Shown here: piece after piece, positions 1 to 48,563 of the stretch
Layout of the letters: each line of letters opens with the position of its first letter
Numbering within the stretch: position 1 is the first letter of the stretch
Assembly: GCA_012514185.1 (NCBI GenBank)
Contig: JAAZAT010000271.1
Coordinates: forward strand, 1-48,563
From: Spirochaetales bacterium
GTDB taxonomy: Bacteria; Spirochaetota; Spirochaetia; Sphaerochaetales; Sphaerochaetaceae
DNA length: 48,563 nucleotides
Direction: 5' to 3'
Notes under the pieces: model-generated
Told to the model about the DNA's origin: nothing
Seen by the model: the letters and a program-made list of their open reading frames with translations, nothing else
Database searches by the model: none
Made by a program: the position numbers and the translations under genes

Positions 1-1597
1 CTGCATCGTCACGCTGACGCTCACTGTAACAGTAGACCGTCTGGTTCTTGTTGCGCACCCGAAAGAGCGGAGTCTCCAGAATATACAATCTGCCTGCAAG
101 CACCAAATCCTCAAAATAGGTCAGAAAATAGGTCATCAGGAGGTTGCGGATGTGAAACCCGTCGGTATCGGCATCGGTTGCGATGATGACCTTTCCGTAC
201 CGGAGCCCCTCCACCCCGTTCTCAATCCCCAGGGCGACCATCATGTTGTACAGCTCGGCATTCTTGTAGATCTCCGTCTTCTTCTTGCCGTAGACGTTCA
301 CGATCTTGCCCCTGAGGCTGAACACAGCCTGGGTCATGACATCACGCGTCTTGGTGATGGTCCCCGAAGCACTATCACCCTCGGTCAGGAAGATCATGGA
401 TTGTTCACACTCATCCTGGTGCGAGGCGCTTTGGCCCAAGTGGTACTTGCAATCCTTGAGCTTGGGAATATTCAACGAAACCTTCTTCGCCGACTCCCTC
501 GCCCCCTTCTTTACCTCATTGAGTTCCTTGCGCAGTGCCTCGTTGTTGATGATCTTCTGATATATCTTCTGGGCTTCCTCGGCATTCTTGAGCAAAAAGT
601 CTACGATGGCGTCCCGTACTTCATTCACAATCCACGTACGGATTTCGGTATTGGAGAGCTTGTTCTTCGTCTGTGACTCAAACACCGGTTCCTTCACCTT
701 CACCGCAACAGCCCCCACAACACCCTCACGGACGTCCTGGGGCGCCCAATTCTTCTTGAAGTGCTCGTTGATGCCCTTGAGGATTCCCTCCTTGAAGGCG
801 CTCTGATGCGTCCCTCCATCGGTGGTATGCTGGCCGTTCACATACGAGAAATAGTTTTCTCCGTAGGAACCCGCCACATGGGTAAGCGCAAACTCCAGCT
901 GCTTGGCTTGGTAGTGGATGATGGAGTAGAGGTTTTCACTCCCCACCTCTTTTTCCAACAGGTCGAGCAAGCCATGGGCAGACTTGTAGATCTTGTTGTT
1001 GTAGTCGAGTGCGAGACCGGTGTTCAGGTAGGCATAACTCCACAACCTGGAGATGATGAAGTCCTCGTTGTAGGCATACTCGCCGAACAACTCGGGATCG
1101 GGGATGAAGGACACCTCCGTACCGTCGGCTTCCTTGGTGGATCCGGTCTCCTCATTCACCAAGATCCCCTGGGAGAAGGTTGCGCTGTGGAATGTTCCTT
1201 CCCTGTAGCTGGTGACCATGAAGTGGGACGAAAGCGCATTGACAGCCTTGGTTCCCACCCCGTTCAAGCCGACCGAAAACTGAAACACATCGTCGCTGTA
1301 TTTTGCACCGGTGTTGATGATCGAAACACACTCGACCACCTTGCCAAGCGGAATGCCGCGGCCGTAGTCGCGCACCCGCACTTCGCACTCCTTGCGGCGG
1401 ATGACAACCTTATTGCCAAAGCCCATGATGAATTCATCGATGCTGTTGTCCACCACCTCCTTGAGCAGGATGTAGATTCCGTCATCGACATGCGTACCAT
1501 TTCCCAACCGCCCGATATACATGCCTGGACGCTTTCGTATATGTTCCAGCGCACTAAGCGTTTGGATTTTTGATTCATCATAAGTAGTCTTTGCCAT
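1..1597 (-). CDS. parE: DNA topoisomerase IV subunit B (ParE-type), 3' end outside window
   Basis: This is the ATPase and TOPRIM subunit of a type IIA topoisomerase, which decatenates or relaxes DNA together with a ParC/GyrA-type partner. The 532 visible residues contain the GHKL ATPase start (KRPGMYIG), the VVDNSIDEF helix, the ATP-lid glycines (GLNGVGTKAVNAL), the TOPRIM motif EGDSASG and the metal-binding stretch TDADTDGFHIR. The wording of the TOPRIM region (EGDSASG, LRGKIVNVYGKK, TPLFRVRNK) resembles the ParE branch seen in Bacteroidota more than classical GyrB, so I call it ParE; GyrB cannot be wholly excluded without the C-terminus. The ATG at 1597 has no Shine-Dalgarno site; a consensus promoter ends 8 nt upstream of it, which suggests a leaderless mRNA. 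The C-terminus, and perhaps parC, lie beyond position 1. Confidence 0.88.
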   Translation of the reverse strand, partial: MAKTTYDESKIQTLSALEHIRKRPGMYIGRLGNGTHVDDGIYILLKEVVDNSIDEFIMGFGNKVVIRRKECEVRVRDYGRGIPLGKVVECVSIINTGAKYSDDVFQFSVGLNGVGTKAVNALSSHFMVTSYREGTFHSATFSQGILVNEETGSTKEADGTEVSFIPDPELFGEYAYNEDFIISRLWSYAYLNTGLALDYNNKIYKSAHGLLDLLEKEVGSENLYSIIHYQAKQLEFALTHVAGSYGENYFSYVNGQHTTDGGTHQSAFKEGILKGINEHFKKNWAPQDVREGVVGAVAVKVKEPVFESQTKNKLSNTEIRTWIVNEVRDAIVDFLLKNAEEAQKIYQKIINNEALRKELNEVKKGARESAKKVSLNIPKLKDCKYHLGQSASHQDECEQSMIFLTEGDSASGTITKTRDVMTQAVFSLRGKIVNVYGKKKTEIYKNAELYNMMVALGIENGVEGLRYGKVIIATDADTDGFHIRNLLMTYFLTYFEDLVLAGRLYILETPLFRVRNKNQTVYCYSERQRDDA

Positions 1598-1634
1598 ATC
1601 TCGCGATTATAGCAGAATTCAGCAATGATGGCAA
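1598..1634 (-). promoter_or_regulatory. parE promoter, predicted leaderless
   Basis: Reading the minus strand, TTGCCA (1634-1629) and a perfect TATAAT (1611-1606) are separated by 17 nt, and only 8 nt (CGCGAGAT) lie between the -10 box and the ATG at 1597. The expected transcription start therefore falls on or within 1-2 nt of the start codon. Confidence 0.7.
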
Positions 1635-1654
1635 AATAGTCTCATATTTCTCCC

Positions 1655-1683
1655 TTGCGCCGGAGAAATTGCTCGAGTACCCT
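1655..1683 (+). promoter_or_regulatory. Promoter of the YhhN-CorA-GNAT operon, predicted leaderless
   Basis: TTGCGC (1655-1660), a 17-nt spacer and TACCCT (1678-1683) are followed by 6 nt and the ATG at 1690. The -10 box is weak but keeps the key T, A and final T. It is arranged back to back with the parE promoter. Confidence 0.45.
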
Positions 1684-1689
1684 GCACGT

Positions 1690-2286
1690 ATGGATACGAT
1701 ACTTATACTGTATATAACGTTGGCCCTGCTCCATCTGAGTCTGAGGGCTGAAGATTTGAAACGCCTCGGCTCACTGGTCAAGGTTCTCTTGATGCCGATG
1801 CTCATGGTGTACGTACTGAGAAACGGTGCACAGCCTCTTTTGCTCATCTCATTGTCATTTGCAACGTTGGGCGATTATTTTCTCACCGACGGCATCAGGA
1901 GATCCTCCTTCACCCTGGGCATGATCAGCTTCGCCCTTGCACACCTCTTGTACTCCCTGCATCTGTTGCTGCGGCCGCTGCAAATGCCCCGCCTTCTGAT
2001 CGGATCTCTCTTGATGCTCATCCCGATGACCTATCTTCTACTGCTTCTCAAGACATCCCCCGTCAAGCTGCGATATGCCCTCTACGGCCTGAACCTGTTC
2101 ATCATGACAGCCTTGTGCTTCGGCAGTGGTTCGACTCTTGCATCGCTTGGAGCCTTGGCTTTCATCATCTCCGACGGTATGATTGGCATGGAGGCTTTGC
2201 ATCGACGCCGATTCAGCGTCATCACCGAGATGGCCGTCTACATTCTGGCCCAACTGTTGTTGGTGCTGGGTTTTGTGAATTTGTAG
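1690..2286 (+). CDS. YhhN family membrane protein (lysoplasmalogenase-like)
   Basis: This is a 198-residue polytopic membrane protein with about seven to eight hydrophobic segments. Family signs are the acidic residue in a helix (SFATLGDYFL), the repeated helix pairs, and the late helix GALAFIISDGMIGMEAL, whose Ser-Asp pair matches the conserved region of YhhN/TMEM86 proteins. Characterised relatives hydrolyse lysoplasmalogen to an aldehyde and a glycerophospho-base; that activity is a family inference here. I chose the ATG at 1690 rather than an upstream start at 1591, because the longer version would overlap the parE start and add a poorly hydrophobic tail. It opens an operon with corA 8 nt downstream. 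Confidence 0.72.
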   Translation: MDTILILYITLALLHLSLRAEDLKRLGSLVKVLLMPMLMVYVLRNGAQPLLLISLSFATLGDYFLTDGIRRSSFTLGMISFALAHLLYSLHLLLRPLQMPRLLIGSLLMLIPMTYLLLLLKTSPVKLRYALYGLNLFIMTALCFGSGSTLASLGALAFIISDGMIGMEALHRRRFSVITEMAVYILAQLLLVLGFVNL

Positions 2287-2294
2287 GAGAACGC

Positions 2295-3338
2295 ATGCAC
2301 GAAAAAAAAGTATCGCCGCCCTATGCACACAAGAAGAAAGAAGGACTTGCAGCAGGAAGTCTCATCTACGTCGGAGACACCCAGCCCCAACAGACAGCCA
2401 TCCGCACACACATCTATCATGCAGGATCGTATCGGGTGGAGCAAGGATACAAACGTGCCGAGAAGGAGCCTGTGTTGTGGGTGGAGATCACGGGCCTTGA
2501 GGATATCCAGACCATTGTAAAGATTGCCAAAGAGTTCCAGATTGCCAACCTCAGCCTTGAGGATGTATTTTCCACCGACCAGCGTCTGAAACTGGACCAG
2601 TACGACTCCTATCTTTCGGTAACCTTGAGAATCCTGGCTCATCAAGGGACCGAGGAGCAGCAGCTCACCCTCTTTCTAGGCGATGGGTGGTTGCTCTCGA
2701 TTGCAGAGTACAACCACCAGAGCTTCGACGCGGTAATCCGCCAGATATCCTCGGCGACCAAACTGCAGGGTGCCGGCTCCAGCGCCCTGCTGCATGCACT
2801 CATCGACCGGGTGGTCGACCAGTATCTGGTCAAGGCTGATGAGCTGGAGTTGAAAACCGAAAATCTGGAGGAGTTGGTCATAACCAATCCCCAGGAGACC
2901 ACTGCTTCGGTCATCCATCAGCAAAAGGCTGATATTCTGAAGCTGAGAAGAATGACAAACCCATTGAGGGAAATTCTTACCACCCTCATACGGACGGAAA
3001 ATCCCTTTCTGGACCGAAACACGACGTTTTTATTACGGGACGTCTACGACCACGCCCTCTGGCTTGCCGAGGAGTGTGATATGATGCGCGAGACGGTATC
3101 GGGAATCATGGAAGTCTACCTCTCAAGCCTCGATATGAAGATGAACGCCATCATGAAGGTGTTGACCATCATCTCAACCATCTTCATCCCGCTCACCTTC
3201 CTGACCGGCTTGTACGGCATGAACTTCTCCTATATGCCGCTCACTGGTGTGTATTGGGGTTTCTTTGCAATCCTGGTCTGCTGTATTCTGGTTGTCTGCG
3301 GCATGGCCGTCTATTTCAGGAGAAAAAAATGGTGGTGA
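2295..3338 (+). CDS. corA: CorA family divalent cation (Mg2+/Co2+) transporter
   Basis: This 347-residue protein has the CorA plan: a large cytoplasmic N-terminal alpha/beta domain, a long helix (about 200-290), and two C-terminal membrane helices joined by the signature GMN loop (YGMNFSYMP). It should form a pentameric channel for Mg2+ or related ions in the inner membrane. The start at 2295 is supported by an AGGAG site about 5 nt upstream. The short basic C-terminus (RRKKWW) is the usual cytoplasmic tail. The last 10 nt overlap the next gene, so translation is probably coupled. Confidence 0.93.
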   Translation: MHEKKVSPPYAHKKKEGLAAGSLIYVGDTQPQQTAIRTHIYHAGSYRVEQGYKRAEKEPVLWVEITGLEDIQTIVKIAKEFQIANLSLEDVFSTDQRLKLDQYDSYLSVTLRILAHQGTEEQQLTLFLGDGWLLSIAEYNHQSFDAVIRQISSATKLQGAGSSALLHALIDRVVDQYLVKADELELKTENLEELVITNPQETTASVIHQQKADILKLRRMTNPLREILTTLIRTENPFLDRNTTFLLRDVYDHALWLAEECDMMRETVSGIMEVYLSSLDMKMNAIMKVLTIISTIFIPLTFLTGLYGMNFSYMPLTGVYWGFFAILVCCILVVCGMAVYFRRKKWW

Positions 3339-4159
3339 CAAACACGCTCAAGCATACGGACCTGGAGGAACTGCTTCCTGTTTTCAATGAAGCCTTCAGT
3401 GATTACGATGTTCCCGTTTCCATGACGATGCAAGCGCTATCCTCCCATTTGAACAGTCTCTCCTTCAGCAAGGATGACTCGGTCGGCTTGTTCGACAGAC
3501 GACGACTGGTAGGCTTTTTGCTGATCGGCCGCCGAGGCAGCGTCGCCTACGACGCAGGAACCGGCATCATTCCTTCCTATCGGGGAAGGGGTCTCTCACA
3601 TTCGCTCATCGATGCAGCCGCCGCCCATCTTGCAGCAAGAGGCTGCACCACCTTCGTCCTGGAAGTCCTCGATACCAATACCAAGGCAAAGAACCTCTAC
3701 CAAAGCCATGGATTTGCCGTCAGGCGCAGCTTGTTGTGCTTTTCAGCCAAGCAAGATGAACTTGTCGGGCAGTCCGATCTTTTGCTGCTGCCCCACGAGG
3801 ATGGATACCGCGTCCCATCATGCTACCCAAGCAGCTACCAGAACAATGACCAGTCGGTTGCAATGGGGTTGTATACGTGCTCGGACATCGTCGATCAGGG
3901 AATGAGAAAAGGATTTGCATGGTACCACCAAACCCGTGGTTCGATAGCCCAGATCAACATAGAACCTCAGTATAGAGATGAAGGCCTTATGAAGAAGGCT
4001 ATCATTTCCTGTGCCAGAACGTGTACCACCGAGATAGTGCGCACCCTCAACGTCGATGAGGCGGACACGGTTCTCATAAACGCCCTGCAGGCTGCGGGTT
4101 TCACCAGATTCACCACCCAAAGTGAAATGGTTCTCATCCTTGAAGAGCAGAAACAATGA
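3329..4159 (+). CDS. GNAT family N-acetyltransferase, probable tandem GNAT
   Basis: This 276-residue protein carries a typical GNAT core in its N-terminal half: the acetyl-CoA pyrophosphate loop appears as YRGRGLS (Q/RxxGxG/A type), followed by a helix and the beta-strand/NLYQSHGF element. The C-terminal half (about 175-276) repeats the fold faintly (IEPQYRDEGLMKKAI, then ALQAAGF), so it looks like a duplicated, degenerate second GNAT domain. The substrate is unknown. The ATG at 3329 lies inside the end of corA with AGGAGA just upstream, and the gene ends in an ATGA overlap with the next GNAT gene. Both overlaps point to a tightly coupled operon. Confidence 0.8.
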   Translation: MVVTNTLKHTDLEELLPVFNEAFSDYDVPVSMTMQALSSHLNSLSFSKDDSVGLFDRRRLVGFLLIGRRGSVAYDAGTGIIPSYRGRGLSHSLIDAAAAHLAARGCTTFVLEVLDTNTKAKNLYQSHGFAVRRSLLCFSAKQDELVGQSDLLLLPHEDGYRVPSCYPSSYQNNDQSVAMGLYTCSDIVDQGMRKGFAWYHQTRGSIAQINIEPQYRDEGLMKKAIISCARTCTTEIVRTLNVDEADTVLINALQAAGFTRFTTQSEMVLILEEQKQ

Positions 4160-5229
4160 GCACATACTCCATTTCAGTCATGAAAAAAGAGCAGGAAGCC
4201 GAGACAAGAGAGCTCATGCAGCGTTGCTTTGACAAAAGCCTTGCCTCGATCTTCTTTCTCCATCCCGATACCACGTTGGTCGTCCTTTTTGAGGACAAGG
4301 TCGTTGCCGGTTTGAATCTCGATGTCTACCAGGTGAACAAACAGGTGAAAATGGGCTATCTGGGATGGCTTTACACCGCCAAGGAGCACCGGGGCAAGGG
4401 TCTTGCAGGCAAGCTCTTGAGCGAAGCTCTGCTCTTTTTGAAGAGCTTGGGCTGCACCGATGTTGCAGGGTGCGTGGAAGGGGATAATCCCGCATCCTTC
4501 AAGCACCTTGAAGCAAAAGGGTTTTCCCGTCTTTCACTCTTCAGCCAGATCCAGCGCTTTCGCTTCGGACTTTTCCGGGTTTGGAAGCATGCATCCCGAT
4601 TCTTCGACATGGGGTACTTTTTTTGGCATCTGAGCCTCGACGATACCCGTAGGCGATCCTATCCGGAAAACATCAACGCCTTTGTGTTGGGAGCTTGTGC
4701 AAACACCCTGCTGTTCATCCCGGTCCTCTGTGGCTGGAACCTGATCGCTCTTCTCAACGTATCCTGGATGCAGGTCTCCCACGAGACCAGGGGTCTCCTC
4801 TTTGCACTCCCCCTGCTGAGCTTGCTCGTACGCACTCTGCCTTCTTTTGTATTTGCACACACACAGAAAATCCGGCTCGTCTACCGGCAGTGGGATACAG
4901 CGTATTTCACAGCCCTTCTGCTGCCGCTTCTCTTGGGCCTGCCTTTCCCTGTACCCGGAAACCTCTATATACAAGGAAGCGATTGGTCATTGAAAACCCA
5001 TGCCAAAGACCTGGCACGCATGAGCCTGATCTCCAATACTTCGCTCGCACTGCTCTTCATCCTGCTTCCCAATCCCTATACATTGTTTCTGTTGACCCTT
5101 GATACGTTCTTTTTCTTCTATCCGTTCTGCGGGTTCAACGCCTCACGCATCAAGCGGGAAGGTTGGAATTTCCGCCTCTTCAGTTATGTTCTTACCCTTG
5201 CCTGCTACGCATTTCTCTTGGTATACTGA
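4156..5229 (+). CDS. GNAT acetyltransferase fused to a polytopic membrane domain
   Basis: Residues 1-130 form a GNAT domain with the acetyl-CoA loop HRGKGLAGKLL and the terminal element ASFKHLEAKGF. After a linker (about 130-170) the remaining 190 residues hold about five to six hydrophobic segments with few charges, ending close to the C-terminus. The protein is therefore probably anchored in the inner membrane with its acetyltransferase domain in the cytoplasm. I do not recognise the membrane domain; a role in modifying a lipid, glycan or membrane-delivered substrate is only a guess. The start overlaps the stop of the preceding GNAT gene (ATGA, 4156-4159), and the gene is followed by a terminator. 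Confidence 0.75.
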   Translation: MSTYSISVMKKEQEAETRELMQRCFDKSLASIFFLHPDTTLVVLFEDKVVAGLNLDVYQVNKQVKMGYLGWLYTAKEHRGKGLAGKLLSEALLFLKSLGCTDVAGCVEGDNPASFKHLEAKGFSRLSLFSQIQRFRFGLFRVWKHASRFFDMGYFFWHLSLDDTRRRSYPENINAFVLGACANTLLFIPVLCGWNLIALLNVSWMQVSHETRGLLFALPLLSLLVRTLPSFVFAHTQKIRLVYRQWDTAYFTALLLPLLLGLPFPVPGNLYIQGSDWSLKTHAKDLARMSLISNTSLALLFILLPNPYTLFLLTLDTFFFFYPFCGFNASRIKREGWNFRLFSYVLTLACYAFLLVY

Positions 5230-5262
5230 TTGCATTATGGATGACCCGTTACCTAGTAAAGG

Positions 5263-5288
5263 GTGTTCAGGCGAACACTCGTTTTTTT
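5263..5288 (+). terminator. Rho-independent terminator of the YhhN-CorA-GNAT operon
   Basis: GTGTTC (5263-5268) and GAACAC (5273-5278) form a 6-bp stem with a 4-nt loop, followed after TCG by seven T residues (5282-5288). It lies 34 nt after the last stop codon. Confidence 0.7.
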
Positions 5289-5310
5289 CGTATGTGGCCG
5301 GGAGGTGTAC

Positions 5311-6576
5311 ATGCAAGTACAACTGACCGCCATCGTTATTCTGCTGTTGCTTTCTGCTGTCTTCTCAGCAACGGAAACAGCCTACACCTCCCTCTCATTC
5401 GTGCAGCTAAAGACCTTGGAGAACCGCAAAAAGCGCTCAAGCAGGCTTGCCTACAAGCTCAGCCAAAACCGTGATGCCTTACTCACCACGGTCCTTGTCG
5501 GCAACAATGTGGTGAACATCTCAGCCTCCGCATTGGTGACCACATTCGCCATCGAGCATTTCTCAAGCCAGGCTGTAGGTTATGCCACCGGCATCCTTAC
5601 GCTGGTGATTCTGATTTTCGGGGAGATAACCCCCAAGCAGCTTGCACTCACGCACAACATGAAAATCGCCGTCTTCATGGCATACCCGCTTCGGTTCATC
5701 TCCCTTCTCATGTTCCCTGTTGTGTGGCTGCTCAGACAATTCTCCTCCTTGATCACCCGCCTGTTCGCTTCCCACACCGAGCCGGCCATCACGACCGAGG
5801 GGGTGATGCACATGGTGGATGCCGCCGAGGATGAGGGTCTGGTGGACCAGTATGAATCCGATTTGATGCAGAGAGCCATCCACTTCAGCGACACCCAGGT
5901 CCGCACCATCATGACCCACCGCACCAATGTGTTTTGCATCAGTGACGAGCTGACGATCCGTGACGCCTTCCCTTCCATCGTGAAGTCGGGTTTCAGCCGT
6001 GTTCCAGTCTTCCACGGCAGCGCCGAGAACATCATAGGGATTGTGCTGGTCCGTGACATCCTGCGGGCCCAGCTGGAGAAGCGAATGGACAAGAGCATCT
6101 CCACCATTCTCAGGAAGCCCATCTTCGTACCGGAGCAGATGCACCTTGACGATGTATTCTTCTTGTTCAAGAAGGATAAGTTGCAGCAAGCCATCGTGCT
6201 GGATGAATACGGCGGTTTCAGCGGAGTGGTGACCATGGAGGATGTGGCTGAACAACTGTTCGGCGAGCTTTATGACGAGCACGAGCGAAGGTTTCCCGAT
6301 CGAATCGTCGAGCGGGAACAGATGCCGGGAACCTTCCTGGTCATGGCGGACACACCGTTCCAGCAGTTTATCGATGAACTGGATCTTTCGGCTGACTATC
6401 AGAAGCAGAGGACTTCCACGGTTGCCGCCTATGTATTGGAGTTGACCGGAGACATCCCCCAGGAGGGGGATGTCGTCCAGTCTTCTTTAGGAACCTTCCG
6501 CATCATTTCCATGAAGGGAAACAGGATGGAGGCGGTGGAATTTTCTCCGACCATCGATGATGGAACCCTTCTGTAG
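5311..6576 (+). CDS. CNNM/CBS-domain membrane protein (HlyC/CorC family)
   Basis: This 421-residue protein has the family order: a CNNM (DUF21) transmembrane domain with three to four helices (about 1-140, including ATETAYTSL and FGEITPKQLAL), a pair of CBS domains (about 195-330, RTIMTHRTNVF and LRKPIFVP), and a C-terminal CorC/HlyC transporter-associated domain (about 340-421). Relatives are Mg2+/Co2+ efflux or Na+-coupled transporters; the old name hemolysin is not a function. The start at 5311 has an excellent GGGAGGTG site. Although corA is nearby, a terminator separates the two units. A weak promoter candidate (TTGCAT 5230-5235, TAGTAA 5254-5259) would start transcription inside the terminator stem. 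Confidence 0.88.
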   Translation: MQVQLTAIVILLLLSAVFSATETAYTSLSFVQLKTLENRKKRSSRLAYKLSQNRDALLTTVLVGNNVVNISASALVTTFAIEHFSSQAVGYATGILTLVILIFGEITPKQLALTHNMKIAVFMAYPLRFISLLMFPVVWLLRQFSSLITRLFASHTEPAITTEGVMHMVDAAEDEGLVDQYESDLMQRAIHFSDTQVRTIMTHRTNVFCISDELTIRDAFPSIVKSGFSRVPVFHGSAENIIGIVLVRDILRAQLEKRMDKSISTILRKPIFVPEQMHLDDVFFLFKKDKLQQAIVLDEYGGFSGVVTMEDVAEQLFGELYDEHERRFPDRIVEREQMPGTFLVMADTPFQQFIDELDLSADYQKQRTSTVAAYVLELTGDIPQEGDVVQSSLGTFRIISMKGNRMEAVEFSPTIDDGTLL

Positions 6577-6578
6577 CG

Positions 6579-6607
6579 TTGACTGAAGCGTGATGCGAAG
6601 GTATGAT
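6579..6607 (+). promoter_or_regulatory. leuS promoter, predicted leaderless
   Basis: TTGACT (6579-6584), a 17-nt spacer and TATGAT (6602-6607) are followed by 7 nt and ATG at 6615. The two upstream in-frame ATGs (6603, 6606) lie within the -10 box itself, so transcripts from this promoter could not use them. Confidence 0.65.
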
Positions 6608-6614
6608 GGCTCCC

Positions 6615-9131
6615 ATGAGCAAATATCCCTTCCATGAAATAGAGACGAAATGGCAACGGTACTGGGACGAGCATCAGAGTTTTGCCGTCACCGAGGATCC
6701 AAGCATCCCCAAGGACAAGCGGGTGTATGTCCTGGATATGTTCCCGTACCCCTCCGGAGCCGGACTGCATGTCGGCCATCCTGAAGGATATACCGCCACC
6801 GATATCTACTGCAGATTCCTCAGGATGAACGGGTACAATGTCCTCCATCCGATGGGATTCGATTCTTTCGGCCTCCCGGCGGAGAACTATGCCATCAAGA
6901 CCGGCACCCATCCAAGGACGACCACCGAAAAGAATATTGAGAACTTCCGCAAACAGATCAAGAGCCTGGGCTTCAGCTACGACTGGAATCGAGAGATTTC
7001 CACCCACAGAAGCGACTATTACCGCTGGACCCAGTGGATTTTCATCCAGCTCTTCAACAAGAATCTTGCCTATGAATCACACACCCCGATCAACTGGTGC
7101 GAGGCATGCAAAACCGGCTTGGCCAACGAGGAAGTGAAGGAAGGCAAGTGCGAACGGTGCGGCACCACGGTGGTTCGCAAGAACATCCGCCAGTGGGTGC
7201 TGAAAATCACCGAATATGCAGACAAGCTGCTTGCCGACCTGGACAGTGTAGACTGGCCGGAGTCGGTGAAGCTCATGCAGCGCAACTGGATCGGGCGCAG
7301 TGAAGGCGCCTCCGTCTTCTTCAAGGTCGATGGGATGGACGCCCAGCTGGAAGTCTATACCACCCGCGCCGATACGCTCTTCGGGGCAACGTACATGGTC
7401 GTCGCTCCTGAGCACCCGTTGGTTGCCCAGCTGACCAAGGCTGAGCAGAAAGAGGCCGTCGAGGAGTATCTTGAGTCAAGCGCACGCAAGAGCGATCTTG
7501 AGAGAACCGACCTTGCAAAAGAAAAAACCGGTGTCTTCAGCGGCAGTTATGCGATCAATCCGGTAAACGGCAAGCTCATTCCCATCTGGGTTGCCGACTA
7601 CGTCTTGATCAGCTACGGTACCGGTGCAATCATGGCTGTTCCCGCCCACGATACCCGCGACTGGGAGTTCGCCAAGAAGTTCGACCTGCCCATCGTCGAG
7701 GTACTCAAGAGCGAAGTCGACGTACAGACCCAAGCTTGGACCGAGGATGGGGTGCATGTGAACAGCGACTTCCTCGACGGCTTGAACAAGGAAGATGCCA
7801 TCAAGACCATGCTCGCTTGGCTTGAGGAGCATAAGCTTGGTTCGAAGGCAGTCAACTACAAGCTTCGCGACTGGATATTCAGCCGACAGCGCTATTGGGG
7901 AGAACCCATTCCCTTGGTGCACTGCCCCACCTGCGGTACGGTTGCCGTTCCTGAGGACCAGCTCCCCCTGCTGCTGCCTGAAGTAAGCAGTTATGAGCCC
8001 AGCGGAACCGGAGAGAGCCCGCTTGCAAAGATTGATGAGTGGGTCAATTGCTCCTGTCCGGTTTGCGGTGGAAAGGCAAAACGTGAAACAAACACCATGC
8101 CCCAGTGGGCGGGTTCCTGCTGGTACTACCTGCGCTATCTCGACCCAGAGAATGACAAGCAGTTCGTCTCAGCCGAGAAGGAAGCATACTGGATGCCCGT
8201 CGACCTCTATGTCGGAGGCGCCGAGCACGCAGTGCTCCACCTGCTGTACGCCCGATTCTGGCATAAGGTCCTCTTCGACCTCGGCCTGGTTTCCACCTCC
8301 GAACCCTTCAAGCGATTGGTCAATCAGGGCATGATCACCAGCTATGCATTCCAACGCAAGGACAAGAGCCTGGTCCCCACCGATATGGTTGAGGAGAAAG
8401 AGACCGATGTCTTTGTCGAGAAAGCAACCGGTGAGGTCCTTGAGCGGGTCATCGCGAAAATGTCAAAGAGCTTGAAGAACGTCATCAATCCCGATGAGAT
8501 CATCAGCGAGTACGGCGCCGACTCGATGCGCATGTATGAGATGTTCATGGGACCGCTTGAAGTTTCCAAGCCTTGGGCTACGACCGGTTTGGTCGGTGTG
8601 TATCGGTTCCTCGACCGCATCTACAGGCTCTTTGAGGAGCGGACCGTCATCGATGAACAGCCTTCGGATGAGTTGAACAGGACACTGCACAAGACAATCA
8701 AGAAGGTGACCTATGATACCAACACCCTGAACTTCAATACGGCGATCAGCCAGATGATGGTATTGGTCAATGAGCTGTACAAGGTCGAAACCCTGCCCAG
8801 GGTGGTGGCCGAGACTTTGGTCAAGCTGCTCGGCCCGTACGTTCCCCACCTTGCTGAAGAGCTGTGGGAGCGCCTTGGCCACAGCGGAGGGCTGTCAACT
8901 GTTGCATGGCCGCAGTTCGTAGAGGAGTTGACGGTCGACAACCAGATCGAGATGGTCTTCCAGGTCAACGGTAAGGTTCGTTCCAAGGTGACGGTTTCCA
9001 AAGGACTTGGCAAGGATGAAGTCCTGGCAATGGCAAAGAAGGATGAGAAACTTGCGAGCTGGCTCGAAGGCAGGACGATCGTCAAGGAGATCGTCGTTGC
9101 CGACAAGCTGGTGAATATCGTGGTAAAATAA
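6615..9131 (+). CDS. leuS: Leucyl-tRNA synthetase
   Basis: This 838-residue class Ia synthetase charges tRNA-Leu with leucine. It carries the HIGH-type motif HVGH (about 52-55), the KMSKS motif (615-619), a CP1 editing domain with [15 protein letters not shown], and Cys pairs of zinc-binding inserts (CEAC/CERC and CPTCG/CPVCGG). The length fits bacterial LeuRS. I chose the ATG at 6615 (MSKYPF) because a promoter -10 box covers the two upstream in-frame ATGs and because the family normally begins close to this point. A GAAGG at 6597-6601 would suit the ATG at 6606 if transcription came through from the preceding gene. A strong terminator follows. Confidence 0.96.
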
Positions 9132-9149
9132 CGAATACAATACAGCCCT

Positions 9150-9185
9150 ACCACGCGAGAGTCCGCTCACGCGTGGTTTTTTTTT
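9150..9185 (+). terminator. Rho-independent terminator of leuS
   Basis: ACCACGCG (9150-9157) pairs perfectly with CGCGTGGT (9170-9177) around a 12-nt loop, followed by nine T residues (9177-9185). The opposite gene ends at the T run, but there is no T run for it on the other side. Confidence 0.9.
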
Positions 9186-9661
9186 CACTTCTCCAATACC
9201 AGATTCAACCTGAGCGTACTGCTGTACTGCTGTGCCTCACCCTTGAAAGGCTGGATCAAACGCGCCCAGAGCCTGCCGATGGGAACCTCCTCGTAGAGCG
9301 GTCCCCGGACATAATAGAGAAAGGGTTCAGAGCGTTCGAAATCCAATCCATTCTCCGATATCAACTGGTACATGACCAGTTCCATCGGACCGGACAAGGG
9401 GGTGTGTTCAATATACACCCTGCCAAAGCCCGGGTGCTTGGCAACCAAGGAAACATCGCAAATCGGGATAAGCAGGGAAGCATCCGCAGTATTGAAAGAA
9501 AGCGGTTCTATGACGATGACCACATCGGTTGAAGGAGTCTGCAGCGTGATTGCCGCCCGTAGATTAGAAGGAACCAAAAGACACAACAAACCCACAAGCA
9601 AGATGCAATGGGTTGCCTTGCTTAGCTGAATCCGCCTCCATGTCTTTGGTATCTGTTCCAT
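9185..9661 (-). CDS. Secreted protein of unknown function
   Basis: I do not recognise this 158-residue protein. A basic start (MEQIPKTWRR) precedes a hydrophobic stretch (CILLVGLLCLLV) and a likely signal peptidase I site near SNLRA. The mature part alternates hydrophobic and polar residues, suggesting a beta-rich periplasmic or outer-membrane-associated protein; it ends LRLNLVLEK. There is no lipobox. It is a single-gene unit with its own promoter and faces leuS tail to tail. Confidence 0.6.
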   Translation of the reverse strand: MEQIPKTWRRIQLSKATHCILLVGLLCLLVPSNLRAAITLQTPSTDVVIVIEPLSFNTADASLLIPICDVSLVAKHPGFGRVYIEHTPLSGPMELVMYQLISENGLDFERSEPFLYYVRGPLYEEVPIGRLWARLIQPFKGEAQQYSSTLRLNLVLEK

Positions 9662-9674
9662 ACGTTCTTAGTAC

Positions 9675-9702
9675 AGTATCTTAGGCAAAAAACCTATGTC
9701 AA
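9675..9702 (-). promoter_or_regulatory. Promoter of the secreted-protein gene
   Basis: On the minus strand a perfect TTGACA (9702-9697), a 16-nt spacer and GATACT (9680-9675) precede the ATG at 9661 by 13 nt, leaving a leader of only about 5-7 nt. The spacer contains a small dyad (TAGG, 7 nt, CCTA). Confidence 0.6.
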
Positions 9703-9784
9703 GTGTTTACCTATACACGCAAAGCAATTCCTTGAAGAAATCGTAATCACCAGAGATTTATTTAATAAGGGAACCATATTGAAG

Positions 9785-9817
9785 ATACTATTTGTTTCTT
9801 ATGTAGTGAAATAGTAT
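9785..9817. repeat. Perfect 9-bp inverted repeat in the 194-bp gap upstream of the secreted-protein gene
   Basis: ATACTATTT (9785-9793) and AAATAGTAT (9809-9817) are perfect inverted arms 15 nt apart. They lie downstream of sdaA and upstream of the next promoter on the minus strand. No T run follows on either strand, so this is either a protein-binding dyad or an mRNA-end structure rather than a classical terminator. Confidence 0.5.
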
Positions 9818-9855
9818 GATATCTACAAAACACCATTCTTATGACACAGCAAAGC

Positions 9856-11064
9856 CTAGCCGAGCACCTTGGCCAAACCACCCTTGCTTGTCTCCCGATA
9901 GAGGGAGGGAAGTGCCTGCCCTGTTTCCATCATGACTTCGATTACACTGTCAAAGCTTACCTTGTGACGGCCGTCGCCAAGCAGGGCATAGGAACAGTGG
10001 TCGAGCGAGCGCATGGCCGCCAAGGCGTTGCGTTCTATGCAGGGAATCTGGACCAGACCCCGCATCGGATCGCACGTAAGCCCCAAATGATGCTCAAGTC
10101 CCATCTCAGCTGCATACTCGATCTGATGGATGCTGCCCCCCAGAAGATGGGTGGCGGCAGCTCCCGCCATTGCGCAGGCGACACCGATCTCACCCTGGCA
10201 TCCCACCTCGGCACCGCTGATCGACCCATTGGTCTTCACTACATTGCCGATGACACCGGCGGTGAGCAGGGCCCTGAGGATTTTCACCTTGGGCAGCTTG
10301 TACTGCTTTGCCAAGAAGTACAGGACCCCGGGGAGAACCCCGCAACTTCCACAGGTGGGTGCGGTGACGATCAAACCGCCTCCGGCGTTCTCTTCGCTCA
10401 CAGCCAAGGCATAGCTGAGAGCCGAAGCGGTGCTCCCGAGCGGGCCGGAGAACTCGGTTGCCTTGGAGTTGTACTGGCTTGCCTTGCGTGCCAGCTTGAG
10501 TCCGCCGGGAAGGACGCCTTCGGCATCCAAACCGCGTTCCACGGCACTGCTCATGACATTCCAGACTTCTTCCATGTAGGACAGGATTTGTTGACCTTCC
10601 CATTGGACGGCGAACTCCCACAGCTGGAGTCCTTCTTCGGAGCAATACTCGAGTATCTGCTTCATCCTGGAATACTCTTTGGGATAGACACGCTTGGAAG
10701 CCTCTTCCTCGACGCCTTCAATGAGGATCTTCCCGCCGCCCACACTATAGTAGGTCTGCTCATGGGTCACAGTTCCTTGTGCATCATAGGAGCGGATGGA
10801 TAAGGCATTGGGATGAAAGGGTTTCTCGATATCGGGATACCAGACGATCTCGACTTCGCTGCCCTCCTTGGCAAAGACTTCCCGCAGGGCCTTGTCGGTC
10901 AAGTGGCCTTTTCCCGTAGCCGCAAGGCTGCCGTAGAGGTCCGCCTCATACCGTGGCTGATGAGGATGCAACGAAAGAAAATGAGTCGCCGCAGAGCGCG
11001 GTCCCATGGTATGGCTGCTGGATGGGCCGTAGCCGATCCGGAAAAGTTCGCGAAGGGATTCCAT
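9856..11064 (-). CDS. sdaA: L-serine ammonia-lyase, iron-sulfur-dependent, single chain
   Basis: This 402-residue enzyme should deaminate L-serine to pyruvate and ammonia with an oxygen-labile [4Fe-4S] cluster. The N-terminus has the family motif GPSSSHTMGP, then the beta domain; the catalytic alpha domain follows with TAPTCGSCGVLPG, NGSISGAEVGCQGE, GLTCDPMRG and QIPCIERN. The Cys residues in the last three motifs are the expected cluster ligands. Both domains sit in one chain. The ATG at 11064 has no Shine-Dalgarno site and a candidate promoter (TTCCCT, 17 nt, TAGAGT) ends 6 nt upstream, so it may be transcribed alone as a leaderless mRNA even though it follows the lipoprotein gene by only 43 nt. 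Confidence 0.93.
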   Translation of the reverse strand: MESLRELFRIGYGPSSSHTMGPRSAATHFLSLHPHQPRYEADLYGSLAATGKGHLTDKALREVFAKEGSEVEIVWYPDIEKPFHPNALSIRSYDAQGTVTHEQTYYSVGGGKILIEGVEEEASKRVYPKEYSRMKQILEYCSEEGLQLWEFAVQWEGQQILSYMEEVWNVMSSAVERGLDAEGVLPGGLKLARKASQYNSKATEFSGPLGSTASALSYALAVSEENAGGGLIVTAPTCGSCGVLPGVLYFLAKQYKLPKVKILRALLTAGVIGNVVKTNGSISGAEVGCQGEIGVACAMAGAAATHLLGGSIHQIEYAAEMGLEHHLGLTCDPMRGLVQIPCIERNALAAMRSLDHCSYALLGDGRHKVSFDSVIEVMMETGQALPSLYRETSKGGLAKVLG

Positions 11065-11070
11065 AGCCGA

Positions 11071-11099
11071 ACTCTATCGGTTTATCCATAAAAAGGGAA
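11071..11099 (-). promoter_or_regulatory. sdaA promoter candidate, predicted leaderless
   Basis: On the minus strand TTCCCT (11099-11094), a 17-nt spacer and TAGAGT (11076-11071) are followed by 6 nt and the ATG at 11064. The -35 box is imperfect, so this is one of the weaker members of the leaderless set. Confidence 0.4.
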
Positions 11100-11107
11100 G
11101 GTGTTTT

Positions 11108-11836
11108 CTACCAGAGGGGGGCTTTGGAAAGGGAGGTGGAAAACGTGCCTTGGATCAGGTCTGCAAAGAGCGTCAGACAAAGCTGATGTTCCTGGTTCCA
11201 CCAACGCTCGACAAGCCCTTCCGCTTCCACCTCGATGACATCGTTCCACAGAAAATAGAAAGACCGTTGGTCGCATCGTTCGTTGATCCAATACCCTGCA
11301 GGCAGATCAGCAAGCGTAATCGTGAGCTTTGGGTGAAGGGCCAGGCTCTCGTGGTCCACAGTACCGTTGAGCAGGTCAACCAAGAATTTCGAGGTGTCCA
11401 TACGAGCAACATCACCGGCCATTGCAACCAATGCCTGGCCGTTGAGATTCTCTATTGCCTGGGAATTGTGCGGGTAGGCATCCAAGAGCAGGCTTGCAAG
11501 TCGTCCCTGCTCCTGGTCCAGGACGATCGGCGTCTTGCACCCCGGATAGGAAAATCCTCCATAGGGAACCAGGCTTGAGAGTGGATAGGCGCAAAAAACA
11601 GTGAGCCGATCCCGCCTGACGGCGATGGTCGCCTTCGTTGTTCCGCCTTCCAAATGCACCTGCTGAAGACACCCTGCGCCGTCATAATAGACGAGGGTAT
11701 GCCACAGCGGACGATGGCTGACTTTCTTCCAAGGATGCTCTTCGTTGATGATTATTTCCACCTGCCTCTCAGAGAGAGGATTGAACTCACAACTGATGCA
11801 AAGTGCCAGAAGAGCGAACCATACAAACCATTTCAC
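11108..11836 (-). CDS. Putative lipoprotein of unknown function
   Basis: This 242-residue protein begins MKWFVWFALLALCISC, a short signal sequence with a lipobox-like end (ALCISC, Cys 16 the likely lipidated residue), so it should be anchored in a membrane facing the periplasm or surface. The rest is a soluble mixed domain I do not recognise, with several aromatic residues and few Cys. AAGGTGG lies just upstream of the ATG at 11836, and the stop of the DUF4416 gene is 6 nt before it, so it is cotranscribed with the aromatic-amino-acid fusion gene; a functional link is not evident. Confidence 0.6.
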   Translation of the reverse strand: MKWFVWFALLALCISCEFNPLSERQVEIIINEEHPWKKVSHRPLWHTLVYYDGAGCLQQVHLEGGTTKATIAVRRDRLTVFCAYPLSSLVPYGGFSYPGCKTPIVLDQEQGRLASLLLDAYPHNSQAIENLNGQALVAMAGDVARMDTSKFLVDLLNGTVDHESLALHPKLTITLADLPAGYWINERCDQRSFYFLWNDVIEVEAEGLVERWWNQEHQLCLTLFADLIQGTFSTSLSKAPLW

Positions 11837-11842
11837 ACCACC

Positions 11843-12385
11843 TTAGGTGCAAAGACCGCCTTCCTGCTTCAACTGCTGCCGATACTCACCCCTGAATTGT
11901 TCAAACAACGTTCTCACCTCTTCGCTCTGGTAATCGGCATAGGTCCACTTCAATCCATGGAACGCGTGGTTTTCATAGTGCAGCGTCACTTCGGCGTATA
12001 TGCCGTCACTGAGGGGGATGCGATGACTTCGATTCTTGGTGGTGGCGAGAATGAGATTCTCCAAACACAGCAAGCCCGGGTCGAGGTTCACCTCCCGCTT
12101 TCCATCCACCCGATACAGGTCCTCCAGTGCGTTGGTCTCTCGCTTGATCGCAGAGAGCCGTACCGGGTCGACCAATGTCTTGAATTGCAGGTAGCAACGG
12201 TACGGCTTCGATCCCATCTCCCGGTCGTAATAATCAGTATAGGTGAAGAGGGTTAGGGGGCTTTGGTTCAACACAGGGCCGTACCGGGTTTCAAGACGAG
12301 AGACAACCGGCTCGAGGAGAGCCGGATCCTTTACCAACACCCCCATTACCAAGGATCTGGGGGTGAACGAAAGCAGCCGTCCCAT
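11843..12385 (-). CDS. DUF4416 family protein
   Basis: This 180-residue protein matches my recollection of the DUF4416 family by its length and layout: an N-terminal LVMGVLVKDP strand, the FTYTDYYDREMGS motif, and a central NLDPGLLCLENLILATTKN segment. The function is unknown. The upstream in-frame extension to 12469 lies inside the preceding gene and is not conserved-looking, so I start at the ATG at 12385. That ATG follows the stop of the aroF-pheA fusion after one nucleotide, so translation is probably coupled. Confidence 0.75.
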   Translation of the reverse strand: MGRLLSFTPRSLVMGVLVKDPALLEPVVSRLETRYGPVLNQSPLTLFTYTDYYDREMGSKPYRCYLQFKTLVDPVRLSAIKRETNALEDLYRVDGKREVNLDPGLLCLENLILATTKNRSHRIPLSDGIYAEVTLHYENHAFHGLKWTYADYQSEEVRTLFEQFRGEYRQQLKQEGGLCT

Positions 12386-12386
12386 C

Positions 12387-14297
12387 TTACAAGTTTGAGG
12401 TGAACGTCCCCAGAACCCGCACCGAAAGGCAGAGCTCGGACAGTTCAGCCAATGCAACATCGAAGGCACCGCTTTCCCCGAGTTCGGTCTCGACGAAGAA
12501 CGAGTACTCCCAAGGCTTTCCGGGTATCGGACGGCTCTCCAGCTTCTTCATGTTCAGGCCATGCTTGGTCAAGACCAACAAGGCGGCGAACAGGGAGCCT
12601 GGACGGTCGGGAACAGTGAACCGCAACGAGGCACGGTTTACGGCCGAAGTCGACCGGAAGACTGCGCTGCGCTCCTCACGGCAAATGATATAGAAACGGG
12701 TGTAGTTGCGGGGGTTGCTTTCAATGCCCTCGGCCAGGATCTCCATGCCATACACCTTTGCAGCCGGAGCTCCGGCGATGGCGGCCTTGGCGGGATCCTT
12801 TGCCTCCTTGACATAGGCTACCGCACCGGCCGTATCGAAGAAGGGGGTGGCCTGGGCATGGGAAATATCATGCTGCAGATACTCGGTACATTGTGCCAAT
12901 CCCTGCGGATGGGAGTAGACCTCCCTGATATTCTCCTTCTTTGAACCAGGAAGTCCGATGAGGTTGTGGATGATCCTGATCTGCTGTTCCCCAACCACCT
13001 GGATGGCCTGATGCCGGTCAAGCAAATCCAGATTCTCATAGATGGTGCCGCCAAGTGTGTTTTCCAGAGGAATCATGCCATAGGCGGCCCTGCCCTGCAG
13101 CACCGCCTCGAACACATCGGAGAAGGACTTGCAAGGAAGGACATCGGTGGACTCGTCGAACGCCCTGCGGATGGCAAGCTCGCTGTACGCACCACGCTCT
13201 CCTTGGAAGGCAACAACCAGCTGGTCGGTAGCAACTGAAGGCCCCTTGTTCAGGCTCAGGGCTTCAGGCAGGATGCGAGGGATGCGTTCCAAGGATTTGC
13301 CGACAACCGCACTGAGGGCCTGCAGGTCGCGCATCAGTTTCTCAAACTGGGAGGGATAGAGGGACTGGGGACCGTCGCTGAATGCTTTTTCAGGATTATC
13401 ATGCACCTCGACGATCAAGCCGGAGGCTCCGCCGGCGATCAAGGCAAGGCTCATCGGGCTTACCATATCCCTCAAGCCGGTTGCATGGCTGGGATCGCCA
13501 ATGACCGGAAGGTGGGTCATTTTTTGTACAACGGGTATGGCCGAGACATCCAGGGTGTTGCGGGTGGCCCGCTCATAGGTGCGGATGCCGCGCTCGCACA
13601 ATACAACCTGGTCGGTTCCACTGGCCATCAGGTATTCAGCTGCCATCAGCCACTCTTCGATCGTGGCGCAAAGTCCCCGTTTGAGCAGTACCGGCATGCC
13701 GGTCTTCCCGACTGCCTTAAGCAGTTCGAAATTCTGCATGTTCCTTGCACCGATCTGGAACATGTCGATATACTTGGTCATCATGGGGGCATCGGAGGGG
13801 TTGACGATTTCGGTGGTAACCGGCATGCCGTACTTCTCCCCCGCTTCCTTGAGGTACTTCAAACCCTCTTCCCCCAACCCTTGGAAAGCATAGGGGCTGG
13901 TTCGGGGCTTGAAGGCGCCGCCGCGAAGAATCACGGCTCCTGCTTCCCGCACCGAGGCGGCGATGCTCATGATCTGCTCCCGGGACTCAACCGCGCAGGG
14001 CCCTGCTATGATTGCAATACGATTTCCGCCGATCTTCACCTTGCCGACGGTGACAATGGTATCTTCTTTCTTCAACTCACGCGAAGCAAGTTTATACGGT
14101 TTGCTGATGGGTACGACATTGGCCACTCCCTCAAGCAACTCAACTTCACGAATATCAAGGGTGCTCTGGCCGACTGCGCCGAAGACAGTCTCTTCCTGCC
14201 CAACGATTTCCTTGACGGTGTAGCCCTTTTCAACCAGAAAGGACCTGATCGACTCTTTCTGCAGTTCGCTGATTTGTTTTTTCAGTACGATTATCAT
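12387..14297 (-). CDS. Fused DAHP synthase / prephenate dehydratase
   Basis: One 636-residue chain joins two enzymes of aromatic amino acid synthesis. Residues 1-85 form the ferredoxin-like regulatory domain of Thermotoga-type DAHP synthase; 90-340 form the catalytic barrel (IAGPCAVES, GGAFKPRTSPYAFQG, EIGARNMQN-like IGARNMQN, DPSHATG), condensing PEP with erythrose 4-phosphate. From about 365 comes prephenate dehydratase (VAFQGERGAYSELA, IPLENTLGGTI, and the catalytic TRF in NYTRF), which makes phenylpyruvate. The end (560-636) is an ACT domain with PGSLF and LESRPIPGK, expected to bind phenylalanine. No chorismate mutase domain is visible between the two halves. The ORF is continuous with no sign of frameshift. 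It starts an operon and has a leaderless-type promoter. Confidence 0.92.
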   Translation of the reverse strand: MIIVLKKQISELQKESIRSFLVEKGYTVKEIVGQEETVFGAVGQSTLDIREVELLEGVANVVPISKPYKLASRELKKEDTIVTVGKVKIGGNRIAIIAGPCAVESREQIMSIAASVREAGAVILRGGAFKPRTSPYAFQGLGEEGLKYLKEAGEKYGMPVTTEIVNPSDAPMMTKYIDMFQIGARNMQNFELLKAVGKTGMPVLLKRGLCATIEEWLMAAEYLMASGTDQVVLCERGIRTYERATRNTLDVSAIPVVQKMTHLPVIGDPSHATGLRDMVSPMSLALIAGGASGLIVEVHDNPEKAFSDGPQSLYPSQFEKLMRDLQALSAVVGKSLERIPRILPEALSLNKGPSVATDQLVVAFQGERGAYSELAIRRAFDESTDVLPCKSFSDVFEAVLQGRAAYGMIPLENTLGGTIYENLDLLDRHQAIQVVGEQQIRIIHNLIGLPGSKKENIREVYSHPQGLAQCTEYLQHDISHAQATPFFDTAGAVAYVKEAKDPAKAAIAGAPAAKVYGMEILAEGIESNPRNYTRFYIICREERSAVFRSTSAVNRASLRFTVPDRPGSLFAALLVLTKHGLNMKKLESRPIPGKPWEYSFFVETELGESGAFDVALAELSELCLSVRVLGTFTSNL

Positions 14298-14303
14298 GAA
14301 AAT

Positions 14304-14332
14304 ACGCTAGAGCGTAACCATAAAAAGGTCAA
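14304..14332 (-). promoter_or_regulatory. Promoter of the DAHP synthase/prephenate dehydratase gene, predicted leaderless
   Basis: On the minus strand TTGACC (14332-14327), a 17-nt spacer and TAGCGT (14309-14304) are followed by 6 nt and the ATG at 14297. There is no Shine-Dalgarno site and no room for a leader-peptide attenuator. Confidence 0.55.
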
Positions 14333-14339
14333 GGGAGCG

Positions 14340-14368
14340 TTGCTTTTTTTGTTATGGCATGGTAGGTC
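14340..14368 (+). promoter_or_regulatory. nth promoter, predicted leaderless
   Basis: TTGCTT (14340-14345), a 17-nt spacer and TAGGTC (14363-14368) are followed by 7 nt and the ATG at 14376. No Shine-Dalgarno site is present. Confidence 0.45.
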
Positions 14369-14375
14369 CTAAAGC

Positions 14376-15038
14376 ATGAATGAACAGTATTGGGATAGTA
14401 TTTTTGAACAATTCAGAAAAGCCATAGAAGCTGAAGGACAGATACTGCCCTCCGTCTCCATCATCGCCCAGCGGGAGCACGACCCCTTCCGGGTTCTGAT
14501 CGCCACCCTCATCTCACTGAGGACCAAGGATGAGGTCACCCTTGCAGCGAGCCAACGGCTCTTTGCCCTGGCCGGTGATCCCTATGCCATGGCCGGCCTC
14601 TCCGAAGAAGCCATCGAGCAGGCCATCTATCCTGCCGGGTTCTATAAAACAAAGGCAAGAAACATCCGCCTGATTTCAGAAATCCTGATAGCACAATTCA
14701 ATGGCAGGGTTCCAGACACTCGAGAACAGCTGCTTGCACTGCCGGGAGTGGGAATAAAGACCGCAAATCTCACCTTGAATCTGGGATATCAAATTGATGC
14801 CATTTGTGTGGACTGCCATGTGCATCAGATCGCCAACCGTCTTGGCTGGGTGCAGACAAAAACACCCGAGCAGACAGAAATAGCCTTGCAGCATGTCATG
14901 CCCAGGCGTTTCTGGATACCGCTGAATGAACTCTTGGTGCGATATGGCCAGCTGATCTGCACACCGGTCAGCCCTTTCTGCAGCAAATGTCCACAGGCTG
15001 AACGCTGTCCCAAAATCGGGGTGGTGCGCAGCCGCTAA
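14376..15038 (+). CDS. nth: Endonuclease III (DNA glycosylase/AP lyase)
   Basis: This 220-residue HhH-GPD enzyme removes oxidised pyrimidines and cuts the abasic site. The helix-hairpin-helix LPGVGIKTAN supplies the catalytic Lys, and VDCHVHQIANRL supplies the catalytic Asp (usual form VDTHV). The C-terminal [4Fe-4S] loop has the exact C-x6-C-x2-C-x5-C spacing (CTPVSPFCSKCPQAERC). The length is typical. The stop codon interlocks with that of metF on the other strand (shared bases 15036-15037). Confidence 0.94.
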   Translation: MNEQYWDSIFEQFRKAIEAEGQILPSVSIIAQREHDPFRVLIATLISLRTKDEVTLAASQRLFALAGDPYAMAGLSEEAIEQAIYPAGFYKTKARNIRLISEILIAQFNGRVPDTREQLLALPGVGIKTANLTLNLGYQIDAICVDCHVHQIANRLGWVQTKTPEQTEIALQHVMPRRFWIPLNELLVRYGQLICTPVSPFCSKCPQAERCPKIGVVRSR

Positions 15039-15988
15039 TAACAGGAACGAACGACGCTTGCAACCGACTCCGCCTTGCCGAGCGTATAGAAATGCACCCC
15101 CGGCGCCCCATGGGCGAGCAGGTCCTTCGTCTGAAGCGTGCACCAGTGCACCCCGATTTCACGAATCTCGGAGAGCTTGTCGGCCTTGGTCAACAGCTCG
15201 ACCAACTCGGAGGGGAAATCGACATGGAAGGTTTGGGGGATGGTGGCCAAATCCCGCTTGCTTCCAATCGGTTTGAGCCCCGGGATGATGGGAACGGTAA
15301 TGCCGGCCTTTCTGCAGGCATCGACGAACCGGTAATACACCGCATTATCGAAAAACATCTGGGTCACAATATAGTTGGCTCCTGCATCCACCTTGAGCTT
15401 GAGCATTTCAATATCGCGTGCAAGGTTCGGAGCTTCGGCATGCTTTTCCGGATAACCCGCAACCCCTATGCAGAAATGGGTCTTCTGGGCGTTTTGCAAC
15501 CCCTGGTCCAAGTACCTGCCCATATTCAAGTCATTGATCTGGCTTACCAATTCGCTTGAGTGCTCATAGCCTCCCTTGACCGGGACAAACCGCTTCTCCC
15601 CGTTGGGGGGATCCCCGCGAAGGGCAAGCACGTTCTCGATTCCCAGGAAGTTCAGTTCAACCAAGGCATCCTCAAGCTGATCACGGTCCATGCCCCCGCA
15701 GATCAGGTGTGCCACCACCGGGATGTTGAAGGTGTACTGGATCAAGGCCGACAGGGCGATGGTTCCCGGTCTCTTCCTGACAGTCCTGCGCTCCAAAAGA
15801 CCATCAGGCCGTTCAAGGTAGACCACTTCTTGCTGATGGTTGGTGACATTGATGTACGCAGGCTCGAAATGGGAGAGCTGGCGCACTGTTTCCAACAGCG
15901 TCCGAACATCACCACCTTTGAGGGGAGGTACCAGTTCGAAGGTAAACAAGGGGCGCTTGGCCTGTCGGAGTATATCGATTACTTGCAT
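15035..15988 (-). CDS. metF: 5,10-methylenetetrahydrofolate reductase
   Basis: This 317-residue TIM-barrel flavoprotein reduces methylene-THF to methyl-THF, the methyl donor for MetH. Family marks are FTFELVPPLKGG at the N-terminus, the GIENVLALRGDPP strand-loop that carries the catalytic Asp region, and the QMFFDNAVYYRFVDAC segment. The ATG at 15988 lies 4 nt after the metH stop; the longer frame to 16096 runs into metH and is not used. As the last gene of the methionine operon it supplies the cofactor for the gene just upstream. Confidence 0.94.
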   Translation of the reverse strand: MQVIDILRQAKRPLFTFELVPPLKGGDVRTLLETVRQLSHFEPAYINVTNHQQEVVYLERPDGLLERRTVRKRPGTIALSALIQYTFNIPVVAHLICGGMDRDQLEDALVELNFLGIENVLALRGDPPNGEKRFVPVKGGYEHSSELVSQINDLNMGRYLDQGLQNAQKTHFCIGVAGYPEKHAEAPNLARDIEMLKLKVDAGANYIVTQMFFDNAVYYRFVDACRKAGITVPIIPGLKPIGSKRDLATIPQTFHVDFPSELVELLTKADKLSEIREIGVHWCTLQTKDLLAHGAPGVHFYTLGKAESVASVVRSCY

Positions 15989-15992
15989 GGCT

Positions 15993-18900
15993 TCAGTATT
16001 CCATACCACCAAGCAGTGTGGCAAGCTCCTCCATCGACACCCCTTTTCTCTTTGCATAGAGGGCCTTTTGCTCTTCACTGACTTGTTGCACGCCAAAGTA
16101 ACGAAGATTCTGCCCTCCGATGAGCATTCCGCACACCGATGAGGGAGGATTCATGGCAAAACTTTCGGTCAGTCGAACTTGGATGGCAGCTGTCGCATCC
16201 AGCAGGGAGAACAACGTGTGTTTCTCACTGTGATCACTCCAGGAGGGATACCCGGGAGCCGGTCGGATGAAAGAGAGGTCTTCGTCCGTCCAGAGCTGCT
16301 TAAGCTGGATCTGGGCCTGCTCGGCCAACACCTCGGCAAGCCGGTCGGCCAGCAGCTTGAGAGAGAGCAGCTGCATGGTCTTTCCTTCTTTCTCCAATTG
16401 CTTCAGATACCGATCCAAGGTGAGGGAGGAAGTGGCAACAAACAGACCCACCGTATCATCGGCGGCAATACAATCAGCCAGACACAAACCGCTTTGCTCA
16501 TCGCGGAGGAAGAAGAAGCCGGCATCACCTACCTTGACCTGCAAGCGGTCGCTGGAAGCGGGAAACAAACCGTAGACGATTTTGCATCCTGCTTCGAAGA
16601 GGCTGACGATCTCAGGCTCGCCAAGCAGGGCTTTTCCTTCGGCAACGAGGTTCTTGCCTTCCTGACTGTCAAACGGAACCTTCCAAGCCGAACAGTACAT
16701 GCGCCAATTGATGCCGGATGCCAAATCCTTCAGGCTGAAGTCGGTTTTCGTGAGTACCCCGTAGAGCTTGGCTTTGGTTCCCTGCTGCTTCTGTTCTTGC
16801 TTGAGCAGGGCCTCTACGTAGGAGGACTGGCCCTGTTTTGGCCCCTGATGCTCTTCCCTCAGCTGCCGATAGACAGCTTGCACCGTACGTATATAGGCTT
16901 TCCCATCCGGGCCTACCACCTGTTTTGCGGCCAAAGCCATGGCCGACGCATCCTTTGTTTGAATCACCGACTCGGAGTAGAGGACGGAGAGCTTGACCGC
17001 CGTATGCAGTTCACTGGTGGTCGCCCCCCCTACAAATATGGGAATGGAGGAACCTTTCTCTTCAAACAGCTTGATGACATGCTCCATCTCCTTCAGCGAG
17101 GGGGTGATCAGGGCGCTGAGCCCGACCAAGTCTGCTTTGTGCCTTACGGCAGCCTCCCAGATGACCTGGGGAGGCACCATCACCCCGAGGTCGATCACCT
17201 CGAAGCCATTGCAGCGAAGAATCAAATTGACGATGTTCTTGCCGATATCGTGCACATCGCCCTTGACGGTAGCCATCACGGCAACCGGGCGTTTTTGACT
17301 GCTTGAATCAAGGGTATTCTGTTGCAAATACTCAGCAATCCTTGGTTGGAGGATATCAACAGCTAGTTTCATTGTACGTGCACTTCGTACTACCTGGGGG
17401 AGGAACAGCTTGCCAAGCCCGAAGAGCCTCCCTACTTCCTTCATGCCATCCATCAGGGGCCCTTCCACCAACGCAAGGGGATTCTCGCCCTCCAGCTCCT
17501 GCAGATCCTGCTCCAAATATGCATGGTCGCCTGCAAGCACGGCGTCGAAGAGACGTTCGGCTGCACTTCGCCCGCTGCGGTCGGCTTTTTTCTGCTGCAC
17601 CTTCTCATCGTCCTGCATTGCAAGGGCGAGAGCAATCAGATTGGCTCGGTTCTGCACCAGGTCCTCATCCTCTGCAAGCAGGGCTTTCTCGATGATGGTC
17701 TTCGTTCTTTCATCCAAGCGCTCTCCATCGAGAAGAGACGAGGGATTGATGATCGCCATATCCAGGTCTGCAAGGGAGAGCAGAACCGCATGCATCGCTG
17801 TTCGGACCGCCTCATTGCCCCTGAAGGAAAAACTAAGATTGGAAACCCCGCCGCTTGTGTGGCACAAGGGATAGCGCCGCTTCAGGTCCCGTGTTGCAAG
17901 GATGAAATCACGGGCATAGGTGTCATGCTCTTCAATACCGGTGGCGATGGAGAGCACATTCGCATCGAAGATGATGTCCTGCTCCCTGATGCCAGCATTG
18001 ACAAGCAGGGCATGGCTTCGCTCGGCGATGGCCATCTTCCGCTCATAGGTGGCAGCCTGTCCCTCTTCATCAAAGAGCATCACCACCATGGCATGCCCGT
18101 ACCGGGCAATCTGCCTGGCATGCCTGATGAAGCTTTCCTCGCCTTCCTTCAGGCTGATGGAGTTTACAATCCCCCTGCCCTGCACCTCGCCGAGGGCCTC
18201 TTCGATCACCGACCAGTCGGAGGAGTCGATCATGATTGAAGCCTTGCTCACCGAAGGGTCTCCGGCGATATGACGCAAGAACGAGCGCATGCCCGTCTTT
18301 GCATCGAGCATGGAGGCATCCATGCAGATATCCAACACCCGGGCTCCCTGCGCTACCTGCTCTCGGGCGATGGCAAGGGCCTCCTCCCATTTCTCTTCTT
18401 TGATCAATCGGGCAAACTTGCGCGATCCTGCAACATTCGTACGTTCACCGATCACCAGCAGGTTGTTGGGTTTTACCTCTATCAAATCAAGACCGCTCAG
18501 CATCAAGGTAGTGGAAGGCACGGGCTTGCTTCTGGGAACCGCCTTGTGGCAGGCCCGGGCCAGGGCGGCAATATGGGCCGGAGTGGTGCCGCAACAGCCA
18601 CCAAGAATATTGAGCCTTCCAGCCTGCAAGGTTGAAGCGAGTTGTCCGGCCATATGTTCGGGTGTAAGGGTATAGACACCTTCCTTGTCGGGAAAGCCCG
18701 CGTTGGGATGGGCGGAGACGTAGAAGGGGCAGATTGCATCGAGGCTTTCTATGAGGGGGACCATTTCCTCGGGGCCTGTCGAGCAGTTCAGCCCCAAGCT
18801 GAAAAGCGGGAATGGACTGAGGCTGGTTACAAAGGCTTCAAGCGTCTGGCCGCTAAGCGTTCGCCGACTCTGGTCGCTGAAAGTGACGCTGACCATGATC

Positions 18901-19502
18901 GGGATGGATTTGCCCTCCTCGGCCATGGCATCGAGGCAGGCAAGGATGGCACTTTTGGCGGCAAGCGTATCAAATACGGTCTCTATCAAGAGCAGATCCA
19001 CTCCTCCTTGGACCAGGATTCGTGCCTGCTGGCGGTACATTGCATAAAAATCTGAAAAGTCACTCTGCCGGTAGGCGGGATCCTCCACCTTCGGGGAGAA
19101 GGAGAGGGAACGGTTGGTCGGCCCAAGCACTCCGGCGACAAAGGCATACCCTGCATTGTCGGCCTCAAAATCAGCAGCTGCTTCACGTGCTATTTCACAC
19201 GCTGCCTGATTGATGGGTTCGACTTGGTCTTGCAAGTTGTACTCCGCCAGATTGAAGGCATTGGCACAGAAGGTATTGGTCTCGATGATGGAGGAACCTG
19301 CTTCGAGGTATTGCCGGTGAATCGCGTAGATGACATCGCCACGGCTGAGATTGAGCACCTCATTGCACCCATAAGCAGCAAGGCCTTCCAACGTGAAGTC
19401 CTCGACGCTGAGGCCCTGGCTTTGAATCATGGTTCCCATCGCCCCGTCAAGCAATACAACGCGCTCAGAGAGCAGTCTTTTCAGGTATTCCGTTCGGTTC
19501 AT
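15993..19502 (-). CDS. metH: Cobalamin-dependent methionine synthase
   Basis: This full-length 1169-residue enzyme methylates homocysteine using methyl-THF. Module order is canonical: homocysteine barrel with zinc ligands Cys240, Cys303 and Cys304 (NCSTGPE, GGCCG); pterin barrel (ERTNVAGSRKF, VLDICMDAS); cap; cobalamin domain with DVHDIG, His751 being the lower cobalt ligand; and the C-terminal reactivation domain with RPAPGYPSWSDH, which binds S-adenosylmethionine. The presence of the reactivation domain makes it E. coli-like rather than a minimal anaerobe type. ATG 19502 has GGAGGG 10 nt upstream; the 6-codon TTG extension lies over that site. It needs imported or salvaged cobalamin unless synthesis genes lie elsewhere. 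Confidence 0.96.
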   Translation of the reverse strand: MNRTEYLKRLLSERVVLLDGAMGTMIQSQGLSVEDFTLEGLAAYGCNEVLNLSRGDVIYAIHRQYLEAGSSIIETNTFCANAFNLAEYNLQDQVEPINQAACEIAREAAADFEADNAGYAFVAGVLGPTNRSLSFSPKVEDPAYRQSDFSDFYAMYRQQARILVQGGVDLLLIETVFDTLAAKSAILACLDAMAEEGKSIPIMVSVTFSDQSRRTLSGQTLEAFVTSLSPFPLFSLGLNCSTGPEEMVPLIESLDAICPFYVSAHPNAGFPDKEGVYTLTPEHMAGQLASTLQAGRLNILGGCCGTTPAHIAALARACHKAVPRSKPVPSTTLMLSGLDLIEVKPNNLLVIGERTNVAGSRKFARLIKEEKWEEALAIAREQVAQGARVLDICMDASMLDAKTGMRSFLRHIAGDPSVSKASIMIDSSDWSVIEEALGEVQGRGIVNSISLKEGEESFIRHARQIARYGHAMVVMLFDEEGQAATYERKMAIAERSHALLVNAGIREQDIIFDANVLSIATGIEEHDTYARDFILATRDLKRRYPLCHTSGGVSNLSFSFRGNEAVRTAMHAVLLSLADLDMAIINPSSLLDGERLDERTKTIIEKALLAEDEDLVQNRANLIALALAMQDDEKVQQKKADRSGRSAAERLFDAVLAGDHAYLEQDLQELEGENPLALVEGPLMDGMKEVGRLFGLGKLFLPQVVRSARTMKLAVDILQPRIAEYLQQNTLDSSSQKRPVAVMATVKGDVHDIGKNIVNLILRCNGFEVIDLGVMVPPQVIWEAAVRHKADLVGLSALITPSLKEMEHVIKLFEEKGSSIPIFVGGATTSELHTAVKLSVLYSESVIQTKDASAMALAAKQVVGPDGKAYIRTVQAVYRQLREEHQGPKQGQSSYVEALLKQEQKQQGTKAKLYGVLTKTDFSLKDLASGINWRMYCSAWKVPFDSQEGKNLVAEGKALLGEPEIVSLFEAGCKIVYGLFPASSDRLQVKVGDAGFFFLRDEQSGLCLADCIAADDTVGLFVATSSLTLDRYLKQLEKEGKTMQLLSLKLLADRLAEVLAEQAQIQLKQLWTDEDLSFIRPAPGYPSWSDHSEKHTLFSLLDATAAIQVRLTESFAMNPPSSVCGMLIGGQNLRYFGVQQVSEEQKALYAKRKGVSMEELATLLGGMEY

Positions 19503-19551
19503 TGCAGCATATCCCTCCAAAGGCTGTGGATCCGCATAGAGAGAGTATTTC

Positions 19552-19965
19552 TTACGTTTCCCGCTCGTTTGAGACCTCGAAGAGGCGCAGCGGACAGGCT
19601 TGGGTGCACAGTCCGCACACTACGCAGAGCGAAACATCGAAGACCAACTTTGCCTCGTTGTTCATCCTCAGCGCCCTCGGTGAACAGACTGCGGTGCAAG
19701 CGCCGCAGTGGATGCAGCCTTCCTCCCGAAAGAGCAGTTCCTTGACCATTTCAGAGACGATGACACCGACTTCAGAAAGGTAGAGGACACTGGCATCGAG
19801 GTTCTCCTCGGTCCCGGAAAGCTCTACAATGAGTTTGCCTCCCCGACCGCTGGCGACATCGGCATTGAGAATGTTGATGTCCACATCGTAGGTGCGGGCA
19901 AGTTTACTGACGATCGGCTGCTCCACCAAGGTGGGAGAGAAGCGTAAGGCATAGCGTCGTTTCAT
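19552..19965 (-). CDS. NIL domain / two-[4Fe-4S] ferredoxin (homocysteine synthesis partner)
   Basis: The first 75 residues of this 137-residue protein form a NIL domain; the rest is a ferredoxin with two clusters, CIHCGACTAVC and CVVCGLCTQAC, each followed by Pro or Ser-Pro. In methanogens the equivalent protein (MA1822) works with the DUF39 protein MA1821 in homocysteine synthesis, probably handling electrons or sulfur. Its ATG overlaps the DUF39 stop (ATGA), so the two are translated together, which supports the same partnership here. Confidence 0.88.
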   Translation of the reverse strand: MKRRYALRFSPTLVEQPIVSKLARTYDVDINILNADVASGRGGKLIVELSGTEENLDASVLYLSEVGVIVSEMVKELLFREEGCIHCGACTAVCSPRALRMNNEAKLVFDVSLCVVCGLCTQACPLRLFEVSNERET

Positions 19966-21122
19966 TGCTCACCTCCTTCACGGGGAACCAGGGGTTTGAC
20001 AAAGCTGTCCTTGGGGAACATCTGTACCGGTTCGGTAAGGAAAAACCGCTTTTCACGGATCCATTGACCTAGGAGTTCGGCAATCTCCCTAGCTTTTGCA
20101 AGCGAGGAAAGAGGAGCCGTTTTAACCTGTTTGCCATCAGGCAGGGTGACACTCCCGCTGGCTAGCTGGGCATAGGTTGCCATTCCGACCGCCGGGTGAT
20201 TCTCCTGTCCATAGTCGAGGATTGTGGTCTCGATCTGGTCATTGGAGATGCTCAGATGCTTGGCCATCCGCTCGTCCAGAACCGGAATGGGAATCCCGAT
20301 GCCGACAAAAAGGGATACACCGTACTTCTCATAGTAAGCCGACCTGATGTAATCGGCTGACATCTGCTTTGCATCACCGATTACCGCCAATGTGGCTCCC
20401 GGGAGCTTGGGAATCCCAAACTCATTGCGCTCGCGCCTGGTGTTGAACTGGGTGCCGTTCCAAACCACATACCCTTCGGTGCCACCGAGGAAAATACGGG
20501 TTCCGAGGCCGATGGTCCGCAAAAACGGATCATTGAGCAGGGGGCTGAGCTCTCCGCTGGTCGAATAGGTGACATTGCTATAGCGGGGAAGCAGGCTCCC
20601 CATATAGGTGTATTTGATTCGATTGGTGCTGTTCGTTGCTGCAGCATAGTTCTGATAGGCGTTGCGGGGATTGAACAGGTAGAACTCGTTGACCGTCTCC
20701 TTGTTGATCCAGGTGTCGATCTCCTTGGTCGGATAGCAATCGGTCCCCTTGCCCCTGGCATGCAGGCGCACATCCTTGCCGCGTATGAGATCCTCGATGA
20801 CATTGGCACCGCCATAGGTTGGATCGAATTTTGATTCGCTGGTTGCACCGATATAGGTATCGACCGCGGCAAGCCCTTCATAGGCGCTCACCCCGTTGAG
20901 GGAGATCTCCTCCATCCTGATGCCGGGAGACCAATGGCCGAAATTGATGATCGCCCCCGAAGAGCACATCGGACCGAATGTGGCTGTGGTGACCACATCA
21001 ACTTCCTGGGCAAGCTCAACCAAGCTCTTTTCTTGTGCCATGTTGGTAAAGACCTCGGCTGTGACCACCACCGCCTTACCCGCCTTGATCTTCTCATTGA
21101 TCTGGGCAATCGTTTTTGCCAT
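19962..21122 (-). CDS. DUF39 family L-aspartate semialdehyde sulfurtransferase (homocysteine synthesis)
   Basis: This 386-residue protein belongs to the DUF39/COG1900 family. Its best-studied member, MA1821 of Methanosarcina, makes homocysteine from aspartate semialdehyde and sulfide without O-acylhomoserine. The two Cys residues implicated in persulfide chemistry appear to be kept: Cys53 in FGPMCSSG and Cys129 in GKGTDCYPT. The ATG at 21122 has GAGGAG 6 nt upstream. Placement directly before the NIL-ferredoxin, metH and metF makes the assignment strong, since the operon then covers aspartate semialdehyde to methionine. Enzyme activity in spirochaetes is inferred. Confidence 0.88.
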   Translation of the reverse strand: MAKTIAQINEKIKAGKAVVVTAEVFTNMAQEKSLVELAQEVDVVTTATFGPMCSSGAIINFGHWSPGIRMEEISLNGVSAYEGLAAVDTYIGATSESKFDPTYGGANVIEDLIRGKDVRLHARGKGTDCYPTKEIDTWINKETVNEFYLFNPRNAYQNYAAATNSTNRIKYTYMGSLLPRYSNVTYSTSGELSPLLNDPFLRTIGLGTRIFLGGTEGYVVWNGTQFNTRRERNEFGIPKLPGATLAVIGDAKQMSADYIRSAYYEKYGVSLFVGIGIPIPVLDERMAKHLSISNDQIETTILDYGQENHPAVGMATYAQLASGSVTLPDGKQVKTAPLSSLAKAREIAELLGQWIREKRFFLTEPVQMFPKDSFVKPLVPREGGEQ

Positions 21123-21132
21123 AGAAGCTCCT

Positions 21133-21465
21133 CTATTCGTTGAACTCGACCCCCTCAAGGGTCAAGACCGGGATCAAATGATAGGCAGGGACCTCGTAGG
21201 GATGGCTGTCCAAGAGGGCTTGGACTGCCTGGGCGGCATGCTCTTCATCGACAACCAATTCTAAACGCCACTCGGGCACTTGTTCAAGCGTTCCCACCTG
21301 CCCAAGGAAGGGAGTACTTCCAGAAAGGGGCCGCCATTGTCCGGTTCCCAAGGTTTGGAAGCAACACCGGTCATAAGGACCCATGGTACCGGCCCCTGCA
21401 TTGAAAACAGCTTCCTTGACCACCTCCAGATGCGACTGGGGAACATAGAAAACCATCACGTACAT
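21133..21465 (-). CDS. YqfO/NIF3-like small protein
   Basis: This 110-residue protein has the CutA1-like fold signature of the YqfO insert found in NIF3 proteins: YVPQSHLEVVKEAVF, then GAGTMGPYDRC and GQWRPLSGSTPFLG, then a C-terminal strand pair with HPYEVPAY. Stand-alone versions have no proven function; metal or nucleotide sensing is a guess from the fold. ATG 21465 has GGGAGG 9 nt upstream. It opens the methionine operon (10 nt before the DUF39 gene), so a regulatory or metal-related role in methionine synthesis is possible. Confidence 0.72.
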   Translation of the reverse strand: MYVMVFYVPQSHLEVVKEAVFNAGAGTMGPYDRCCFQTLGTGQWRPLSGSTPFLGQVGTLEQVPEWRLELVVDEEHAAQAVQALLDSHPYEVPAYHLIPVLTLEGVEFNE

Positions 21466-21467
21466 CG

Positions 21468-21496
21468 TTGCATGCCTCCCGTATTGTCCGTATGAT
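21468..21496 (+). promoter_or_regulatory. pth promoter, predicted leaderless
   Basis: TTGCAT (21468-21473), a 17-nt spacer and TATGAT (21491-21496) are followed by 6 nt and the ATG at 21503. No Shine-Dalgarno site is present. The -10 box lies inside a 13-bp palindrome. Confidence 0.65.
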
Positions 21497-21500
21497 ACGG
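21488..21500. promoter_or_regulatory. Palindrome CCGTATGATACGG between pth and the methionine operon
   Basis: CCGTAT and ATACGG are perfect 6-bp arms around one central base. The palindrome covers the pth -10 box and lies 23 nt upstream of the first methionine-operon gene, where its promoter would have to be. It could be an operator, but the site occurs once and no cognate regulator is in view. Confidence 0.4.
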
Positions 21501-21502
21501 CT

Positions 21503-22033
21503 ATGGTAAAGCTTCTGGTATTTCTGGGCAACCCTGGCAAGGTGTACGCCAAAACACGGCACAATGTCGGCTGGATGGTTGCCGAACATCACTATCCGCA
21601 CGCAAGCTGGAGCGAGAAGTTCCATGGCCTGGTGAGCCTTGACAACTCGACCAGGCTGCTCAAGCCCACCACGTACATGAATGAAAGCGGCAGGTCGGTC
21701 CGTGCTTGCATGGATTTCTACGGATATGCCATTGATGAGATTTTGGTCATCCATGACGATCTGGAGCTGGGGTTCGGTACTGTGCGGCTGCAACAAGGCG
21801 GGGGACTGGGAGGACACAACGGACTCAGGTCAATCAAGACGCATACCCAAAGCGACCAGTTTCTCAGGCTGAGAATCGGTATCGGCAGACCGATGCACGG
21901 CTCGGTTGCTTCCTTTGTACTGGAGCGGTTTACCCAGGAGGAAGAGATTTCCTTGCCACTGGTGATCAATCTTGCAGTAAGAATGCTCACAGACACATAT
22001 TCTTCTCTTCCGGTAACAAATACATTAGTCTAA
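21503..22033 (+). CDS. pth: Peptidyl-tRNA hydrolase
   Basis: This 176-residue enzyme releases tRNA from stalled peptidyl-tRNA. All four active-site elements are present: the catalytic His in RHNVGW, Asn in KPTTYMNESG, Asp in IHDDLEL and Asn in GGLGGHNGLRS. The first residues (VKLLVFLGNPGKVY) match the usual start, so ATG 21503 is well supported despite the missing Shine-Dalgarno site. The protein is slightly shorter than the common 185-200 residues. Confidence 0.94.
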   Translation: MVKLLVFLGNPGKVYAKTRHNVGWMVAEHHYPHASWSEKFHGLVSLDNSTRLLKPTTYMNESGRSVRACMDFYGYAIDEILVIHDDLELGFGTVRLQQGGGLGGHNGLRSIKTHTQSDQFLRLRIGIGRPMHGSVASFVLERFTQEEEISLPLVINLAVRMLTDTYSSLPVTNTLV

Positions 22034-22058
22034 CAGTACCCATTTTTCAAGAAAGGGG

Positions 22059-22086
22059 TTACAACCATACGCTCTCATGGTATACT
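22059..22086 (+). promoter_or_regulatory. Promoter of the large GH13 gene
   Basis: TTACAA (22059-22064), a 16-nt spacer and TATACT (22081-22086) predict a start near 22093. This leaves a leader of about 38 nt that carries AGGGAGG (22118-22124), 6 nt before a TTG at 22131, and argues against the ATG at 22104. Confidence 0.6.
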
Positions 22087-22130
22087 GACTGTACTGTTCA
22101 GGGATGGATCCACCCTCAGGGAGGCGTGCT

Positions 22131-25100
22131 TTGATTACACGTGATTTTCGCATTTCAGTTCGCACCAGAACTGAAATGGATTTTTTTCCAGCGTTGTTTC
22201 CGTCGGATTCCGATCTTCTCTTGCTCTACAAGCAAGCAACGGAACTCGCATACATCTACAACAGCAAGGTGAAGACAAAGGGGGGCAATGACTGGGTTTC
22301 TGCAGGCAGACTCCATGCCACAGCAGTACTTCATCAGCTCTATCAGAGTGTTCTCAGTCGATACCTCAACGACAGCGAACCGGATTTCTTCACCCGCCTT
22401 ACCGCCCTTATCAACAAGAACCATGCCGCTCAGGAAGTTCTTGCCTTCTATATGAAGGAGTTCCCCTCTCCCCTTTTGGTGCAGCAGTCGCTTCCTCTGG
22501 ATTACTTTTATGAAGAGTCGCTGCGCGGCTACTTTCTGCATCAGGTCATGCAGGAGAACCCTGCCCTCATTGTTGCCGCAAAACCCTTTCTTGCTCCCGA
22601 AGGCCTCACCTTCCCCCAAGCTTCCCAGGCGGTTACAGCCCTGCTTGGTGGATATACCAGGGCATCCGCGGCCATGGCTAACAGCGATTCGGACATTTTC
22701 TCCTTTCTCACCCGGCCGGCAAAGCTCTATCCGGACTCATTGCTCGACCAAATCAGCTATATTCTTGAAGCTTGGGCCGACCTGATCCCGCAGAACCTGA
22801 AAACAATGCTCCTCAGGGCCATCGATTTCGTACAGGAAGAGGACAAGCCGCACTACCCGCCGGTTGGTGGTGGAGGAAGTCCGGTGATGGTTGTCCCCGA
22901 CTACAGCATTTTCGATCATGAGTATGAGGCTTTTACCGCTGACAGGAACTGGATGCCCAACGTCATCATGATGGCCAAGTCAACACTGGTGTGGCTGGAC
23001 CAGCTTACCAAGGAATACGGCCGCCCCATCGATACACTGGACAAGATTCCCGACCAGGAACTGGAGAAACTCTCTTCGCGGGGCTTTACCTCCTTATGGC
23101 TCATCGGGTTGTGGGAACGCAGCTCGGCAAGCAAGAAAATCAAGAACCTGTGCGGCAATCCCGATGCAGAGGCATCGGCCTACTCGCTGAAGAACTATGA
23201 GATTGCAGAGGCCATCGGGGGATGGCAGGCATTGGACAACCTGCGCCAGCGTTGCAGCCGCTACAACATCCGACTGGCCAGCGACATGGTGCCCAACCAC
23301 ACAGGCATCGACGGCGACTGGGTTTTCAACCACAGCGAGTATTTCATCCAGCAGGATTATCCTCCCTTCCCTTCCTATACCTATGACGGTCCCAATCTCT
23401 CCTCCGACCCGAATGTGGAAATCAAGCTGGAGGACCACTATTATGACCGCAGCGATGCTGCCGTCACCTTCAGGCGCCGTGACCTTAGATCTGGACAGAC
23501 TTCGTATATTTTCCATGGCAACGATGGGACTTCGATGCCCTGGAACGATACCGCCCAACTCGATTTTCTCAATCCTGCCACCCGCGAGGCTGTCTATCAG
23601 CAGATCAAGCATGTCGCGAGCAACTTCCCGATCATTCGGTTCGATGCCGCCATGACGCTGGCAAAGAAACACATCCAGCGGCTCTGGTATCCAAAGCCGG
23701 GCCACGGCGGTGATATTGCGGGCCGTACCCAGCACGGGATGGACGAACTTGAGTTCAATCAGAGAATCCCCCAGGAGTTCTGGCGGGAGGTGGTCGACCG
23801 CATCAACGAGGAGCTTCCCGACACCCTGCTGCTTGCCGAAGCTTTCTGGATGATGGAAGGATATTTTGTCCGCACCCTGGGAATGCATCGAGTCTACAAC
23901 AGCGCATTCATGAACATGCTCAAGAATCAGGAGAACCAGAAGTATCGGGAGACGATCAAGAACACCATCGCTTTCGAACCTGAAATCCTCAAGCGCTTTG
24001 TCAACTTCATGAACAATCCCGACGAGGAGACTGCAATCGCCCAGTTTGGCGACGGGGACAAGTACTTCGGCGTCTGCACCCTGCTGGTCACCATGCCCGG
24101 CCTGCCGATGTTCGGCCATGGTCAGATCGAGGGTTATCGTGAGAAATACGGCATGGAGTACCGCCGTGCATATTGGAATGAGAGACCCAACCAATATCTG
24201 GTGGATGAGCATTATCGAAGAATCTTCCCGCTTTTGCGAAAGCGGTATTTGTTCAGCGGTGTCGATTACTTCCAGCTCTTCGACCTCTATCGGGATGGAG
24301 CGGTACAACAGTCGGCCTTCTGCTATGTAAACGGCACCGAGCGGGAACGCGCCTTGGTGCTCTACAACAACCAGTATGAGTGCGTGGAGGGCTGGATCAA
24401 GACCAGCTCGGCCAAATTGCTGAAGGTTGGCGAGGATAAACGAAGCGAGACCACAAGCCTTGCCGAGGCTCTCGGTTTGACGGTAGGAGGGAGAAGGTAC
24501 CTCCTGTATGATTCGTTCAACGAAGGCCTTACCTATATGAAACCTTCGCTGAAGGTATATGACGAAGGGTTTGCAGTCCATCTCAGGGGTTTTGAGACAA
24601 AGGTGTTCTTGAACATCCGCGAGGTTGAGGATGTCGACGGCACCTACTCCGAACTGTATGAGCAGATCGGGGATGGGGGAATACCCAATCTCGAACAGGA
24701 AATTCTTGCACTTCGGCTCAAGCCCGTGTACAAGGCGATGGAGAGCTTCCATTCGGAGAGCTTTTTCAAGCAGATCAGGCTCATCCTGGGAGGAGAAGCC
24801 ACCAGCAAGAGCGAACGAAAACTCATTCTCACCTTGGCTGAGGCCTACGCCCACTTGGTGGCTGCCGTGGAGAACCTGCATCCCGCTGCCAAGAAATCAC
24901 TGCCATCCCTGCCGCAGGATGTCAATCCCGCCCAGATGCTCTCACAAGTCCAGCGGTACAGCACCCTCTTCAAGCAAGAGGAAACCCGGGTCCTTGTGCA
25001 CGGCTCGCGCATTCTTGACGAAATGGAAGCGGTGGTTGCAGCCTCCTTCTTCCTCAAGCCGTTCCTCAGCGATGAGGCAACCATCGGAGAGGCGATGCGG

Positions 25101-25478
25101 GCAAGCGACACCCTGCTGCTCTCGCGGTTCTTCTCCAAAGAGCTGTGTGAAGCCGGATTCACCCAGGAAGCCGCCAGAAAAGCCTGTCATAGCGCTGCCA
25201 TTCTTGCAAGCGCAGCCTTCATGGTGAATGACAGCATGGAAGATCCAAAACAGATCCTGAAACATTTGCTTTCCGACCCCAGCCTTTCCAAGTATGCACA
25301 GGTCAACGAGTATCAGGGAGTAACGTGGTATGCAAAGGAGGCAATGCAAGAGATCATCTATCTTTCAGCACTCTCTCTTGCCGTAATCAAGGGAATGGGA
25401 AATATCAGCTCCTTCATCAAGGACCTGATGGAAGCTGAGATGCAGTCTGGATATAAGCTTGATCAGCTGTTGGGCTGA
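22131..25478 (+). CDS. Very large GH13 (alpha-amylase family) enzyme, subfamily unknown
   Basis: This 1115-residue protein has a GH13 catalytic barrel in the middle, with region I DMVPNHTG (Asp385), region II IIRFDAAMTL (nucleophile Asp505), region III LLAEAFW (acid/base Glu570), and region IV in the altered form FMNNPDEETA (Asp631), where the usual His-Asp has become Asn-Pro-Asp. About 250 mostly helical residues precede the barrel and about 300 follow; I recognise neither. No signal peptide is visible, so it should be cytoplasmic and may act on a storage glucan, trehalose or a glucoside. The start is probably TTG 22131, with an ideal AGGGAGG 6 nt upstream; ATG 22104 has no such site. Confidence 0.85.
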   Translation: MITRDFRISVRTRTEMDFFPALFPSDSDLLLLYKQATELAYIYNSKVKTKGGNDWVSAGRLHATAVLHQLYQSVLSRYLNDSEPDFFTRLTALINKNHAAQEVLAFYMKEFPSPLLVQQSLPLDYFYEESLRGYFLHQVMQENPALIVAAKPFLAPEGLTFPQASQAVTALLGGYTRASAAMANSDSDIFSFLTRPAKLYPDSLLDQISYILEAWADLIPQNLKTMLLRAIDFVQEEDKPHYPPVGGGGSPVMVVPDYSIFDHEYEAFTADRNWMPNVIMMAKSTLVWLDQLTKEYGRPIDTLDKIPDQELEKLSSRGFTSLWLIGLWERSSASKKIKNLCGNPDAEASAYSLKNYEIAEAIGGWQALDNLRQRCSRYNIRLASDMVPNHTGIDGDWVFNHSEYFIQQDYPPFPSYTYDGPNLSSDPNVEIKLEDHYYDRSDAAVTFRRRDLRSGQTSYIFHGNDGTSMPWNDTAQLDFLNPATREAVYQQIKHVASNFPIIRFDAAMTLAKKHIQRLWYPKPGHGGDIAGRTQHGMDELEFNQRIPQEFWREVVDRINEELPDTLLLAEAFWMMEGYFVRTLGMHRVYNSAFMNMLKNQENQKYRETIKNTIAFEPEILKRFVNFMNNPDEETAIAQFGDGDKYFGVCTLLVTMPGLPMFGHGQIEGYREKYGMEYRRAYWNERPNQYLVDEHYRRIFPLLRKRYLFSGVDYFQLFDLYRDGAVQQSAFCYVNGTERERALVLYNNQYECVEGWIKTSSAKLLKVGEDKRSETTSLAEALGLTVGGRRYLLYDSFNEGLTYMKPSLKVYDEGFAVHLRGFETKVFLNIREVEDVDGTYSELYEQIGDGGIPNLEQEILALRLKPVYKAMESFHSESFFKQIRLILGGEATSKSERKLILTLAEAYAHLVAAVENLHPAAKKSLPSLPQDVNPAQMLSQVQRYSTLFKQEETRVLVHGSRILDEMEAVVAASFFLKPFLSDEATIGEAMRASDTLLLSRFFSKELCEAGFTQEAARKACHSAAILASAAFMVNDSMEDPKQILKHLLSDPSLSKYAQVNEYQGVTWYAKEAMQEIIYLSALSLAVIKGMGNISSFIKDLMEAEMQSGYKLDQLLG

Positions 25479-25529
25479 AAAGCGACGTTTGATTGACTTG
25501 CTGCATCTGATAAGATACTCTTGGATGGT

Positions 25530-26777
25530 ATGAAAACCTGGATAAGCTATCTGGCTGCAACGGCCTTGGGCTTGGCTGCAACCCTGTTGTTTGGAGAGTC
25601 GGGAATATTCCAACAGGTGATGTATACCATCACTGCTCTTTTTGTGCAGCTCGGTGGATTCGTCTTGATCCCACTGGTCTTTTTCGGCTTTTCAAGCGGA
25701 ATAGCCTCCTTGCGAAAAGACAGCAAGGGAGGGGTGTTTGCACGAACCACCATCCTTTGGAGTGTATTATCAACCCTGCTGTTGGTGCTCTCTTCCGCTC
25801 TTGTCTTCAGGTTCTTCCCTTCCTATTTCCCTGCCAGCACCAGTGCAGGCAGTGATGCTTCCACGCTTTCCATCATCGCACCCCAATCGATTTCCACCCT
25901 GTTTGAGTCGATGCTTCCGGTCAACCCATTCTACACACTGGCGAATGCAGAAAGCTTTTTGCTTCCTGTTTTAGTGATAGCCTTGGTCTTCGGGTATTTT
26001 TTGAAACCAAATGTGGAGGTCATCAGACCGGCTTACGTGACCATGAACTCCCTCAGCGAGACCATGTTCCGTCTCGCCAGGGCCTACAGCACCACCGGTC
26101 ACCTCTTTCTGTTCTTTGCATCCTCTTACTGGTTCAGCCACCTGCAGGCTGAGGGGACCATTTTTGTTGCCGGCAGATTCTTGCTTATGCTGATCGCGGC
26201 AACTCTTTCGGTCGTCCTGATTGTGCTTCCGCTTCTCTTTGGTCTGGTCACCCGTTTCCGTGTCAATCCCTATATGGTCATCTACCGCATGCTCGCTCCG
26301 GCTGCAGCAGGGCTCTTCAGCGGCAGCATCTTCTTTTCCAGCCCGATCACCATCTCCCTTTCCAGGCACAACCTTGGTTGCCAGAAACGCGTTAGCGCCA
26401 CCGCAATTCCCCTGTACACCCTCATCGGCAGGGGAGGTTCGGCGATGATTGCCACCCTGAGCGTTCTCAGCCTGCTCTATGCAGCCACGCAATCAATGCC
26501 TACCGACAAAGTCATCCTTTTCGTAGCCCTGACCAGCGCTCTCTTTGCCTACGCAAGCCCGCTCTACCTCGGCTACGAGGTGTTCTTCATCTCCATCATC
26601 GCCTTGCAATTTCTGAAGATTGATTTGTATGGCGCTGAAATGACGCTCATCGCCCTGATGCCGATCCTCAACGGCTTGGGGATTCTCGTGGATTCCTACA
26701 TTGCCGCCTTCGGCAGTGCCTACACCTGTCAACGGCTCGGGGTTCTCTCTGAGAGTTCCTACCGCGATATTTTGTAA
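25530..26777 (+). CDS. Divergent dicarboxylate/amino acid:cation symporter (DAACS/SDF) family protein
   Basis: This 415-residue polytopic membrane protein has about eight to ten hydrophobic helices and the overall layout of the Na+/H+-dicarboxylate symporter family, including LIPLVFFGFSSGIASL near the N-terminus. The signature loops are eroded: the serine-rich tip reads FFSSPITISLS and the usual NMDGT metal-binding helix is replaced by LIGRGGSAMIATL. The substrate cannot be predicted. ATG 25530 has only a weak GGATGG upstream. Candidate promoter elements (TTGATT 25489-25494 and TAAGAT 25511-25516) lie in the 51-nt gap after the GH13 gene. A membrane protein gene follows after 6 nt. Confidence 0.65.
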   Translation: MKTWISYLAATALGLAATLLFGESGIFQQVMYTITALFVQLGGFVLIPLVFFGFSSGIASLRKDSKGGVFARTTILWSVLSTLLLVLSSALVFRFFPSYFPASTSAGSDASTLSIIAPQSISTLFESMLPVNPFYTLANAESFLLPVLVIALVFGYFLKPNVEVIRPAYVTMNSLSETMFRLARAYSTTGHLFLFFASSYWFSHLQAEGTIFVAGRFLLMLIAATLSVVLIVLPLLFGLVTRFRVNPYMVIYRMLAPAAAGLFSGSIFFSSPITISLSRHNLGCQKRVSATAIPLYTLIGRGGSAMIATLSVLSLLYAATQSMPTDKVILFVALTSALFAYASPLYLGYEVFFISIIALQFLKIDLYGAEMTLIALMPILNGLGILVDSYIAAFGSAYTCQRLGVLSESSYRDIL

Positions 26778-26783
26778 GATACC

Positions 26784-27551
26784 ATGGGAAAAAATCTTCG
26801 TTTCGTCCTCCTGGGGATTCAAGGACTCATCACCCTCATTCTCACTGTTTGCATTGTTCACGGCATCGTCAGTTCTGTACAGCTACAGACATGGGCCACA
26901 GCACGTTCGCACCTGCTTCCCTCCTTGATTCATCTCTGGGTGGCGTTCACTGCAGCCTTGTTGCTCTGCTTTTTCTATCGTGCAAATATCGGAGCCGAAG
27001 CGAGGGTGCTTCCTCTCTTGTTCCTCATGATAAGCCTGGGAAATGTGAAAATTCTGCCGCTCTATCATTCAATCACCCATATCTTCATTCTCAGCCCGTC
27101 TGCGATATCAGTGTTTTACCACTTCTCCCTGCTCTTTTCATCATTCTTGTTTTTGGCCTCAGGGCTCTTTCAACAGACAATCAACCCAGCGAAACTCAGC
27201 CAATACTCCTTCGTAGCAGCCGCAAGTGCGCTGTTCTTGTCGATGATCGTACCGGTATCGGTCAACTCGCCTTCGTTTCTTTTTGAGGCAAGTGTGACCA
27301 ACCCCCTGTTTCTTGGTATTTGCATATTGATCAATGTACTTGCCATAGCCACCTTCTTCATCGCCATGTTCGAAGAGCAGTTCAGCCGGCAGACGTTCGC
27401 ACGATGCCTCTCATTCATCCTGATGATTATCGGCAATGCCATGGTGACGATCAGCCAAAACACCTTGTTCAATGTGCTCGGACTGGTTTTCTATGTAGCT
27501 GGAACCACGATCCTCATCCTGGTGACCAGGACCTATCATATCTGGACGTAA
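26784..27551 (+). CDS. Polytopic membrane protein of unknown function
   Basis: I do not recognise this 255-residue protein. It has about seven to eight hydrophobic helices, short loops, a basic N-terminus (MGKNLRF) and a short C-terminal tail (RTYHIWT). No catalytic or binding motif stands out. It starts 6 nt after the stop of the symporter-like gene, so the two are cotranscribed and may work together. The total is close to that of 7TM sensor input domains, but no kinase or cyclase domain is attached. Confidence 0.55.
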   Translation: MGKNLRFVLLGIQGLITLILTVCIVHGIVSSVQLQTWATARSHLLPSLIHLWVAFTAALLLCFFYRANIGAEARVLPLLFLMISLGNVKILPLYHSITHIFILSPSAISVFYHFSLLFSSFLFLASGLFQQTINPAKLSQYSFVAAASALFLSMIVPVSVNSPSFLFEASVTNPLFLGICILINVLAIATFFIAMFEEQFSRQTFARCLSFILMIIGNAMVTISQNTLFNVLGLVFYVAGTTILILVTRTYHIWT

Positions 27552-27614
27552 TGCCCCCCAATACACACCAAGCTTTCAATTGTTAAAAAAGTTGCAAAAA
27601 CTCATGCAAAAGTG

Positions 27615-27643
27615 TTGACATATTGCAAGTAACAGATTAATAA
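27615..27643 (+). promoter_or_regulatory. dctPQM promoter
   Basis: A perfect TTGACA (27615-27620), a 17-nt spacer and TAATAA (27638-27643) place the transcription start near 27650, inside the adjacent operator-like dyad. The leader runs about 50 nt to the dctP start and has AAGGGGC as a ribosome-binding site. Confidence 0.65.
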
Positions 27644-27645
27644 TC

Positions 27646-27669
27646 GTTTACGTTAACGTTTAAGTAAAC
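27646..27669. promoter_or_regulatory. Candidate LacI-family operator at the dct promoter
   Basis: GTTTAC (27646-27651) and GTAAAC (27664-27669) are inverted arms enclosing a perfect 10-bp palindrome, ACGTTAACGT (27650-27659). LacI-family operators are typically A/T-flanked palindromes with central CG steps of this kind. The site begins 3 nt after the -10 box and covers the start of transcription, the position expected for repression. A LacI-family gene closes the same cluster. Confidence 0.6.
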
Positions 27670-27701
27670 ATTCAACCATTTATCCTACAAAGGGGCGTTT
27701 C

Positions 27702-28706
27702 ATGAAAAAGACATTACTTACCGTACTAGTGCTCATTTCTGTGCTCTCATTGTTTATCGGATGCGGATCAAAGAAAGAAACCGCTGGGACAGCCAAAGAA
27801 GAAACCAAGGTCTATACTCTGAAGATGAGTACCGTCCTTCCCGAGAGTGACCAGCTCCCGATTCATATGCAGAAACTGGCTGATTCCTTGCTCGCTCGTT
27901 CCAACGGCAGACTGAAGATCGAAGTCCTTGCTGCTGGAGTGCTGGGTGACACGGTCCAAGTCCTCGAGCAGGCAAAGAGCGGTATGAACGTCGCTGTCAT
28001 TCTTGATGCCGGCCGTTTCGCCGACTATGTACCTGCAATGAATATCTTTGAAGCGCCCTACATCTTCAACAACTATGAGGAAGCTCTCAAGTTTACTCAG
28101 TCCGACATGTTCAAAGGCTGGGTAAAAGAAGCAGAACAGTACGGAATCCATGTCTCCAGCTGGAACTGGTTTCAGGGTGCAAGACACTATTGGACCCAGA
28201 AAGAGATGAAAAGCATAGCAGATTTCAAGAACCTGAAAATCCGCACCGGGTCCTCTCCTATGTGGCAGGAGATCATCAAGGCTTTTGGAGCCACTCCGGT
28301 AGCCATTGCTGGAAACGAGGTGTACTCCGCCCTTCAACAGAAAGTAGTTGATGGTATGGATGCCCAGATCACCACCAGCGGCAACTATGAGGAAGTGTTG
28401 AGCTACATCACCAAGACCAATCAATTCCTCTTGCTCAGCGGTATCGTTGTCGGCCAGGGTTGGTACTCCAGCCTTCCGGCGGACCTGCAGATGATGCTGG
28501 ATGAGGAAGTAGCCAAGTTCGGCACCGAATATTCCAACTATATGCTCAACAATCTTGCTTCCATGGAAGCCGAGTTGATAAAGCGTGGTTTCACCATCAA
28601 TGATTTCGATCTGGACGCTGCAAAGAAGGCTACCGATGTCGTGTACGACAAGTTCCCCGGCTTCAGGGATCTGAAAACCCAGATTCGTACAATCGTCGAA
28701 AAATAA
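27702..28706 (+). CDS. TRAP transporter substrate-binding protein (DctP family)
   Basis: This 334-residue lipoprotein binds the transported solute outside the inner membrane and delivers it to the DctQM permease. A signal sequence ends in the lipobox LFIGC (Cys 21). The mature protein has DctP features: STVLPESDQLPIHM, the GVLGDTVQVLEQ segment, and the LKIRTGSSPMWQEI strand whose Arg normally pairs with a substrate carboxylate, suggesting an organic acid such as a sugar acid. The exact ligand is unknown. It is the first gene of the dct operon, separated from dctQ by a strong hairpin. Confidence 0.92.
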   Translation: MKKTLLTVLVLISVLSLFIGCGSKKETAGTAKEETKVYTLKMSTVLPESDQLPIHMQKLADSLLARSNGRLKIEVLAAGVLGDTVQVLEQAKSGMNVAVILDAGRFADYVPAMNIFEAPYIFNNYEEALKFTQSDMFKGWVKEAEQYGIHVSSWNWFQGARHYWTQKEMKSIADFKNLKIRTGSSPMWQEIIKAFGATPVAIAGNEVYSALQQKVVDGMDAQITTSGNYEEVLSYITKTNQFLLLSGIVVGQGWYSSLPADLQMMLDEEVAKFGTEYSNYMLNNLASMEAELIKRGFTINDFDLDAAKKATDVVYDKFPGFRDLKTQIRTIVEK

Positions 28707-28716
28707 GTGAACTATC

Positions 28717-28742
28717 GAGGACGAAGAGAGCTCTTCGTCCTC
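28717..28742 (+). other. Intercistronic hairpin between dctP and dctQ
   Basis: Twelve bases from 28717 (GAGGACGAAGAG) pair perfectly with 28731-28742 (CTCTTCGTCCTC), separated by only two bases, so in practice about 11 bp close a 4-nt loop. No T run follows, so it is unlikely to be a full terminator. Such hairpins often protect the 3' end of the binding-protein mRNA and so raise its level over the permease. Confidence 0.75.
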
Positions 28743-28766
28743 TGCATATCAATGATTGGAGGAATC

Positions 28767-29270
28767 ATGCATACATTCAATCGAATTATGGACCAGATGG
28801 TGAAAGGAATTTCAATCATTACCAGGCTGCTGATGATTGCCATGATTGTAGTCGTTTTCTCTGCAGCCATCGGAAGAACGCTCAATATTTCCTTTCTTTG
28901 GTCGAACGACCTGAGCCTTTTGCTCTTCGCCTGGTTCTGTTTTCTGGCAATCAGCCTTGCTTCATACCGCCAGACGCACCCTCTGGTGGATTTGCTGATC
29001 GAACGAATTCCCTTGTGGGCGAAAGTACCCCTCAAACTTGTTCATTTCATTCTCATCATCGGGTTCTTGTCCATTATGTTAGTCTATACCATCAAATATG
29101 CATTTGCCAACAGAATGACTACCATCACCACCTTGAAAATCAGCTTTCTTTGGGTCAGCACCAGCGGCATTGTCGGATTGACTTTGACGACTTTCTTTGA
29201 GGTCATGCATCTGATCAAGTATCTGATCGCTCTTTTCACAAGAGACAACAGCGTCAAGCAAGGAGCATAG
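28767..29270 (+). CDS. TRAP transporter small permease (DctQ family)
   Basis: This 167-residue protein has four predicted membrane helices, as expected for DctQ, with the characteristic LWSNDLSLLLFAWFCFLAISLA segment after helix 1 (here quoted only to locate it, residues about 38-59) and a HPLVDLL turn. It couples DctP to the large permease DctM. I start at ATG 28767, which has GGAGG 4 nt upstream; the GTG at 28707 directly after the dctP stop would translate the hairpin and is rejected. The dctM gene follows after one nucleotide. Confidence 0.88.
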   Translation: MHTFNRIMDQMVKGISIITRLLMIAMIVVVFSAAIGRTLNISFLWSNDLSLLLFAWFCFLAISLASYRQTHPLVDLLIERIPLWAKVPLKLVHFILIIGFLSIMLVYTIKYAFANRMTTITTLKISFLWVSTSGIVGLTLTTFFEVMHLIKYLIALFTRDNSVKQGA

Positions 29271-29271
29271 T

Positions 29272-30558
29272 ATGGAATTGGCTGTAATAGGAATTATCTT
29301 TTTTGTCTGTCTCTTCAGCGGATTGCCCATTGCTTTCACTGTTGGCATTTCTGCCCTCAGTGCGTTCTTTACCGTCAGTGGCATGAATCTTACGATTGCT
29401 GCCCAAAAAGTGATTGTTCAGACACAATCCTTCCCTTTTTTAGCTGTTCCGTTCTTCCTGATTGCAGGAAATATCATGAATGCAGCAGGCATTACCACCC
29501 GTTTGGTCAAGTTTGCCAAGGTACTCACCGGTCATATGGCCGGAGGTCTTGCCCAAGTCTCGATCGTGCTGAGTGCACTTATGGGGGGAATCTCAGGTTC
29601 TGCAGCAACCGACACGGCAATGGAAGCACGCTTTCTCGGACCATCAATGCTGAAAGCAGGGTACTCCAAAGGCTTCACGAGTGCCGTCCTGGCTTTTGGC
29701 GGCTTGATTACCGCCACCATTCCTCCCAGCATGGGTTTGATTCTCTATGGCTTTGTTGGTGACGTCTCAATCGGAAGGCTCTTTATTGCAGGTTTTCCCT
29801 CGGGAATAATCTTGATGGCTCTGTATATGATAGCCACTCATTTCATTGCAAAAAAACGTGGCTATGTCCCAGACTCCACCACTCCCCCTACTTTTAGGGA
29901 GGTTTGGACCTGTTTCAAGGAGAGCTTTTGGGCATTGATGTTCCCTGTAGTATTGATTGTGGGTATTAGAAGCGGTTTCTTTACTACAAGTGAAGCAGGA
30001 GCTTTTGCTGTTGTCTATGCAATTGTCATTGGAAAGTTTGTTTACAAGGAACTGAATCTCAAGAACTTGTTTGAAGTTCTCGATACTGCAACCAAGGACA
30101 ACGGCAATATGCTTGCAATAGTCCTTTTCTCAAGTATTTTTGGCTTCGTTTCCGCGTATACCGGAATCCCAAGAACGATTGCGGTCTTGATCACCGGGCT
30201 CTCCACCAATCCCACCATCGTGATTCTTACCATCCTTTCCTTCCTGCTGATCATGGGCATGTTCATGGAAACAACCGTCATCACCTTGTTGACCACCCCC
30301 ATTTTCCTGCCAATCATAAAATCGATGGGGGTGGATCCGGTTTACTTTGGCATTTTAATGATGACCATCGTAACCATGGGCAGTATGACACCTCCGGTGG
30401 GCGTCTCCATGTTCATCACTCAGGATATTTTGGGTTGCACTACAAAGGAATATACAAAAGAATCATTACCGTATATTGCCTGTATTTTTGGTATGATAGC
30501 ATTGTTCCTTGTTTTTCCGGATATTGTAACCTTTCTTCCAAACCTTATAATGGGTTGA
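29272..30558 (+). CDS. TRAP transporter large permease (DctM family)
   Basis: This 428-residue protein has about 12 membrane helices and the DctM hallmarks FLIAGNIMNAAGIT, LMGGISGSAATDTA and TIPPSMGLILYG in the first half and MGSMTPPVGVSMF in the second half. It forms the Na+-coupled channel for the solute carried by DctP. It starts one nucleotide after dctQ with AAGGAGC upstream. Confidence 0.93.
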   Translation: MELAVIGIIFFVCLFSGLPIAFTVGISALSAFFTVSGMNLTIAAQKVIVQTQSFPFLAVPFFLIAGNIMNAAGITTRLVKFAKVLTGHMAGGLAQVSIVLSALMGGISGSAATDTAMEARFLGPSMLKAGYSKGFTSAVLAFGGLITATIPPSMGLILYGFVGDVSIGRLFIAGFPSGIILMALYMIATHFIAKKRGYVPDSTTPPTFREVWTCFKESFWALMFPVVLIVGIRSGFFTTSEAGAFAVVYAIVIGKFVYKELNLKNLFEVLDTATKDNGNMLAIVLFSSIFGFVSAYTGIPRTIAVLITGLSTNPTIVILTILSFLLIMGMFMETTVITLLTTPIFLPIIKSMGVDPVYFGILMMTIVTMGSMTPPVGVSMFITQDILGCTTKEYTKESLPYIACIFGMIALFLVFPDIVTFLPNLIMG

Positions 30559-30576
30559 TACACAGGAGAGCTGTCC

Positions 30577-31644
30577 ATGAATGAACAAACCATCACCTTG
30601 AAAGATATTGCCAGGAGGGCAAACACATCCACCACCACCGTCTATAGGGTAATAAACAACAAGGAGGGTGTAGGGGATGCCATGCGCAAGAAAATTCTGG
30701 CGATATCGGAGGAGATGGGTTATTCAGTAAACTTTGCGGCTTCCGCACTGAGCAAAAAGAGTTCTCCCACGCTCGTCTTGGTCTTCCCGAAGGAAGACCA
30801 GTACGGCAGGTATTTTACCACACCCATGTTCATGGGTTATCAAAAGTGCAAGAAAGAGTGTGAACGATTCAACGTACGATTCTTGGAGTATTTCTTTGAT
30901 ATCGAAGAAGAGAGCATCCTTGCCGTTCTCAATGAACTGTACAATAATCCTGAACTTACCATAGATGGGTTGATCATCTACCCCCTTCGTTCCAACAGAG
31001 TCAACAACATGCTCAGCAAGTTTGAGGGAAAGGGAATTCCCCTCATATTCATTGAGAAGGAGTTTCCCGATATCAATAGCCTGAGCTGTGTCACCACGGA
31101 TGAGTATCAAGCAGGAAGAATTGCCGGGGAGCTATTGAGCAATTTCATTCATTTCTCAGGGCGGGTGCTCATTTGTGACGCAGATGTTACCAGTCTTGAA
31201 GAAGATATGGTTTCCCGAGCGAACAGTACAGGATGTTCGGATGAGTTGAGCCAGGGGCGACCCGACCTCCAGTGGGAAACAATCCATGAATCGTATGTAC
31301 ACAATAGACTGCAACAGCTGCTGATTGAAAAATTCCAACGATATGATGATATCGTAGGGATTTACTGTACTACGGCAAGAAACACTGTTGCTGCCATGCA
31401 AGTCCTGAATCAAGTCATGCAAGAACACCCGATTGTATTCATTGGCAGCGAGGTGTTTGACGAATCGGTTGCCCTGCTGAAACAAGGAACCATAACGTGC
31501 CTGATCAATAAAAACCCGTATGAACTCGGCTATCAGGCACTTCGACAGCTATTCAACCATGTTGTTCTTGGAGAACCAGTGAAAAAAACCTTCATCATCA
31601 ATCCCAGGATTGTTCTTCGAAGCAACGTTTCCTCATTTATCTAA
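30577..31644 (+). CDS. LacI family transcriptional regulator
   Basis: This 355-residue protein has an N-terminal LacI-type helix-turn-helix (ITLKDIARRANTSTTTVYRVINNKEGVG, residues 6-33, seen as the usual Val/Tyr-Arg-Val-Ile-Asn hinge) and a periplasmic-binding-like effector domain. The sensor core has only moderate similarity to sugar-binding LacI members, fitting an unusual ligand, possibly the solute of the adjacent TRAP transporter. AGGAGA lies 8 nt before ATG 30577. It follows dctM by 18 nt, and I infer that it controls the dct promoter through the dyad at 27646-27669. Confidence 0.88.
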   Translation: MNEQTITLKDIARRANTSTTTVYRVINNKEGVGDAMRKKILAISEEMGYSVNFAASALSKKSSPTLVLVFPKEDQYGRYFTTPMFMGYQKCKKECERFNVRFLEYFFDIEEESILAVLNELYNNPELTIDGLIIYPLRSNRVNNMLSKFEGKGIPLIFIEKEFPDINSLSCVTTDEYQAGRIAGELLSNFIHFSGRVLICDADVTSLEEDMVSRANSTGCSDELSQGRPDLQWETIHESYVHNRLQQLLIEKFQRYDDIVGIYCTTARNTVAAMQVLNQVMQEHPIVFIGSEVFDESVALLKQGTITCLINKNPYELGYQALRQLFNHVVLGEPVKKTFIINPRIVLRSNVSSFI

Positions 31645-31660
31645 TCTTTAGGAGTCTATC

Positions 31661-32470
31661 TTGAAAAAGCCAATATACTTGATCGCTGATCAAACCTATC
31701 TGATCAGCGACTATAAACTTGTAAACTATTACCTCGCAATCGGCTCGGACAAAGCTGCCGTAATAGATACAGGAATGGGATATGGACCCATCATCGATGA
31801 CATCAAGTCACTCACTGACAAGCCGCTTGTCGTACTCATAACCCACGGGCATCCCGACCACTGCGGAGGAGCGTACGCATTTGATGAGATTTTCATGCAT
31901 GGTGCAGACGAAACATTTGCTAAAGAAACATATACCAACGAGTTCAGGAGTTATTATGCAGACAGCCGTGTCCCGGAACGGTTTCCTGGAAAAGGGAATG
32001 CTGAGGCAATAAAGGCGACAATCCCTGCCTCAACCCCTCCTTTCACCTACACACCTCTTATTGATGGGCAGGTGTTTGATTTGGGTGACAGGAAGCTGGA
32101 GACAATCCATACTCCCGGCCACTCCGATGGTTCCGTTTGCTTCTTGGATCGAAAGAATCGTTTGTTATTCTCCGGAGATACGGTAAATCGCAGCATCATC
32201 ATTTTCGGTGAACATGAAGTAAACTATCAAGCCATTAAGACATATCAGGATAGTCTGCAAAGACTTTGGGAGTATGAAGCAGATTTCGATTACTTGGTGG
32301 TCGGCCACGACGAACCGCTGCTCGATAAAACCATAATTCAGAAATACCTGGCCATCACCAAGGAACTTCTTGAACATGGGGCTGAAGGCGCCTATGAGGA
32401 GAGAGGAATTAGAAAAGGGTGGGTCTATAGGTACGATTCAGCAGAACTGTGGTACCGCTGTCTCAGCTAA
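31661..32470 (+). CDS. Metallo-beta-lactamase-fold hydrolase
   Basis: This 269-residue protein has the complete metal motif THGHPDH (His62, His64, Asp66, His67), the later His in HTPGHSDGS, the Asp in FSGDTV and a final His in VVGHDEP, so it should hold a two-metal centre. This branch contains thioesterase- and lactonase-like enzymes. It closes the TRAP operon, so it may hydrolyse a lactone or ester form of the imported acid; that is a context inference. The start is TTG 31661, supported by GGAG at 31651-31654 and 6-nt spacing. A 10-bp inverted repeat lies within codons 8-17. Confidence 0.82.
   Translation: MKKPIYLIADQTYLISDYKLVNYYLAIGSDKAAVIDTGMGYGPIIDDIKSLTDKPLVVLITHGHPDHCGGAYAFDEIFMHGADETFAKETYTNEFRSYYADSRVPERFPGKGNAEAIKATIPASTPPFTYTPLIDGQVFDLGDRKLETIHTPGHSDGSVCFLDRKNRLLFSGDTVNRSIIIFGEHEVNYQAIKTYQDSLQRLWEYEADFDYLVVGHDEPLLDKTIIQKYLAITKELLEHGAEGAYEERGIRKGWVYRYDSAELWYRCLS
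31683..31710 (+). repeat. Perfect 10-bp inverted repeat inside the start of the MBL-fold gene
   Basis: TCGCTGATCA (31683-31692) and TGATCAGCGA (31701-31710) are perfect inverted arms 8 nt apart, encoding LIADQTYLISD. As RNA this makes a stable hairpin about 22 nt after the start codon; as DNA it could be an operator-like site. Confidence 0.6.
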
Positions 32471-32482
32471 ATCCTTTCATGT

Positions 32483-32508
32483 GCCGCTTCTCTTACGTAA
32501 AAAGCGGC
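32483..32508. terminator. Hairpin between convergent MBL and aldo/keto reductase genes
   Basis: GCCGCTT (32483-32489) pairs with AAGCGGC (32502-32508) around a 12-nt loop and covers the stop codon of the minus-strand gene. There is no T run on either side, so it is a weak terminator candidate at best. Confidence 0.35.
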
Positions 32509-33347
32509 TGCATTCCCTCCTGTCTGACCAAGCTCGCCATCTCTGCCTCCGTAGGTTGTACAATCGGCTTGTCGGCCGCCTTGAAGACGGAGGGCAGCAG
32601 AGTGATGTCTCCTGCACTGTTGAGGAAAAGCTGTTGGTTGGACAGGACATAGTGTACGGCTTTCTCAATGGAGGCTTCGTCGCTGAGGGCGTCATACCAT
32701 GTGGCAAACGTTTTCTCATTGGGCTTGTACTCTCCACGTGCAAGAGCTTTGATGGTCTGAACCGCAATAGTGCGTTGTTTGCAGACGGATAAGAGCTTTG
32801 CAACATCCTCCTTGTAGGCAGGATTCTGCATCATGGTGAAGTTATACGGGAAAAGCACAGCGTCGAAGTCATAGACTTCAAGACTTCTCAGATGTGCCTT
32901 GGGAGCATCGAGGCCGTGACCGGTGACGCCCAAGAAACGCACCAAGCCTTGCTCTTTTGCCTCAACCGCGGCCTCCAAGGCCCCGCCTTTTCCCATCGCG
33001 ATTTTCCACTCCTCGGGATCGACGAGGAAATGCAGCTGCCAAAGGTCCAGGTAATCGGTCTTCAGTCGATGCAGAGTCTGCTTCAGTTCTTCCAAGGCCT
33101 CCGCTTTGGTGCGCATCCCGGTCTTCGAAGCGAGGAAGAAGGACGAGCGCCGGCTTTTCATCCATGGACCGACATGCTCCTCCGACTGACCGTAACTTCG
33201 GGCGGTGTCGATATGGTTGATCCCGTGGTCTAGAAGAAGACCAAGCGTCCGATCAGCTTCCTGCTGAGTCACTTCCCAGAACGCAGCGGCACCGAAAATC
33301 ACCCTGCTGGAACGGTGACCGGTCCTGCCAAACTCCCTGTATTCCAT
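32493..33347 (-). CDS. Aldo/keto reductase
   Basis: This 284-residue NAD(P)H-dependent TIM-barrel reductase begins MEYREFGRTGHRSSRVIFG, typical of the family. The catalytic tetrad is visible: Asp and Tyr in HIDTARSYGQSE, Lys in LASKTG, and His in LWQLHFL. The physiological carbonyl substrate is unknown. ATG 33347 has a strong AAGGAGG 6 nt upstream. It is the last gene of the lgt-pepP-gpmI unit but is separated from gpmI by a strong hairpin, so its expression may be reduced. Confidence 0.9.
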   Translation of the reverse strand: MEYREFGRTGHRSSRVIFGAAAFWEVTQQEADRTLGLLLDHGINHIDTARSYGQSEEHVGPWMKSRRSSFFLASKTGMRTKAEALEELKQTLHRLKTDYLDLWQLHFLVDPEEWKIAMGKGGALEAAVEAKEQGLVRFLGVTGHGLDAPKAHLRSLEVYDFDAVLFPYNFTMMQNPAYKEDVAKLLSVCKQRTIAVQTIKALARGEYKPNEKTFATWYDALSDEASIEKAVHYVLSNQQLFLNSAGDITLLPSVFKAADKPIVQPTEAEMASLVRQEGMQPLFT

Positions 33348-33370
33348 ACACAACCTCCTTAAGACGACGA

Positions 33371-33390
33371 ACAGGGCCCGAAGGCCCTGT
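33371..33390 (-). terminator. UUCG-loop hairpin between gpmI and the aldo/keto reductase gene
   Basis: On the minus strand ACAGGGCC and GGCCCTGT form a perfect 8-bp stem closed by TTCG, the extra-stable cUUCGg RNA tetraloop. The following bases (TCGTCGTCTT) are only moderately T-rich, so it may be a leaky terminator or an RNA-stability element. Confidence 0.6.
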
Positions 33391-33412
33391 CAATCATACC
33401 ATGAAACTATGC

Positions 33413-35059
33413 TTACCGCATTGTAATGATGCTCGGATCATACTCGGCGGGAGCTTCAAAGTCGAGAAGATTCATGCAGGTTGCAGCAATGCTGCTGATC
33501 CCCAGCCCTGTCTTGAGCTCGGTTTCATACTCACCCTGGTAGTTGCTGTCACAGATGATGCAGGGAACAGGATTGAGTGAATGGCTGGTCTTGGACTTCG
33601 GATCGCCATTCTCCTTGTACTGTACACTACCATCTTTTCCATGTTCGAACATGTCGTCGGCATTGCCGTGGTCGGCGGTGATGACCATCACGCCGCCTGC
33701 TTCCATAACGGCTTTGTGAATCCTGCCGATCTGCAGGTCAAGACCCTCCATGGAGCATACAACCGCTTGGAAGTTACCCGTATGGCCGACCATGTCCCCG
33801 TTGGGGAAATTGAGCTTGATGAAGTCCCACTTGCCGCTCTCAACTTCCTTGATGACGCGGTCGGCAATCTCTGCACACTTCATCCACGGTCTTTCCTCGA
33901 AGGGAACGATGTCACTGGGAATCTCCACATACTCTTCAAGCTTGTCATCGAACTTGCCGCTCTTGTTTCCATTGAAGAAGTAGGTGACATGGCCGAACTT
34001 CTGCGTCTCGCTGATCGAGAACTGCCGCACCTTGGAAGCACAAAGATACTCGGCAATCGTCTTGTCGATGGCTGGAGGCGTGACCAGGTATTGGCTGGGT
34101 ACATGCAAGTCGCCGTCATATTCCATCATGCCGGCATACTCCACCTTCGGATGGCGCTTGCGGTCGAACTCAGTCAGCTGCTGGGCTTCAAAAGCCTTGG
34201 TGATTTCAAGGGCACGGTCGCCGCGGAAGTTGAAGAGAATGACGCTATCCCCATCCTCGATGGTTCCCACCGGCTTTCCGTCCTTGGCGATGACAAACGG
34301 AGGCAGGTCCTGATCGATGGCCTTGCTCTCCTTGCGAAGTGTCACGATGGCCTCATGGGCGCTTGCAAACATCCTGCCTTCACCCAATACATGGGTCTCC
34401 CAACCCTTTCGGACCATGTTCCAGTTTGCATTGTATCGGTCCATGGTGATAACCATGCGCCCACCGCCGCTGGCGATCCTTGCATCGAAGGAAGCATCGT
34501 TGAGGGAAGCGAGAAACTCCTCAAAAGGATCGAAGTACTCAAGTGCGCTGACCTCGCCGACATCACGGCCGTCGAGCAGGGCATGGACACGGACCTTTGC
34601 AACACCTTCCTTCTTGGCCTGGACAATCATGGCCTTGAGGTTGTCGATGTGCGAGTGGACATTCCCGTCGCTGAGCAAGCCGATGAAGTGGAGCGTCGAT
34701 GCCTCGGTTTTAACATTGGCCACCAGCTTTTTCCAAGTAGATCCTGCAAACATAGCCCCGGTTTCGAGGGAATTGTTTACCAGTTTTGCGCCTTGGGAGA
34801 AAACCCGGCCGCAGCCCATGGCATTGTGGCCGACTTCACTGTTTCCCATATCGTCATCGCTGGGAAGTCCGACGGCCAGGCCGTGTGCCTTCAACTTGGT
34901 CCAGGGGTTGGCTTTATACAGCTTGTTCAAGTTCCCTGTCAGGGCGGCTGCAACGGCATCGCCCTCCTTGTATTTACCGAATCCTACTCCGTCCATGATC
35001 ACCAGGACGACGGGACCTTTGCGGGAAATTTTTCCCATTTTTTTCAATGCATCAACCAT
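33413..35059 (-). CDS. gpmI: 2,3-bisphosphoglycerate-independent phosphoglycerate mutase
   Basis: This 548-residue two-Mn enzyme interconverts 3- and 2-phosphoglycerate in glycolysis. It has the alkaline-phosphatase-superfamily metal motif near the N-terminus (VIMDGVGFG), the phospho-Ser site DMGNSEVGHN (Ser74), the GRDVGEVSA loop and the C-terminal metal ligands in GDMVGHTG and ITADHGNADDM. Length matches the family. ATG 35059 has AAGGAG 9 nt upstream; the in-frame extension to 35134 runs into pepP. It is cotranscribed with pepP (28-nt gap). Confidence 0.95.
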   Translation of the reverse strand: MVDALKKMGKISRKGPVVLVIMDGVGFGKYKEGDAVAAALTGNLNKLYKANPWTKLKAHGLAVGLPSDDDMGNSEVGHNAMGCGRVFSQGAKLVNNSLETGAMFAGSTWKKLVANVKTEASTLHFIGLLSDGNVHSHIDNLKAMIVQAKKEGVAKVRVHALLDGRDVGEVSALEYFDPFEEFLASLNDASFDARIASGGGRMVITMDRYNANWNMVRKGWETHVLGEGRMFASAHEAIVTLRKESKAIDQDLPPFVIAKDGKPVGTIEDGDSVILFNFRGDRALEITKAFEAQQLTEFDRKRHPKVEYAGMMEYDGDLHVPSQYLVTPPAIDKTIAEYLCASKVRQFSISETQKFGHVTYFFNGNKSGKFDDKLEEYVEIPSDIVPFEERPWMKCAEIADRVIKEVESGKWDFIKLNFPNGDMVGHTGNFQAVVCSMEGLDLQIGRIHKAVMEAGGVMVITADHGNADDMFEHGKDGSVQYKENGDPKSKTSHSLNPVPCIICDSNYQGEYETELKTGLGISSIAATCMNLLDFEAPAEYDPSIITMR

Positions 35060-35087
35060 TGGTATATTCTCCTTCTCGTATATCCGC

Positions 35088-36857
35088 TTACAGCCTTGCG
35101 GTGGCTCTCTCCAGGTATGGGAGAGCTGCGGCATCCACCAGATCCTTCAATTCTGCATAGACCCATTGGTGGTAGGCATCCACCATGGCAACTTCCGCCT
35201 CGGTAAGCAGATTCTTGTCTATCAATGTGCGTTCAAACGGACAGATGGTCAAGACTTCAAAGCTCAGGAACTGCCCGAATTCAGTTTTCACATCCTCTTT
35301 GATTGCAAGGATGTTCTCAATGCGGATGCCGTGTCGGCCTTCCTTGTAGACTCCCGGTTCATCGCTGACGATCATACCCTTCTTCAGCGGTACGGCAAGC
35401 GGTTTTGGACTGATTGAATGAGGCCCCTCATGGACACAGAGCCGGAACCCCAATCCATGGCCGGTGCCGTGGAAGTAACTCAAGCCCTGCTGCCAGAGGA
35501 ACTGCCTTGCAAGCACGTCCAGCTGATACCCGCAGGTTCCCTCCGGAAAACGTATGTTTGCAAGCGCAAGGTTGCCTTTCAGTACCAAGGTATAGTCGCG
35601 TTTCTGCTCCTCGGTGGGGCAGCCGAAGAGAATGGTCCTGGTCACATCGGTAAGGCCGAAGGTGTACATCCCGCCGGTGTCGAGGACAAGCAGGCCGTTG
35701 CCCGCTACCGTTGCATTGCTCTTCTCATCGGCACTATAGTGGCACATCGCCCCATGAGCGGCCCAACCGCTGATCGGGGAGAAAGACTCTCCGATGCAGT
35801 GTGTACTCCGCTGCCGCTGCTCTTTAAGCATATCGCTCAGCTCGATCTCCGTATACCTGCCGTTTTGCGTATCCAGGGAAGCAAGGAAATTCACCAAGGC
35901 AACACCATCGAGCAGATGGGCCTTTCTCATCCCTTCCAACTCGGTCTCGTTCTTGCAAGCCTTCAGGTCGGTTGTGATATCACGCCCGCCTACGGTCTTG
36001 TTTGCACTGAACGTTGCGAAAAGCAGAAGGTTGGTTTTCTCGGGATTATAATAGATGACATCATCGGCCTTGAACAGCTCAGAAAGGGTGGAGACCACCG
36101 CTTCATAGTCTAGAATCTCAAAATCCGAGGAGACCAAGCTCTTGGTTTCTGCATCAAAACGACCTGGATTGGTGAACAGCCAGGCCTGCTGCCTGCCGAC
36201 AACCAAATAGGAGAGGAACACCGGATTATAGGAGATATCGGAGCCCCTGAGATTGGTAATCCAGGCGATGTCGTCAAGAGAGGAGATGACGGTATAGTCA
36301 CACCCTTTTTGGGCCATGGCCAGACGCACCATGGTAAGCTTCTGGATGGCACTGAATCCTGCAATGTCGTTGGGAACCGAAACCACCTTGTTTGAAGGAA
36401 CGGCAGGTCTGTCGAGCCAGATGGCATCCAGAAGGTCGGATCTGGGGACCACCTCCAGCTTTCCGGCAAAAGCAGCCTCCATCGAGGCCTTGGCGGAGAC
36501 GGTGAGGGTCGCACTGTCGATGCCGACCCTGCTCCCTTCCGAGAGCTGTTGTCCAAGGTAGGCATAGGGATCGGGATACGAAGGAGTGTCGACTTTCATC
36601 ATGACAAACTCACTGACTTCTATCTGCTGCTGAGCCTGGATGAAATACCGCGAGTCGACCCACAAGAGAGCAGCGTCCTTGGTGATGACCACCGTTCCGG
36701 CGCTTCCGGTAAAGGAACTGATCCACTGTCGGCTCCTGTATCGTGTACACACATATTCACTTTGATGGGGATCGGTTCCATTGATGATCCATGCATCAAG
36801 ATCATGCTTTTCAAGAAGGGATCGCAGCTGTGCGACCCGTTTATCCATGTGAGACAT
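35088..36857 (-). CDS. Xaa-Pro aminopeptidase (M24B, aminopeptidase P family)
   Basis: This 589-residue protein belongs to the large three-domain aminopeptidase P type: two creatinase-like N-terminal domains (about 1-310) and a pita-bread catalytic domain. The dinuclear metal ligands are present in order: Asp in VLDTGGMY, Asp in LTDVTRT, His in GTGHGLG, Glu in SDEPGVY and Glu in RIENIL. It should remove N-terminal residues next to proline in the cytoplasm. ATG 36857 has AAGGAG 6 nt upstream; its first 17 nt overlap the end of lgt. Confidence 0.92.
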   Translation of the reverse strand: MSHMDKRVAQLRSLLEKHDLDAWIINGTDPHQSEYVCTRYRSRQWISSFTGSAGTVVITKDAALLWVDSRYFIQAQQQIEVSEFVMMKVDTPSYPDPYAYLGQQLSEGSRVGIDSATLTVSAKASMEAAFAGKLEVVPRSDLLDAIWLDRPAVPSNKVVSVPNDIAGFSAIQKLTMVRLAMAQKGCDYTVISSLDDIAWITNLRGSDISYNPVFLSYLVVGRQQAWLFTNPGRFDAETKSLVSSDFEILDYEAVVSTLSELFKADDVIYYNPEKTNLLLFATFSANKTVGGRDITTDLKACKNETELEGMRKAHLLDGVALVNFLASLDTQNGRYTEIELSDMLKEQRQRSTHCIGESFSPISGWAAHGAMCHYSADEKSNATVAGNGLLVLDTGGMYTFGLTDVTRTILFGCPTEEQKRDYTLVLKGNLALANIRFPEGTCGYQLDVLARQFLWQQGLSYFHGTGHGLGFRLCVHEGPHSISPKPLAVPLKKGMIVSDEPGVYKEGRHGIRIENILAIKEDVKTEFGQFLSFEVLTICPFERTLIDKNLLTEAEVAMVDAYHQWVYAELKDLVDAAALPYLERATARL

Positions 36858-37797
36858 GCAAGGCTCCTTTTTTGTGCAAAACAAGTGCGAAGATGATGCC
36901 ACTGATTATCATGGCAAGGCAGAAGAGCTGCCCCATGGAGAAGTTGAAGAAGGATTGGAACAAGGCAATGTTGTCCGACTGTCTGCCCAATGCAAGAATA
37001 TACCCGAGGTTCTCGTCAGGGGAACGGAAGTACTCGATGAAGAACCGAACCGTCCCGTACCCGATCATATACCAAGCCAGTCCCATGCCGGCTTTCAGGT
37101 TCTTTTTCCTGCGTATGACAAACCATAAAAAGAGAAAGAGCAGAATTCCTTCAAACAGGGCTTCATACAACTGGCTGGGATGTCGGGGCAGGTTTACCAG
37201 GCTTCCACTCTGATACGCGATGCCAAGCGAATCGGCAAGATTCCGGACCCACTCATAGTTTGTTGAGAAACGGGGCGCATCGGGAAAGATGACGGCCCAT
37301 GGCCTTGTTGAAACACGCCCGAACAGTTCGCCGTTGATGAAGTTTCCCAACCGTCCGAAGGTATAGCCTAAGGGCGCGGCGTAGCTGACGGTATCGGCGA
37401 TGCTGAGGAAGGAGAACCGGTATTTGCGGCTGAACAACCAGCCGCCGAGAATGGCGCCCACCAAGCCTCCATGGTAGCTCATACCCGGCAAACCGACAAA
37501 CCGGCCGTCCCTGAACGGCCAGAAAATCATCCAAGGATGAGTCCAGTAATAGGTGGTTCCATCATAGAACAAAACAGAAAAGAGCCTGGCTCCAACGACC
37601 AGACCAACAACACAATAAAGCACAAGATTCAGGCTTTGGTCGGCATCGAGGTCGATATCTCCCCTTCGTGCCTGGAGACGGATCATCAGGTAGGCAAAAC
37701 TGAAGGCCACCACGTACATCAGACCATACCACCGCAGGGGCAAGCCGGGGATGATTTGTGGCGAAATCCAGCTGGGGAACGAGATGAATTGTGTCAT
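36841..37797 (-). CDS. lgt: Prolipoprotein diacylglyceryl transferase
   Basis: This 318-residue inner-membrane enzyme attaches diacylglycerol to the lipobox Cys of prolipoproteins, the first step for lipoproteins such as those at 11108 and 27702. It has about seven membrane helices and both family signatures: GRLGNFINGELFGR, with the essential Arg-Asn-Gly region, and HPSQLYEALFEGI. ATG 37797 lacks a Shine-Dalgarno site and has a promoter ending 6 nt upstream. It is the first gene of the lgt-pepP-gpmI-AKR operon. Confidence 0.95.
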   Translation of the reverse strand: MTQFISFPSWISPQIIPGLPLRWYGLMYVVAFSFAYLMIRLQARRGDIDLDADQSLNLVLYCVVGLVVGARLFSVLFYDGTTYYWTHPWMIFWPFRDGRFVGLPGMSYHGGLVGAILGGWLFSRKYRFSFLSIADTVSYAAPLGYTFGRLGNFINGELFGRVSTRPWAVIFPDAPRFSTNYEWVRNLADSLGIAYQSGSLVNLPRHPSQLYEALFEGILLFLFLWFVIRRKKNLKAGMGLAWYMIGYGTVRFFIEYFRSPDENLGYILALGRQSDNIALFQSFFNFSMGQLFCLAMIISGIIFALVLHKKGALHVSHG

Positions 37798-37803
37798 GGG
37801 GCA

Positions 37804-37832
37804 AGTGTAATGTGCTGTAAGAGTGTGGTCAA
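37804..37832 (-). promoter_or_regulatory. lgt operon promoter, predicted leaderless
   Basis: On the minus strand TTGACC (37832-37827), a 17-nt spacer and TACACT (37809-37804) are followed by 6 nt (TGCCCC) and the ATG at 37797. Confidence 0.65.
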
Positions 37833-37861
37833 TACTACAAAACCTAGCCGTTTCCTCTCCA

Positions 37862-37879
37862 ATACTGTATATTCAGTAT
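37862..37879 (+). promoter_or_regulatory. Dyad and possible -10 box directly before the S41 protease start
   Basis: ATACTG (37862-37867) and CAGTAT (37874-37879) are inverted arms around TATATT, and the ATG follows at once. TATATT could serve as a -10 box 6 nt before the ATG, but no convincing -35 element is seen. The dyad may instead be a regulator site. Confidence 0.4.
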
Positions 37880-39310
37880 ATGAGAAGAACCATTATACGC
37901 AGGCTTAGCCTTAGTTTCATAGTATTGCTGATTTTCCTGCCCCTGTTCGCAGGTGGTTCAATGGAGCAGATTCTTGCGGCTCCGCTTTCCACCCGTACAA
38001 GCATGGAAGCAGACCAGATTACTATCGATATGGCCTCGCTGGAACGGCTGTACCGATATGTCGATTCAATCTACATCGATGAGGTCGACAAGCAGAAGAT
38101 GTTCAACGACCTTGCTTCCGCCCTCGTCGCATCCCTGGACGACCCCTACTCCTTCTATGTTCCGCCCTCCAAGGCACAGGAGTACCAGGAAGAAACCAGC
38201 GGGGTATATGGCGGCATCGGGACCTATCTGAACAAACCCGCCCCAGACAACATCGACCCCTCCGTACCCTCCACGTATATGATCACCATCGTCTCGCCAT
38301 TCCCCGGATCTCCGGCTCAGAGGGCAGGGTTGATGGCAGGTGATTTGATCAGTCACATCGATGGGGAGAAGGTGGATGAACTGACCAGTTATGAAGCGAG
38401 CATGAAGCTCAGGGGAGAGGCAAACACCTTGGTAACCATCACGGTCTACCGCAATGGGACCTCCTTTGATTTGACGCTCCGACGGGAAAAGATCACCGCC
38501 CCTACAGTCGACAGCGCAGTCATTGAGGGAAACATCGGGTACATCATTCTCTCTGAATTCACCCCCCAAACCGGCAATCAACTGCTCGAACACGTGCAGA
38601 AGTTGTTGAAACAGGGTATCGTCGGCCTGATCATCGATGAGAGGAACAATTCAGGAGGGGCTGTGGACGGGGCCATGCAGTCGGCGAACATCTTCCTTGC
38701 GGAGGGCAAGACGCTGGTAACCATCCAGGGCAAGAAAGGCACCATGCGCGATCAACGGTATATATCCACCGGAAACGCAGAAGTACCTGCAAACCTTCCC
38801 ATCGTCATCCTTACCAATACCGGCTCTGCTTCCTCCGCCGAGATCTTTGCCGCCGCCATGAAGGACAACGGCAGGGCCACCCTCATCGGGACGAAGACGT
38901 TCGGCAAGGGTATCGTGCAGGATGTGTTCCGTTTCGGTTCGGGCTTCGCCCAGGTGACGACGGCACATTACTACACCCCCAACGGAGAGAACATCCACAA
39001 GCTGGGAATCGAGCCGGACATAGTGGTCGAGGATGTGCAGCTTTCGGATGAGGAGATTCCAGCCTTTGAGCAGTTGATGACCGACAAGGTGATCAGCTCC
39101 TATGTGCAGGAGAATCCAGAGCCGAGTGAGGAGAACATCCGCCGCTTTGCCGGGCTGTATACTGAACGAGGAATCGACGAGGAAGTGCTGACGCTGCTCG
39201 TTCGCAACGAGTATCTGTCCAAGATGCCCTATGACAAGCGACCCATCGCCGATGCCACCTTCGACAAGCAGCTCAATCGCGCAGTTCAGTACATCAGGAC
39301 TGGGAAATGA
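37880..39310 (+). CDS. S41 family C-terminal processing peptidase
   Basis: This 476-residue periplasmic protease begins with a signal anchor (MRRTIIRRLSLSFIVLLIFL), followed by a Ctp N-terminal region, a PDZ domain (about 95-200, SPAQRAGLMAGDLISHIDG) and the S41 catalytic domain. The catalytic Ser lies in NTGSASSAEIF and the Lys in GTKTFGKGIVQ. It should trim the C-termini of secreted or envelope proteins. I start at ATG 37880, since the GTG at 37823 would add a non-signal-like stretch. It overlaps rsmE by an ATGA. Confidence 0.9.
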   Translation: MRRTIIRRLSLSFIVLLIFLPLFAGGSMEQILAAPLSTRTSMEADQITIDMASLERLYRYVDSIYIDEVDKQKMFNDLASALVASLDDPYSFYVPPSKAQEYQEETSGVYGGIGTYLNKPAPDNIDPSVPSTYMITIVSPFPGSPAQRAGLMAGDLISHIDGEKVDELTSYEASMKLRGEANTLVTITVYRNGTSFDLTLRREKITAPTVDSAVIEGNIGYIILSEFTPQTGNQLLEHVQKLLKQGIVGLIIDERNNSGGAVDGAMQSANIFLAEGKTLVTIQGKKGTMRDQRYISTGNAEVPANLPIVILTNTGSASSAEIFAAAMKDNGRATLIGTKTFGKGIVQDVFRFGSGFAQVTTAHYYTPNGENIHKLGIEPDIVVEDVQLSDEEIPAFEQLMTDKVISSYVQENPEPSEENIRRFAGLYTERGIDEEVLTLLVRNEYLSKMPYDKRPIADATFDKQLNRAVQYIRTGK

Positions 39311-40104
39311 GGCAGTTGGTACTGCCCCGCTCTTATGAGGGTGCTCCGGTTCTTGAGCTGCAAGGCAAGGAGAGCCATTACTTGACCAAGGTGTTGCGCT
39401 TGCAAAAAGGACAGCAAATCCTCGGGCGCGACACCGAAGGTCATACATATCTCCTCACTCTCACCAACATTTCGTCCAGAGGGTGCATCCTTTCCTGCCG
39501 GCAGGTCGACTCGACTGTGCAGGTTCAGACCACCGATGCCCTGCCTTCCTATCAGGGACCGTATCCCAACTTGGTGCTGCTTCAGTGTCTCTGCAAGGGA
39601 AAGAAAGAGGAACAGATTTTTCGCCAGGCCACCGAAATCGGGGCTGCAACGCTTGCCTTGGTTTCAAGCAGGTACTGCGTCACCGATCTTTCTGACAAGA
39701 AAGAGAAGGCATTGCAGTCCCGTTTCGAGCGCCTTGAGGCCCAGATCAAGGAGGCCCTGCAGCAAAGCGGGTCCCCCATTCCCACCCAGCTTGTCCCAGA
39801 GGTGCTTGAGCTGAAGGCCGTACCAACCTGGTGGGCTGATCGGGGCTTGGCCATGTTCTTCCACCAAAGCACCCGTTCAGAGAAGCAGGAAACGCTTGCT
39901 TCCCTGCTCAAGGGGCATCCTCTGAATGAGCCTGTCTGCGTCCTTATTGGTCCTGAGGGAGGCTTCAGCGATGAGGAGTGCTCGTTTTTAGAGCAATCGG
40001 GATTTCATCCCGTCTTGCTGAAAACCAATATTCTTCGAAGTGAGACAGCCGGCATCTATGCCCTTTCCGCCATACAAGTACTGCTCACGGAAGTATGGAA
40101 TTAA
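39307..40104 (+). CDS. rsmE: 16S rRNA (uracil-1498-N3) methyltransferase
   Basis: This 265-residue SPOUT-class methyltransferase modifies U1498 of 16S rRNA using S-adenosylmethionine. It has an N-terminal PUA-like domain (HYLTKVLRLQKGQQI) and the C-terminal knot with its cofactor motifs IGPEGGFSDEE and LRSETAGIYAL. The ATG overlaps the stop of the upstream protease gene (39307-39310), so translation is coupled. Confidence 0.93.
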   Translation: MRQLVLPRSYEGAPVLELQGKESHYLTKVLRLQKGQQILGRDTEGHTYLLTLTNISSRGCILSCRQVDSTVQVQTTDALPSYQGPYPNLVLLQCLCKGKKEEQIFRQATEIGAATLALVSSRYCVTDLSDKKEKALQSRFERLEAQIKEALQQSGSPIPTQLVPEVLELKAVPTWWADRGLAMFFHQSTRSEKQETLASLLKGHPLNEPVCVLIGPEGGFSDEECSFLEQSGFHPVLLKTNILRSETAGIYALSAIQVLLTEVWN

Positions 40105-40241
40105 ACCGGTACACCTCTCGAAATAAGAGTAGATTCGTCTAACGCTTGCTTTCAGAATTTTTCATGGGAATAATCGAAAACCACCTATACTTCTCAGATC
40201 TTCCAGCCGAGATTTCCTATATTCATCTGTTAGGAGTAACT

Positions 40242-41357
40242 ATGTCTTTGTTCATCGTCTCCTCTGATTGGCGGTTCAAGGAGAAATTCAAGTCGCACTT
40301 TACAACCGGTTTCCTTCGTGAGTTTTCCATGGCTGAAAAAGCCCTTGCAGCCCTGCAGTCAGAACAACCATTACTTATGATCATCGACAACCGATTGGGC
40401 AAGGCTTCGTACCAGTGGTTCCTGCAAATCCTGTCAGACAGGCAAACTAAAGTTCCCATCCTTCTCTGTCTTGAGAAAGACCAGTCTGAACCGGTGCCGG
40501 CCGCAAATACCCTGAAATTGTTTTGCGTAAAACGGGATGAGCTGAATTATCCGAAATTGTTTGAATACCTGGACACGCTTCAGCAGCAGGAAGCAGTACA
40601 GGAAAAAGCCTCGTACCAACCAAGCGGGCTGATCGGGCAAAGCGATTGCATGCATTCGGTACGGGAACAGCTGAAGCGGTATGCCCATCAAGATTGTTCT
40701 GTTCATCTGTACGGAGAGACGGGAACAGGCAAGGAGATCGCCGCCAACTATCTGCATCATCTCAAGTATCCCCATAGGAACATTGTCTCGGTGAATTGCT
40801 CGCTGCTCAGCAGCGCCTTGGGCAACTCCATGTTTTTCGGTCACGCCAAGGGTGCTTTTACCGACGGAAAGATGGAACTCCCCGGTCTTGTGCACGAGGC
40901 CCATCAATCGACATTGTTCCTTGATGAAGTGGAGAATCTCACCTTGCAGTTCCAGGCACACCTCTTGCGCCTGTTGGAGACGGGCCAGTATCGAAGGTAC
41001 GGAGATACACAACTCAGAATGTCGAAGTTTCGACTCGTCACAGCCTCCAATGAGAAGCTTTCCACTCTCATCCACCGCAATGTGATGCGCAGGGATTTTT
41101 TATACCGCATTACCGATACCTGCATCCATATGCCTGCTCTCCGGGAACACAAGGAAGACATCCCCCAGCTTTGCTCCCACTATCTGAGTCTGAATGCACC
41201 CCAAAAAGCAATATCGATGCAAAGCTTGCAGCTCTTGCAGTCGTATCACTGGCCCGGCAATGTAAGGCAGCTGTTCTCCACCCTCAGGCGGGGAGTCATA
41301 GCCAGTGGAGAACAAGAGCACATAAGCATTACAGAGAAGGACATTGAATTAGGGTGA
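40242..41357 (+). CDS. Sigma-54-activator-like AAA+ protein lacking a DNA-binding domain
   Basis: This 371-residue protein has a receiver-like N-terminal domain (about 1-115; the Asp in LLMIIDNRLG is at the usual phosphorylation position) and a sigma-54-activator AAA+ domain with Walker A GETGTGKE (158-165), Walker B LFLDEVE and the arginine region RRDFLYRI. The GAFTGA loop that contacts sigma-54 is altered to GAFTDG (204-209). It stops soon after the AAA+ lid (HWPGNVRQLFSTL), without the Fis-type helix-turn-helix. It may act from solution, through a partner, or no longer activate sigma-54. I start at ATG 40242, which has TAGGAG 5 nt upstream. The 137-nt gap before it holds no clear sigma-54 promoter. 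Its 3' end overlaps the small Fe-transport gene on the other strand by 9 nt. Confidence 0.82.
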   Translation: MSLFIVSSDWRFKEKFKSHFTTGFLREFSMAEKALAALQSEQPLLMIIDNRLGKASYQWFLQILSDRQTKVPILLCLEKDQSEPVPAANTLKLFCVKRDELNYPKLFEYLDTLQQQEAVQEKASYQPSGLIGQSDCMHSVREQLKRYAHQDCSVHLYGETGTGKEIAANYLHHLKYPHRNIVSVNCSLLSSALGNSMFFGHAKGAFTDGKMELPGLVHEAHQSTLFLDEVENLTLQFQAHLLRLLETGQYRRYGDTQLRMSKFRLVTASNEKLSTLIHRNVMRRDFLYRITDTCIHMPALREHKEDIPQLCSHYLSLNAPQKAISMQSLQLLQSYHWPGNVRQLFSTLRRGVIASGEQEHISITEKDIELG

Positions 41358-41504
41358 GCAACCTCTATTGCAGGAGGAGCAGCATCCACTGCACATGTGC
41401 AGCATTTCCTTGCCCGCCTTGATCCTCCTTCTTCGACGGATGCTCTTTGCAATCATGGAGAGCAGAAAGAGTGCCGAACCGATTCCAATACCGTAGTTGA
41501 TCAT
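41349..41504 (-). CDS. FeoB-associated Cys-rich membrane protein (51 residues)
   Basis: This short gene encodes one N-terminal membrane helix (MINYGIGIGSALFLLSMIA), a very basic stretch (KSIRRRRRIK) and a Cys cluster, MCSGCCSSCNRGCSP. That layout is the family found after feoB in many anaerobes and thought to assist ferrous iron transport, perhaps as a metal relay. AGGAGGTGA lies directly before the ATG at 41504, and the feoB stop is 10 nt upstream of that ATG, so it is the last gene of the feo operon. Confidence 0.85.
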   Translation of the reverse strand: MINYGIGIGSALFLLSMIAKSIRRRRRIKAGKEMLHMCSGCCSSCNRGCSP

Positions 41505-41514
41505 GCTTCACCTC

Positions 41515-43545
41515 CTAGAACAACGAACCGACCAGGTTGATCAATACAGCCACGAGATACGCTGTAGCCATCTGGATTCCTACTGCAGAAGCAGTTCGCC
41601 TCCAACTCTTCAACTCCCGTTTCATAGCACCGACTGCAGCAAAGCAGGGCATGCAAAGCAGGTTGAAAGCCATGTAGGCAAGAGCTGCCTGCTTGGTGGA
41701 AATATCGGCATGGATGGAGAGCAAGGCATGCTCATCGCCACCTTCCATCAACACCGCCTCGGTATAGATGTCAAAAGCCTCGGCAGGCGAGTAGATTCCA
41801 TCCGAAAAACCCAAGTCTTTCAATGCAGCTGCATCCATCGATGCAAAGTATTGCTCAAGATACTCCTCACCGACATCCTCGCTGTACAGCTGTGCCAGCG
41901 TAACAACCACCATCTCCTTGGCGACCCAGCCAGTGGCAATGCCTACAGTAGGCTTCCAAGCTCCAAATCCTGCCGGCTTGAACACAGGGGCTGCCGCCTT
42001 TCCCACCGACGCAAGGAATGAGTCATCCATCTCTGCGAGCAGGGTTCCCCGTTCAAGACGATTCTCACCGGTAAAGGAGTGCATGTTGAAGTTGGAAAGC
42101 AACCAGATCAGGATCGTAGCCGCCAGGATCACGGTTCCCGCTTTCTGTACAAAGCCTTTCACCTTCTCGTACCCATGAATCCAGACAGAGCGAAGGGTGG
42201 GAAGACGATAGTGGGGAAGTTCCATCAAGAAGTTGGAAACCTGGCCCCTGTAGGCAATGTGGTTGATGATGAGCGAGACAAGAATGGAAACCGAAAGGCT
42301 GAGTGCATAGAGAAAAAACAGGACCAGGGTCTTGTTTCCCTCGGCAAAGAAGACGGAGACGAACATGATGAAGATCGGCAGCTTCGCCCCACACGGCATG
42401 AAACCGCACAAGAGCGTGGTGATCCTGCGATCCTTCTCACTGTCCAAGGTTCTTGTTGCCATAATTGCAGGTACGGAGCAGCCGAATCCCATCAAAAGGG
42501 GGATGAAGGAGCGCCCGGAAAGTCCGAATCGCCTGAAAATCCTGTCCATGACGAAGGCAACCCGCGCCATATAACCGCTGTCTTCCAAGAAGCTCATCAG
42601 CAGATACAGCACCAAAATAAGAGGGAGGAATCCAAAAATCGCCCCGATTCCTTCCAACACGCCATCGACTACCAGACTGTAGGCCCAGTCGGCAGCCCCT
42701 GCGTTCTCAAGGAACGTGGAAACTACACGTGTCAAACCACCCCAGAGGGTCTCAACCAGGGTTGCAAGGGCGATTCCGGGACTGGGCAGGCCGGATATGA
42801 ACAGGAAGTTCTCACTGAATGTCATGGCAAACAACGCATACATGACCAATGCAAAGACGGGGAGTGCAAAGAATCGATGAGTCAGTACCTTGTCCAGTTT
42901 ATCGCTCAAGCTCTCACCATGCACAGCCTGGTTCTTTTTTGATTGAACACAGGTATCCACCAAGGCCTGGATGTAGCTATAGCGACGGTCGGCGAGGGTA
43001 TCCTCATCCACCTTACCTGCGAGGCTGTATATTTCAAGCTGCCTGGGCCTGCGGTTCTGACCGATGGTCCGATTCACAGCCTCCATCAATTGGTCGAGGC
43101 CTTTGTTGTTTCTTGCTTCCATCGGAACGACTGCAACACCCAACTCAGCCTCTAGGCGGGCAAAATCGATTACATCGCCTTTTGCCGCTACTTCGTCCAT
43201 CATGTTCACAGCAAGCACGGTAGGGGTGCCGGTCTCCATGATCTGCAGGGCGAGATACAGATTCCTCTCAAGTGATGTACCGTCCACTACATCGATGATG
43301 CAGGCAGGCCTCTCTTCTACGATGTAATTTCGGGTGATGAGCTCTTCAGCACTGTAGGGGCTGAGTGAATATGTGCCGGGAAGATCGAGGATGGTCAGAT
43401 TCTTGTCCTTGCAGTACTGTCCCTCTTTCTTGTCGACGGTCACTCCGGGCCAGTTTCCTACATGTTGTCTCGATCCGGTCAGGGCATTGAATACGGTAGT
43501 CTTGCCGGAGTTCGGATTCCCGGCAAGAGCAATGGTAATGGGCAT
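41515..43545 (-). CDS. feoB: Ferrous iron transporter FeoB
   Basis: This 676-residue protein couples an N-terminal GTPase domain to an Fe2+ channel. G motifs are GNPNSGKT (9-16), the switch I Thr in NWPGVTVD, DLPGTYSLSPYS and NMMDE. After a helical GDI-like region come the Gate-type membrane repeats, including GLSGRSFIPLLMGFGCSVPAIMATR and a second pore motif near PCGAKLPIF, whose Cys residues are typical. It is shorter than the 773-residue E. coli form but within the usual range. ATG 43545 has GAAGGAG 6 nt upstream, and a dyad lies 18 nt before the start. Confidence 0.96.
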   Translation of the reverse strand: MPITIALAGNPNSGKTTVFNALTGSRQHVGNWPGVTVDKKEGQYCKDKNLTILDLPGTYSLSPYSAEELITRNYIVEERPACIIDVVDGTSLERNLYLALQIMETGTPTVLAVNMMDEVAAKGDVIDFARLEAELGVAVVPMEARNNKGLDQLMEAVNRTIGQNRRPRQLEIYSLAGKVDEDTLADRRYSYIQALVDTCVQSKKNQAVHGESLSDKLDKVLTHRFFALPVFALVMYALFAMTFSENFLFISGLPSPGIALATLVETLWGGLTRVVSTFLENAGAADWAYSLVVDGVLEGIGAIFGFLPLILVLYLLMSFLEDSGYMARVAFVMDRIFRRFGLSGRSFIPLLMGFGCSVPAIMATRTLDSEKDRRITTLLCGFMPCGAKLPIFIMFVSVFFAEGNKTLVLFFLYALSLSVSILVSLIINHIAYRGQVSNFLMELPHYRLPTLRSVWIHGYEKVKGFVQKAGTVILAATILIWLLSNFNMHSFTGENRLERGTLLAEMDDSFLASVGKAAAPVFKPAGFGAWKPTVGIATGWVAKEMVVVTLAQLYSEDVGEEYLEQYFASMDAAALKDLGFSDGIYSPAEAFDIYTEAVLMEGGDEHALLSIHADISTKQAALAYMAFNLLCMPCFAAVGAMKRELKSWRRTASAVGIQMATAYLVAVLINLVGSLF

Positions 43546-43563
43546 GGCAGACTCCTTCTATAT

Positions 43564-43579
43564 GTTAGCTATTACTAAC
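43564..43579. promoter_or_regulatory. Dyad upstream of feoB, copy 2 of the feo operator candidate
   Basis: GTTAGCTATTACTAAC differs from the copy upstream of the first feoA in one base of 16. It has 5-bp perfect outer arms (GTTAG/CTAAC) and lies 18 nt before the feoB start, in the 51-nt gap after feoA. The GTTAG...CTAAC core is reminiscent of DtxR/IdeR-type boxes. Confidence 0.6.
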
Positions 43580-43596
43580 TTTAGACAGAAAAAATT

Positions 43597-43821
43597 TTAC
43601 ATTTTTTCAACTTCAATCAACGCAGCATCGCTTTTTCTCAAGCTCAACTGATACCCGCGCAAGGTGAGCTCCAAGGGGTCTCCCAGAGGAGCAACCTTCA
43701 CAAGCTTCACTTCGACTGAAGGGGTGATTCCCATGTCCAAAATGCGCTGACGCAACATTCCTTGGGTTCCAATCTTCAGAACCCGAGCCCTCTCTCCAGG
43801 ACGCAACTCTCCGAGTGTCAT
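43597..43821 (-). CDS. feoA: FeoA family protein (feoB-proximal copy)
   Basis: This 74-residue SH3-like protein is a cytoplasmic partner of FeoB. It has the family pattern: TLGELRPGERARVLKI, then the RQRILDMGITPSVEVKLVKVAPLGDP core, and the C-terminal LTLRGYQLSLRKSDAALI. It lies directly upstream of feoB with a 51-nt gap that contains a dyad, and follows a second, diverged feoA by 33 nt. Confidence 0.92.
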   Translation of the reverse strand: MTLGELRPGERARVLKIGTQGMLRQRILDMGITPSVEVKLVKVAPLGDPLELTLRGYQLSLRKSDAALIEVEKM

Positions 43822-43854
43822 ATATCAATCCTCTCTTCGTTCTTTCGAACGGTA

Positions 43855-44067
43855 TTATGCAACATTGATGCGGTGTGCCAAACCACGATTAAGGGCAAGG
43901 CGAACGCCTTTGATGGAGAGGATAAGACCCTGATTGCTGTTGCCGATAATCTGCACGATTTGTCCTGAAACGAAACCCATGTCCAGCAGATGCTGCTTGG
44001 TCGTGTCGTCACCCTGCAAGGAAAGCACCTTGCGAGTTTCTCCAGCTTGGGCAAAGGAAAGGGGCAT
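43855..44067 (-). CDS. feoA: FeoA family protein (promoter-proximal copy)
   Basis: This 70-residue FeoA-like protein (MPLSFAQAGETRKVLSLQG, then HLLDMGFVSGQIVQIIG and KGVRLALNRGLAHRI) is clearly homologous but not nearly identical to the next FeoA, so the pair is an old duplication or two specialised partners. It is the first gene of the feo operon; GGAGGA lies upstream of ATG 44067, next to the operator-like dyad. Confidence 0.88.
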   Translation of the reverse strand: MPLSFAQAGETRKVLSLQGDDTTKQHLLDMGFVSGQIVQIIGNSNQGLILSIKGVRLALNRGLAHRINVA

Positions 44068-44081
44068 ACTGAATCCTCCAC

Positions 44082-44099
44082 AGTTAGCTATTGCTAACT
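44082..44099. promoter_or_regulatory. Dyad at the feo operon promoter, copy 1 of the feo operator candidate
   Basis: AGTTAGC (44082-44088) and GCTAACT (44093-44099) are perfect 7-bp arms around TATT. The dyad begins just after the predicted transcription start of the feo operon and ends 14 nt before the first feoA codon, a typical position for a metal-dependent repressor such as a DtxR-family protein. Confidence 0.7.
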
Positions 44100-44108
44100 T
44101 TCAGATAC

Positions 44109-44138
44109 TTTATACCGCTCCATTGTCCTGGTTGTCAA
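44109..44138 (-). promoter_or_regulatory. feo operon promoter
   Basis: On the minus strand a perfect TTGACA (44138-44133), an 18-nt spacer and TATAAA (44114-44109) place the start near 44102, at the edge of the dyad at 44082-44099. Confidence 0.75.
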
Positions 44139-44148
44139 CTCTTTTTTC

Positions 44149-45672
44149 TTACAATTCTACTTCGATTCGATTACGACCAAGCTGCTTGGCTCGGTATAAG
44201 GCGGTGTCCGCCCGTTTGAGGATCTGATCCTCCGAAGTATCGGAAGGAAGAAATATGGATATCCCGGCTGAAATGGTAAGCGTGATGGCAATTCCTTCAT
44301 GCATCACGACACTTGCCCGGGTTGTTTCAAGCAAGGTCTTTTTTACTTTTTCAAGCTCGTCCAAGGGAACGGAGGGACATACAATCAGAAATTCATCGCC
44401 ACCCCATCGAAAGAGGGCGTTCTCTGCACAGATGACAGCGGATATGGATTTTGAGAGCTGCACCAGACACCGGTCCCCGATATCATGGCCATAGGTGTCA
44501 TTTATCTGTTTGAAGAAATCCACATCAAACAGGGCTATCAGCGTTGCGGTATTTACCCGTTTGAATTGGAGAAAGCGATCTTTGAGCACTATCAGCCCGT
44601 ATCGTCGGTTTCCGACGCCAGTCAAGGGATCCTGATAGGCTTGTTGTTCGAGGACCTGCTCGCTCTTTTTGTTTCTTCGTTGTTCGAGATACACCAAGAG
44701 CAGGGAGTGGATAACAAAAAGACCAAGTATTGAAAGAACGACTACGGGTGCAATCTGCTTCACAATCCGTGTGCTTAGCCCGGTCGTGGTATCGATATAC
44801 ACATGCATGTCATCCAAATGGATTCCCATGGCCACTATCCAGTCAAAGTCCTTATAGAGCTTGGCATAGGTGAGTTTCTCGGAGATGGTTTCGCTGCCCA
44901 TCTTCTTGAAGTAATAGGTGAAAAACAGCTCACCGTGTTGTTTCACACCTTCCAGCTCGGTCTTATAGGGGGTGGTGCCCTTCACATCGGTCATATTGGT
45001 GGAAAGCTTTGTTCCCACCGTATCACGCAGGTTGGGGTGGATGCGCCTGATGGCGTAATCATCGCCCCCTTCGTAGTTGAGAACCTCATTCACCCAGATG
45101 TAGGAATTCTCCGAATATGTTGAGTCATAGATTTCCTTGGTGATATGCTCTTTCACCTGTTCATTAATAGTGTCTTGGGGAATACCGACAAAGAGCGTAT
45201 AGGGCCCATAGGACTTGAGAGCATAAATGGTATAGACTTGGGAAAGATAGCCAGCCATCTCAACCGGTGGGATGCCCATCCGAACCACCTTGTGATTGTC
45301 CAGAAGCACATGCCCTGTACTCTTCTCCCAGAGTATCGCCGTCCAGAGCGCATTGCTCTCATCGGTGAGATAGGAAACGATTTGGTCGACATGGTCCGCA
45401 CCGCTTTCGTACAGGTGGTCGATCATGCAAAGCGTCCTATCCAACTCTCCAAGGTAATACTGCCGGGCCAACTCGCGTTGGGTATCGATCCTTTTGATTT
45501 GGTTGTTCACCGCATCGTAGAGAAACTGACGCTTCAGTTGCTCGATGCTCACTGCCGTATTGTTCGTATACACCCGCTCCACCCGCGTGATCGTCACCAA
45601 TGACAGGACAAGGAGCAACATGGTGGAGAGCAGGATGAGAGAGCTGCTGGCAACCCAATTCTTTTGCTTCAT
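44149..45672 (-). CDS. Membrane diguanylate cyclase with extracytoplasmic Cache-like sensor
   Basis: This 507-residue protein should make cyclic di-GMP. An N-terminal helix (about 10-28) and a second one (about 306-328) bracket a large periplasmic sensor that looks like a Cache domain (YTLFVGIPQDTI; YKDFDWIVAMGIHLDDM). The cytoplasmic GGDEF domain starts at DPLTGVGNRR, has the active motif RWGGDEF (GGDEF at 424-428) and ends ADTALYRAKQLGRN. The RxxD inhibitory site five residues before GGDEF is missing (CAEN instead), so product inhibition through that site is unlikely. A promoter ends 9 nt before the ATG. Confidence 0.9.
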   Translation of the reverse strand: MKQKNWVASSSLILLSTMLLLVLSLVTITRVERVYTNNTAVSIEQLKRQFLYDAVNNQIKRIDTQRELARQYYLGELDRTLCMIDHLYESGADHVDQIVSYLTDESNALWTAILWEKSTGHVLLDNHKVVRMGIPPVEMAGYLSQVYTIYALKSYGPYTLFVGIPQDTINEQVKEHITKEIYDSTYSENSYIWVNEVLNYEGGDDYAIRRIHPNLRDTVGTKLSTNMTDVKGTTPYKTELEGVKQHGELFFTYYFKKMGSETISEKLTYAKLYKDFDWIVAMGIHLDDMHVYIDTTTGLSTRIVKQIAPVVVLSILGLFVIHSLLLVYLEQRRNKKSEQVLEQQAYQDPLTGVGNRRYGLIVLKDRFLQFKRVNTATLIALFDVDFFKQINDTYGHDIGDRCLVQLSKSISAVICAENALFRWGGDEFLIVCPSVPLDELEKVKKTLLETTRASVVMHEGIAITLTISAGISIFLPSDTSEDQILKRADTALYRAKQLGRNRIEVEL

Positions 45673-45681
45673 AACTCTTCA

Positions 45682-45710
45682 AGAATAGCACATGCATGAG
45701 AAACCGACAA
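45682..45710 (-). promoter_or_regulatory. Diguanylate cyclase promoter, nearly leaderless
   Basis: On the minus strand TTGTCG (45710-45705), a 17-nt spacer and TATTCT (45687-45682) are followed by 9 nt and the ATG at 45672, leaving a leader of only 1-3 nt. Confidence 0.5.
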
Positions 45711-45729
45711 CGCAAGAAAAGCTCCTGCA

Positions 45730-46101
45730 TTATCCACAAGTTTTTCCTGTAACAAGCGTATAAAACCCCTTGGGAAAAACGCCTGTAAGTACTGTCGAGA
45801 GGTGATTTACCTGGTACTCCGGAATCGTGGAATGCTTGTGGATAACCTGTTGACAACTGGTTTACCATCTGTACATAGAACATCAAAAAGAAGTAAGTAA
45901 AACCACATGAAACCTATATAAAAATTAGAGTGAAGTTGTGAGCTAGGAATTCAAGTAATTGCTTATAATACATTAAGTTGTCATTCTTTGTTGATACGTC
46001 GAAAAACCAGTTGCAACAGACAGCAACTTCTCACTTCTCCACCATGTATGACACAGGGGGAAAACAGGTTGTGGATAACTTGTGGACAACGTTGTGGATA
46101 G
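45730..46101. other. Cluster of DnaA boxes in a 457-bp gene-free, AT-rich region (candidate replication origin)
   Basis: This is the only gap above 300 bp (45673-46129). It holds TTATCCACA at 45730-45738, TGTGGATAA at 45837-45845, and a same-strand array directly after murA: TGTGGATAA 46070-46078, TGTGGACAA 46081-46089 and TGTGGATAG 46093-46101. Three boxes are perfect and two have one change. Between them lies an AT-rich stretch (about 45880-45985) that could unwind, plus a small hairpin, AGTTGC/GCAACT (46009-46028). No gene is evident: the short frames here lack start sites and coding character. dnaA and dnaN are not in the window, so this could be an origin or a DnaA-titrating or reactivating site. 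Confidence 0.6.
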
Positions 46102-46129
46102 CGGATGGAAATCGAGGCAAATTCATGAT

Positions 46130-47419
46130 TTACTCACATCTTTCCATATCAAGACCAAGTGCCTGCAGCTTTCCTGCGAGGTCCTCATATCCCCGTTCAA
46201 TCTGGTAGATATTCTGGATTACACTCTCCCCCTGGGCACAGACTGCAGCGATGACCAAAGCCATTCCAGCCCGGACATCAGGACTGGTGACCGTAGATCC
46301 GAACAACTGGGAAGGCCCATGCACTACAGCTCGATGGGGATCGCACAGGATGATATCCGCGCCCATCCTGATGAGCCAGTCGATGAAAAACATCCTCGAC
46401 TCGAACATCTTCTCATGGATGAGAATCGAGCCTTCCATTTGGGTTGCACATACGGTGATGATACTGAGCAGGTCGGCAGGGAACCCCGGCCAGGGAGCGT
46501 CATCGATCTTCGCAGTATGGCCTCCGACCTCCTTGGCCAGGATGCGTTTCTGCTTCCTGGGAACCAAGATTGAGGCAGGCCCGTCCTCCACAAAGCTGAT
46601 GCCGATTCGTTCAAAACCGAGCCGGATCATTCTCAGATGCTCATGCTGCACACCCTTGATCAGGACCTGTCCTCCGCTTGCCCCGGCAAGGCCTATGAAT
46701 GATCCAATTTCCATATAGTCGCTGCCCAAGCGGAACTCACAGCCTCTCAAGCGCTTTTGGCCCTTGATCCTGAGACGGTTCGAACCAATACCGTCGATGA
46801 TGCACCCCATGTTCTGCAACATCGAACACAAGTCCTGGACATGCGGCTCGCTTGCAGCATTGTTGATGATGCTCTCCCCCCGGGCAAGGGAAGCGGCCAT
46901 CAGCACATTCTCGGTGGCGGTGACCGAAGCTTCATCCAAAAACACATCAGAGCCGATGAGGGAGCCGCCTCTGGTCTTGATGTGAATCTCCCCCTCTTCA
47001 TTGATCGTACAGTCGGCGCCCAGGGCGGAGAGCCCCATGAAATGGGTGTCCAAACGCCTCAGGCCGATGACATCCCCCCCGGGAGGAGTGAGCCGGACTT
47101 CCTCGTTGGTTGCCAGCAGGGGGCCGAGGAGAAGAATTGAACCCCGTACCGCCTCAACCAGATCGCGCTTGAGCAAGCCATTGCGACTTCCTGTGGTGAT
47201 CGTATATGTATGGGCGTCCTGTCGAACCACCGTTGAACCAAGGCCTTGCAGTAATTGGAGCATTACCTGAACATCCTCGATGTCGGGTACGTTCATCAAA
47301 TGAACAGGTTCGTCCGTCAGCAGCGTGGCTGCAAGACAGGGAAGGGCGGAGTTCTTGTTGCCGCTGACCAGCACCTCTCCGCTTGCCGCCTTCCCCCCAA
47401 CGATTCGATACTCACCCAT
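46130..47419 (-). CDS. murA: UDP-N-acetylglucosamine 1-carboxyvinyltransferase, Cys-to-Asp active site
   Basis: This 429-residue cytoplasmic enzyme adds enolpyruvate to UDP-GlcNAc, the first committed step of peptidoglycan synthesis. Lys22-Asn23 (SGNKNSALP) match the catalytic pair of E. coli MurA, and the C-terminal SDYMEIGSF and PDVRAGMALV segments fit. The active-site loop reads PPGGDVIGLRRLDTH, so the fosfomycin-binding Cys115 is Asp116 here. Asp at this place is found naturally in fosfomycin-resistant MurA of mycobacteria, chlamydiae and some spirochaetes. ATG 47419 follows AAGGGGG with about 5 nt spacing. Its stop is 29 nt from the nearest DnaA box. Confidence 0.95.
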   Translation of the reverse strand: MGEYRIVGGKAASGEVLVSGNKNSALPCLAATLLTDEPVHLMNVPDIEDVQVMLQLLQGLGSTVVRQDAHTYTITTGSRNGLLKRDLVEAVRGSILLLGPLLATNEEVRLTPPGGDVIGLRRLDTHFMGLSALGADCTINEEGEIHIKTRGGSLIGSDVFLDEASVTATENVLMAASLARGESIINNAASEPHVQDLCSMLQNMGCIIDGIGSNRLRIKGQKRLRGCEFRLGSDYMEIGSFIGLAGASGGQVLIKGVQHEHLRMIRLGFERIGISFVEDGPASILVPRKQKRILAKEVGGHTAKIDDAPWPGFPADLLSIITVCATQMEGSILIHEKMFESRMFFIDWLIRMGADIILCDPHRAVVHGPSQLFGSTVTSPDVRAGMALVIAAVCAQGESVIQNIYQIERGYEDLAGKLQALGLDMERCE

Positions 47420-47437
47420 CGCCGCCCCCTTGCTGTC

Positions 47438-47466
47438 ATCCTACCCTTGAGACATCACTTTCGCAA
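47438..47466 (-). promoter_or_regulatory. murA promoter
   Basis: On the minus strand TTGCGA (47466-47461), a 17-nt spacer and TAGGAT (47443-47438) are followed by 18 nt and the ATG at 47419. This leaves a leader of about 11 nt with an AAGGGGG ribosome-binding site, so murA is not predicted to be leaderless. Confidence 0.5.
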
Positions 47467-47474
47467 GGTCATTG

Positions 47475-47504
47475 TTGTATTGCATGCATCAGCGATGATA
47501 GAAT
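47475..47504 (+). promoter_or_regulatory. PfkB kinase promoter, predicted leaderless
   Basis: TTGTAT (47475-47480), an 18-nt spacer and TAGAAT (47499-47504) are followed by 8 nt and the ATG at 47513. It lies back to back with the murA promoter. Confidence 0.5.
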
Positions 47505-47512
47505 GGCAGTAC

Positions 47513-48529
47513 ATGGACAAGATGCAGCACATGGTATATGGAATAGGAAATCCTCTCATCGACATCATCGTAAGCGTTGATGAGCAGGACATCATCGACT
47601 TGGGTATTCACAAGGGCACCATGGCGCTCATTGGCAGAGAGCGTATGGAGGAGTTGCTGCAACTGAGCAAGCAACGCAAGACCACCTACTCATGCGGAGG
47701 TTCCTGTCCCAACACCATCATCACCTTGGCTTCCTTGGGAGTACCTGCAACCTTGGCCGGCAAGATCGGCAACGACGAGAACGGCACCATGTATCGCAAC
47801 AGGCTGACAAGCCTTGGGGTGCAGGATGAGTTGGTCACCACGGACAAGGAGATGACCGGATCCACCGTCATCCTCATTACCCCCGACAGCGAACGCAGCA
47901 TGAATACCTTTCTTGGAGCCAACCGACTCTATGAGGAGGCCGATGTCTGTGAAACTACGGTTGCCGCTGCAGGCTTCTTTCATTTCACCGGGTACATGTG
48001 GGACACCCAAAGCCAACAGGGAGCCATCAGGAAAGCCCTTTCCATCGCCAAGAAAAACAACACCATCGTCTCGTTCGACCTTGCCGACCCGTTTGCCGTA
48101 GGACGATACCGCGAGCCCTTCCTCTCGTTGATCAAGGAGAGCTGCGACATCGTATTTGCAAACCGGGAGGAGGCACGCATCCTGTTCGACAACTACGACC
48201 CCTATGAATGCTGCCGCTCGATGGGAAAGCTTTGCCGAACCGCCATCGTAAAGAACGGGAAAAAGGGTTCCTACATCTGCCACGATGGTGTCATAACCGC
48301 CATTCCGGTGAAAGGCCCGGTAGTACCGGTAGACACCACCGGTGCCGGGGATGTCTACGCCGCAGGCTTTTTGTACGGTCAGTACCACAAAGCATCCATC
48401 CAGGATTCAGGCATCATCGCATCGATCCTTGCCGGTGAGATCATCACCCAGCGAGGGGCTCAATTCAGTAAAGAGAAAGCACAGGAACTGAGAAACCTGC
48501 TCGAGTCAGGTGCGTGGCGTTCGCTGTAG
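47513..48529 (+). CDS. PfkB family carbohydrate/nucleoside kinase
   Basis: This 338-residue ribokinase-fold enzyme has the N-terminal GIGNPLIDII strand, the substrate-lid region SCGGSCPNTIITLASLG, and the C-terminal PfkB signature VDTTGAGDVYAAGFLYG with the catalytic Asp in GAGD. The NPLIDI opening and GGSxxNT motif are closest to adenosine-kinase-like members, but ribose, fructose or another nucleoside cannot be excluded. Three in-frame ATGs (47513, 47522, 47531) precede the conserved VYGIGNP; I use 47513 because a promoter -10 box ends 8 nt before it and none has a Shine-Dalgarno site. The last 34 bases of the window after this gene hold nothing I can call. Confidence 0.85.
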   Translation: MDKMQHMVYGIGNPLIDIIVSVDEQDIIDLGIHKGTMALIGRERMEELLQLSKQRKTTYSCGGSCPNTIITLASLGVPATLAGKIGNDENGTMYRNRLTSLGVQDELVTTDKEMTGSTVILITPDSERSMNTFLGANRLYEEADVCETTVAAAGFFHFTGYMWDTQSQQGAIRKALSIAKKNNTIVSFDLADPFAVGRYREPFLSLIKESCDIVFANREEARILFDNYDPYECCRSMGKLCRTAIVKNGKKGSYICHDGVITAIPVKGPVVPVDTTGAGDVYAAGFLYGQYHKASIQDSGIIASILAGEIITQRGAQFSKEKAQELRNLLESGAWRSL

Positions 48530-48563
48530 CAACCAGACAGAGAGTATTGAAATCATGCCCAGC

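Follow-up and report, generated by a model that had tools for sequence, protein, structure and literature searches.

Promoters placed just before start codons suggest a leaderless minority of transcripts in a Sphaerochaeta-like genome

A minority of transcripts in a Sphaerochaeta-like genome are very probably leaderless, and would be made beside those of genes that have a leader and a Shine-Dalgarno (SD) site. Our analysis began from a stretch of 48,563 nucleotides (the window) of a Sphaerochaeta-like MAG, the leuS of which is 84% identical to that of S. halotolerans. What can be read from the DNA is the promoter geometry, with its statistics and conservation, and the absence of SD sites; where the transcripts begin, which sigma factor is used and that translation is leaderless are predictions from these. 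We propose that housekeeping RNA polymerase would bind a -35/-10 promoter, with spacing mostly of 17 nt, in which the -10 hexamer of leaderless-type genes ends 6-8 nt ahead of the ATG. The RNA would then start with the A of the ATG, at a pyrimidine-purine initiator step, and its bare 5ʹ AUG would be where the ribosome initiates, without an SD site. A leader and an SD site would serve the remaining first genes, as well as most genes farther downstream.

Promoter sites in the window and their orthologues

A sequence-only reading of the window had listed nine genes with sigma70-type promoters immediately ahead of the ATG. All nine sites occur in the window as written, in their hexamers, spacers and distances to the ATG. 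That observation is partly confirmed: with a -35/-10 weight matrix, eight of the nine sites score at least 6, the threshold, but nth scores 2.4; these scores are slightly circular because the window itself was in the training set, together with S. halotolerans and pattern-chosen contigs. Two sites that the reading had not listed, at the SDF symporter and S41 peptidase genes, complete the set:

1606..1634, minus strand: parE promoter, TTGCCA (1634-1629)-17-TATAAT (1611-1606), 8 nt from ATG 1597; score 13.1
1655..1683, plus strand: yhhN-like promoter, TTGCGC-17-TACCCT, 6 nt from ATG 1690; score 11.6
6579..6607, plus strand: leuS promoter, TTGACT-17-TATGAT, 7 nt from ATG 6615; score 12.8
11071..11099, minus strand: sdaA promoter, TTCCCT-17-TAGAGT, 6 nt from ATG 11064; score 9.4
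14304..14332, minus strand: aroF-pheA promoter, TTGACC-17-TAGCGT, 6 nt from ATG 14297; score 14.1
14340..14368, plus strand: claimed nth promoter, weak, TTGCTT-17-TAGGTC, 7 nt from ATG 14376; score 2.4
21468..21496, plus strand: pth promoter, TTGCAT-17-TATGAT, 6 nt from ATG 21503; score 10.7
25493..25521, plus strand: SDF symporter promoter, TTGACT-17-TACTCT, 8 nt from ATG 25530; score 12.9
37804..37832, minus strand: lgt promoter, TTGACC-17-TACACT, 6 nt from ATG 37797; score 14.0
37845..37873, plus strand: S41 peptidase gene, TATATT 6 nt from ATG 37880, weak -35 TAGCCG; score 6.2
47475..47504, plus strand: PfkB kinase promoter, TTGTAT-18-TAGAAT, 8 nt from ATG 47513; score 7.1

Many of these sites recur in orthologues. 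In S. halotolerans the parE promoter has the same geometry, the hexamers of lgt (score 14.0) and of the S41 peptidase gene are identical, pth keeps its -10 TATGAT at 7 nt from the start (score 7.2), and the PfkB kinase gene has TTGAAT-18-TAGAAT-8 (score 9.4). By the weight matrix, six of eight sdaA loci score at least 6, as do eight of nine aroF-pheA rows, two of which are one S. halotolerans locus. The -10 hexamer of nth is without its final T and only one of seven nth rows reaches 6; a CATGGTAG stretch is common to the window, S. halotolerans and L005. For the yhhN-like gene, no orthologue with an alignable start was found among the loci searched.

Enrichment at divergent genes beyond the window

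Our gene-level counts come from a sample of contigs, not from the whole genome. The main sample, which leaves out the window, is 44 independent stretches taken from contigs C1-C40 of that genome, and gene starts were called from coding signal alone by a home-made caller. A further 16 stretches (set B, L146-L161), from contigs chosen for holding pattern matches, were excluded from the main counts; they enter the 66-gene -35 count, the 68-gene -1 base count, three of 11 orthologue pairs and the matrix training.

In the main sample, 20 of 78 divergent genes carry TAnnnT 5-7 nt ahead of the start, and among 131 operon-internal genes 3 do (p = 3e-7). The sequence-only reading had named an equal frequency at operon-internal genes as evidence against itself, and the frequencies in this sample are not equal. 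The scan that it had proposed, against shuffled upstream regions, also gives an excess in the sampled contigs: local shuffling of the same regions gives a mean of 4.5 (sd 2.0, maximum 12 in 1000), compared with the 20 observed. For S. halotolerans the plain TAnnnT count at 5-7 nt is 14/86 divergent genes against a shuffled 6.4 (sd 2.4, maximum 14). This excess is modest, and in that genome the signal depends on the -35 or on a distance of 8.

A held-out matrix, again with a threshold of 6, agrees. It finds 23/88 divergent genes in the window's own genome (10 of the 88 being window genes; decoys 4.4%), 18/78 when the window is removed (decoys 4.7%), and 20/86 in S. halotolerans (decoys 4.3%), as against 3/146 and 0/80 internal genes in the two genomes, respectively. 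Same-strand genes separated by 100 nt or more from the gene before are at decoy level (1/40 in the window's genome, 2/76 in S. halotolerans), and mid-gap genes of S. halotolerans have hardly any excess (2/50 versus 2.7%). We estimate that about one fifth to one quarter of divergent genes are leaderless-like, or 19-22% after decoy subtraction; the decoy-subtracted share of all genes would be roughly 5-8%.

Whole-genome pattern counts extend the comparison. For five genus members, those common to three scans (one scan covered seven), the pattern occurs 131 times with an ATG at 6-7 nt, 29 times with an ATG at 11-12 nt and 49 times with GTA at 6-7 nt. In ten Bacillota genomes, used as a control, the counts are 100 versus 99. 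A reversed-pattern control was judged too easy because reversal destroys the promoter itself, and shifted-ATG and GTA controls were added.

Initiator base, start codons and the -35 element

A pyrimidine precedes the start codon in 64 of 68 leaderless-like genes, compared with 65% of 243 SD-led first genes (p = 6e-7). The difference recurs in the unbiased genes of the window's genome plus the window (25/28 versus 66% of 77; p = 0.025) and in S. halotolerans (22/23 versus 61% of 104; p = 0.001). The -1 base played no part in gene selection. A pyrimidine just before the ATG points to an RNA start at its A.

Could the promoters be real, with the true start codons farther downstream, so that each mRNA carries a short leader of the usual kind? 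Starts are called by prediction, not always correctly; our own caller placed lgt at 37719 and leuS at 6606. Nonetheless, protein conservation begins at or beside the ATG in sdaA, aroF-pheA and leuS. Of the leaderless-like genes, 3/68 have another in-frame start, no more than 23 codons downstream, that is preceded by a 5-mer SD, a frequency similar to that for SD-led first genes (12/243), and in the window's genome the distance from -10 to start peaks at 6 nt. We consider displaced starts improbable. All 66 box genes start with ATG (66/66), which is not independent evidence because the caller favours ATG.

The -35 element argues for promoters upstream of these starts. Among the 20 unbiased box genes, TTG is found at a spacer of 17 in seven and 18 in three, with none at 15, 16, 19 or 20. 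In the 66-gene set, part of which comes from contigs picked by a TTGAC pattern, TTG is at exactly 17 nt in 28, at 18 in five, and at any other spacer in three at most. In all 11 orthologue pairs examined, both boxes are retained and the spacer has diverged; box columns are 0.64-1.0 identical, and the spacer core averages ~0.46. An AT-rich box before the ATG might instead be an unstructured or S1-binding tract that aids initiation without being a promoter, a reading of AT bias already known for bacteria (PMC5397173, in excerpt). Such a tract would not explain a TTG 17 nt from the box, a conserved -35 beside an unconserved spacer, or the rarity of the box before internal genes, and we regard it as very improbable. 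Least probable of all are chance matches to a degenerate motif chosen by eye: individual boxes can be weak and nth falls below the threshold, but the signal is repeated in unseen contigs, against shuffles and decoys, in orthologues, and against the Bacillota control.

SD use and operon position

The sequence-only reading had also proposed two start modes, split by operon position, with SD sites inside operons. The seven internal genes that it named (corA, metH, the DUF39 gene, dctQ, feoB, gpmI and pepP) do all have SD sites, with starts taken at 28767 for dctQ and 36857 for pepP. By a 4-mer rule, which we used for internal genes in the window and the sample and for divergent genes, SD sites precede 8/15 internal genes in the window and 91/131 elsewhere. 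Two features illustrate the contrast and its limits:

28758..28769, plus strand: dctQ, internal contrast, SD GGAGGA (28758-28763), ATG 28767
44065..44138, minus strand: feoA-like counter-example, TTGACA (44138-44133)-18-TATAAA (44114-44109), SD GGAGG (44079-44075), ATG 44067; read by eye

The leaderless-type class strongly favours divergent genes over internal ones, but a clean split is too strong a claim. SD sites also precede 39/78 divergent genes outside the window, and same-strand genes behind wide gaps have no excess of the class. The first feoA-like gene of the window has a promoter-like site, an SD site and room for a leader, which would be roughly 35 nt long. Moreover, leuS and sdaA are leaderless-like, with a same-strand gene 38 nt (leuS) or 43 nt (sdaA) upstream. 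SD sites are found in none of the 20 divergent box genes of the window's genome versus 39/58 other divergent genes, and in 1/14 S. halotolerans divergent genes with a box, although the -10 takes up the place of an SD site and so partly dictates their absence. Overall, the earlier interpretation is partly supported: the class, its sigma70-type promoter, the mostly 17-nt spacing, the absence of SD sites and the geometry in orthologues hold. We looked for the 16S 3ʹ end, as a check on the anti-SD that would serve the SD-led genes, and did not find it: the assembly has six matches to GGNTCACCTCC, and the two loci checked gave no rRNA family match.

Relation to known leaderless systems

A leaderless gene start is a known bacterial style, which the genes described here appear, from their DNA, to share. 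The GeneMarkS-2 work of Lomsadze 2018 reportedly labels mixed leaderless/SD genomes “group C”. A literature search (PMC) found no paper linking leaderless and Sphaerochaeta; the one that combines Sphaerochaeta with transcription start sites concerns, by its title, Campylobacter CRISPR.

The comparisons that follow draw on excerpts of the papers cited. GeneMarkS-2 predicts leaderless transcription in 21.6% of bacterial species, and its mixed genomes have leaderless transcripts beside SD-led genes (PMC9581028), as we predict for this one. Zheng et al. 2011, using RefSeq genomes of 2010, reported TA-led leaderless genes in 6 of 18 Spirochaetes genomes, at a mean of 3.9% (1.8-6.9) of genes (PMC3160421). 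Those genes resemble ours in having a TAnnnT/TAtaaT-type box before the start; for the Sphaerochaeta group, we add the -35, its spacing, the initiator base and conservation in orthologues. Mixed leaderless/SD initiation is already known, including in Leptospira (PMC5243855). In Leptospira interrogans, also a spirochaete but distant in the phylum, dRNA-seq mapped ~440 mRNAs with leaders under 10 nt, of which 170-184 begin exactly at the start codon, whereas our leaderless mRNAs are predicted (PMC5243855). The excerpt of that study describes no identified motifs except RpoN sites; in contrast, the Sphaerochaeta-like genome has a clear sigma70-type motif. RNA mapping has likewise found many leaderless mRNAs in Deinococcus deserti (1174) and Mycobacterium tuberculosis (505) (PMC5243855), whereas the Sphaerochaeta-like ones are predicted only.

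If our reading is correct, start annotation in Sphaerochaeta and its relatives errs wherever a tool demands an SD site, and the leaderless transcripts of these genes would be beyond the reach of 5ʹ-UTR regulation.

The leuS start and the wider Spirochaetota

The -35 of leuS begins 3 nt past the end (6576) of the upstream same-strand gene. Across 36 leuS loci, 17 have the leaderless geometry without an SD site, 16 have an SD site without the geometry, three have neither and none has both; the start could be moved by as much as 21 nt to whichever ATG scored best, which favours promoter finding. Start mode goes with lineage (leuS is SD-led in Treponema) and, less strictly, with gap length; one of the 16 SD-led loci, L023 (titled Pyramidobacter), did not enter the gap comparison. 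The switch, if real, would offer a natural pair of starts, in one essential gene, for testing the cost and benefit of both modes.

A broader proposal seems to us evenly balanced: that leaderless promoters are widespread and old in Spirochaetota, with the same orthologues kept per family, that leuS switches cleanly, and that one family, f5, has lost the mode. Ratios were entered by hand and summed for eight families, covering 160 of 392 genomes; f3, a large family, and numerous small ones lie outside the sum. By the whole-genome pattern, f5 has a ratio of 0.66 versus 2.8-5.6 in the seven others. Its genomes are small and AT-rich (GC 0.29-0.30 at two loci), which suggests Borreliaceae. In a set of 25 genomes, of which 21 were grouped, the pattern counts are 141:37 for six Sphaerochaetaceae-like genomes and 71:33 for five Treponema genomes. 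The four ungrouped genomes have counts of 35:18 (L027), 38:9 (L032), 36:1 (L036) and 3:6 (L078, Myxococcales).

Leaderless-like starts in the window

The window is contig C69 of an assembly of 2.76 Mb in 315 contigs. Its leuS protein is 84% identical to that of Sphaerochaeta halotolerans (L002) and 75–81% identical to those of Spirochaetales and Sphaerochaetaceae MAGs (L003–L007); on these identities, we take the source to be a Sphaerochaeta-like spirochaete. The gene names checked agree with Pfam (YhhN, CorA, LeuS, serine dehydratase, DAHP synthase-prephenate dehydratase, HhH-GPD repair protein [nth], peptidyl-tRNA hydrolase, Lgt, PfkB, MetH, HcyBio protein, DctQ, FeoB, phosphoglycerate mutase and M24 peptidase), and the parE fragment, 532 aa long, has matches to DNA gyrase B and Toprim domains. 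DUF39, as the HcyBio protein had been called, is an older name for it.

The sequence-only reading described nine first genes with a −10 box ending 6–8 nt before the ATG. The hexamers, spacers and distances are present at all nine exactly as described, and two further window genes (starts 25530 and 37880) fit the geometry. Eight of the nine score 6 or more, the pass mark of a −35/−10 weight matrix, but nth scores only 2.4 because its TAGGTC lacks the last T; the training genes included the window, making these scores slightly circular. The seven operon-internal genes named as Shine-Dalgarno (SD)-led all have an SD, including dctQ (ATG 28767) and pepP (ATG 36857), but the choice was selective: a 4-mer SD rule is passed by 8 of the 15 internal genes in the window.

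Enrichment at divergent genes

Genes were called in 44 stretches of contigs C1–C40 of the same genome, window excluded, with a caller written for this analysis that sets starts by coding signal and start-codon type and never uses upstream sequence. The minimal −10 pattern, TAnnnT, is enriched 5–7 nt before the start of divergent genes, whose upstream neighbour is on the opposite strand, relative to internal genes (p = 3e-7). Against 20 observed, shuffling the divergent set locally gave a mean of 4.5 (sd 2.0, maximum 12 in 1000). The commonest distance is 6 nt, about the usual spacing between a −10 box and +1. The signal is weaker in 400 kb of S. halotolerans, with 22/86 divergent genes at 5–8 nt and 14/86 at 5–7 nt, the latter against 6.4 in shuffles (sd 2.4, maximum 14). 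A held-out matrix, trained on other sequence, was applied to each start and, for decoys, to anchors 12–44 nt upstream, with a threshold of 6.

Leaderless-like starts by gene class (passing/total; decoy rate in brackets)
Class; TAnnnT at 5–7 nt, C1–C40 stretches; held-out matrix, window's genome; held-out matrix, S. halotolerans
Divergent; 20/78; 23/88 (4.4%), window supplying 10 of the 88, or 18/78 (4.7%) without it; 20/86 (4.3%)
Internal, gap up to 30 nt; 3/131; 3/146; 0/80
Same-strand, mid gap (31–99 nt); 6/41; 4/49 (1.6%); 2/50 (2.7%)
Same-strand, far gap (100 nt or more); 1/35; 1/40 (2.5%); 2/76 (3.5%)
All classes; –; 31/323; 24/292

By arithmetic, decoy subtraction leaves roughly 8% of all genes in the window's genome and 5.5% in S. 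halotolerans, near the 1.8–6.9% predicted as leaderless for Spirochaetes by Zheng et al., 2011 (PMC3160421).

A clean split of start modes by operon position, as originally proposed, does not hold: it is only a tendency. SD-led starts are found at 39/78 divergent genes outside the window, and leaderless-like starts at far same-strand genes, expected often to be first, are not above decoys in either genome. Two of the candidate first genes, leuS and sdaA, have a same-strand gene 38 nt and 43 nt upstream, respectively. The first feoA-like gene of the window combines an SD with a promoter-like site and space for a leader.

Conservation and the predicted RNA start

Reciprocal pairs with S. halotolerans in matching start register number 57, of which 11 have a leaderless-like start in the window's genome. 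Both boxes are kept in S. halotolerans in all 11 (scores 7.9 or more). Three of the pairs came from contigs picked by promoter pattern, and the matrix training set contained S. halotolerans genes. The box-ATG distance is unchanged in 10 and shifted by 1 nt in one. Aligned on the ATG, the columns of the two boxes reach identities of 0.64–1.0, against a mean of about 0.46 in the spacer core (−28 to −21); a rise of this kind at −35 is absent from the 11 SD-led first-gene pairs.

The base preceding the ATG, which played no part in gene selection, is a pyrimidine (C or T) in 64/68 leaderless-like genes, compared with 65% of the 243 first genes that are SD-led (p 6e-7). The corresponding values are 25/28 versus 66% of 77 for the unbiased set from the window's genome plus the window (p 0.025), and 22/23 versus 61% of 104 for S. 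halotolerans (p 0.001). With the −10 box 6–8 nt off and a pyrimidine usually preceding the ATG, the start is most simply read as a pyrimidine-purine initiator whose +1 is predicted to be the A of the ATG.

Distribution across spirochaetes

TTGAC-18-TAnnnT followed by ATG at 6–7 nt was compared with a control ATG at 11–12 nt. The window's family gave 441 to 122 (36 genomes), and seven of the eight families summed (160 of 392 genomes) show an excess of 2.8 to 5.6 : 1. Among named genomes, the Sphaerochaetaceae-like ones gave 141 to 37 and those of Treponema 71 to 33; ten named Bacillota, as a control, showed no excess (100 to 99). The eighth summed family, f5, is the opposite (91 to 138); from its genome sizes (0.9–1.9 Mb) and GC (near 0.29 at two loci), we infer that it is Borreliaceae. 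Two spirochaete genomes, G138 and G163, are rich in the pattern, with 157 and 96 matches genome-wide; shifting the ATG lowers these to 22 and 34.

Leaderless starts have already been predicted in spirochaetes (PMC3160421) and established through RNA mapping in Leptospira interrogans (PMC5243855), and genomes mixing both start modes are common among bacteria (PMC9581028). Our literature search found no paper combining "leaderless" and "Sphaerochaeta". That the leaderless-like starts of this Sphaerochaeta-like genome join a known class of bacterial gene start is well supported.

The leuS start was readable at 36 of 38 loci, with the start free to shift by as much as 21 nt to the ATG that scored best. 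Across L002–L039 it switches between two forms: 17 loci have the leaderless geometry without an SD, 16 an SD without such a promoter, three neither and none both. Leaderless-like starts are found at each of the four loci with Sphaerochaeta or Sphaerochaetaceae in the title; the 12 readable Treponema-titled loci comprise 11 SD-led, one with neither and no leaderless-like starts. Among copies with a visible upstream neighbour, 9 of the 14 leaderless-like ones are separated from it by at most 72 nt and the other five by 114–581 nt; for all 11 SD-led copies the gap is 105–592 nt. Room for a leader therefore belongs here to the SD-led copies, the reverse of what would be expected under a rule that first genes are leaderless. 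The leuS of L023, titled Pyramidobacter sp. C12-8, is 68% identical to that of the window, within the Treponema-titled range, and its contig is possibly mislabelled or contaminating.

Inverted repeats near the feo and dct genes

44101–44083 and 43582–43564, − strand: near-identical inverted repeat AAAGTTAG[C/T]AATAGCTAAC
28717–28742: inverted repeat with 12-bp arms, GAGGACGAAGAG/CTCTTCGTCCTC, between dctP and dctQ

feoB is preceded by two short ORFs, called feoA-like from their position and the appearance of their sequence. One copy of the first repeat lies upstream of the first feoA-like gene and the other upstream of feoB, and they may be operators for an iron regulator. The dctP-dctQ repeat, directly upstream of the dctQ SD, could possibly form a processing or attenuation hairpin.
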